34,758 nucleotides of DNA from an uncultured Bacteroidales bacterium. Lineage in GTDB: Bacteria > Bacteroidota > Bacteroidia > Bacteroidales > FEN-979. Positions 1-34,758 of this stretch are shown one piece after another. A program made the position numbers and the translations under genes. Each line of letters opens with the position of its first letter. Position 1 is the first letter of the stretch. Under the pieces are notes generated by a model, which was given only the letters and a program-made list of their open reading frames with translations, was not told where the DNA came from and made no database searches. The stretch lies in NCBI GenBank assembly GCA_903885595.1, contig CAISJJ010000225.1:1-34758 (forward strand), read 5' to 3'.

Positions 1-484
1 TCAGTTCGAAAAAGAACAGGCCTGCCAATAAAACAACTATAATCAGCAGTTGATCGGTACCCTCAAGAATCGCAGTACGGATCGACCGGTGATAGGCCTC
101 CAGTATTGCCTGGTGAAAGAGAAAAAAATGAGTCAGGAAAGCAAAGAGTGCAACCAGGAAAAGTTCAATCATCCCCAGATGAAAATAAAAAACGCCTGCC
201 AGCACAACGATCAGGGTTGAAAGAAATGCGCTGAATATGGTCAGATCAAAGAAACGGCTCATCACGACATTAGTCTCCCGCGGCATTCCGCCAAGGAACC
301 TGAGAATACTCACCTGAATCCAGTGAAAATTAAGGGTAATCACCAGTAATACCATGTACAGGAGCAGCGAATACCTGCCGTATTCAACCGGGCCAAGAAA
401 CCTGATCGTTAAAACGATAAATGCCAGGTTAACAATAGCAGGAATGAATCGTCCGGCAAGATATTTAAATACTTCTTTTTTCAT
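1..484 (-). CDS. Polysaccharide flippase (Wzx/MATE-like), truncated by the window edge
   Basis: Reading the minus strand from the ATG at 484-482 gives an open frame of 161 codons that runs off the left edge without a stop, so only the N-terminal part is present. It starts MKKEVFKYLAGRF and contains the segment RFLGPVEYGRYSLLLYM, the 'gene for a lipid-linked sugar flippase' signature of N-terminal helices (hydrophobic stretch, then GxxxYGxY). At least four hydrophobic helices are visible, at roughly residues 10-28, 45-60, 85-105 and 110-130. By family knowledge such proteins move lipid-linked oligosaccharide units across the inner membrane. It begins 30 bp after the DUF4340 stop, on the same strand, so it may be cotranscribed. 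Family membership is fairly clear; the substrate is unknown. A second flippase lies at 25811-27277. Confidence 0.75.
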   Translation of the reverse strand, partial: MKKEVFKYLAGRFIPAIVNLAFIVLTIRFLGPVEYGRYSLLLYMVLLVITLNFHWIQVSILRFLGGMPRETNVVMSRFFDLTIFSAFLSTLIVVLAGVFYFHLGMIELFLVALFAFLTHFFLFHQAILEAYHRSIRTAILEGTDQLLIIVVLLAGLFFFEL

Positions 485-514
485 CTCAGGGGAAAATCAG
501 TATTCATGATCTTT

Positions 515-1582
515 TTACTTGTTAAAAGGCAGTTCCTTCAGAAAAAAGTGTTTTGGCCTCAGCACTTTATCAAAACTAAAATACTGAATGATCGTAAAAT
601 CCTTACCGTCATTCACTGAGGCATAAAGTCTGTCAGCATCGTATGGGAGCGGGTTCCCCTCCGGATCGGTTTGGCCATCAACCCCTTTCTTATGGTAAGT
701 CCTGATTGATTTACTAACCCCTGAGGTATCGGTCAGCGTGATGATGATGAATGGTTGAGAAGCTAGAATCGAATCCTTCCGGAACTTATCCATGTCATTG
801 AGTAAGGCTTCATAATTGAGGTTGCGGAAGCCGGATAAAAAGTTTAAGAGTCTGAGCGTATCATATTCAGGGATCTCAAGGTTATCAGAAAGAGAAATCA
901 GGGAAAACCTGTTATTTCCGTTGTTCCTGACCTCGTAGGAATATTCGGGCGTTGCGGGAACTTCAACCCTGACGTTCGCAATTTCCGGAATAGTCGACCT
1001 GAAAACTACGTAATCCCTCCAGTACTTTTCGATAGGGCTGTACCTTGGCGAAACAAACCCCCTGAAGCCCGGCTGGAAGGTTATAAAAGGCACCGATGAA
1101 TTTTCCATCAGCATGAAGCATCCCTGGTTACTCTGTGTTGCGCCTCCAACATAGTAAACCTTGGTAAGTTTTTCATGTGGGAACCATCGGATGGCGCCAA
1201 ACAGATCGATCCGGTAAACAACCTGGTATATCTCCACTTTCACTGCATTCACGGCAAGTTCCTTAACAATGTTGTTATGCGCAGCTTTGGCCACAGGCTG
1301 TTGAACCTCGATTTCAAGCATGGTCTTAAGCAACGCCTCAACATTGAGTTTTTGTGCCGGGTATTTATCATTCAGCATCCATTTTCCCGGTGATAATTTT
1401 GTCAGTTTAACCGTGTTATTATTTTTATCCGACATAAAGATCTTTGATACATTCGAAGAGTCGTCGAGCGCGAAGTTACTAAGGGAACGCCTGAAGGTAT
1501 TGGTGGATTGTGTAAGCCATAGAATCAGCGCAATGAGCCCAAGGACAATGAATGTGATAAAAAAAGATCTGTTTTTTTTCAT
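515..1582 (-). CDS. DUF4340 domain membrane-anchored protein
   Basis: A 355-residue protein with one N-terminal hydrophobic segment (about residues 7-25) after a basic start (MKKNR), so it is probably inner-membrane anchored with most of the chain outside the cytoplasm. The body begins with a stretch typical of DUF4340 proteins: segment, then a sentence like W-x-L-N-D-x-Y-P-A at about residues 68-77 (KWMLNDKYPAQ). In many bacteria DUF4340 genes sit directly after a GldG-family gene and an ABC permease gene, and the same order is seen here (gldF, gldG, this gene). That supports a role as accessory subunit of the same ABC-type complex; the biochemical role is not known. The 86-bp gap from gldG holds an inverted-repeat element (1610-1673). 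No catalytic motif was recognised. Confidence 0.8.
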   Translation of the reverse strand: MKKNRSFFITFIVLGLIALILWLTQSTNTFRRSLSNFALDDSSNVSKIFMSDKNNNTVKLTKLSPGKWMLNDKYPAQKLNVEALLKTMLEIEVQQPVAKAAHNNIVKELAVNAVKVEIYQVVYRIDLFGAIRWFPHEKLTKVYYVGGATQSNQGCFMLMENSSVPFITFQPGFRGFVSPRYSPIEKYWRDYVVFRSTIPEIANVRVEVPATPEYSYEVRNNGNNRFSLISLSDNLEIPEYDTLRLLNFLSGFRNLNYEALLNDMDKFRKDSILASQPFIIITLTDTSGVSKSIRTYHKKGVDGQTDPEGNPLPYDADRLYASVNDGKDFTIIQYFSFDKVLRPKHFFLKELPFNK

Positions 1583-1609
1583 AGGTTAATAATTTTGATT
1601 TCAATGGTC

Positions 1610-1673
1610 CATGGAATACCTATAAATTAACATTCACGGTTGGTATGAACGTTGTCCTTCTGGGTATTTCATG
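1610..1673. repeat. Small intergenic element with inverted ends (copy 1)
   Basis: The left end CATGGAATACCT (1610-1621) is matched in inverted orientation by GGGTATTTCATG (1662-1673), 10 of 12 positions. The interior contains ATTCACGGTT. A 62-bp sequence at 23130-23191 aligns with it over its whole length with one 2-bp gap: CATGGAATACC and ATTCACGGTT are identical and the right end is similar. The right end overlaps the gldG stop codon (1669-1671). It has no coding capacity. The repeat relation is seen in the sequence; its nature as a miniature mobile element or a regulatory motif is inferred. Confidence 0.5.
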
Positions 1674-3426
1674 ATTTTTTCTTTGGTATGGGGCGGGCAA
1701 AAGCTCGTTTTCGCAACCTGTATTTCACAATTCCGAACAGGACGATCAGGAACACCGGTAGCAGAATATTAAATATCTGCCAGAAAAGGCGTTGCTTAGC
1801 CACCCTGGCTGAGTCTAGCATCCTGAGCTTAAGTTCACGCGAACGAACAGAAATCAATCCCGAATCGTCACACAAATAGTTAACCACATTTAGAACCAGG
1901 TCTTTATTCCCAAATGACTGTTTCGTATACTGGTCATAGCCAAGTGGCAACGGATAGCCCTGTGAATAATGGAACTGATTTTTTGCAATATCCCCATCAG
2001 CCATGACGATCATCTTGGTTGGTTTGCTTTTCGCCCGGAATCCCAGGGAAGGATTACCTGCGAGTTCCGGCGGTATCCGGTAAAGAAAGGATGAATTAAA
2101 TTCCCCCTCCAGCAGCACGGCCACCGGCATCGGCCCCTTATTGAACATCCGTTCATCCGGTTCATTCTTTAGTATCTCCAGGTCAATAAGTGCAGGAGCA
2201 TTGATTGCCCGGGCATAGGGAGAAGTTTCAAGAAGGAAGGTTTTTTTCACCCCCGGAGCCATCACCGTATCAAGCGTGCTGATAAATTCTGTTTTGATGG
2301 CATTTAACCCATTCACAACCGGGTGATTTATGGTTGGCATCAACACCGGGAAAAAATACCATTTAAAATAATCAAACTGCGGCTGGTTCCCGATCTGACC
2401 CGTTTTAACTGGTATCGGCAATGCATTCATGTCCTGCACCAGGTTTATATTCAACCGCACGCCGTAATTGAACAGCATGTCCTCAAGATTAATATCATTC
2501 GGAATCCCGATTGTGCTGTTATATTTCTGAAGACTATCCATGCTGGCAAAAACCGGGTCGATGAGCCATAACACTTTTCCGCCACGCATGATGAACTGAT
2601 CGATCAGGAATTTGTCCCGTTCATCGAATGGTTTTGTCGGTTTTGCAATGATGATTGCACGATATTTATTGATGAGAACATCGTGTGTTGAATCGGTTTT
2701 GATGCGGATGGCCAGGCTGTTAATCTTTTTATTAAGTGTTACCCGATCAACATTATAGAATTCAGAAAGTGAATTCTGCAAATCAATGGATTCCAATTCA
2801 TTCAGTTCCCCCTGCCCCTCAATAATGGCCAGGCGAGGCTTGATTGCAGTCGTTAGATTTTTAATGACACTGGCGAGGTTATATTCAAGCGACTGGATGG
2901 AATTATTGAGGACCTTGTTGGGATCCTGCTGCAATTGTGCCATCAGAAGCTGGACGGGAATCTCCTTTCCATGATAGGAAACGATTGCCCCCGGAAAAAT
3001 GATAAGCTGCGAGGATTCACCCTTCTTATTTACACGGAGATCTGTTGGTTGCAACCCCTGCTCAACCAGTAAACGGTAGGCATCATTGCGGTCTTTGGCA
3101 TTTGGATTTTCAGATGGGTCGACAAATTCATACTGGATATTGTCGCTGTATGCCCTGAATTCATCAAGCATCTCCCTGGTTTCATTGGATAAACGCTGAA
3201 ATCCAGGTGGAAGATCACCGTATAGGTAAACTTTGAAAAACACCACATCGTCCAGCTTTTTAAGTAATTTTTTTGTAGCCGGCGCCAGCGAGTAACGCTT
3301 CTCAGCGGTAAGGTCAAAACGGGTAAAAATAAATGCAGCAATAATATTGAGCAAAACAACGATCGCAATGCCCAACGCCAGCCCGGTGATATTACCCCGT
3401 TTAATATTTTTTTTCCTGTCCGACAT
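1669..3426 (-). CDS. gldG: GldG, substrate-binding-like subunit of gliding-type ABC transporter
   Basis: A 585-residue protein with an N-terminal membrane helix (about residues 13-36), the family opening RFDLTAEKRYSLAPATKKLL just after it, a long extracytoplasmic domain, and a C-terminal helix (about 550-568) followed by a basic cytoplasmic tail (KYRLRKRAFARP). This matches the usual GldG plan and length. The middle contains the ABC_transp_aux-type core: the segment around residue 200 (RLAIIEGQGELNELE) and VLWLIDPV near residue 285. GldG pairs with permease GldF and ATPase GldA in Bacteroidota; GldA/F/G were first linked to gliding, but the genes also occur in non-gliding relatives. Here gldF lies just upstream, 82 bp away across an octamer repeat array, and no gldA is in the window. 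The transported substrate is unknown. Confidence 0.88.
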   Translation of the reverse strand: MSDRKKNIKRGNITGLALGIAIVVLLNIIAAFIFTRFDLTAEKRYSLAPATKKLLKKLDDVVFFKVYLYGDLPPGFQRLSNETREMLDEFRAYSDNIQYEFVDPSENPNAKDRNDAYRLLVEQGLQPTDLRVNKKGESSQLIIFPGAIVSYHGKEIPVQLLMAQLQQDPNKVLNNSIQSLEYNLASVIKNLTTAIKPRLAIIEGQGELNELESIDLQNSLSEFYNVDRVTLNKKINSLAIRIKTDSTHDVLINKYRAIIIAKPTKPFDERDKFLIDQFIMRGGKVLWLIDPVFASMDSLQKYNSTIGIPNDINLEDMLFNYGVRLNINLVQDMNALPIPVKTGQIGNQPQFDYFKWYFFPVLMPTINHPVVNGLNAIKTEFISTLDTVMAPGVKKTFLLETSPYARAINAPALIDLEILKNEPDERMFNKGPMPVAVLLEGEFNSSFLYRIPPELAGNPSLGFRAKSKPTKMIVMADGDIAKNQFHYSQGYPLPLGYDQYTKQSFGNKDLVLNVVNYLCDDSGLISVRSRELKLRMLDSARVAKQRLFWQIFNILLPVFLIVLFGIVKYRLRKRAFARPIPKKKS

Positions 3427-3438
3427 TTAATTTAATTC

Positions 3439-3510
3439 ACCAACTTACCAACTTACCAACTTACCAGCTCACCAACTTACCAGCTTACCAGCTTACCAGC
3501 TTACCAACTT
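3439..3510. repeat. Octamer tandem array (ACCAACTT / ACCAGCTT), nine copies
   Basis: Nine uninterrupted 8-bp units: ACCAACTT at 3439, 3447 and 3455, ACCAGCTC at 3463, ACCAACTT at 3471, ACCAGCTT at 3479, 3487 and 3495, ACCAACTT at 3503. On the gldF coding strand the unit reads AAGTTGGT, i.e. phased GGTAAGTT. The last gldF codon and stop (TGG TAA) lie at the edge of the array and match its unit, so the array begins at the stop codon. It fills most of the gldF-gldG gap. It is a simple tandem repeat, with no spacers as a CRISPR array would have. Confidence 0.93.
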
Positions 3511-4240
3511 ACCACTTCCTGCTCTCCAGAGACAACTTTGTCATCAGGATGAAAATCACAGTTACACTTGCAAAATAAATCAGATCCCGCGTATCAATCA
3601 CCCCACGGCTCATCGCAGCATAGTGGGCGTTAAGACCAAGCGATTCAATGATCAGGCCAGCCTTTCCTGAAACAATGAACGTATAAACAAACTCGAAACC
3701 CATATAGAGAATGAAACTGATAAAAACTGCCAGGATAAATGAAATAATCTGGTTATCAGTTAATGATGAGGCAAAAATCCCAATGGCTACAAAACTTGCG
3801 CCCAGGAAAAACAACCCGATGTAAGACCCCCAGATGCTGCCTGAATCAAGATTGCCCGGAGGAAGACCCAATTGGTAAACTGAAAAGTAGTAAACCAGGG
3901 TCGGTAAAAGGGAGATAATCACCAGGACTACCCCTGCAAAATATTTTGCGAGAATAACCTGCAGATCGGTGAGCGGCTGGGTCATCAGCAATTCAAGCGT
4001 GCCGCTTTTTTTCTCATCTGCAAATGAACGCATTGTAATGGCAGGAATGAGGAAAAGAAATACAAAAGGAGCCAGAATAAATAAACCGTCGAGTCCTGCA
4101 AAACCAAAATCAAGGATGTTGAACTCCAGCGGAAATACCCATAGAAAAAGCCCTGTCATCAGCAGGAAAACAATCATGACGACATAGCCGATGAGTGAGT
4201 TTAAAAAACCATTGATCTCTTTCTTAAAAAGAGTAAACAT
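3509..4240 (-). CDS. gldF: GldF, permease subunit of gliding-type ABC transporter
   Basis: A 243-residue polytopic protein of ABC-2 type with about six hydrophobic helices (first near residues 14-36). It opens MFTLFKKEINGFLNSLIGYVV, typical of GldF, and carries the ABC-2 permease signature around residues 70-95: TMRSFADEKKSGTLELLMTQP, i.e. the 'EEKxxGTxELLLTxP' coupling motif that contacts the ATPase. Length matches the family. Function by family: membrane channel of the GldAFG transporter. It is followed by gldG, and preceded by mgsA 69 bp upstream; that gap holds a TAnnTTTG promoter element (4263-4270), so gldF probably starts its own transcript. The stop codon lies in the adjoining octamer array. 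Confidence 0.9.
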   Translation of the reverse strand: MFTLFKKEINGFLNSLIGYVVMIVFLLMTGLFLWVFPLEFNILDFGFAGLDGLFILAPFVFLFLIPAITMRSFADEKKSGTLELLMTQPLTDLQVILAKYFAGVVLVIISLLPTLVYYFSVYQLGLPPGNLDSGSIWGSYIGLFFLGASFVAIGIFASSLTDNQIISFILAVFISFILYMGFEFVYTFIVSGKAGLIIESLGLNAHYAAMSRGVIDTRDLIYFASVTVIFILMTKLSLESRKW

Positions 4241-4262
4241 AGACGCAATTGTTTAAGGGGTG

Positions 4263-4270
4263 CAAAATTA
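4263..4270 (-). promoter_or_regulatory. Probable gldF promoter -7 element
   Basis: On the minus strand the sequence reads TAATTTTG, matching the Bacteroidota -7 consensus TAnnTTTG, about 22 bp before the gldF ATG. A TTTG lies further upstream (4289-4286 on the minus strand), but only 15 bp separate it from the -7 element rather than the usual 19 or so. The sequence after the element (GCACCCCTTAAA) is nearly the same as that after the moxR element at 22526-22533. Confidence 0.55.
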
Positions 4271-4309
4271 GTATTTTTCACGCATCAAATTGCATTATGC
4301 CGTAACATT

Positions 4310-4777
4310 TCAGGGGATTTGCCGGGAAACATAACCTGAATAATCGACCAGGCGCGGTTCATAAGGCTCTTTGAGCAGATGCGAAGAGATCATGAAATCG
4401 GCGGTGGAACGATTGCATGCGGTTGGAATATTATACACAACTGTTATCCGCAGCAACGCCTTCACATCCACATCATGTGGCTGGGGCTGCATCGGATCCC
4501 AGAAAAAAATGAGCAGATCAATCTTGCCTTCTGAAATCATAGCGCCTAATTGCTGATCGCCACCCAGGGGGCCCGATTTCAACTTCAAGATATCAAAAGT
4601 GATCTTCTCCTCCTCCTCCAGTTTATTCAGGATCGTCTCCTCAACCAGTTTGCCGGTAGTACCTGTGCAAATCAGATGATGGCCAAGCAGGGTTTTATAG
4701 TTGAATTCAACCCATTCCACCAGATCTTTCTTGCGGTTATCATGCCCGACAAGTGCAATATTTTTTGATTTTTCCAT
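4310..4777 (-). CDS. mgsA: Methylglyoxal synthase
   Basis: A 155-residue cytoplasmic enzyme that converts dihydroxyacetone phosphate to methylglyoxal and phosphate, a bypass used when sugar phosphates accumulate. The family motifs are all present: ALVGHDNRK with the conserved histidine (H12), TGTTG at 38-42 (phosphate binding), SGPLGGDQQ at 68-76 with the catalytic Asp (D74), FFWDP at 91-95, and PHDVDVKALLR at 100-110, whose H101 and D104 match the E. coli active-site residues His98 and Asp101. Compared with E. coli there is an extra acidic stretch of about a dozen residues (around 51-63, EEEE) between the phosphate loop and the GGDQQ motif. It lies after the DUF62 gene across two heptamer arrays. 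Identification is firm. Confidence 0.95.
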   Translation of the reverse strand: MEKSKNIALVGHDNRKKDLVEWVEFNYKTLLGHHLICTGTTGKLVEETILNKLEEEEKITFDILKLKSGPLGGDQQLGAMISEGKIDLLIFFWDPMQPQPHDVDVKALLRITVVYNIPTACNRSTADFMISSHLLKEPYEPRLVDYSGYVSRQIP

Positions 4778-4781
4778 TTTA

Positions 4782-4834
4782 ATTAGGCATTAGGCATTAG
4801 GCATTAGGCAATTGGCATTAGGCATTAGGCATTG
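4782..4834. repeat. Heptamer tandem array (ATTAGGC), about seven copies
   Basis: Seven-base units ATTAGGC at 4782, 4789, 4796, 4803, 4817 and 4824, with a variant AATTGGC at 4810 and a partial unit at the right end. On the coding strand of the flanking genes the unit reads GCCTAAT. It ends a few bases before the mgsA start codon (4777-4775) and directly adjoins a second, unrelated heptamer array at 4835-4923, so the mgsA 5' leader is built almost entirely of repeats. Confidence 0.9.
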
Positions 4835-4923
4835 GTCACTTGTCACTTGTCACTTGTCACTTGTCACTTGTCACTTGTCACTTGTCACTTGTCACTTGTC
4901 ACTTGTCACTTGTCACTTGTCAC
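4835..4923. repeat. Heptamer tandem array (GTCACTT), over twelve copies
   Basis: Twelve perfect units GTCACTT from 4835 to 4918, then a partial GTCAC (4919-4923). On the minus strand, the coding strand of the DUF62 gene, the unit is GTGACAA. The TGA of the first partial unit (4920-4922) is the DUF62 stop codon. The copies are identical, which points to recent expansion or slippage. No spacers are present. Confidence 0.95.
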
Positions 4924-5699
4924 AGGATCTCCACCGTCACCAGCTGATCCATTTTCAGGCCTAACAAGCTGCCGGCCTTGCCTTCGCGAATGGCGATTTC
5001 AAGGTATCCGCTGCTGGAAAAAAGCGCCAGCATTACCCCGGGACTTACATCCTTGTATGATTTACTGATCTCACTAATGCTGTAATTCGCCGATCGGAAT
5101 GTGATTGAAAATTTATGATTTTTAACGATCGATCTGAACAGCGACTCGGTGATATTCACAAATGCATTTTCATAATTGTCAATATAAATAACCTTTCCCT
5201 TGATCATGTCTCCCTGAATAACCGGCTGGAAAGCCATTTTCTGGAGGATTTTATCCTTGGGATGACCAAGCGCCTCAATGGGTTTTCCGCTGGCGATATG
5301 GCAAGCCACCTTCACAAATACATCACGTGACGGGAAGGTAAAATAATCCGAATCCTGAATGATGTCCAGCTCAATTATTCTGGTTGGCTTATCATCAAAA
5401 AGCAATGAAAATATCCCATTATCGGCACCTATGAAATAGTGGCCATGATGAAATACCAGGGTATGAGGCGTTTCAATGGCCGCTTCGGTATTGATGGCCA
5501 GGATATGGATTGTTCCTTCGGGGTAATTCCGGTAAAAATTGCGTACGATAAAGGCCGCCTGGTTAAGGTCAAAGGCTGGTATATGATGTGAAATATCGAC
5601 AATTTGTGCCTCAGGCAGCAGGCGCAGGATCGCTCCTTTGACTGCTCCGGCATAATGGTCTTTGACTCCCCAGTCGCTGGTAAGCGTAATGATAGCCAT
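4920..5699 (-). CDS. DUF62 / S-adenosyl-L-methionine hydrolase (adenosine-forming)
   Basis: A 259-residue protein of the SAM hydroxide adenosyltransferase (DUF62) family, which splits S-adenosylmethionine into adenosine and methionine with water or hydroxide as nucleophile; it is a relative of fluorinase and chlorinase. Seen in the sequence: LTSDWGVKD at 6-14 (family 'FTSDFGxxD' motif), DISHHIPAFDLNQAAF at 35-50, and GADNGIFSLL at 91-100. The usual 'VVDPGVGT' segment is replaced by INTEAAIET at about 69-77. Length is normal. The gene is divergent from phoH with face-to-face promoter elements, and its stop codon is supplied by the GTGACAA array. Family assignment is firm; the physiological purpose is poorly known in the family. 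Confidence 0.9.
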   Translation of the reverse strand: MAIITLTSDWGVKDHYAGAVKGAILRLLPEAQIVDISHHIPAFDLNQAAFIVRNFYRNYPEGTIHILAINTEAAIETPHTLVFHHGHYFIGADNGIFSLLFDDKPTRIIELDIIQDSDYFTFPSRDVFVKVACHIASGKPIEALGHPKDKILQKMAFQPVIQGDMIKGKVIYIDNYENAFVNITESLFRSIVKNHKFSITFRSANYSISEISKSYKDVSPGVMLALFSSSGYLEIAIREGKAGSLLGLKMDQLVTVEIL

Positions 5700-5710
5700 G
5701 GAATTATTCG

Positions 5711-5718
5711 TACTTTTG
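5711..5718 (+). promoter_or_regulatory. Probable phoH promoter -7 element
   Basis: TACTTTTG matches TAnnTTTG and lies 24 bp before the ATG at 5743. It sits upstream of the ATG at 5743 but downstream of the alternative in-frame ATG at 5662, which argues against the longer start. No good -33 TTTG is seen. It faces the minus-strand element at 5725-5732 across 6 bp. Confidence 0.55.
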
Positions 5719-5724
5719 CGTATT

Positions 5725-5732
5725 CAAAGGTA
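5725..5732 (-). promoter_or_regulatory. Probable DUF62 gene promoter -7 element
   Basis: The minus strand reads TACCTTTG, matching TAnnTTTG, 25 bp before the DUF62 ATG at 5699. The region where a -33 TTTG would be expected is T-rich but not a match. The two divergent promoters share the same 60 bp. Confidence 0.5.
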
Positions 5733-5742
5733 CAAATTATTC

Positions 5743-6702
5743 ATGAGTGAGAAAATAATAAACATCGAAACCATTCACCCGCTTGATATTTTTGGCGCAA
5801 ATGATCAGAATCTAGCGGTGGTGCGCAATTTTTTTCCAAAGTTGAAAATCGTTTCCCGTGACAATTATGTCAAGGCATTTGGGGAGGAAGAAGATCTTCT
5901 CGACTTCGAGGCTAAATTTTCAACACTCCTTCTCTATTTCGAAAAATTTGGCCGGCTTACAAAATCCGATATTACACTTTTACTCGGGGCAGAATCAAAT
6001 GGATCCCAGATGGCCTCTGAAGGACAGCAGGATGTGCTGGTCCATGGCAAGAATGGCATGTTGATTCGGGCGCGGACTGCAAACCAGCGCAAACTTGTCG
6101 ACAGCTGTCTGAAAAACGACCTGGTATTTGCCATTGGCCCTGCCGGAACCGGGAAAACATATACCGCTGTTGCGTTGGCCGTGCGTGCCCTTAAAAACAA
6201 GGAGATTCAGCGCATCATTCTCACCCGGCCTGCGGTGGAAGCCGGTGAAAACCTCGGCTTTCTCCCCGGGGATCTGAAGGAAAAACTTGATCCATACATG
6301 CAGCCATTGTATGATGCGCTGGGTGACATGCTGCCGACACAAAAACTGCTGCAATACATCGAAGACCGTGTAATAGAGATCGCCCCGCTGGCTTTTATGC
6401 GCGGGAGGACGTTAAACAATGCCTTCGCAATTCTGGATGAAGCGCAAAATACCACTCCCGGGCAACTCAAGATGTTCCTCACCCGGATGGGAGCTTCCGC
6501 CAAATTTATTGTAACCGGTGATATTACCCAGATCGATCTCCCAAGGAACCAGGTGAGCGGATTGATGCATTCGCAGGAGATACTGAAAAACATCCATGGC
6601 ATCGACTTCGTATATCTTGACAAATCAGACATCATCCGTCACAAGTTGGTAAGCAGGGTTATTGAGGCCTATGAAAAAGACAAAGTTCCAGCTGCCAAAT
6701 GA
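5743..6702 (+). CDS. PhoH family ATPase
   Basis: A 319-residue cytoplasmic P-loop ATPase. Walker A GPAGTGKT is at 132-139 and Walker B AILDEAQN at 229-236, with the family segment TRPAVEAGENLGFLPGDLKEK around 161-181 and FIVTGDITQIDLP near 255-267. The N-terminal part (about 1-110) matches the usual PhoH N-terminal region. PhoH-like proteins bind and hydrolyse ATP and are often linked to RNA metabolism, frequently near ybeY, which is not seen here. The frame is open upstream to 5662, but I chose the ATG at 5743 because the longer form would overlap the divergent DUF62 gene and cross the promoter element at 5711-5718, and because MSEKIINIE is a natural family start. Confidence 0.93.
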   Translation: MSEKIINIETIHPLDIFGANDQNLAVVRNFFPKLKIVSRDNYVKAFGEEEDLLDFEAKFSTLLLYFEKFGRLTKSDITLLLGAESNGSQMASEGQQDVLVHGKNGMLIRARTANQRKLVDSCLKNDLVFAIGPAGTGKTYTAVALAVRALKNKEIQRIILTRPAVEAGENLGFLPGDLKEKLDPYMQPLYDALGDMLPTQKLLQYIEDRVIEIAPLAFMRGRTLNNAFAILDEAQNTTPGQLKMFLTRMGASAKFIVTGDITQIDLPRNQVSGLMHSQEILKNIHGIDFVYLDKSDIIRHKLVSRVIEAYEKDKVPAAK

Positions 6703-6762
6703 ATCACCAGGGTGATTGCCAAAGACAAACCTGGAGGAACTAACTGAATCCATAAAACATGG

Positions 6763-8256
6763 TCACTCATTTCGACTTTCATCCTGAGCTTCCCCAACCG
6801 GTGGCCTTATACTATCATCCTGCCGCACAAAAAGGATGTATTGCCAGGTTGGCAAGTTTATTTTCATGTATCCTGGCGGACTACCGAAATTGAGTGATTT
6901 ATCAACAATACAGTAGCGTTTTTTATAATCACCCTCCAGGCTAATGCTGTAATAACGCGCCAGATAACATTGTAAACTCCAGTCATTCCACATTTCCCGT
7001 GGAATAGAAACAATCGATTGTGGCGGAACAAACGCCCCTATCAGGTAAACATCATGCAGCAACTCCTTATTTCTGCTTGTTTTGCCTATTTGCATCAGCG
7101 TAATTCCAATTGCAGAAATAAAAAGGAATAAGCTCATCAACAATAAAATTCTGAATTTTATGCTGCCTGGGTGCGCTCGCTCTGTCAGATTATAAATTAT
7201 GGGTCCGATTAAAACCGCTAGCCCAATCGCAAAGAAAGGAAGAGCAGGAACAAAATAAAAACCCTTCTGCACCATTGTTAGCATCAGCGGCAAGGAAGAT
7301 GCTAATCCAACGCCAATGAAAAAGAGCGATTCACGGATTTGTTCAGAAAAACGGTCATTGATTTTTTTGATCCTTGCAATAAATATAATGATACCGACAA
7401 ATATAATTTGGGGTAATAGTTCCGTAAAAAGTCGGTACAAAATATAAAATCTTGAATCAACAGTCGGCACTTCGTTTATTCTGTGCAATGCTCTTTTGAA
7501 TAAATAAATTGACAAACTTTCTTTGCTTTCCGGCATCAGAAATAATATTGCATAGATTATAACAGGTACAAGGGTTATTATAAGGGACTGAACAATTGCA
7601 TTTGAGAATGTTATTTTTCTGATCGTGAGCCAATAAATCAAAGGAACAATGATCGGAAAAAATCCCGGAAATCCCTTGCTTAGCGTGGCCAGAAATACAG
7701 ATACACCTGCCAGTATCCATTTGACCACCTGGTATCTCCCGGCACGAAATGATTGAACAATGAAAATCACCGCTGCAAGAGTAAAAATCCCCATGGTGTT
7801 TTCGTGCATATTATTTGAATAGGACCAAAAGCATACAGGAACCGTTATCCATAAAATAATCGGGAGCCAGCCAATCCGTTTCAAATTATCATTATTTCGA
7901 AAAACCTCCTTCCATAGTACATTTATTAAAATGCCCCCTATGCACATGGTTAAGAAAGTATAAAACCGTTCTACATACAAACTGTCGCCAAACAATTTAA
8001 AGAACAAAGATTGAATACCAAAAACAAGAGGCGGCTGTTCATGAAAGGAAGATAACCCGGCTATATTGTAAACACTGAAATGAGGGAACCAGAATGTTCC
8101 GATACCTTTGCTCAGATTATGCGATACACTGGTATACAGCATCGCATCCATAAACATTCCATCTTGTATTAGTGTCGGTAGCGTTAAACCGACCATTATA
8201 CTAAAAGCAAGCAGCCAATAGGGGGTTTGCTGGTTAAAAAGGAGCTTTTTAAACAT
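6763..8256 (-). CDS. GT39-type (ArnT/PMT-like) membrane glycosyltransferase
   Basis: A 497-residue protein with about ten to twelve hydrophobic helices. The first periplasmic loop has acidic residues D32 and D37 (QDGMFMDAMLY) after the first helix, and FHEQPPLVFG at 71-80, which fits the 'HPPL' region of GT39/ArnT-like GT-C enzymes that use polyprenyl-phosphate sugars to glycosylate lipids or proteins at the outer side of the inner membrane. Acceptor and sugar cannot be read from the sequence. It converges with phoH, 60 bp apart, and no clear promoter element is visible upstream. It could also be described as a general 'dolichyl-phosphate mannosyltransferase family' protein; the GT-C fold assignment is the firm part. 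Confidence 0.75.
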   Translation of the reverse strand: MFKKLLFNQQTPYWLLAFSIMVGLTLPTLIQDGMFMDAMLYTSVSHNLSKGIGTFWFPHFSVYNIAGLSSFHEQPPLVFGIQSLFFKLFGDSLYVERFYTFLTMCIGGILINVLWKEVFRNNDNLKRIGWLPIILWITVPVCFWSYSNNMHENTMGIFTLAAVIFIVQSFRAGRYQVVKWILAGVSVFLATLSKGFPGFFPIIVPLIYWLTIRKITFSNAIVQSLIITLVPVIIYAILFLMPESKESLSIYLFKRALHRINEVPTVDSRFYILYRLFTELLPQIIFVGIIIFIARIKKINDRFSEQIRESLFFIGVGLASSLPLMLTMVQKGFYFVPALPFFAIGLAVLIGPIIYNLTERAHPGSIKFRILLLMSLFLFISAIGITLMQIGKTSRNKELLHDVYLIGAFVPPQSIVSIPREMWNDWSLQCYLARYYSISLEGDYKKRYCIVDKSLNFGSPPGYMKINLPTWQYILFVRQDDSIRPPVGEAQDESRNE

Positions 8257-8418
8257 AATATTATGTGATTATATGACCATGCGTAACGGGAATCGTACCT
8301 TGTCAAATCATTGAAGCCAGCGAAAATCCGTTATATTGCTGACATTTAATGTATTGTAAATCACTCGTTTTGATTTAGACTTTTCTCAGGGTAAAGATAT
8401 GAAATACCCATAAGAAAA

Positions 8419-8529
8419 ATGTTCCTTCGGCGCAAAATGCTCCTGAACTTCATCGTTCTGCCCATATTTAGCTCCTGCAAAACGTATGGAAGAAGGTCTC
8501 TGCTCCAAATGTTAAATTCAATGGAATAA
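8419..8529 (+). CDS. Candidate micro-ORF with lipoprotein-like signal (36 residues)
   Basis: An ATG at 8419 opens a 36-codon frame ending in TAA at 8527-8529. It begins MFLRRKMLLNF, i.e. a basic N-terminus followed by a hydrophobic run (IVLPIF) and then SSC at residues 18-20, an arrangement like a lipoprotein signal peptide with a cysteine to be lipidated, then a short polar, basic tail. The residue before Cys is Ser and position -3 is Phe, so the lipobox is imperfect. There is no good promoter element. It could be a tiny lipoprotein, the relic of a longer one, or chance. No homology judgement is possible. Confidence 0.2.
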   Translation: MFLRRKMLLNFIVLPIFSSCKTYGRRSLLQMLNSME

Positions 8530-8592
8530 TAGCGCTCCATAAATTATGGAAATCCCATAGTTTGACTCAGACCCCCGACTGGAAATATTTCT

Positions 8593-8600
8593 TACATTTG
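8593..8600 (+). promoter_or_regulatory. Probable promoter -7 element of the 8619 gene
   Basis: TACATTTG matches TAnnTTTG and lies 18 bp before the ATG at 8619. The longer in-frame ATG at 8562 lies upstream of this element, so the element decides the start in favour of 8619. No -33 TTTG at the usual distance. Confidence 0.5.
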
Positions 8601-8618
8601 TTATACAATGTAAAAACA

Positions 8619-9305
8619 ATGTTGCGACCGATCACAAATTCCAAGTCACTGATTAAGGCCATCATCGAAAAGAGCAGCCTGAAGCAGGAAGTTTACCTGA
8701 AAACACTTGGTGTTTTCGACATTTTCAAACAAGAGAGTGAAACATTTGTGAAGACAAATATCGGAGCAATCAAAAAGGCTCCTTTTCCGCTGCTATTTGA
8801 ATACAATGACCGCAGCAAATTTGAATTTCAGCTCAAGTTCGGTTCCGACATACTGATTTTTTTCATGCATTCCAATGTTTTTGAAATCCCGCGTGATCAC
8901 GTAATGATGAAGAGCAGCTATATTCGTGAGGATAAAAACCGGTCTTACTGTGGCATCATTCATATTTTCAACTTTTTAGCTGATTCATTTAAATATAACC
9001 GTTCGAACGATATCGGTTATTGCATCGGCCGAATATTTGTAAACCGGGAGAACCATTATTTTACTGAAGGAAAGCGTGAAATCGGTTTGCTGTACAACAA
9101 TTTTTCCGGCAGCAACCTCGATCGAAAATCAATTAAGACAATTCTGCACTCTGCTGTTTTATATACATTGAATTTTGACCTGCTGACGCCACCCTATGAC
9201 AATATCAAAGAGGTTTCCGTTGCCGAGATGCAGAGTACCCTCGATGCCATGTTGATAAGTACGGGTAAAAGACTCGGGTTCCGGTTCCAGGCAGACGTTG
9301 AGTAG
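8619..9305 (+). CDS. Unrecognised 228-residue protein
   Basis: I do not recognise this family. From the ATG at 8619 the product is 228 residues, soluble (no signal peptide or long hydrophobic helix), with mixed charge and a central aromatic-rich part (FELKFGSD-like strand region near 70-90, then FFMHSNVFEIPRDHV, and SYCGIIHIFNFLADSFKYNRSNDIGYCIGRIF). Alternating hydrophobic patterns suggest an alpha/beta fold. It contains two cysteines near one another (SYC, GYC) but no metal-binding CxxC. The frame is open to 8562, giving 19 extra residues, but the -7 promoter element at 8593-8600 lies inside that extension, so the shorter start is preferred. It converges with the Nudix gene and is flanked by unrelated genes, so context gives no function. 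Confidence 0.7.
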   Translation: MLRPITNSKSLIKAIIEKSSLKQEVYLKTLGVFDIFKQESETFVKTNIGAIKKAPFPLLFEYNDRSKFEFQLKFGSDILIFFMHSNVFEIPRDHVMMKSSYIREDKNRSYCGIIHIFNFLADSFKYNRSNDIGYCIGRIFVNRENHYFTEGKREIGLLYNNFSGSNLDRKSIKTILHSAVLYTLNFDLLTPPYDNIKEVSVAEMQSTLDAMLISTGKRLGFRFQADVE

Positions 9306-9348
9306 GTAATCCCCGAAACTCTAATGTTTGAGTTCTAAAAAATGAGTT

Positions 9349-10026
9349 CTAAAAAAAAACTTCGAGCAGAAGTTCTCTGAGCGATGCATAGGTGTGCGAC
9401 AAAATACAATGAATTGCATTGGGATGTGTCCACTTTACCAGAAAAATGCCCTCACTGGTCTGAGGTTTTAATATCTGAGCACTATCGGCCTCCATTTCGA
9501 ACCACATTGTTTGTTTAAGGATCCGTTTATCCTTTATTGTGTATGTATGCCATGTGGATGGAAGATCCTTAACAATTTTCACCGATTTTAGCCCGGTCTC
9601 CTCTTTTACTTCACGAATGGCGGCATTGCGCGCCCATGAAGGATGAGGCTTTAATATGGTATCATCCCAGGCCAGTAAAGGAAACTGTTTTTCTGAAGAG
9701 GTTTTATTTTGAAAATCCTTTTTATCTATTTTTCCTTTTGGTAAGTCCCAATGACCTAAACGATGTATAAACAAATATTCTCCTTTTTCATTTTTAACGA
9801 GGCCACCCGCGGCAGGAATATATTTTAACAAGGATGCAAAAGCCTGAAATGCTGACTCTTGACCGATAATCCAAAGATTGAGAAATTTTTCATATCTCTC
9901 GAAATCCGCATAGGCCTCCTGAAGTTTCTCAACCGATTCATATTTTACAACCATTTCGGATGCGAGGAGATTATCAGGGGCGATTTTGACGAATTGAATT
10001 GTCCGTTCGTTCAGGAAAATTTTCAT
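9349..10026 (-). CDS. Nudix domain protein with an interrupted Nudix box
   Basis: A 225-residue protein. After an N-terminal part of about 65 residues (starting MKIFLNERTIQFV) comes a Nudix domain: AAGGLVKNEKGEYLFIHR at 72-89, WDLPKGK at 93-99, and REVKEETGL at 138-146, the helix bearing the catalytic metal-binding glutamates. In a standard Nudix box (G-x5-E-x7-REUxEExGU) the arginine lies 14 residues after the glycine; here G98 to R138 is 40 residues, so about 26 residues are inserted in the loop, and the first Glu position is Asp-like (DKKD). Nudix enzymes hydrolyse nucleoside diphosphate derivatives; the substrate here cannot be told. It is divergent from pyrE and converges with the 8619 gene. 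Confidence 0.85.
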   Translation of the reverse strand: MKIFLNERTIQFVKIAPDNLLASEMVVKYESVEKLQEAYADFERYEKFLNLWIIGQESAFQAFASLLKYIPAAGGLVKNEKGEYLFIHRLGHWDLPKGKIDKKDFQNKTSSEKQFPLLAWDDTILKPHPSWARNAAIREVKEETGLKSVKIVKDLPSTWHTYTIKDKRILKQTMWFEMEADSAQILKPQTSEGIFLVKWTHPNAIHCILSHTYASLRELLLEVFF

Positions 10027-10099
10027 GAATGAATAATTTATATGGTAAAAATACGTTTTTTCACTGATTCCATAAGACAGTTAGTCCATCAATTTTTAT

Positions 10100-10107
10100 T
10101 ATCTTTG
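10100..10107 (+). promoter_or_regulatory. Probable pyrE promoter -7 element
   Basis: TATCTTTG matches TAnnTTTG, 26 bp before the pyrE ATG at 10134. No -33 TTTG is seen at the expected distance. Confidence 0.5.
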
Positions 10108-10133
10108 TACCAGAAATTATCAAATTTGTTTCA

Positions 10134-10763
10134 ATGATATATAACAAAGACATTGCATTTACAACAGCCGAATTGTTATTAAAGATCAAAGCTGTAAAAC
10201 TCAGTCCGCGTGATCCCTTCACCTGGGCTTCAGGAATTAAATCGCCCATCTACTGTGATAACCGTATAACACTATCTTACCCTGAAATCAGAACATTTAT
10301 ACGGCAACATTTTGTTAAGTCGATCGAACAGAACGGGTTCCAGCCCGAAGCCATTGCTGGTGTTGCAACAGGAGGCATTGCCCATGGGGCTCTAGTTGCT
10401 CAGGAGTTAGGATTGCCATTTGCCTATGTCCGTTCCGGAAAAAAAGAACATGGGCTTTCCAACCAGATTGAAGGGGAATTACGTCAGGGACAACGTATCG
10501 TTGTTGTTGAAGACCTCATTTCAACGGGAGGCTCCAGTTTAGGAGCTGTTCATGCACTGCGTGAAGCCGGCTGCAACGTTAAAGGAATGGTAGCCATTTT
10601 TACCTACAACCTTCCAAAAGCAGATAAAGCATTTAAAGATACTGACTGCGCGCTGATCACGCTTACTGATTATGATCACCTGATACAAAAGGCGGTGGAA
10701 ATAGGCTTCATAAACGAATCAGAAGTAAAAATCCTTCAAGACTTCAAAAAAACACTTAGTTAG
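10134..10763 (+). CDS. pyrE: Orotate phosphoribosyltransferase
   Basis: A 209-residue cytoplasmic enzyme that joins orotate to PRPP to give orotidine 5'-monophosphate in pyrimidine synthesis. The PRPP-binding loop VVVEDLISTGGS is at 123-134, and KLSPRDPFTWASGIKSPIYCDNR near 22-44 is the PyrE N-terminal motif for the orotate/PRPP site; AGVATGGIAHGALVA at about 75-89 and YVRSGKKEHG at 98-107 carry the flexible catalytic loop. Length is normal. No other pyrimidine gene lies nearby. It has its own promoter element and ends in the terminator at 10817-10848. Identification is firm. Confidence 0.95.
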   Translation: MIYNKDIAFTTAELLLKIKAVKLSPRDPFTWASGIKSPIYCDNRITLSYPEIRTFIRQHFVKSIEQNGFQPEAIAGVATGGIAHGALVAQELGLPFAYVRSGKKEHGLSNQIEGELRQGQRIVVVEDLISTGGSSLGAVHALREAGCNVKGMVAIFTYNLPKADKAFKDTDCALITLTDYDHLIQKAVEIGFINESEVKILQDFKKTLS

Positions 10764-10816
10764 CCAAAAAGATTTAATAACCTATCAACTGCAACTCTTT
10801 TAACATTTTGTTAAAT

Positions 10817-10848
10817 AAAAAAAGACTGCCGAAAAGCAGTCTTTTTTT
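10817..10848. terminator. Strong bidirectional intrinsic terminator
   Basis: A perfect 13-bp inverted repeat: seven A, GACTGC (10824-10829), loop CGAAAA, GCAGTC (10836-10841), seven T. With a T-run on both strands it can end pyrE transcription on the plus strand and transcription of the convergent T9SS gene on the minus strand. It is in the 105-bp gap between the two stop codons. Confidence 0.92.
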
Positions 10849-10868
10849 ATTTGAGATATTTCTAATGG

Positions 10869-13682
10869 CTACATTTTCACCATCTTACCATATGCATTTC
10901 CAATTTTAATCAGGTAGGTTCCCTTGGGTAAGCCGCTCACATTGAGATGGCCATTAAAGGTCCCTTTGGATTGAATTCCAAAGTTTTTGGTCAGCACTGA
11001 ACGACCTGTAAGATCGTAAACAATTGCAGTGATGTTATCAGTAACTTCTGAAATGTAAGCAATATTCACATTATCTACAACCGGGTTCGGATTCAGGTAC
11101 AACACGCCATGCGCAGCAGTAGCTGTTTGTATCGGCTCAATGCCAACCGGGAGCGCATAGGTGGTATCCATCCAGATTCCGCGTCCATAGGTTGCAATAT
11201 AAATGACACCTTTATTAAGGATGTGGTAGTCGTTCATAACCTGTTGACGGATTTCAGTCACTGCAACATCTCCGATATTATGAATATCGGCACCCCATGA
11301 AGGGTTAGCTGCATTTAAGTCTGTTGTACTGAATATTCCAAGTTCGGTACCAATAAATGCGCTGTTGTTGCCATGCATCTCTATCAATCCGCTGTAAACC
11401 GGGGTCTTTGGCAGGTTGCTCTGCTTCGAAGTAAAGGTTGGTTGAGCGGTATTGGCATCCTGGGTGAAATAGACATAATTTTCGTTTCCATAGTTGCCCA
11501 GGGTGACCAGCACTTCATTCGAATTGGCAGGGCTAATCGAAATGGAAGTGATCTGACGGTTAGCAAAAGCCTCATAAGCAAATATGTCATCGGTCAGCAC
11601 GCATTGCGAACTCGTTATATTGGCAGTTGCAGAATCATAAGCATTGATTAGTCCGGTAATCCTGATGAGCCTTCCTCCTTTTGTTCCGGCCCAAAGGGTA
11701 TTTAGATCAGCAGATATGGCCATGGTTGAAATGTGATCGCTGGTATTTGCATCCTTAAACACGATAAAATATTCAGGATCAACATTAAATTTAAGCATGT
11801 CCTTGGTCATGAAAACACCCTGACCTGTACCTGATTTATTGCCAAAATAGAAAAACCGGCTGGCAATGGGATCTGCGATGGTAAGACTGTCGCCTATCAA
11901 AATGGGAGCCTGGGTTACATATGGAAAGAGAAGTTTGTTATTGGCGCTTTCTACCAGCAGTGTTGTATCGGCTGGAATCGTTTTTGCCCGTGCAAATACT
12001 TTTACACTATCGCGGGTTTGCGAAAAGTTGAAACTCTCCCAAAGCCGCATCGGAATGTATTCAGAATTAACTGCAAGCACCCCGTTCATGAAGTCGTTTG
12101 CATAGGTCATATCTGTAAGGTCCTGACGCCGGATAGCTGGATCGCCCAGGTATTCACTGTAAACGGCTACCCGTGAATCAAGATTTGACCACTCAGAGGT
12201 TCCTCCATCGCTGCCAAAGAACAAACCTTCAGGGAGCCAGACGGGATAACCGTCATAAGGACTGTTGGTGTAAAGAGGACAGAAATACCCCATTCCAAGT
12301 ACACCGATGTTATCACCTCCACCCATCACATAGGTCTTCTGGGAAGAAAAAGAAAGGGCATTGAACTGGCTCGTCTTTAACTCTTTATTGATCGTTTTAA
12401 AGGTAAAATCGTTGATACCTATAGTCGCTATACTCACGCCGCCATCAGTGGCTATTGCCACCTGATTCAGGTTATTGGGCCTGAATGCATAGGCATGATG
12501 AAAGAGGGGTGCACTGTCGGGAAACCATGGAGAATACAAGCCTGAACTGATCAATTCCCAATTATAGTAACCCGGTTGTGAGCCTTTTTCACCGTACCAC
12601 ATGTTGTTGCCCCCAAGAAAAAGTTTACTTGCATTGTTGGGAAACACTGCAAGGGTATTGCAATAACATCCGTTTCCTCCAAAAGGTTCGAAAGTGGGGT
12701 TGAAAGGAAAAATCAGCGACCAGGTTAAACCTCTATCTGTTGAGTTATAGATGCCCATCAGTTTGCCATCCACTTTGGCAAAACTGGCATACATCGTATC
12801 GGCGCTGGAAGGAGCAATTGCAAAGACCATCCAGCCAATCCCGTTTTTCGGCAGGGAATTAGGCAGCCCCGTCGTAAGGGTTACCCATGAATTCAGATCA
12901 CCCCCAGGAGCCATATAAGCAGAATCGCCTGTAGCGGTTATAACTGTTCCATCAGGTCCCACACAAACATCCATACTATATCCAGGTTTTACCTGAATCC
13001 AGTCATTCCCGTTGTCACTGTAATACAATCCTCCATAGGTAGAGGCAAAAATACGGCCGGAATTGGGGTCAATAACGAGTTTGGAAACTGCAATGAAATT
13101 CGGATCAACCATCGGCGAGGTTGATGGAATCAACGTAAAAACCCCGCCGTTTTCAGAACGATAAATTCCGGTGCCTGGCGTTTTAATCCCTTTGCATGCC
13201 GTAACTCCTGTTGCTGCGTAAATAGTTCCATTGGAACTTTGAACCAAATAGGAGACCCTGGGTACAACATTGTCCAGCACCTCCATCTGCGTCCAGGTAA
13301 GGCCAAGGTTTATTGATTTCCAAATGCCACCAGCCTCAGCGCCACAAATCAGGGTATTACCTTCAGCGACGGTATTGTCGAAAATTACGGTCCAAATGAG
13401 GCCAGGATAATTATCAGGCCCCAGACTTATCCAGTTAAGATTCATGGGCCCCGAGGTACCCTTGGTACGCAAAAATTCGGCCTGCTGGCGGGCTTTCATC
13501 ATATCAACCGGGTTGATTGTGCCAGTGTGCTGATTAGCGCGTATGCTCTCCATCCGCGTTTTGTCCTGTTTTTTAAGATCCGGATTCCCTGGCTGTCCTA
13601 CAACGGGAATCAAAGAAAAGAAAAGCAAGAAAATTCCCAGAAATGTTGTGATCAGGCCAAAGGGTAAAAATCTATTTTTCAT
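10869..13682 (-). CDS. T9SS-exported beta-propeller (BNR/VPS10-like) protein
   Basis: A 937-residue secreted protein. Residues 1-30 are a signal peptide (MKNRF, hydrophobic core, VVGQ). The body has repeated strand pairs of the sialidase/VPS10 beta-propeller kind: WKSINLGLTWTQM, IYRSENGGVF, LYYSDNGNDW, IYNSTDRGLTWSLI, all following an S/T-x-D/N-x-G-x-x-W pattern of BNR (Asp-box) repeats. The last 79 residues (859-937) are a type A T9SS sorting domain: YLNPNP near 862-867, VYDLTGR, and SGLPKGTYLIKI near the end. By family such a domain routes the protein through the outer membrane and is removed on attachment to the cell surface. The ligand or enzyme activity is unknown. It has its own complete promoter and ends next to the terminator shared with pyrE. 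Confidence 0.88.
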   Translation of the reverse strand: MKNRFLPFGLITTFLGIFLLFFSLIPVVGQPGNPDLKKQDKTRMESIRANQHTGTINPVDMMKARQQAEFLRTKGTSGPMNLNWISLGPDNYPGLIWTVIFDNTVAEGNTLICGAEAGGIWKSINLGLTWTQMEVLDNVVPRVSYLVQSSNGTIYAATGVTACKGIKTPGTGIYRSENGGVFTLIPSTSPMVDPNFIAVSKLVIDPNSGRIFASTYGGLYYSDNGNDWIQVKPGYSMDVCVGPDGTVITATGDSAYMAPGGDLNSWVTLTTGLPNSLPKNGIGWMVFAIAPSSADTMYASFAKVDGKLMGIYNSTDRGLTWSLIFPFNPTFEPFGGNGCYCNTLAVFPNNASKLFLGGNNMWYGEKGSQPGYYNWELISSGLYSPWFPDSAPLFHHAYAFRPNNLNQVAIATDGGVSIATIGINDFTFKTINKELKTSQFNALSFSSQKTYVMGGGDNIGVLGMGYFCPLYTNSPYDGYPVWLPEGLFFGSDGGTSEWSNLDSRVAVYSEYLGDPAIRRQDLTDMTYANDFMNGVLAVNSEYIPMRLWESFNFSQTRDSVKVFARAKTIPADTTLLVESANNKLLFPYVTQAPILIGDSLTIADPIASRFFYFGNKSGTGQGVFMTKDMLKFNVDPEYFIVFKDANTSDHISTMAISADLNTLWAGTKGGRLIRITGLINAYDSATANITSSQCVLTDDIFAYEAFANRQITSISISPANSNEVLVTLGNYGNENYVYFTQDANTAQPTFTSKQSNLPKTPVYSGLIEMHGNNSAFIGTELGIFSTTDLNAANPSWGADIHNIGDVAVTEIRQQVMNDYHILNKGVIYIATYGRGIWMDTTYALPVGIEPIQTATAAHGVLYLNPNPVVDNVNIAYISEVTDNITAIVYDLTGRSVLTKNFGIQSKGTFNGHLNVSGLPKGTYLIKIGNAYGKMVKM

Positions 13683-13785
13683 ATTACTCGTTTTTATGAT
13701 GACTTATATGTTTTTGATTATTATTTCCTAAACCCGCTAAAATCAGTGTACATAGGGTTATTAAACCGCATTGTTTTAAAACGAA

Positions 13786-13817
13786 CAAATATAAAGTAAA
13801 AATAGTATCCTGCAAAA
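13786..13817 (-). promoter_or_regulatory. Full Bacteroidota promoter of the T9SS propeller gene
   Basis: On the minus strand TTTTG (13817-13813) is followed by 19 bp and TATATTTG (13793-13786): the TTTG-N19-TAnnTTTG arrangement of the Bacteroidota primary sigma factor. It is the best promoter in the window. It lies about 103 bp upstream of the ATG at 13682, so the leader is long (about 97 nt). Confidence 0.7.
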
Positions 13818-13884
13818 TTATTTTGCTTACAGTTGATTTTCTTCTGTAAGAGAGCAGGAATAGACGGTAAAAAGGAAAAGTGAC

Positions 13885-14649
13885 CTAGATTTCTTCCAGT
13901 GAGGTGGCTGGCAGCCAACCCACACTCCCGCTTGCAATACGAATCTCGTACCAGCCGCTGATATTATCAAGTAATCTGACTTTGGTACCTTCGTGAATCA
14001 CAAAAAGGTCAGTACTTTTTTCATCGGGTGAACTTTTCACCGTAATTGTGGGAGCAAATACAATGGCTTCATTAGTGTTTCGGGTAAAACTGTAGCCACT
14101 CCAGGCAAAAACCATCGACAATCCGGCTATAAATAAAAGTCCCAAACCAAACCAGAAACCTATTTTTCGCAGGATCAGGACGCGTGAAGCCAGGTAAAGC
14201 ACACCGCATAACAAGGCGGTAATGAACATGATGATGCTGACAGTGGCCCAGGTATCAACGGAGAAAAGCAGTATGACAGCGTTGAGCCACCGTTTATAAA
14301 ATAATTCAGGCAGTGGCTCAATCTTGTCTGAAATTTTGGTATTGGCAACATTCAGGTTAAAATCGATATCCTCATTGCCCGGATCAATCCGCTTTGCTCT
14401 TTCATACCATAAGATGGCATTGGCATAATCGTTCAGTTTGAAATAGGAATTCCCAATATTATAGTAGAGTTCAGGTGACTCATAGCCCGCCTCGACAACC
14501 TTCTTATACTGATCCACAGCCGTAGAATAGGACCCTGCCGAATATGCCTTGTTCCCTTTTACAATGTTATCACGTTGAACCGTGGCATATACGGTCAATG
14601 TAGCAAGGAACATAAGGAGTGAAAAAATGCATGATTTTATCGTCTTCAT
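13885..14649 (-). CDS. batE: BatE: TPR and SH3 membrane protein
   Basis: A 254-residue protein, the last gene of the bat operon. It has a signal peptide (about 1-22), TPR repeats at about 25-100 (NKAYSAGSYSTAVDQYKKV and YYNIGNSYFKLNDYANAILWYERAKRIDP), two membrane helices (about 124-152 and 163-183), and a C-terminal SH3-like domain (about 196-254) ending GWYEIRIASGSVGWLPATSLEEI. BatE overlaps batD by 4 bp (ATGA), indicating coupling. In the family, BatE belongs to a MoxR/VWA-linked envelope complex first named for aerotolerance in Bacteroides; its exact biochemistry is not known. Start is fixed by the overlap with batD. Confidence 0.88.
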   Translation of the reverse strand: MKTIKSCIFSLLMFLATLTVYATVQRDNIVKGNKAYSAGSYSTAVDQYKKVVEAGYESPELYYNIGNSYFKLNDYANAILWYERAKRIDPGNEDIDFNLNVANTKISDKIEPLPELFYKRWLNAVILLFSVDTWATVSIIMFITALLCGVLYLASRVLILRKIGFWFGLGLLFIAGLSMVFAWSGYSFTRNTNEAIVFAPTITVKSSPDEKSTDLFVIHEGTKVRLLDNISGWYEIRIASGSVGWLPATSLEEI

Positions 14650-16514
14650 CTTAATTCCCTCTCCATTTTACTAATGATCTCCAACGCTTCATTATAGATT
14701 CGCTCCATATTAACTGTCTTTTCTCCGGGGGCAAACCGGGCAAACTCAGTATTGCTGAGTGTTTCAATAAACTGACTGACAGTGGTTTCATTGACATTTT
14801 TAAGGATAAGGGCCTCATGTACTGATTCAACGCTTAATTCGGCCATTGGGATGCTGAACTTATCACTCAGGTAGCCCCAAAGGGACTGGGAGATGGCAAT
14901 ATAAAAATCGTCCTGCTTGCCGCTTTTCTGAAATTCTTCTGCTTTTTGTAACCGCTTTCGTGCAATTTTTGTCGCCCTGAGGTTTTTCATTAGAACGGTA
15001 TCACTGCGGCGGGCGGCAAGTTTCCTCCATAAAACAAGGAAAATCAGGAAGAACAGCAACGGGATGACCAATAAAAGCCAGAATCCAATTGAGGCAAAAA
15101 ATCTTGAACCTGCAATGTTTAGATGAATACCATCATCCTTTATATGCCTGATGTCGCTGCCGATGTATTTAATTTCCTCCTTATTTGCCCCGGAATAGGT
15201 CATTACTGCACCCGGTTCCCCTGCCCCTTTTTCAACTTCAAGAGAAAATTCGGGACTTGAAAGGGACATATATCGCTTTTTTTCCAGATCAAAATAACTG
15301 AAAGTAACGGGTTTAATCATGAATTTACCGGGTTTTCGGGGTATCATCAGGTATTCAAAAACCTGGTTGCCGGAGATGCCGGATGCCGCGGTTTGGATAT
15401 CACTTATGACCTTGGGATCATACGTCTCAAAATCTGGTGGAAAGGTTAAATTCAGCTTATCGATAAGCTGGATATTTCCTCTTCCGCTGATCGTGCATTT
15501 TAAAGTCACGGCCTCGTTGGTCTTCAAACGCGTTTTATCGATTTCAGCACGGAGTGTGAAATTACCGACAGCACCGCTGAAATCAGCAGGTTTGCCCTCT
15601 TCCGGAAGGGGACGTACTGAGATGATAACCGGATTCGATTTCAGGGTTTTCTCCACATTGGCCACCCCGGAATTGAAGAACGAATCATTGAAAAAATCAT
15701 CGAAAAACGGATCACCCGTCCTGGTCTTTGTTTGCCTGCGTACCTGTGCAACACAGGCCAGTTCCAGAGGATCAATTACAAGCCGGCCGCTTTTCAACGG
15801 GAACAAGGCAATTTTCCGGATGTCGGCCACAACGTATTGCTCACCGTCAATAACCTGTGTGGTTTGCTGTAATTTGTCATTTTCCTTCATCAGGTTCTGA
15901 GACCAGAATCCTGAAAAAGAGGAAAGTTTACTGATATTGATCTGAGCGATGGGAACTTTTGTAAAAATCTTATAGGTAATTACAATTCCTTCACCCTGCA
16001 ACGGAGATGAATTGGATGCGAATGCCTTGACATATACATCATTACTGCTGCCGGTAACTCCTGTTCCCGATGACCCGGTTCCTAGGTTCTGGTTTGTAGT
16101 TCCCTGATTTTGTGCCCCGGATGACCCGGAATTCTTGATCACCTTAATCGACAAGGCATTTGATGAATATTGCTTACCATTCACACTAACGGTTGCAGCT
16201 GGGATAGAAAAAGATCCTTCGCGTGTCGCCTGTAAAAGATATGTATAGGTGTAGGTGATCGACATGCTTGTACTTCCATTAACCATCCGGATACTTGAAC
16301 TTGTACTTGTATTCGGGCCACTGAGCATGTCGAGACCCTGGATATTCGGACCACGAAAATTACTACCCTGGGCGTTAAGCGTATAAATAAGCGTAAATGT
16401 CTCCCCTACAACAGCAACTGCTTTTGATTGCGCGGTAAACTGAACATCCTGGGCAAAAGGGTTCGCAGTGCAGATGAGTAATATAACCAGACTAATTAAT
16501 ATTCTATTTAACAT
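14646..16514 (-). CDS. batD: BatD, large envelope protein of the bat complex
   Basis: A 622-residue protein with a signal peptide (about 1-21, ending PFAQD), a long Ser/Thr-rich and beta-strand-rich extracytoplasmic part (with GTGSSGTGVTGSS linker near 145-160), a single membrane helix (about 476-496) followed by a basic cytoplasmic stretch, then an alpha-helical tail with ARFAPGE near 592-598, all as in BatD (oxygen tolerance) proteins. Strand patterns such as IVITYKIFTKVPI recall immunoglobulin-like folds. It lies between batC and batE. Role in the complex is inferred from family and operon; no enzyme motif is seen. Confidence 0.9.
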   Translation of the reverse strand: MLNRILISLVILLICTANPFAQDVQFTAQSKAVAVVGETFTLIYTLNAQGSNFRGPNIQGLDMLSGPNTSTSSSIRMVNGSTSMSITYTYTYLLQATREGSFSIPAATVSVNGKQYSSNALSIKVIKNSGSSGAQNQGTTNQNLGTGSSGTGVTGSSNDVYVKAFASNSSPLQGEGIVITYKIFTKVPIAQINISKLSSFSGFWSQNLMKENDKLQQTTQVIDGEQYVVADIRKIALFPLKSGRLVIDPLELACVAQVRRQTKTRTGDPFFDDFFNDSFFNSGVANVEKTLKSNPVIISVRPLPEEGKPADFSGAVGNFTLRAEIDKTRLKTNEAVTLKCTISGRGNIQLIDKLNLTFPPDFETYDPKVISDIQTAASGISGNQVFEYLMIPRKPGKFMIKPVTFSYFDLEKKRYMSLSSPEFSLEVEKGAGEPGAVMTYSGANKEEIKYIGSDIRHIKDDGIHLNIAGSRFFASIGFWLLLVIPLLFFLIFLVLWRKLAARRSDTVLMKNLRATKIARKRLQKAEEFQKSGKQDDFYIAISQSLWGYLSDKFSIPMAELSVESVHEALILKNVNETTVSQFIETLSNTEFARFAPGEKTVNMERIYNEALEIISKMERELR

Positions 16515-16557
16515 ATGGTCGGTCTATAATAAGTTCAGGGTGTGGGACATGATACGA

Positions 16558-17238
16558 TTACCAATCTTTTTCGATCCCTGTTACCTGAACTTTTGCTTTT
16601 TGCTTCTTTACTTTTTGCATTGTTTTCTTTTCATCATTTTTCAAGGCCTCCAGCATCCGCTCAGCGTCATCTTTGCTGATCTTTTTTTGGTCCTGGGGAG
16701 GTTTTTGCTGATCCTGATTTTTATTCTGGTCTTTATTTTGATCCTGCTTGTCTTTCTGATCCTTTTTATCGTCCTTTTTATCGTCTTTGTTCTGTTGTTG
16801 CTGCTGTTGCTGCTTTTTAAGCATCATTTTGGCATACTCCAGGTTGTATTTTGTATCAAGATTCTTCGGATCGTTAATGAGTGCGTTTTTGTACGAAAGA
16901 ATACTTTTTTCATATTCCTTCGACTGCAGATATGAATTACCCAGGTTATGATAAACTTTGGACTGGAGTTCACGATCCTTATTCTTTTCGGCTAAGTTAG
17001 AATAAATCTTTGCAGCTTCCTCGTAGTTGTTGTTCTTATAAACTGCAGTGCCCAGGTTGAACTGGCCCTTTACCGACTCTTTATTGAGTTCGAGGGCCTT
17101 ACGGTAATCCTTTTCCGCCTCTTTATAATCGCCATTTTCAAACTTACGGTTTCCCTGGCGAAGTAATGCATTCTCCTTTTGTGAATAGGAATTCAGGCAA
17201 GCAAGGAACAGGAATAATATAATAATGCTGATTTTCAT
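16558..17238 (-). CDS. batC: BatC: TPR protein with charged tail
   Basis: A 226-residue protein with a signal peptide (about 1-19), TPR repeats at about 22-135 (RKFENGDYKEAEKDYRKALELN, AVYKNNNYEEAAKIYSNLA, NSYLQSKEYEKSILSYKNAL), a low-complexity Gln/Lys/Asp tract (about 143-187) and the BatC-type end IEKDW. It probably serves as a periplasmic adaptor between BatB and the other Bat proteins; this is inferred from its TPRs and operon place. The Gln codon run at 16796-16815 could be prone to length change. Spacing is 27 bp from batB and 43 bp to batD. Confidence 0.88.
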   Translation of the reverse strand: MKISIIILFLFLACLNSYSQKENALLRQGNRKFENGDYKEAEKDYRKALELNKESVKGQFNLGTAVYKNNNYEEAAKIYSNLAEKNKDRELQSKVYHNLGNSYLQSKEYEKSILSYKNALINDPKNLDTKYNLEYAKMMLKKQQQQQQQNKDDKKDDKKDQKDKQDQNKDQNKNQDQQKPPQDQKKISKDDAERMLEALKNDEKKTMQKVKKQKAKVQVTGIEKDW

Positions 17239-17265
17239 TTTCGGGTTTAAAAACTTATCGACTGA

Positions 17266-18294
17266 TTACTTTTCAAACGGTTTAAATCGTTGGAGCCATT
17301 TTGTTTTTCTTTCAAAAACAAACAGATCAATAATAAGCAGGAAAAGAGCCAGGGCAACAAAATACTGGAAACGGTCTTCATAATCGCTGAATTGCTTTTC
17401 CTCTATTTCGGATTTCTGGATCTTACTTATATCATCAAATATTTTGTTCAACCCCGTTTCTGAGGTCGTTGCCCTGACATACATCCCTTTGCCAATGCTT
17501 GCTATCTGCTGGAGCAGGGTTTCATCCAGTTTACTCATGATGGTTTGCCCGTCGCGGTCTTTACGATAGCCGGTTTGTAAGCCGTTGCTGAACACCGGAA
17601 TTGGGGTTCCTGTGGGTAATCCCATGCCAATCGTATAAATTGTAATATTATTTTTCATGGCAGCATCGGCCTGTTCAAGTACATTTCCTTCATGATCTTC
17701 GCCGTCGGTAATGATAACAATGGCCTTGTTGTGCTTTGATTCGCCAAAACTACTGGCGGCCAATTCAATAGCTGCTCCGATCGCGGTTCCCTGGGTAGCA
17801 ATGAGGCTGGTATTAATGGAAGCGGTGAACATTTTTGCTGCCGCATAATCAGTTGTGATTGGTAATTGGGTGTAGGCCTTTCCTGCAAAAACAATGATGC
17901 CTATCCTGTCGCCCTCTAAGTTATCAATCAAACGCACAATTGATTGCTTTGCACGTTCGAGGCGATCGGGTTTAATATCCTGTGCCATCATGGAATTGGA
18001 GATGTCGAGACAGATCATCAGGTCAATCCCTTTCCGTTTAACTTTCTCGAGCCGGGATCCGGTTTGGGGGTCCGCCAAAGCAAAAATCAGACTGGTCATA
18101 GCCAGCATGATCAGAATAAATTTCAGGATGGGCTTGGATAATGAATAATCGGGCATTAGCTGACGAATCACACTCCAGTCACCATATTTTGCAAGTGTTT
18201 TTTTCTTCCATACGAGAAAAAGTACCAATAACCCTGCGAAAACCGGCACCAGGGCAAGGAGATAAAAATAATATATATGAGCGAATCTGAACAA
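17266..18294 (-). CDS. batB: BatB: von Willebrand factor A membrane protein
   Basis: A 342-residue protein with two N-terminal membrane helices (about 9-28 and 57-74), a VWA domain with the metal-ion-dependent adhesion site DISNS at 97-101, the second site in TQGTAIGAAIEL (about 155-168) and TDGEDH (about 196-201), and a C-terminal helix (about 308-326). VWA domains of this type act in protein-protein contact, probably regulated by MoxR. It follows batA by 59 bp. Length and layout match BatB. The gap contains a small direct repeat (TTAAGTA-type). Confidence 0.88.
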   Translation of the reverse strand: MFRFAHIYYFYLLALVPVFAGLLVLFLVWKKKTLAKYGDWSVIRQLMPDYSLSKPILKFILIMLAMTSLIFALADPQTGSRLEKVKRKGIDLMICLDISNSMMAQDIKPDRLERAKQSIVRLIDNLEGDRIGIIVFAGKAYTQLPITTDYAAAKMFTASINTSLIATQGTAIGAAIELAASSFGESKHNKAIVIITDGEDHEGNVLEQADAAMKNNITIYTIGMGLPTGTPIPVFSNGLQTGYRKDRDGQTIMSKLDETLLQQIASIGKGMYVRATTSETGLNKIFDDISKIQKSEIEEKQFSDYEDRFQYFVALALFLLIIDLFVFERKTKWLQRFKPFEK

Positions 18295-18353
18295 TAGTTA
18301 AGTATTAAGAGTTAAGTACGATACAATTTTAAAAAAAATTCATGCTGCAGGGA

Positions 18354-19349
18354 TCAGGGAATGTTTTTTAAATATAAATATCTTAAAAGCATTTCCATCC
18401 CGATTAAGATAAAAGCTACCAAAACAAAAGGTAAATATTCTTCTTTTTTCTTCCGGAATTCGGTCACATCAATTTTTGATTTCTCCAGTTTGTCAATCTC
18501 CTGGTAAATGGAGCGTAATTTGGCATTGTTGGTGGCACGAAAATATTTTCCATCGGTGCCTTTTGCAACCTCCATTAACAGCGGTTCATCAATTTCAACC
18601 TTCATCATCTGCGTTTGCATACCAAATGGCGTTTGCACCGGATAAGGGGCCTGTCCCATGCTCCCAACCCCGATTGTATAAATGCGTATTCCGTAAAGCT
18701 TCGCAATTTCAGCTGCTGAACGCGGGTCAAGCGAACCCATGTTATTATTACCATCTGTAAGTAAAATGATCACTTTACTGATGGCTTTGCTGCCACGAAG
18801 GCGATTTACTGCGGTTGCCATGCCGTCACCCAGCGCTGTGCCATCATCGATCATGCCACTGTGAATATCCCTGAACAGATTCTTAAGCACCGAATGGTCG
18901 GTAGTGAGCGGGCATTGTGTAAAAGTTTCTCCGCTAAAGATTACCAGTCCGATGCGATCGTTGGGCCGCCCGTCGATAAATTCGATCGCAAGGTCCTTGG
19001 AGGCTTCAAGCCGGTCGGGTTTAAAATCCATCGCCAGCATCGATCCGCTTACATCCAGGGCTAGGATAAGGTCGATACCCTCAACACTGATATCCTGACG
19101 GCTGAGACTCGTCTGGGGACGTGCCAATGCAATAATCAGCAGTGTTAACGCCATTAACCTTAAGATATAAAGGCCGTGGTAGGTGTAAAACTTCAGATTC
19201 CGCCCTACCTGGGCAAATCCAATTGTGGTACTCACCTGAAGATCGGCTGTATATCTTTTTTTCCGGTAGAAATACCAGGCCGCCAGCACAGGTATGACCA
19301 GGAGGAGGAACAGGAAGCCGGGATTGCCGAATGTCAGCGATTTAAACAT
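18354..19349 (-). CDS. batA: BatA: von Willebrand factor A membrane protein
   Basis: A 331-residue VWA protein with N-terminal helices (about 11-28 and 57-75), a VWA domain whose MIDAS is DVSGS (99-103), then DDGTALGDGMA around 165-175 and TDGNNN near 200, and a C-terminal helix (about 305-325). It is the paralogue of batB and first of the batABCDE series here. It begins after a heptamer array (19354-19388) only 5 bp before the start codon. Family role: envelope complex with MoxR; the phenotype (aerotolerance) was reported for Bacteroides, not shown here. Confidence 0.9.
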   Translation of the reverse strand: MFKSLTFGNPGFLFLLLVIPVLAAWYFYRKKRYTADLQVSTTIGFAQVGRNLKFYTYHGLYILRLMALTLLIIALARPQTSLSRQDISVEGIDLILALDVSGSMLAMDFKPDRLEASKDLAIEFIDGRPNDRIGLVIFSGETFTQCPLTTDHSVLKNLFRDIHSGMIDDGTALGDGMATAVNRLRGSKAISKVIILLTDGNNNMGSLDPRSAAEIAKLYGIRIYTIGVGSMGQAPYPVQTPFGMQTQMMKVEIDEPLLMEVAKGTDGKYFRATNNAKLRSIYQEIDKLEKSKIDVTEFRKKKEEYLPFVLVAFILIGMEMLLRYLYLKNIP

Positions 19350-19353
19350 ATTT

Positions 19354-19388
19354 CAGACTCAAAATTCAAAATTCAAAATTCAAAACTC
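19354..19388. repeat. Heptamer tandem array (AAAATTC), about five copies
   Basis: AAAATTC at 19361, 19368 and 19375, with AAAACTC at 19382 and CAGACTC at 19354. It lies immediately upstream of batA, on the coding strand reading GAATTTT, and is AT-rich. It is a shorter array than those at 4835 and 25562. Confidence 0.75.
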
Positions 19389-19488
19389 ATAACCACAAAT
19401 CAAAATTACAAACTGATCGTATCAAACAAATTTCTAATGTCAAACCTATATTTATAGCCATGATCAGGCATCAAAAATCAACTGGTTT

Positions 19489-20481
19489 TCACGGCTGAAT
19501 TTCCGGTTTATCATCAGGTCGCATGAAACTTTTATCAGTCAACACTGTCTCTCCGATGGTTAAATTCACAAATTCAATTCCTTCGGTCAGGCTTTTTTCA
19601 TTCTCAGAAGCAACCGGGTTCTGTTTTGCAAATTTTACCATATCGGCAAGGATGAGCAGGTTCCTAAGTTTATCAATAGCCTTGTGCGCACATACATTAT
19701 TTCCTGTCAGGCTTTCTAATATTTCAGCGCTGGTTTGTTCAAGTGCAGGTAATTTGAAACGATTTTCAATGTACCTCCTCAGAATTTCGGTCAGTTCAGA
19801 ATAATAGTCCTTGATCTTTCCTGCCTGCCAAAGTTTTTTCACCCTCAGTTTCTCCATCTCCTGAAGTGCAATTTCATGCGGTAAAAGAACTACTTTGGGT
19901 TTCAGAATGAAAATGGGTTCTTTCTTTCTTCGTTTTCTGATAAACCAGATTGCTCCTGCAATTATTGCAAGGGCGGCCAATGCCAGAAGAATCCATGGGA
20001 GCATTTCACGAAATGTTATGGGGATCTTCAAAGGCCCAATGATCGGTTTGATAGCCTGGGTAGTATCGACCTTCACAGTATGCACGGCAAGTAACATCAT
20101 GCCAGATACTGCCATTTGGCTTGTTGTATCCGGTATGAGCCTGTATTTAAACGGAATCTGGGGAATCGTATAAAATCCGGAATCATAGCAGGTGAAATTC
20201 AGTTGCTGAGAAAATGTAACTGATTTTTTATCAGCAGTATAGGCCGTATCAATTTTTCCACGACCAATAACAGTTATAATTCCAAGGATGGTATCAGGTA
20301 TAAAAGGCCATAGTACCTGAGACCGGGCCGGGCCGGTAAACTTCAGGGTAACACCCACATGGTCGCCAATCAGCATGGCATTGGTATCAAGTTTTGCAGT
20401 TACTTTTACATCCTGTGCAAAGCTACCCAGAACAATGCCAATTAAACAAACCGTTATAATAAACCCCGTTAAAATTCTCAT
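19489..20481 (-). CDS. Bat-operon membrane protein of DUF4381-like type
   Basis: A 330-residue protein with a signal peptide (about 1-22, ending SFAQD), an extracytoplasmic beta-rich part to about residue 160, one membrane helix (162-181) and a basic then helical cytoplasmic tail containing LLPHEIALQEMEKLRVKKLW and YYSELTEILRRYIENRF. That last stretch resembles the cytoplasmic region of DUF4381-like and BatD-related proteins, also predicted to bind the MoxR-DUF58 machinery. It lies between DUF58 and batA in the operon. The extracellular half resembles a short BatD. I would not assign a gene symbol. Confidence 0.7.
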   Translation of the reverse strand: MRILTGFIITVCLIGIVLGSFAQDVKVTAKLDTNAMLIGDHVGVTLKFTGPARSQVLWPFIPDTILGIITVIGRGKIDTAYTADKKSVTFSQQLNFTCYDSGFYTIPQIPFKYRLIPDTTSQMAVSGMMLLAVHTVKVDTTQAIKPIIGPLKIPITFREMLPWILLALAALAIIAGAIWFIRKRRKKEPIFILKPKVVLLPHEIALQEMEKLRVKKLWQAGKIKDYYSELTEILRRYIENRFKLPALEQTSAEILESLTGNNVCAHKAIDKLRNLLILADMVKFAKQNPVASENEKSLTEGIEFVNLTIGETVLTDKSFMRPDDKPEIQP

Positions 20482-20511
20482 CTTGATTCTTCACCATATA
20501 TGATTATAGTG

Positions 20512-20539
20512 AATTAGTAATTTTTAATTAGTAATTTTA
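20512..20539. repeat. Two 14-bp direct repeats (AATTAGTAATTTT)
   Basis: AATTAGTAATTTTT (20512-20525) is followed by AATTAGTAATTTTA (20526-20539). It is in the short gap between the DUF58 stop and the start of the next gene of the operon, and is AT-rich. Confidence 0.6.
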
Positions 20540-20548
20540 AATTTTCAC

Positions 20549-21424
20549 TTATCTCCTTGCACTCCTTTTCCTGAAAAGTCCCATCAGGGGTTTGATATAA
20601 TCCTGATTCGTGGCAATTTTTGCAACATCCACACCACTTCGCAGGAAGGTATCATTCAGGTATTCGCTATGCGCAGCATACCAATTGTTATATTGGCGCC
20701 GAACTTTGCGGTCGGATGAGTCTATCCATATCTGCTTGTTTGCTTCCGGATCGCGGGCACGGATCAGCCCTACATCGGGCAGCTCAAGTTCACGATCATC
20801 ATAAATCCGGACAGCAATCAGGTCATGTTTTTTATTTGCGATCTTGATCGCATCTTCAAATCCCCGGTCCAGAAAGTCGCTCAGCAGGAAAGCAGTACAC
20901 CTTTTCTTTATTGCATTGGTAAGGTACCGCAATGGTTCTGTGAGGTTAGTTCCCTGTTGCTGGGGTCTGAATTCGATCAGCTCACGGATTATGCGCAGAA
21001 TGTGCGAGGTTCCTTTTTTAGGAGGAATGAATTTTTCAACTGTTTTACTAAAGAAAAGCACACCGACTTTATCATTATTCTGGATCGCGCTGAAGGCCAG
21101 CACAGCTGCAATTTCAGTTATCACCTCCTGTTTGAGGGTTTTCTGTGTGCCATACGAGTTCGATGCGCTGACATCAATCAGGAGCATCACTGTTAATTCA
21201 CGTTCTTCATCGAAAATTTTTATATAGGGATGATTGAAGCGGGCAGTAACGTTCCAGTCAATGCTGCGGATATCGTCACCGGGCTGGTATTCCCGAACTT
21301 CCGAAAAAGCCATCCCCCTGCCCTTGAAGACAGAATGGTATTGCCCGGAGAAGATCTGGTTACTCAATCCCCGGGTTTTAATTTCAATTTTCCGAACTTT
21401 CTTGAACAGTTCTGCGGATTCCAT
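20549..21424 (-). CDS. DUF58 domain protein (MoxR-associated VWA)
   Basis: A 291-residue cytoplasmic protein with the DUF58 signature REYQPGDDIRSIDWN at about 44-58, then a VWA-like fold with DVSAS at 84-88. DUF58 proteins nearly always accompany MoxR ATPases. It starts MESAELFKKVRKIEIKTRGL, characteristic of the Bat group, and lies 88 bp downstream of moxR across two octamer arrays that form a hairpin. It probably supports MoxR-driven assembly of the Bat proteins (inferred). Confidence 0.92.
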   Translation of the reverse strand: MESAELFKKVRKIEIKTRGLSNQIFSGQYHSVFKGRGMAFSEVREYQPGDDIRSIDWNVTARFNHPYIKIFDEERELTVMLLIDVSASNSYGTQKTLKQEVITEIAAVLAFSAIQNNDKVGVLFFSKTVEKFIPPKKGTSHILRIIRELIEFRPQQQGTNLTEPLRYLTNAIKKRCTAFLLSDFLDRGFEDAIKIANKKHDLIAVRIYDDRELELPDVGLIRARDPEANKQIWIDSSDRKVRRQYNNWYAAHSEYLNDTFLRSGVDVAKIATNQDYIKPLMGLFRKRSARR

Positions 21425-21432
21425 ATTTTGTT

Positions 21433-21510
21433 AGGTAGTGAGGTAGTGAGGTGGTGAGGTGGTGAGGTGGTGAAATTTCGCTATTTCGCCACCTCGCTAT
21501 TTCGCTGATT
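21433..21510. repeat. Two opposed octamer arrays forming a hairpin
   Basis: GAGGTAGT / GAGGTGGT units run from 21433 to 21472 (five copies), then CGCTATTT / CGCCACCT units from 21479 to 21510 (about four, last degenerate). GAGGTGGTGAAAT (21464-21476) pairs with ATTTCGCCACCTC (21483-21495), 12 of 13 positions, around a TTCGCT loop. It lies just after the moxR stop (21513-21515) and before DUF58, so it could attenuate readthrough between the genes or protect the upstream RNA; no T-run follows the stem on the coding strand. Confidence 0.8.
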
Positions 21511-21512
21511 TT

Positions 21513-22505
21513 TTAGGGAACTTCAACCGTATTTAAAATCTCATTGATAATATCTTCTGAAGTGATATTTTCTGCTTCAGCTTCGTAGGTGAGGCCAATC
21601 CGGTGGCGGAGAACATCGTGTGCAATGGCCCGGATATCTTCAGGAATTACATAACCACGGCGTTTGATAAACGCATATGCTTTCGCTGCAAGGGCAAGAT
21701 AAATGCTTGCGCGGGGAGATCCGCCATAGCTGATAAGTCCGACAAATTTCTTTAGTTTATAATCGGCCGGAAAACGGCTGGCAAATACAATATCGGTAAT
21801 ATAATTTTCAATCTTTTCATCCAGGTAGACCTCGCGTGCAATAGCCCTTGCACGCATAATATCTTCGGTAGTTATGATCGGGCTGGTTTTGAAGGTTTCG
21901 TTGCCGATGTTCTGCCGGATGATCATTTTTTCTTCTTTTTTATCAGGGTAACCGATTACCACCTTGAGCATGAAACGGTCAACCTGGGCCTCAGGCAGCG
22001 GATAGGTACCTTCCTGTTCGATAGGGTTCTCCGTGGCAAGAACCAGGAATGGTTCGGGTAAAAAGAAGGTTTCGTCTCCGATGGTAACCTGTCGTTCCTG
22101 CATGGCTTCAAGTAAAGCGCTCTGCACTTTAGCCGGGCTCCTGTTTATTTCATCGGCAAGGATAAAGTTGGCGAAAATGGGTCCCTTACGCACCTTAAAC
22201 TCCTCGTTTTTCTGACTGTAGATCAGGGTGCCTAGCAAGTCGGCAGGAAGAAGGTCGGGTGTGAACTGGATGCGACTGAATTTTGCTTCGATGCAATTCG
22301 CCAGTGATTTTATTGCCAATGTTTTAGCCAATCCCGGCACACCTTCTAACAGAATGTGTCCATTTGCTAATAATCCAATCATCAGGCGTTCAATCATCTG
22401 TTTCTGTCCAATGATGACCTTGTGCATTTCCATGGTCACCATATCGACAAATGCGCTTTCTTTTTGGATCCTTTCGTTCAATTCTTTGATGTCAGTTTCA
22501 AACAT
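21513..22505 (-). CDS. MoxR family AAA+ ATPase of the bat operon
   Basis: A 330-residue ATPase with Walker A GVPGLAKT at 55-62, Walker [10 protein letters not shown] at 114-122, sensor 1 [22 protein letters not shown] around 157-178, and the usual MoxR C-terminal region. MoxR ATPases act as chaperone-like machines that insert cofactors or assemble VWA proteins. It leads the bat operon, with its own -7 promoter element (22526-22533) and a GTTAA box cluster further upstream. Ends in NTVEVP. Identity firm; the client proteins are inferred from the operon. Confidence 0.93.
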
Positions 22506-22525
22506 GATATTGTTATTTAAGGGTG

Positions 22526-22533
22526 CAAATTTA
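22526..22533 (-). promoter_or_regulatory. Probable bat operon promoter -7 element
   Basis: The minus strand reads TAAATTTG, matching TAnnTTTG, 20 bp before the moxR ATG, then GCACCCTTAAAT, nearly as at the gldF element. A -33 TTTG is not at the usual distance. Upstream on the minus strand there are GTTAA boxes (22566-22609). Confidence 0.55.
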
Positions 22534-22565
22534 TTAAATGCAAAAAACGTACAGCATATAATGAT

Positions 22566-22609
22566 GTTAATATTTGTTAACCATTTCGTTAAAAAAATGT
22601 TAATGTTAA
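22566..22609. promoter_or_regulatory. Phased GTTAA box cluster upstream of moxR
   Basis: GTTAA occurs on the plus strand at 22566, 22576, 22588, 22599 and 22605, spaced 10, 12, 11 and 6 bp. Four copies follow roughly one helical turn, between the rlmH stop and the moxR promoter element. It may be an operator or simply an AT-rich stretch; no known regulator is recognised. Confidence 0.3.
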
Positions 22610-22624
22610 TGGCACTTCCTGGCT

Positions 22625-23098
22625 TTATTCATGATGGTAGGATTCTCCCCGGAGGATAGTAAGCGCCCTATATAGCTGTTCAGTAAAGAACAGCCGTATC
22701 ATTTGGTGAGAAAACGTCATTTGTGAGAGAGAAAGTATGAATGATGCTTTTTTTTTCAAACTTTCGTCAAAACCAAATGGCCCCCCCACTGCAAAAAGCA
22801 GGTTTTTATTGCCTGAAATGAACTGTCTGTTCAGAAAGGATGCAAATTCAACCGACCGCATCTCTTTCCCACGTTCATCGAGCAGGACGAGGATATCTCC
22901 CGTTTGAATATATTTACTGATCATTTCCGATTCGCGATGGTTTTGTTCCTGTTGTGAAAGGTTTGCGGCATTCTTAACCGCAGGAATTTCGGTAAGTTCA
23001 AAAGGAATGTATCTTTTAATGCGTGTTTCATACTCGCGTATTCCTGCCTTCAGGAAATCTTCTTCAGTTTTTCCAATAAGTAAGAGCCTGATTTTCAT
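22625..23098 (-). CDS. rlmH: 23S rRNA pseudouridine-1915 N3-methyltransferase
   Basis: A 157-residue SPOUT methyltransferase that methylates pseudouridine 1915 of 23S rRNA on the assembled ribosome. The SAM-binding knot segments VGGPFGFD (104-111), LSLSQMTFSHQ (122-132) and the family end YHHE (154-157) are all visible. Length is standard. It lies upstream of moxR on the same strand but the 119-bp gap holds the moxR promoter. The region upstream of it carries the second inverted-end element (23130-23191). Identification is firm. Confidence 0.95.
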   Translation of the reverse strand: MKIRLLLIGKTEEDFLKAGIREYETRIKRYIPFELTEIPAVKNAANLSQQEQNHRESEMISKYIQTGDILVLLDERGKEMRSVEFASFLNRQFISGNKNLLFAVGGPFGFDESLKKKASFILSLSQMTFSHQMIRLFFTEQLYRALTILRGESYHHE

Positions 23099-23129
23099 GT
23101 GTTAGTATTTATTTTTTACAAAACGGTCA

Positions 23130-23191
23130 CATGGAATACCCATATTATAATTCACGGTTTGCATTAACACAGTTAGGCTGGATATTTGATA
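23130..23191. repeat. Small intergenic element with inverted-like ends (copy 2)
   Basis: Begins CATGGAATACC (23130-23140), identical to the 1610 copy, includes ATTCACGGTT (23149-23158), and ends GGATATTTGAT (23180-23190), which matches the other right end at 8 of 11 positions. The distance between ends agrees with copy 1 within 2 bp. Non-coding, in the 204-bp gap between divergent rlmH and the DUF4783 gene. Confidence 0.5.
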
Positions 23192-23229
23192 ATTCTGATA
23201 CAAAGATGAGAAATTTGGACGAATTTTTG

Positions 23230-23237
23230 TAAATTTG
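23230..23237 (+). promoter_or_regulatory. Probable promoter -7 element of the DUF4783-nadC-yihY unit
   Basis: TAAATTTG matches TAnnTTTG, 65 bp before the DUF4783 ATG at 23303. A TTTG lies at 23214-23217, closer than usual. No such element is seen before nadC or yihY, supporting one transcript. Confidence 0.5.
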
Positions 23238-23302
23238 TGAAAGCATTTAACATGGAGATCTGTTTTCAACTATCAATAAGTTGCATTTAAATTATCAATC
23301 CT

Positions 23303-23710
23303 ATGAAAAAAAACTCTTTCAACCTGATTGCATTGATGATCCCCGCCTTTCTCTTAATTAATTTTTTTTCCATTGCAGGCCCGGAGGAAACCGCAACGAT
23401 GGTTACAACTGCAATCCAGGCAGGTAATGCAGCTGATGTTTCGAAACACTTCAATGCAATGGTTGATCTGACCCTTCCGGGCTACGACGATTCTTACAGT
23501 AAAGCCCAGGCAGGCCAGATCATGAAGGAATTTTTCGCTCAAAACCCGGTGAAAAGTTTTAAAATCACCCGGCAGGGATCATCCCCCGACGGTTCACAAT
23601 ACTCGATCGGCACCCTCGACTCAGGCAAAAAAGTATTCAGGGTCTATTTTTTAATCAAATCGGTGAATGGTCAAAATCTTCTTCAACAGCTGCAAGTTCA
23701 GGAGAATTAA
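23303..23710 (+). CDS. DUF4783 secreted protein
   Basis: A 135-residue protein with a signal peptide (MKKNSF, hydrophobic 9-24, then a processing site near SIAGPEE). The mature part fits the DUF4783 family (NTF2-like small domain), common in Bacteroidota next to nadC: AIQAGNAADVSKHFNAMVDLTLPG and MKEFFAQNPVKSFKI, ending QLQVQEN. It is periplasmic or secreted. The function is unknown. nadC follows after 73 bp and yihY after that, a conserved-looking trio. Confidence 0.85.
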   Translation: MKKNSFNLIALMIPAFLLINFFSIAGPEETATMVTTAIQAGNAADVSKHFNAMVDLTLPGYDDSYSKAQAGQIMKEFFAQNPVKSFKITRQGSSPDGSQYSIGTLDSGKKVFRVYFLIKSVNGQNLLQQLQVQEN

Positions 23711-23783
23711 CGATTTAATCATGCACATCTGTTTGATTTAATAACATCACTTAACCTAACACCTAATCATTCAGGCTTTTTTA

Positions 23784-24617
23784 ATGACAATTGACGAAAT
23801 TTTAGACAGGGCTTTGGCTGAAGATCTCGGTGATGGCGATCATACAACGATGGCAACCATTCCGCAGGAAGCACAGGGGATGGCAAAATTGCTAGTAAAG
23901 GATAATGGTGTGCTGTGTGGCGTTATTATAGCCGAGCGGATTTTTCACAAGGTCGATCCGGCACTCCAATTATATATATATCATTATGATGGTGCATTAA
24001 TCAAAAAGGGGGATATCGTTTTTGAAGTGCGCGGGCGTCAAGCCTCCATCCTTAAAGCTGAGCGCCTGGTTCTGAATTTCATGCAGCGGCTTAGCGGGAT
24101 CGCTACATCCACAAATTTGATTGTCAGGAAACTTGACGGACTAAAAACAAAAATCCTGGATACAAGAAAAACCACTCCCCTGCTGCGTTCCCTTGAAAAA
24201 TATGCCGTGAAAACAGGGGGCGGTGAAAACCACCGGATGGGTTTGTTTGATATGATCATGATCAAGGATAACCATGTGGATTTTGCCGGTGGGATAGTAA
24301 AAGCCATCGATGCAGTGCATACCTACTTCGGGCAAAGCGGTACAAAGCTGTTGATCGAGATCGAAGTAAGAAATTTTGCCGAGTTGCAGCAGGTGCTGAA
24401 TCATGGGAAAGTTGATCGGATCATGCTTGACAACTTTTCTCCGGAACATCTCAGGGAAGCTGTTAAGCTTATTGACGGCCGATTTGAAACCGAAGCCAGT
24501 GGCGGAATTAACGAGTCAAATGTTCGATCATACGCAGAGACGGGGGTAGATTACATTTCGATGGGAGCCCTTACGCATCAGATCAGAAGCCTCGACATGA
24601 GCTTAAAGGCGGAATAA
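23784..24617 (+). CDS. nadC: Nicotinate-nucleotide pyrophosphorylase (carboxylating)
   Basis: A 277-residue cytoplasmic enzyme making nicotinate mononucleotide from quinolinate and PRPP in NAD synthesis. Motifs: AERLVLNFMQRLSGIAT at 92-108, DTRKTTP at 126-132, KTGGGENHRMGLFDMIMIKDNH at 143-164 (read in two parts: KTGGGENHRMGLF and DMIMIKDNH), IEIEVRN, and EASGGIN near 238-244. Length is normal. nadA and nadB are not in the window. It lies 11 bp upstream of yihY. Confidence 0.96.
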   Translation: MTIDEILDRALAEDLGDGDHTTMATIPQEAQGMAKLLVKDNGVLCGVIIAERIFHKVDPALQLYIYHYDGALIKKGDIVFEVRGRQASILKAERLVLNFMQRLSGIATSTNLIVRKLDGLKTKILDTRKTTPLLRSLEKYAVKTGGGENHRMGLFDMIMIKDNHVDFAGGIVKAIDAVHTYFGQSGTKLLIEIEVRNFAELQQVLNHGKVDRIMLDNFSPEHLREAVKLIDGRFETEASGGINESNVRSYAETGVDYISMGALTHQIRSLDMSLKAE

Positions 24618-24628
24618 AAGCAACTGAA

Positions 24629-25759
24629 ATGCCCCTCCCAAAACACCTGTCTGATCGGCTGCTCGCCTGGTTTCCCGTAGCCTCGGGGCTGAAAATTTCA
24701 AAGCGTATCTCACTGCCTGGATTCGACGGAGTGCCAATTTATGATGTTGGTGTCTTTTTTTACCGTGGATTGACTGAAGGCTACATCACATCGCGGGCAG
24801 CTGCCATATCTTATTCTGTTTTCCTTGCTATTTTTCCCTTCCTTATTTTTCTTTTTACTATCATCCCATTTATCCCGATCGAAAACTTCCAATTTTCACT
24901 TCTTGGAATCATCAAGGATTTTATGCCCAGATTGGCATATGAATCGGTACAGGATACTATCATTGACATTGTAACAAGGCCCCGCAGCAGCCTGTTAATC
25001 CTGAACCTTATCCTGACCCTTTACTTTTCTACCAATGGCGTAAACAGCCTTATCGAAGCCTTTAACAACACATACCATTCGATTGAAACCCGTACGAGTT
25101 TTAAACAGTATCTGATCTCCGTTATTATTGTTCTGATCAATAGTTTTCTGCTGATTATCGCCATTGGCTTGATCACCTTCGGGTCTTCCCTGTTATCATG
25201 GTTACTGCCCGACAGCATTGAAAACAGTGCAATTATGATCTTCCTGCTGCAATTGCTGCGTTGGCTGATCATCCTCGGATTGCTTTTGATGGCCATTTCA
25301 ATTATTTATTATCTGGCCCCGGCCAAACATAAATCTTTTCGATTTCTCACGGCAGGCTCTCTGTTAGCCACAATACTTATCGTGATCACCACACTCGGAT
25401 TTAATTTTTATGTGGATAATTTTGCGAGTTACAATGCCCTTTACGGTTCACTTGGTACGCTGATGATCGTGCTGGTGTGGATTTATATCAATGCCATAAG
25501 CCTGATCGTGGGATTTGAACTTAATGCAAGCATACGGACAGCAGTGAAGGATGAAATTACAGGGACGCGGGACATCGGAATCGGGACACGGGACACGGGA
25601 CGCGGGACAAAGAACACGGGACGCGGGACGCCGGACAAAGAACACGGGACACAGGACACGGGACACGGGACGCGGGACAAAAACGGGACACGGGACGCGG
25701 GACACGGGACAAAAACGGGACACGGGACGCGGGACACGGGACAAAAAAAAGGGGGATAA
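24629..25759 (+). CDS. YihY/UPF0761 membrane protein with repeat-encoded C-terminal tail
   Basis: A 376-residue protein. Residues 1-310 are a normal YihY/UPF0761 family protein: amphipathic start, YFRGLTEGYITSRAAAISYSVF region (about 44-66), and six or so membrane helices, with the family signature FLAIFPFLIFLF and ALYGSLGTLMIVLVWIYIN. The usual C-terminus falls near residue 308 (ASIRTAVKDE). Residues from about 312 to 376 are a repetitive tail of G/T/R/D-rich heptads (GTRDTGR, GTRDTGH type), encoded by GGGACRC tandem repeats (25562-25747). The tail has no counterpart in the family as I know it. Function: integral inner membrane protein; a general role is not well established. Reads in the nadC unit. 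Confidence 0.88.
   Translation: MPLPKHLSDRLLAWFPVASGLKISKRISLPGFDGVPIYDVGVFFYRGLTEGYITSRAAAISYSVFLAIFPFLIFLFTIIPFIPIENFQFSLLGIIKDFMPRLAYESVQDTIIDIVTRPRSSLLILNLILTLYFSTNGVNSLIEAFNNTYHSIETRTSFKQYLISVIIVLINSFLLIIAIGLITFGSSLLSWLLPDSIENSAIMIFLLQLLRWLIILGLLLMAISIIYYLAPAKHKSFRFLTAGSLLATILIVITTLGFNFYVDNFASYNALYGSLGTLMIVLVWIYINAISLIVGFELNASIRTAVKDEITGTRDIGIGTRDTGRGTKNTGRGTPDKEHGTQDTGHGTRDKNGTRDAGHGTKTGHGTRDTGQKKGG
25562..25747 (+). repeat. Heptamer array (GGGACAC / GGGACGC) inside the yihY 3' end
   Basis: About 26 heptamers of GGGACRC, with degenerate units (GGGACAA, GGGACAT, GAACAC) and small insertions, run from 25562 to 25747. A 32-bp block is duplicated exactly: 25684-25715 and 25716-25747. Because the unit has 7 bases, reading frame advances through all phases, and the unit has no stop codon in any forward phase, so the encoded protein repeats every 7 residues (GTRDTGH-like). 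All within the yihY frame, ending at TAA 25757-25759. Confidence 0.93.
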
Positions 25760-25802
25760 ATTACAGAACAATCGATGACTGGCCATGCCCCGGGCGTTAT
25801 TG

Positions 25803-25830
25803 GTCACGCGTCACGTGTCACGCGTCACGG
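25803..25830. repeat. Short heptamer array (GTCACGC), four copies
   Basis: GTCACGC at 25803, GTCACGT at 25810, GTCACGC at 25817 and GTCACGG at 25824. On the minus strand (flippase coding strand) it reads GTGACGC, and encodes the last flippase residues TVTRDT plus the stop TGA (25811-25813). It faces the yihY array across the short convergent gap. Confidence 0.88.
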
Positions 25831-27277
25831 TTTTTAAATATCTGCTGAACAGGGGGACAAGTTCTTTCCGGTAAGCAAAGTAGACCAATGCAATTGCAAC
25901 GATGAATTGCCCGACTTCTACCTGGAACTTCAGGTGGGCCGGGGCAAGTGTTTCCGATATCAGCACGACCAGGATGAAGATCACGGGGGTATAGAATATT
26001 TTCCAGGGATTCAGCTTAAAGGTATACACCTTGCGACATTCAAGGTACATAAGCAGGGCCTGCACCGGTTTGATCATAAAGTTGGTCCAAACTGCACCAA
26101 TCAATCCAAAGTAACGAATAAGCACCATGCCCACCAATACGTTGAAAATGGCGCTGATCAGAAAGACGCGGGGCAATGCCGCAGTTTTCCTAAAGAACAT
26201 AAGCGGGGCCAGGAACATGTAAAACCAAACCCGGGTTGCATAGCCGGCGGCCAGAATGGCCAGGAATCCGAATGCCTGGTAATAAATTGGCTTGTAAATT
26301 ACCAGCGGAATGAGTATTGGCGCCAGGATCACAAAAAGAGGGATTACCACGAGAAACAAAGCTGTGATACCATTATAGTACCGGTTGATCTCGGTATTGC
26401 TTTCATGCAGGTCGCGGCCCTTCCAGATGGAATAAATCTTCGGGTTGATGGTGTTGACCAGCCCGGTCATCACCAGATCAAGCCCAATGACCAGCTTTAC
26501 GGCAATGTCATAGATCCCAACATAGGTGGTGTCGCCCATGAGGCTGACAATCAGGAACCGGTCAATATAGGTAACAACCCAGGTGAGCAATGCATAGATG
26601 ACGATGGGAGTACTGTAGGTTACAATTTTCCTGACATAGGCCGGGTTCCATGCTAGGCCGTATTCACGGCCAACGAGTGACAGTGAGATGGATGCAACCA
26701 CCACCGCAGGGATCAGCCGGCCCAGGATAGGACCATACAGTGTAAATGGGAACAGGTAAAGGAGAACCAGGGAGGCCGCAATGGTAAGAACAAAATTGGA
26801 CATGTTAATCCACAGGAACCTTACCGGTCGTTGCTGGTAGATGAGCAGGCTTGAATATGTTTTGAACAAACTGTTGAATACCCCTGAAATGATCGTAAAG
26901 AGTCCGAAAGGAAAGAGCTCGATGAAATCGCTGCTTTTAAAAATGAAATTGAACAGCTTGAGGCCGCCAAGGGAGAAAACCATAAATGTAAAGGCACCGA
27001 GTATGGCAATCCCGATAAATACCGTTCCCAGGAATTCGCGCAGCCTGGCTTTGTCATCCTTATAATCGAAATAGAGCACCGAAACCGACATATCCATGCC
27101 ATAGGAGGAGATGATCTGAATAAAATACATCAGGGCAATATATAAGGCATTGATGCCAAACTGCTGCGGTGTAAGAAGATGTGTAAACCACGGAAGCAAA
27201 AGGAATCCCGAAGCATATGGCAGGGCTCCTACGATGGAGTAAATCATGGAAGATTTAAAAAAGCCGCGGGAGATCAT
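25811..27277 (-). CDS. Polysaccharide flippase (Wzx-like)
   Basis: A 488-residue membrane protein with about twelve to fourteen helices spread over its length, of the MATE/MVF oligosaccharide flippase type. The start MISRGFFKSSMIYSIVGALPYASGF (two parts: MISRGFFKSSM, IYSIVGALPYASGF) and YGMDMSVSVLYFDYKDD around 97-113 resemble Wzx proteins. It would carry a lipid-linked repeat unit to the periplasm. It is the last gene of the LegB-like cluster, 172 bp after the GT4 gene, with no promoter element seen in the gap, so cotranscription is plausible. The C-terminus TVTRDT is encoded by the GTGACGC repeats. Confidence 0.87.
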   Translation of the reverse strand: MISRGFFKSSMIYSIVGALPYASGFLLLPWFTHLLTPQQFGINALYIALMYFIQIISSYGMDMSVSVLYFDYKDDKARLREFLGTVFIGIAILGAFTFMVFSLGGLKLFNFIFKSSDFIELFPFGLFTIISGVFNSLFKTYSSLLIYQQRPVRFLWINMSNFVLTIAASLVLLYLFPFTLYGPILGRLIPAVVVASISLSLVGREYGLAWNPAYVRKIVTYSTPIVIYALLTWVVTYIDRFLIVSLMGDTTYVGIYDIAVKLVIGLDLVMTGLVNTINPKIYSIWKGRDLHESNTEINRYYNGITALFLVVIPLFVILAPILIPLVIYKPIYYQAFGFLAILAAGYATRVWFYMFLAPLMFFRKTAALPRVFLISAIFNVLVGMVLIRYFGLIGAVWTNFMIKPVQALLMYLECRKVYTFKLNPWKIFYTPVIFILVVLISETLAPAHLKFQVEVGQFIVAIALVYFAYRKELVPLFSRYLKTVTRDT

Positions 27278-27357
27278 GAATTTTAATTAAAAAGCTAACG
27301 AATAAAATATTGCTAAATTTTTAGGGATATGGGCATATTGAAATTAATTCAAAGGTC

Positions 27358-27446
27358 AAAATGCAAATTACAAATTGTAAAACACTGAAAAATAAACAAT
27401 TTAATATCTCATCATTTTAAATTTTAAATTTTGCTATTTGCATTTT
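27358..27446. repeat. Imperfect inverted repeat between GT4 and flippase genes
   Basis: The arm 27358-27382 starting AAAATGCAAAT pairs with 27422-27446 (which reads ATTTGCATTTT at its right end): 21 of 25 positions match, the outer 11 perfectly, with about 39 bp between. It occupies most of the 172-bp gap and is AT-rich. It could form a long hairpin in the GT4-flippase transcript; no role is known. Confidence 0.55.
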
Positions 27447-27449
27447 AAG

Positions 27450-28517
27450 TTAAATCACCTCCCCGAACACTTTGAGCACCAGCTCCTCACGAAGTTTCAG
27501 CGTATAATTTGACAGTATCCGCAACCGCGCTTCATCTCCTGTATTCATGGTGAGTGCTTTGCGAACGCCAGTTTCAAGCTCCTCTACATCACGTTTCAGC
27601 ACCAGGATGCCGGTATCGCCAATTACATCGGGAATTCCGTTAACATTGGATCCGACCGGGATGCAGCCACACAACATGGCCTCATTCAGCGTATTCGGCA
27701 TCCCTTCGGTGATGGAGGCCTGCACGAACACCTTGGCGCGGTTGTACTCCTGAAACAAGACATCATCGGGGCAAAAAGAAAAAATGAGACTCAGGTTGGA
27801 GACTGCACCGACCTTGTAATTAGCTTCGATCCAGGGCATGAATGGTTTTCTGATCCCGATCAGCGTAAAATGCAGGTCAGGGTTCCTGCGGGCCATTTCA
27901 ATGAACAGGTCGAAACCCTTATTGATGAAATCGCTGTTGGTGCTCATGGTACCCACCGTTAAAACCTGCATTGGATCTTTCAGGATTGCCTCATCACGGT
28001 AATATTTCGTCGTGTCAATGCCATTTGGAATGATGGTCACGGGGGTTTTAATTCCCGGGATGTAATGCCGGATGCCATCCCTTTTTCCATCGGGCGTGTA
28101 ATAAAAGTTCTCGTGATACAGCAACGATGCATGATTCGGAATGATCAGGCTTGCATTGGAAAGGGCGTACTTAACAAAACGGCCCCGCCACTTTTTAAAA
28201 TAGACTCCTTTGCGCAGTTCAGGATAGCAGATCGCTTCCTGACCGCCGGCAAAGATGATCACCTTAATCCGGAATAGTTTACCAAAAAAAATCATGACCG
28301 CAGCATGGTAATCGCCAAACCAGGTCACCAAGGCAGCACATCCCCTGATATTGAGCAGGATAAATACAACCAGGTGCAGCATCCTCCCGATGAAATACAA
28401 AGATGATTTCCTTTGATTGATCAGGAATGGAATGACACGGTACTGTTTTTCCAGGGTGTGCTGGTCCGAAAGGATAAAAGAAGAATCGGCATGTTTAATA
28501 TAGAGGATGCTTTTCAT
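27450..28517 (-). CDS. GT4-family glycosyltransferase
   Basis: A 355-residue glycosyltransferase of GT-B fold. The C-terminal donor-binding half has the family motif EGMPNTLNEAMLCGCIPV with the paired glutamates E271 and E279 (E-x7-E), then GGIPD-like NGIPDVIGDTGILV at about 293-306. The middle has IIPNGIDTTKY (162-172), typical for family 4. It is predicted to be cytoplasmic or membrane-associated and to transfer a sugar from a nucleotide donor to a lipid-linked acceptor. Donor and acceptor unknown. It is 12 bp from the epimerase gene. Confidence 0.88.
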   Translation of the reverse strand: MKSILYIKHADSSFILSDQHTLEKQYRVIPFLINQRKSSLYFIGRMLHLVVFILLNIRGCAALVTWFGDYHAAVMIFFGKLFRIKVIIFAGGQEAICYPELRKGVYFKKWRGRFVKYALSNASLIIPNHASLLYHENFYYTPDGKRDGIRHYIPGIKTPVTIIPNGIDTTKYYRDEAILKDPMQVLTVGTMSTNSDFINKGFDLFIEMARRNPDLHFTLIGIRKPFMPWIEANYKVGAVSNLSLIFSFCPDDVLFQEYNRAKVFVQASITEGMPNTLNEAMLCGCIPVGSNVNGIPDVIGDTGILVLKRDVEELETGVRKALTMNTGDEARLRILSNYTLKLREELVLKVFGEVI

Positions 28518-28529
28518 TGGCCGGCAACC

Positions 28530-29393
28530 TTAGTGGTTCGATGAAAAGGCCCTGATGCACTGTTCAATCCCCGCCTCAAAGGAAACCTTCGGGAACCATT
28601 CCAACTCCCTGCCCGCCTTCCTTATATCCGCGTAAAGGTCAAATATCTCGTTGGGTCGTATTTCGGCTTTGGATCTGTATTCCTTTGATGTGCCGGTAAA
28701 TCTAAGGACCAGCCTGATGATCTCCTCTACACTTTTTGAATAACCGCTGCCCAGGTTGAAAATGCCCTGAGGTTTGTCAATAGAAAGAATCAATGCCCTT
28801 ACAAGGTCATCGATGTAAATATAATCCCGCTTCGGACGGAGATCCATAACTTCCACGACAGGGATGGCCGGATCCATAACCTTTGAAATGATCTCATTAA
28901 TGAGGAAAAGCCTTGACTGGCCCGGTCCATATGCATTAAAAGGCCTGAAAATGGTGACCGGAACATTGTATTGCCGCGTATAGAACTGGCATGTGGCATC
29001 GGCCATCACCTTGCTCTGGCTGTAGGGATTGTATGATTTAACGGGATGATTCTCATCAACAGGAAGATAATCAGGTTCACCATACAGGTAAGAACTGACA
29101 TAGGTGAGCGGGATCCCAAGTTTTCTGCAAAATTCAAGGACGTTGACGGTACCCATCAGGTTCACCTGGAAAAAACCAAACGGCTCCTTCCAGCTTTCGG
29201 GGACAAAAGTCTTTCCTGCCAGATGGAACACATGGCTGATTTTCATGTCGAGAAAAGGATGCAGCGCTTTTTCGTCCGTGATGTCACCCTGACCGATATC
29301 AAACCCAAATACTTCATATCCGGCTTCCTGCAACTTGCCTGAAAGGGCATTGCCGATGAAGCCTGCTGCGCCGGTGACCAGAATGGTTTTCAC
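28530..29393 (-). CDS. NAD-dependent epimerase/dehydratase (extended SDR)
   Basis: A 287-residue short-chain dehydrogenase of the extended type. The Rossmann motif GAAGFIG is at 8-14, S100-S101 precede the active-site pair Y124 and K128 (YSQSK). RPFNAYGPGQ near 149-158 and IYIDDLVRA near 190 are typical of sugar epimerases and reductases. The start codon is GTG (29393-29391), which overlaps the preceding nucleotidyltransferase stop by 4 bp (GTGA), so it is likely translationally coupled. Substrate unclear: UDP-hexose 4-epimerase or 6-deoxyhexose reductase are possible. It is part of the glycan cluster. Confidence 0.85.
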   Translation of the reverse strand: MKTILVTGAAGFIGNALSGKLQEAGYEVFGFDIGQGDITDEKALHPFLDMKISHVFHLAGKTFVPESWKEPFGFFQVNLMGTVNVLEFCRKLGIPLTYVSSYLYGEPDYLPVDENHPVKSYNPYSQSKVMADATCQFYTRQYNVPVTIFRPFNAYGPGQSRLFLINEIISKVMDPAIPVVEVMDLRPKRDYIYIDDLVRALILSIDKPQGIFNLGSGYSKSVEEIIRLVLRFTGTSKEYRSKAEIRPNEIFDLYADIRKAGRELEWFPKVSFEAGIEQCIRAFSSNH

Positions 29394-30091
29394 AGCAGAT
29401 TGTTAAGTTTTTCAATATCTTCATTGGCCTTCTCATAATCGTCGGGTCGACCGATATCGAGCCAGTAACCTCCGTAGGGAAAGATTTTTGCAGGGCGCTT
29501 TTTTTCGAGCAGGGTGAGCATGAGATTATCGAAACCGAAATGTGTTCCGGGGGGAACAAATTCGAGGACATCCCGGTTCATCGCATAAACACCCATGCTG
29601 ACATCAAAGGTATATTCGGGTTTTTCGCGAAACCCGGTAGCAAAAAGGGATACCGGATCCACGTCAATGACACCGAAATCGATTTTATTTTTACGTGTAA
29701 AGGTAGAGACTGTAAGCAAAGCCTTGCCGTTCATGTGGTAATCAAATAATTCATGAAAAGGCAGGTCGGTAAGCAGATCGCCATTCATCACAAGGAAATT
29801 TTCAGGGAGACCGTTGATAAGTTTTATCGGGGCTACCGTACCCAGCGGTTCATCTTCGAGGGAATAGTTGATTTTTAATCCAAAACGGCTGCCATCGCCA
29901 AAAAAGGCCATGATGATCTCTGCAAAGTGGTTCAGACAAATGAAAACCTCATCAACGCCCTCCTTTTTCAACCGCGTGATCAGTATTTCGAGGATGGCCT
30001 TTTCACCTACCGGGACAAGCGGTTTCGGAATCACCGTAGTGTATGGTTTTAGCCTGGTTCCCTTTCCCCCGGCAAGAATAACTGCTTTCAT
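29390..30091 (-). CDS. Sugar-phosphate nucleotidyltransferase
   Basis: A 233-residue enzyme with the pyrophosphorylase signature LAGGKGTRLKPYT at 6-18, PKPLVPVG at 22-29 and MNGDLLTD at 102-109 with catalytic Asp (D105), and GYWLDIGRPDDYEKAN near the end. It would activate a sugar 1-phosphate with NTP. Here it lies 6 bp after the LegB-like gene and overlaps the next gene by 4 bp, so it probably supplies the substrate for the pathway. Nucleotide (GTP, UTP or CTP) and sugar unknown; the length is shorter than glucose-1-phosphate thymidylyltransferases, and fits the group of small NTP-transferases such as MurNAc-phosphate uridylyltransferase or PtmE without CBS domains. Confidence 0.87.
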   Translation of the reverse strand: MKAVILAGGKGTRLKPYTTVIPKPLVPVGEKAILEILITRLKKEGVDEVFICLNHFAEIIMAFFGDGSRFGLKINYSLEDEPLGTVAPIKLINGLPENFLVMNGDLLTDLPFHELFDYHMNGKALLTVSTFTRKNKIDFGVIDVDPVSLFATGFREKPEYTFDVSMGVYAMNRDVLEFVPPGTHFGFDNLMLTLLEKKRPAKIFPYGGYWLDIGRPDDYEKANEDIEKLNNLL

Positions 30092-30097
30092 GGGCGG

Positions 30098-31096
30098 TTA
30101 AATGTTATAAATATCTGCTTTATACAGCGCAAGATTACCCGGCTCCCTGAACCAGCTGATGGTCTCCTCCAGGCCCTGGTCAAGTGTATACCGGGGCGAC
30201 CAGTTCAGCAATTCAAAAGCTTTTCTGTTTTCCGCCCAGAGACGTTCAACTTCACTTTTCTCAGGTCTTTTGCGTTCATCCGCACTTTCAATGGTTATTT
30301 CAGTGTCCATCAGCAGTGCGATTTTATTTACAAGGTCGCCAATGCTGATCTCGTAATTACTCCCAAGATTTACCACCTCACCCAGTGCCAGGTCGCTCTC
30401 TCCCGCTTTGATAAAGCCCATGGCCGTATCGCGAACGAAATTCAGGTCGCGGGTGGGGGTTAGGGAACCGAGCGACAGTTTCGTCTTACCCGAGAGGATC
30501 TGCGTTATGATGGTGGGGATGATAGCCCTTGCCGACTGGCGCGGGCCATAGGAATTGAAGGGCCGCACAACGGTGACCGGCGTTCCGAAGGAGCGGTAAA
30601 AAGTGAGGGCGAGAAAATCGGCACCCGCTTTCGTTGCAGCGTAGGGCGACTGCGGATTTATCGGATGTTCCTCGGTTATCGGAACAAACTGTGCTGTTCC
30701 GTAAACTTCGGAAGTTGAGGTATGCAGCACTTTTTTGACCCCAAGTTGCCGTGCAGCCTGCATCACGTTCAGGGTTCCGCGCACATTCGTGTCAACATAC
30801 ACATCCGGTGAGTGATAACTGTATGGGATTCCGATCAGTGCGGCCAGGTGGAATACCACTTCGGCGCCTTTCATAGCTTCGAGCATCCCGTTTGGATCGC
30901 GGATATCACCGGAAAAAACATCGATATGCGTCATCATTTCCTTTGGCAGTGAATCAAGCCAGCCCCAGCGATTGAAAGAATTATAATGAACAAATGCCTT
31001 CACCTGACAATTCATCCTGACCAATTCCTCAACCAGGTGACTTCCGATGAAACCTCCCGAACCAGTGACGAGTACGTTTTTATTTTCAATTTCCAT
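30098..31096 (-). CDS. LegB-like nucleotide-sugar 4,6-dehydratase
   Basis: A 332-residue extended SDR. Rossmann GSGGFIG is at 12-18, VHYNSFNRWGWLDSLP (36-51) and FSGDIRDPNG (61-70) follow, then TSTSEVYG (126-133) and YAATK (152-156), and RPFNSYGPRQSARAIIPT (read in two parts) near 179-196. These match the LegB group of NDP-GlcNAc 4,6-dehydratases of the legionaminic acid pathway; automated pipelines often call them 'GDP-mannose 4,6-dehydratase'. It would start the pathway of this cluster. However, no PLP aminotransferase (LegC-like) or sialate synthase is seen in the window, so the final sugar is not known. It is first gene of the cluster with a -7 promoter element at 31131-31138. Confidence 0.83.
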   Translation of the reverse strand: MEIENKNVLVTGSGGFIGSHLVEELVRMNCQVKAFVHYNSFNRWGWLDSLPKEMMTHIDVFSGDIRDPNGMLEAMKGAEVVFHLAALIGIPYSYHSPDVYVDTNVRGTLNVMQAARQLGVKKVLHTSTSEVYGTAQFVPITEEHPINPQSPYAATKAGADFLALTFYRSFGTPVTVVRPFNSYGPRQSARAIIPTIITQILSGKTKLSLGSLTPTRDLNFVRDTAMGFIKAGESDLALGEVVNLGSNYEISIGDLVNKIALLMDTEITIESADERKRPEKSEVERLWAENRKAFELLNWSPRYTLDQGLEETISWFREPGNLALYKADIYNI

Positions 31097-31130
31097 AGAT
31101 ACGTGGGTTGAATGAAGATCAAGCCAGCCA

Positions 31131-31138
31131 CAAAATTA
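31131..31138 (-). promoter_or_regulatory. Probable promoter -7 element of the glycan cluster
   Basis: Minus strand TAATTTTG matches TAnnTTTG, 34 bp upstream of the LegB-like ATG at 31096. The -33 region would overlap the plus-strand element at 31150-31157. Confidence 0.5.
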
Positions 31139-31149
31139 AGATTATTTTC

Positions 31150-31157
31150 TATTTTTG
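31150..31157 (+). promoter_or_regulatory. Possible histidine kinase promoter -7 element
   Basis: TATTTTTG matches TAnnTTTG, about 99 bp upstream of the kinase ATG at 31257. No -33 TTTG at the usual distance. It is close to the divergent element at 31131-31138. Confidence 0.4.
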
Positions 31158-31256
31158 CTATGAATTCCATTTCACACAGACCGATCACCCTGGGCAAGGG
31201 AAGGAAATCATAATAATTGGCCAGATATTCCGGGATAATTCCCTGTAAAAAGCATT

Positions 31257-33482
31257 ATGAAAGCGATCAGGATTTGTACGTTCCTATTATTTGTTCCCTT
31301 CTTTGCCTTTTCAATAAAAGCTAAAGAAGAAAAAGATTCGGTCAATGCCAAAAGGCGCGTTGATTCATTAGATATTCTTGTAAACTACTATTATCAAAAG
31401 GAGAATTTCCAGAAAGTACTTGAATATGATTTAATGATCGCTGATATTAATAATCAATGGGGAAATTCTGAAAACACAGCCACCAGCTACAATAATATCG
31501 TAGGAGTTTTTATTAGAATTAAAGAATATGAGCTTGCGGAGGAATATTTGCAGAACATGATCCGGATTGTAAACAAGATACCTGATCCTGTTATAAAAGG
31601 AAGGACTTTTTCGAATCAGGCGCAAATTGACCTGGGTCATGGGAATATAGATCAAGCCCTTCGTAACCTTTATAATTCGATATTCTATTTTCAAAAGGGA
31701 AAAGCTGTGTGGCTCGAAGCAAGGGCATATAGACTGCTGGGAGATGCTTTCATGCAAAAGAAACAGTATAGCAAAGCTTTACATACATACAAAATATCGA
31801 CCATGTTATTTCAACAGAAGACCGATGATTTTGAAATTGCAGTAAATTATACGCGTATGGCCAGTATTTTCCAATTACTTAACGAATGCGGGTCAAACCT
31901 GAATTACAATCTCAAAGCCTTGCACATCCGCGAAATGAAAGGCTCTTCAAAGATGATCGCAAGCTCTTATATCAATGTCGGGGAAGCGTTTTGGCTCATT
32001 AATCAAAAAGATTCAGCTAAAAAGTATTTAGAAAAAGCATTGAAACTAGCACTCCCAGATAAAAATAATTATCTTCTGAAGATTATTTATAGGATGCTCT
32101 CTGATTTCGCAAAAAAAGAGAAAAAATTCAAGGAAGCAATGATGTACTTTACTGAAAGTGTCAAATACAGTCAAAAGTTCAGGCAAGAACAAAACGATGC
32201 GGAGATTGCTATGATGGTCACTAACCATAATATCAGATCAGCCGAAGCAAACAATAAACTGCTGATACAAGAAAACGAGATCAAGTATTTGCTGCTTCAT
32301 AAGCATCGTTATCAGACAATTATTTACGAAATTGCATTCCTTTCGTTAATGGCATTGGTTCTGTTCATCAATATGCTCGCAGTCAAGAGCCGTAATCGAA
32401 AAAATAAGCTACAGGTTTTGAATGAGCAGTTGCAGGCAGAGATACATGAACGCATTGAAGCAGAAGGGCGTCTTCACAGGAGTGAAGAAATGCACCGCTT
32501 TCTTGCAGATAATTCTGCTGATGTAATCTCCCTGCTTGATGCCAATATGCGAAGGCTATATATAAGTCCATCATGTGAAAAGCTTTACGGCTATCCTCAA
32601 CATGAAATTCTCCGGATGAACACCCCACTTGACTTGGTAGAACCTTCGCACCGGGTGACAGTTAATTACCGGTTTCTTGAATTATTTCGTACGAAAAAAT
32701 CTTCCCAATACAGATACAAGGCGTTAAGAAAAGATGGTTCATGGTTGTGGGCCGAATCAAATATTAATCCAATCCTCGATCCGGGCTCGGGCGAGATAAA
32801 AGAGATGATCACTGTGGTAAGGGATATTTCAGAGCAGATGAAACATGAAGAGGAACTGTCTGAAAATGCCCGGCAGAAAGAGTACCTTCTACGGGAGATT
32901 CACAACCGCGTCAAAAATAATTTTGCCATTCTGGTCAGCCTGATGACCATGCAGCGAAACCAGCCTCACAATTCCGAACTCAACAGTTCAATTACCGATC
33001 TTCAGCTCAGGTTGCGAACCATGTCACTGGTGCATGAACAACTTTATCACAATCAGGATATTAGTCATATCCCTTTTGATGATTATCTCCGCCACCTGAC
33101 GCTCATCATTTCCAGTTCCTTTAAAAATGATCTTATCCGGCTTAAAACCGACATCAGGTCATGCCAGCTCTCCATCGAAATGGCACTTCCCCTTGGTTTG
33201 ATTGTTAACGAATTGATGACAAATTCTTACAAGTATGCTTTCCCCTGGAACCGTACGGGTACTGTTTGGGTTATTCTCATCCCTGAGGATGAAGAAAAAT
33301 ATACCATCTCCATTTGCGATGACGGAATCGGGTTACCTGATGATTTTAATATAAAGAACAGCCAATCGATGGGAATGCAAATCGTTCAGATTTTGGTGGA
33401 GCAAATTGAGGCAAGTCTCGAATTCAGTGGGAAAAATGGAGCATGTTTCAACATCTTGTTTTCAACATCACAAGAAAAATAA
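31257..33482 (+). CDS. Hybrid-sensor-like histidine kinase: TPR, TM, PAS, HisKA_2, HATPase
   Basis: A 741-residue protein with a signal peptide or N-terminal anchor (about 1-20), an extracytoplasmic TPR region (about 30-320; NYYYQKENFQKVLEYD, EYELAEEYLQNM, ALRNLYNSIFYF), a membrane helix (about 355-374), a coiled-coil linker, a PAS/PAC domain (about 411-530), and a HisKA_2 dimerisation domain with RE-I-H-N-R-V-K-N-N at 546-554 (phosphoacceptor H549). The HATPase domain has N-box NELMTNSYKYAF (about 650-661), G1 DDGIGLPDDF (about 687-696) and SMGMQIVQIL (about 704-713). No receiver domain is in the protein and no response regulator is next to it; partner unknown. It lies 3 bp before the next gene, so coupled. 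Confidence 0.9.
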   Translation: MKAIRICTFLLFVPFFAFSIKAKEEKDSVNAKRRVDSLDILVNYYYQKENFQKVLEYDLMIADINNQWGNSENTATSYNNIVGVFIRIKEYELAEEYLQNMIRIVNKIPDPVIKGRTFSNQAQIDLGHGNIDQALRNLYNSIFYFQKGKAVWLEARAYRLLGDAFMQKKQYSKALHTYKISTMLFQQKTDDFEIAVNYTRMASIFQLLNECGSNLNYNLKALHIREMKGSSKMIASSYINVGEAFWLINQKDSAKKYLEKALKLALPDKNNYLLKIIYRMLSDFAKKEKKFKEAMMYFTESVKYSQKFRQEQNDAEIAMMVTNHNIRSAEANNKLLIQENEIKYLLLHKHRYQTIIYEIAFLSLMALVLFINMLAVKSRNRKNKLQVLNEQLQAEIHERIEAEGRLHRSEEMHRFLADNSADVISLLDANMRRLYISPSCEKLYGYPQHEILRMNTPLDLVEPSHRVTVNYRFLELFRTKKSSQYRYKALRKDGSWLWAESNINPILDPGSGEIKEMITVVRDISEQMKHEEELSENARQKEYLLREIHNRVKNNFAILVSLMTMQRNQPHNSELNSSITDLQLRLRTMSLVHEQLYHNQDISHIPFDDYLRHLTLIISSSFKNDLIRLKTDIRSCQLSIEMALPLGLIVNELMTNSYKYAFPWNRTGTVWVILIPEDEEKYTISICDDGIGLPDDFNIKNSQSMGMQIVQILVEQIEASLEFSGKNGACFNILFSTSQEK

Positions 33483-33485
33483 AGT

Positions 33486-34478
33486 ATGGAAAATCAACAA
33501 TTTAAGATTGCCATTATTGGCGCAGGCACCATTGGTACAGCTTTGGGAAATATCCTTGCAGAAACTGAAAAGACACCCATTCTCCTTCATTCAATAGAGA
33601 AAGAGGTTGTGATTGATATCAACCATCTGCGGATTAATTCAAAGTATTTTCCAACGCTTCGTTTGAATCAGGGATTGCACGCAACGACCGAAAACCACAT
33701 GCTCGAACATGCCGGTATTATTTTTCTTGCCATTCCTTCAGTAGTTATGATCGATCATCTTAAATCGATCCGCCCCCATTTACCTCCGGGTGCATTGTTT
33801 GTGAACCTGGCCAAGGGATTTGGTTGCGGGCATCAAACTATACTGGAATGTTTGAAAGATGAATTTCCGAATCCCGTTTGCACCATGAAAGGCCCCAGTT
33901 TTGCCAGGGAAATCATTAACAGGCAGCCAACAGGCTTTACGCTTGGGTTTGAGAAAAAGGAGCAAATTGCCATGATTCCGGATCTTTTTGTCCATACAAA
34001 TATTCACCTTGATTTTTCAGATGACCTTAGAGGCGTTGAAATTCTCAGTATTCTGAAAAATATTTACGCTGTCGTATTAGGTATTGTCGACGCACAGTTT
34101 AATTCTCCCAATCTTCGGTTCCTGGTTCTCACAAAAGCATTTCGTGAAATGCGGAGGGTGTTACGCCATTTTGGCGGCCGGGAGGATACTTTGTTCAACT
34201 ATTGTGGTTATGGCGACTTCGCGCTTACGGCACTCAATGATCTCAGCCGAAATCGCACACTGGGACTCCTGATTGGCAAAGGTTTTTTCACAGAACATGT
34301 TTCACATGAATTGGTTCTTGAGGGAAAGACTGCTGTTAATGTTTTTTATGAAGAGATTTCGAAAACAATGTGTGTTGAGGATCATTTCCCGATGATTGCT
34401 GAACTTTACCGCATATTCAGCGCCAAATATGATATATCGCTGTTTGTGGAAACCATTCTTTCATTCAAAGAGGAATAA
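33486..34478 (+). CDS. Glycerol-3-phosphate dehydrogenase (GpsA)-like protein
   Basis: A 330-residue NAD(P)-dependent dehydrogenase of the GpsA fold. Rossmann GAGTIG is at 12-17, NLAKGFG at 107-113, MKGPSFARE at 134-142, the catalytic lysine in LKNIYAV (K191), and CGYGDFALT with SRNR at 240-257. It would reduce dihydroxyacetone phosphate to glycerol-3-phosphate. It diverges from common GpsA at several places (for example YGDFALTALNDLSRNR replaces GLGDLVLTCTSSLSRN), and sits between a histidine kinase and a methyltransferase, so it may act on another 3-phosphate or 2-hydroxy acid. Start ATG 33486 is 3 bp after the kinase stop. Confidence 0.8.
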   Translation: MENQQFKIAIIGAGTIGTALGNILAETEKTPILLHSIEKEVVIDINHLRINSKYFPTLRLNQGLHATTENHMLEHAGIIFLAIPSVVMIDHLKSIRPHLPPGALFVNLAKGFGCGHQTILECLKDEFPNPVCTMKGPSFAREIINRQPTGFTLGFEKKEQIAMIPDLFVHTNIHLDFSDDLRGVEILSILKNIYAVVLGIVDAQFNSPNLRFLVLTKAFREMRRVLRHFGGREDTLFNYCGYGDFALTALNDLSRNRTLGLLIGKGFFTEHVSHELVLEGKTAVNVFYEEISKTMCVEDHFPMIAELYRIFSAKYDISLFVETILSFKEE

Positions 34479-34480
34479 TA

Positions 34481-34758
34481 ATGCCTTTGCTGCATAGAAT
34501 TATCAACAATACTATTCAAGTTCAAAATATTATGACAGATAAAAAACTCACCGGACAGACTTTCTGGGAAGATTACTGGGAAGAGAAACCGGGAAAAAAA
34601 AATAACAAAACGAGTTTGCTTATCAGGGAGATTCTTAAGGTTTTCGATCAGAAACTGCCAGCAAAACCGGGACTTACCATTCTTGAGGTGGGTGGCGCCT
34701 ATGGTGAATACCTGCTATATCTTACCCGCCGGTTCGGGTATAAAGCCTTTTCTCTCGA
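34481..34758 (+). CDS. Class I methyltransferase, truncated by the window edge
   Basis: An open frame from the ATG at 34481 to the window end (about 92 codons). It contains TFWEDYWEEKPGK near residues 26-38 and a SAM-binding motif I, ILEVGGAYGEYL, near the end, so it is probably a SAM-dependent methyltransferase. A second in-frame ATG at 34532 (MTDKKLTGQTFW) looks more natural as the true start, since the 17 preceding residues resemble no conserved region. It begins 2 bp after the GpsA-like gene. The substrate is unknown. Confidence 0.72.
   Translation, partial: MPLLHRIINNTIQVQNIMTDKKLTGQTFWEDYWEEKPGKKNNKTSLLIREILKVFDQKLPAKPGLTILEVGGAYGEYLLYLTRRFGYKAFSL

Follow-up and report, generated by a model that had tools for sequence, protein, structure and literature searches.

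Tandem repeat arrays and their neighbouring genes in the window

The window (the whole stretch of DNA that was analysed, 34,758 bp from the draft genome of a Bacteroidales bacterium) carries a series of tandem arrays with units of 7 or 8 bp at its gene boundaries. Tandem Repeats Finder recovered every array listed in the first-pass annotation, with slightly different ends, and also one missing from it (20512-20543). The first is an 8-bp array at 3439-3514 (minus strand, outgoing unit AAGYTGGT, 9.5 copies, LLR 1.93), which leaves the minus-strand gene of a GldF-like ABC-2 permease (3509-4240) and begins at its stop codon, as had been noted; the name gldF for this gene follows that annotation. 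A 7-bp ATTAGGC array (4782-4833, plus strand, LLR 0.36) leaves the start of an MGS-domain gene (4310-4777), reading on the strand opposite to that of the gene, and is faced, after a single base, by 12.7 perfect copies of GTGACAA (forward GTCACTT; 4835-4923, minus strand, LLR 0.95), which include the stop codon of the minus-strand SAM hydroxide adenosyltransferase gene (SAM_HAT/DUF62, 4920-5699).

Further along, a plus-strand TCAAAAT array (19359-19412, LLR 0.40) leaves the start of a VWA/BatA gene (18354-19349), and a DUF58 gene (20549-21424) is bordered on both sides: a minus-strand 7-bp array of the AATTACT/AATTAAA type (20512-20543, LLR 0.45) leaves its stop, and a plus-strand 8-bp array with units AGGTAGTG/AGGTGGTG (21433-21473, LLR 0.97) leaves its start. 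The latter is faced by a minus-strand 8-bp array with units AGCGAAAT/AGCGAGGT (21475-21511; Tandem Repeats Finder unit ATTTCGCT), which leaves the stop of a MoxR-type AAA gene (21513-22505).

An array-encoded tail is found in the plus-strand YihY/BrkB-family gene (24629-25759, 376 amino acids), where a 7-bp GGGACRC array containing A-runs (25562-25747, plus strand) encodes residues ~312-373 in frame; Tandem Repeats Finder places its end at 25743, and a 32-bp higher-order row continues to 25747. That this array replaced the original end of the gene, as first proposed, is borne out by the matches in 18 of 18 other genomes of the genus, all of which stop at residue 305-318. It is faced by a minus-strand CGTGACG/CGTGACA array (forward GTCACGY; 25803-25829, LLR 1.63) supplying the last codons and the stop of a minus-strand polysaccharide flippase gene (25811-27277), so that, as had been reported, two of the arrays (those of DUF62 and the flippase) contain the stop codons of their genes. 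Gene annotation should therefore take into account that arrays make C-terminal tails (some 60 residues in YihY) and provide stop codons. The description of the arrays as lying at gene ends in the orientation of the gene, which goes back to the first-pass annotation, does not cover all of them; those at 4782-4833, 19359-19412 and 21433-21473 lie at gene starts (4777, 19349 and 21424, respectively) on the opposite strand.

Abundance and placement in the genome

A 969-kb sample of the same genome contained 169 arrays with a period of 7 or 8 bp (122 with 7-bp and 47 with 8-bp units), compared with none in one block-wise Markov-shuffled copy of that sample. Two window arrays, 25562-25747 (lag identity 0.68) and 21475-21511 (0.69), fell below the filter of 0.70 and are outside the 169. 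Extrapolation from unselected contigs suggests about 660 arrays per genome. Units of 7 bp are the most frequent (107 of 157 arrays with a period of 5-12 bp), the number of copies ranges from 3.0 to 44.6 with a median of 5.6, and the units are chemically diverse (GTGACRC, GGGACRC, TTTACGA, CAAAATG, GAGGTAGC), some being GC-balanced and some A/T-rich.

The clustering at gene boundaries that the window had suggested applies to the genome: 128 of the 169 arrays lie in gaps between called genes, at a density of ~1.14 per kb of gap versus 0.03 per kb of coding DNA. Per kb of gap, 1.60 arrays were found between convergent, 1.33 between co-directional and 0.46 between divergent genes. This is not the 5' coding or promoter placement of phase-variation contingency repeats, since a single array of the 169 is located at a coding 5' end and divergent gaps are the poorest.

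Strand polarity relative to the nearest gene boundary

In the genome of the window, the unit strand leading out from the nearest gene agreed with a leave-one-gap-out model for 101 of the 128 gap arrays and disagreed for 26, one being undecided; start codons were taken from our own gene caller. The agreement of 0.795 compares with a mean of 0.50 and a maximum of 0.62 in 200 random-flip sets. Training on stop-side arrays alone predicted start-side arrays with 46:8, and the converse training gave 59:14. The polarity is present in gaps with a single array (74:20), among 7-mers (70:20) and 8-mers (31:6), and on unselected contigs (29:11); divergent gaps, which are few, gave 9:4, a ratio that is not significant.

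A G skew is defined for 86 of the arrays. Of those at stops, 44 have the G-rich strand on the coding strand and 11 on the other, in line with the coding-strand bias claimed from the window. At starts this bias flips, with 20 arrays on the opposite and 11 on the same strand; the polarity is therefore a rule of the nearest gene boundary and not of the coding strand. Background strand skew as its source is not seen near stops, where non-array intergenic DNA has a G skew of -0.04 (-0.10 near starts).

Array pairs sharing one gap face inward in 20 cases, outward in two and in the same direction in ten, with one undefined. Two of the 20 inward pairs abut (1 bp apart), the remaining spacings being 12-539 bp. 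Likewise, two of the 20 join units of one family (at most one mismatch apart) and could form a long hairpin; hairpin terminators are rejected as an explanation, because the other 18 pairs join units more than one mismatch apart.

Shared units and genome-specific spellings

The repeat families form a limited repertoire common to unlinked sites. Identical unit pairs between loci numbered 307 for 7-mers, against 7.4 expected, and 56 for 8-mers, against 0.25 expected. The spelling of the GKGAC family differs from genome to genome: even at one array per 2 kb, the spelling distance was 1.14 within genomes and 1.55 between them, the largest shuffled difference being 0.16. The same comparison for GARRTRGY (17 arrays) did not rise above its shuffles. 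In the genome of the window, GKGAC blocks are broken by A-runs at 28 loci and by T-runs at two, and such A-runs do not characterise genomes G013 or G262. Because unlinked loci of one genome share their spelling, the proposal that each array simply grew out of the end of its own gene is unsupported.

Arrays in relatives and other Bacteroidota

In the genus, orthologous gaps are either empty or occupied by another family. Seven of the 13 relatives with an MGS gene beside DUF62 have a bare gap of 11-14 bp, and loci L069 and L078 and the window contain different arrays at this position (that of L069 is 99 bp long with ~14 units, in an orientation contradicting the model, LLR -0.78). These sequence comparisons indicate turnover of arrays among the species of the genus. 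The pattern of three consecutive GKGACRN units has no match in 5 of 19 genus genomes, namely G002, G005, G006, G009 and G010, and hundreds in others, the array-rich ones including G013, G000 and G016; G013 (97% complete) has 870 matches of the GKGAC pattern, G016 has 298 and G011 has 39. Turnover within the genus, together with the lack of a match in five genomes, makes it possible to date and map the process and to correlate it with genes.

The gldF-gldG junction was compared by eye in 15 relatives having both genes, which are related species. Octamers of the GAAA type (units GAAATAGC, GAAACAGC and GAAATTGY) lie flush with the stop in 5 of 6 genes ending in TGA and in 0 of 9 ending in TAA, which suggests that local gene-end sequence may select the unit of an array.

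By G skew, Bacteroidota other than the genome of the window share the polarity as a weaker lean, which is not significant in several sets: 9:2 at the named genus loci (p 0.07; 12:4 by model), 12:1 in other Bacteroidota (L092-L148; 11:5 by model), 10:1 in distant stretches (9:4 by model), and 15:9 in G013 (16:10 by the model trained on the genome of the window, neither ratio being significant). Genus loci found through the pattern (14:6 by skew, 19:8 by model) were excluded as evidence on account of overlapping duplicates (e.g. L217/L230, L219/L232, L221/L233 and L211/L224), and the sets L150-L168 (one array, against the rule) and L235-L241 (2:1 by model) were too small to be used.

Origin of the arrays

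The polarity, which extends across families and both kinds of boundary, points to a DNA-level process with a direction. A purely transcript-level or G-quadruplex explanation is disfavoured, because the same strand leaves starts and stops, families without G runs included. The interpretation given in the first-pass annotation is partly supported. The explanation we prefer, with a probability of roughly 40%, is that the arrays are non-coding simple sequences, drawn from a restricted set of 7- and 8-bp units, which would be copied from site to site within the genome; such copying would give unlinked loci one spelling, consistent with the clumping of units and the genome dialects. Arrays would settle at gene boundaries, in many cases at sites already similar to the unit, as the gldF-gldG junction suggests. 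New units would be added on the strand that has the gene at its 5' side: where DNA is broken or a fork has stalled, the gene-side 3' strand may prime synthesis, copy an ectopic array and rejoin. Gene-side priming would send one unit strand out of genes at starts and stops alike, and would yield inward-facing pairs. Copy number would afterwards drift through slippage; long slippage loops are poorly corrected by mismatch repair (compare PMC4060949). Selection would purge arrays from genes and promoters, as the density differences suggest, and we think that the arrays are mostly without function for the cell.

Some observations stand against parts of this scheme. With only 2 of 20 inward pairs abutting, there is no direct sign of two extended ends being joined, and a version in which both ends are extended and then joined, which predicts abutting pairs, was rejected. 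No match to Ku was found in any of the 19 genus genomes; end joining by Ku is rejected on this ground, and joining would need another route. The poor adherence of GC-balanced arrays to the rule at stops (11:8) and the weaker lean of other genomes likewise speak against the scheme. Directional growth might leave a gradient of purity along the arrays and none was seen; growth with a decaying tail was likewise rejected, the small excess of degenerate units being similar in both flanks. A far more speculative extension, to which we attach very little weight, is that a template-using process found in several bacterial phyla acts at intergenic breaks and adds short G-leaning units to the gene-side 3' strand, not via a recognised RVT_1 reverse transcriptase. 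It could account both for the heptamer and octamer arrays of Bacteroidota, cyanobacteria and Xanthomonas and for the outward polarity that they share. Such addition at internal sites would formally resemble telomere addition.

The strongest alternative to gene-side-primed copying, although we consider it rather unlikely, is that arrays arise independently by local slippage from local seeds and pass two selective filters: at starts, the G-rich orientation would be removed, as the leader would otherwise gain G-rich RNA or additional start codons, and at stops, the coding-strand orientation would be favoured for reasons of transcript or translation stop. The prevalence of unit length 7 is expected by slippage models (Mrazek 2007, as described in PMC4679880 and PMC4692102), and at gldF-gldG the unit resembles the local gene end. 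At stops, a stop triplet occurs in the outgoing unit of 40 of 74 arrays, versus 15 of 74 for the other strand (26 versus 22 of 54 at starts), and among GC-balanced arrays the rule is clear at starts (21:2) and hardly visible at stops (11:8). However, the polarity survives when the comparison is restricted to units lacking stop triplets (26:8) or to units lacking start triplets (35:10, of which 15:2 on the start side), and also in convergent gaps (16:2), which contain no start; codon-based filters are rejected as its sole cause. Moreover, independent slippage does not predict a spelling that is common to unlinked loci and differs between genomes, and the two filters, though separate, would need to act as mirror images on the same families, as the 46:8 transfer demands.

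It is less probable still that the arrays are selected 3'-end or boundary elements, such as terminators, RNA stabilisers, G-quadruplexes or Chi-like orientation-dependent protein sites protecting genes. Their consistent orientation, nearness to genes and low density between divergent genes would fit, and related G-rich heptamers form G-quadruplexes in vitro (Rehm et al., PMC4692102), but that study could not identify a regulatory role. The empty or differently occupied orthologous gaps, the chemical diversity of the units (GGGACRC, TTTACGA, CAAAATG), the rarity of one-family inward pairs and the five genomes without a GKGACRN match also argue against a selected element.

A dedicated mobile or terminal-addition enzyme that writes the units, whether a telomerase-like reverse transcriptase or, as with REP elements, a RAYT/Y1 transposase, is improbable, even though the limited repertoire, outward G-rich strand, genome dialects and patchy distribution would suit it. 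REP/BIME elements with their RAYT transposase are dispersed intergenic units, often in inverted pairs; the arrays described here are tandem heptamers and octamers. The presence of neither RVT_1 nor Y1_Tnp tracks array load: RVT_1 was not found in G013 or G011 and was below cut-off in G016, and Y1_Tnp was not found in the array-bearing genomes G015, G011 and G008, although with draft genomes of limited completeness and one profile for each domain, genes may be missing and absence is not proof.

Finally, the genome is a 547-contig draft in which short reads can mis-size arrays, and arrays are somewhat commoner at contig ends (5 of 84 end windows versus 59 of 2284 internal ones; at p 0.07, weak as a sign that they cause contig breaks), but chance or assembly is scarcely credible as their source given the array-free shuffled sample, the related families in independent drafts and the in-frame reading through arrays at the tail of YihY and at the stops of DUF62 and the flippase; the arrays are confirmed as real.

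Comparison with known heptamer repeats

The earlier pointer to the short tandemly repeated (STRR) sequences of cyanobacteria was a fair lead. Several tandem heptanucleotides occur in the one chromosome of Calothrix PCC 7601 (per PMC4692102), and tandem heptanucleotides are likewise present at many loci here (122 7-mer arrays in 969 kb), in a different phylum. Among described systems, the closest placement rule was reported by Rehm et al. (2015; PMC4692102) for the intergenic heptamers GGGAATC and GGGGA(C/T)T of Xanthomonas and Nostoc/Anabaena: after stops, these occupy the coding strand, for the most part no more than 50 bp away and in some cases overlapping the stop, whereas ahead of starts they occupy the non-coding strand. 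Few lie between divergent genes, and no function was found. Similar to these, the arrays described here are intergenic (128/169), scarce in divergent gaps, and oriented with the coding strand after stops (44/11) and the non-coding strand before starts (20/11).

Other systems share single traits. The TAACTGA heptamers studied by MacGregor (2015; PMC4679880) are patchy over distant lineages, including five Bacteroidetes, and in Guaymas Beggiatoaceae lie mostly just upstream of starts; as in our case, long arrays occur with other heptamers, and the matching gap of some close relatives is without repeats. That study followed one unit, whereas both boundaries and many units are involved here. Heptanucleotides were the commonest class of long simple sequence repeats in most genomes surveyed by Mrazek (2007), who proposed slippage; the account of that work in PMC4679880 makes no mention of strand relative to the nearest gene or of sharing between loci. 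Geobacter metallireducens has a GGGACCG element at 49 sites (PMC2700814), also a tandem GGGAC-type heptamer at many loci, but with four units, found inside genes too, and with a proposed regulatory role. A literature search found no further papers on such arrays in Bacteroidota.

The arrays are thus a broader variant of the already described placement of G-rich heptamers. In contrast to the repeats of Rehm et al. (PMC4692102), which have the units GGGNATC/GGGGAYT, G-quadruplex potential and a preferred copy number of four, and which mostly lie between the same genes in two xanthomonads, those of Bacteroidota comprise many families with units of 7 or 8 bp, some of them GC-balanced or A/T-rich, in 3.0-44.6 copies, with a strand rule that transfers from stops to starts, inward-facing pairs, genome dialects and differing occupancy of orthologous gaps. 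What is new here is a third phylum, the many families, including those without G runs, and the single unit strand that leaves starts and stops alike.

Number and placement of the arrays

The genome holding the window comprises 6.02 Mb in 547 contigs, and the window's gene content, which includes a Por secretion tail, BatA/VWA and ABC transporters, together with named relatives points to an uncultured Bacteroidales as host. Lac Pavin is named in the records of several relatives. Approximately 969 kb of this genome, window included, was searched with Tandem Repeats Finder at score 40; genes were called with a small in-house finder based on hexamers, and the stops of the window's genes are those of long ORFs. 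Every array of the first-pass annotation was recovered in the window, together with an additional one at 20512-20543. The sample contained 169 arrays, 122 with period 7 and 47 with period 8, and one block-wise shuffled copy contained none; a separate count over periods 5 to 12 assigned 107 of 157 arrays to period 7 and 42 to period 8. The sample is partly biased, some sequence having been chosen for its match to the yihY array; 51 arrays were present in the 463 kb of unselected contigs, or 110 per Mb, corresponding to roughly 660 per genome.

Array density was 1.14 per kb of gap versus 0.03 per kb of coding DNA: 128 of the 169 arrays were located between called genes, 21 within genes, six at coding 3' ends, one at a coding 5' end and 13 at contig edges. 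Convergent gaps carried 1.60 arrays per kb, co-directional gaps 1.33 and divergent gaps 0.46, and the distance to the nearest gene peaked below 10 bp (26 of the 128 overlapping, 41 within 10 bp). Some 7-bp arrays on contigs C7, C129 and C303 lie inside predicted long reading frames, that at C303 17240-17491 within a predicted frame of 2.9 kb.

YihY matches from all 18 other genomes of the genus stop at residue 305-318 of 376, and residues ~312-373 form a low-complexity GTRDTG-like tail that is a mere translation of the array at 25562-25747, which automatic annotation could mistake for a domain extension. At L151, a locus of a relative, the convergent flippase junction likewise terminates in GTGACGC units.

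Strand polarity

The coding-strand bias proposed earlier for gene ends held at stops, where the G-rich strand was the coding one in 44 arrays versus 11, and was reversed at starts, where it was the non-coding one in 20 versus 11. Overall, the G-rich strand ran away from the gene, its 5' end being the closer one, in 64 arrays and towards the gene in 22, so that one strand leads outward from starts and stops. This rule was also scored with a model of array 5-mer frequencies read outward from the nearest gene, in which G was not assumed and the gaps tested were left out of training: 101 of the 128 arrays obeyed, 26 opposed and one was undecided, an agreement of 0.795 versus at most 0.62 in 200 random-flip sets. 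Trained on stops, the model oriented start-side arrays 46:8; trained on starts, it oriented stop-side arrays 59:14, with one undecided. The ratio was 74:20 with one array per gap, 29:11 in unselected contigs alone, 26:8 for units without a stop triplet, 35:10 for units without a start triplet, 16:2 in convergent and 9:4 in divergent gaps; GC-balanced arrays followed the rule at starts (21:2) and hardly at stops (11:8). Scored with a model from which the window had been excluded, the window's six filter-passing intergenic arrays all obeyed, and so did the array at the 3' coding end of the flippase gene. Neighbours sharing a gap faced inward in 20 cases, outward in two and the same direction in ten, with one undefined.

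In its G-skew form the rule is general in direction and uneven in strength across genomes, with 12:1 at other Bacteroidota loci (L092-L148), 9:2 at named loci of the genus (p 0.07), 6:0 in genome G262, 15:9 in genome G013 (not significant) and 10:1 in stretches of distant phylum members, these being regions of four genomes picked near GKGAC matches, with gap arrays in only three. The model trained on the window's genome, to which only that genome's families are known, performed less well on these sets, with 11:5, 12:4, 5:0, 16:10 and 9:4, respectively.

Shared units and genome dialects

Identical 7-mer unit pairs numbered 307 versus 7.4 expected, and identical 8-mer pairs 56 versus 0.25. GKGACRN x3 matched 581 times in the window's genome, versus four matches of the reversed pattern. 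It was present in 14 of the 19 genus genomes (maximum 870 matches, in G013; zero in G002, G005, G006, G009 and G010), in four of the 118 genomes sampled from the rest of the order (G022, G046, G093 and G110) and in 18 of 197 further genomes of the phylum sample. The GCTGGTAA pattern occurred in three of the 19 genus genomes, and GARRTRGYG in 16.

The GKGAC spelling is a dialect of each genome: GGGACRC and GTGACRC in the window's genome, GTGACGG and GTGACGC in G013, GTGACRA in G262, G242 and G277/G254, and GGGACGA in nearly all of the G015 matches listed. Spelling distance was 1.14 within versus 1.55 between genomes (62 arrays, once per 2 kb; largest shuffled difference 0.16); the 17 GARRTRGY arrays, from two genomes, showed a within/between difference no larger than in shuffles. 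Loci of the window's genome also have interruptions in common, GKGAC blocks being broken by A-runs at 28 loci and by T-runs at two, a feature absent from G013 (0 A, 3 T) and G262 (2 A, 0 T).

GTGACRA arrays abound in genomes G262, G242, G254 and G277, which fall outside the class to which the window's genome belongs, and the GKGAC pattern had no match in some genomes of the same genera, for example G246 (beside G242) and G285 (beside G254); these genomes form a good set for gene-content comparison. Two other Bacteroidales genomes had matches to the reversed control pattern, G061 with 25+6 and G048 with 8+7, and none to the forward one; they may hold further heptamer families. In one gap of locus L085 (3707-3978), TTTATAAAG/CGTAAAG-like, AGTCACAG and GATGCTG units together make up a long mixed array. 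The distant Bacteroidota locus L290 carries TGGGTAC-type and GGTTTTA-type arrays at 5366-5444 and 9340-9387, the latter type resembling eukaryotic telomere units.

Turnover at orthologous gaps

The MGS-DUF62 gap, which in the window holds 12.7 copies of GTGACAA opposed by 7.4 of ATTAGGC, is bare (11-14 bp) in seven of 13 relatives with both genes adjoining and array-free at 25-39 bp in L074, L076 and L082; L069 has CCTATTG-type units over 99 bp, L078 GTGACRC x4 and L071, by eye, GTGAC-like units. Among 15 relatives with both gldF and gldG, GAAA-type octamers are flush with the gldF stop in five of the six with TGA (L071, L076, L080, L082 and L087, not L081) and in none of the nine with TAA, the L069 unit lying further on; the window's gldF ends in TAA, followed by AAGYTGGT. 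A second junction showed, by eye, a similar tendency; counts at both are non-independent, the species being related.

Origin of the arrays

Since a single strand leads away from starts and stops alike, the polarity suggests that the gene side of the gap is special at the DNA rather than the RNA level. Priming, copying and joining are the steps that we infer behind the observed repertoire, sharing, turnover and polarity. In the simplest picture, repair or fork-restart synthesis would be primed by the 3' strand emerging from the gene, which would copy an ectopic array located via a few matching bases, with slippage afterwards. Several observations count against repair priming: inward pairs seldom abut, no purity gradient was found along arrays, Ku had no match in any of the 19 genus genomes, GC-balanced units show weak polarity at stops, and the G013 result is weak. 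The main rival would explain the polarity by two selective filters that mirror each other. Spelling shared between loci is not expected from independent local slippage; the dialects demand either that loci exchange units or that they draw on a common template.

Comparison with known systems

Among the papers listed by our literature search, for which subscription journals were largely out of reach, none reported such arrays in this lineage or inward-facing pairs of many array families. Simple repeats have been surveyed by phylum (Huang and Mrazek 2014, PMC4060949), and Geobacter metallireducens carries 49 sites of a four-unit GGGACCG element (PMC2700814). MacGregor 2015 (PMC4679880) describes TAACTGA arrays with a patchy distribution among Beggiatoaceae, cyanobacteria and five Bacteroidetes. 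The placement found here is described by Rehm et al. 2015 (PMC4692102) for G-rich heptamers of Xanthomonas and Anabaena, which are under-represented between divergent genes and for which those authors were unable to name a function.
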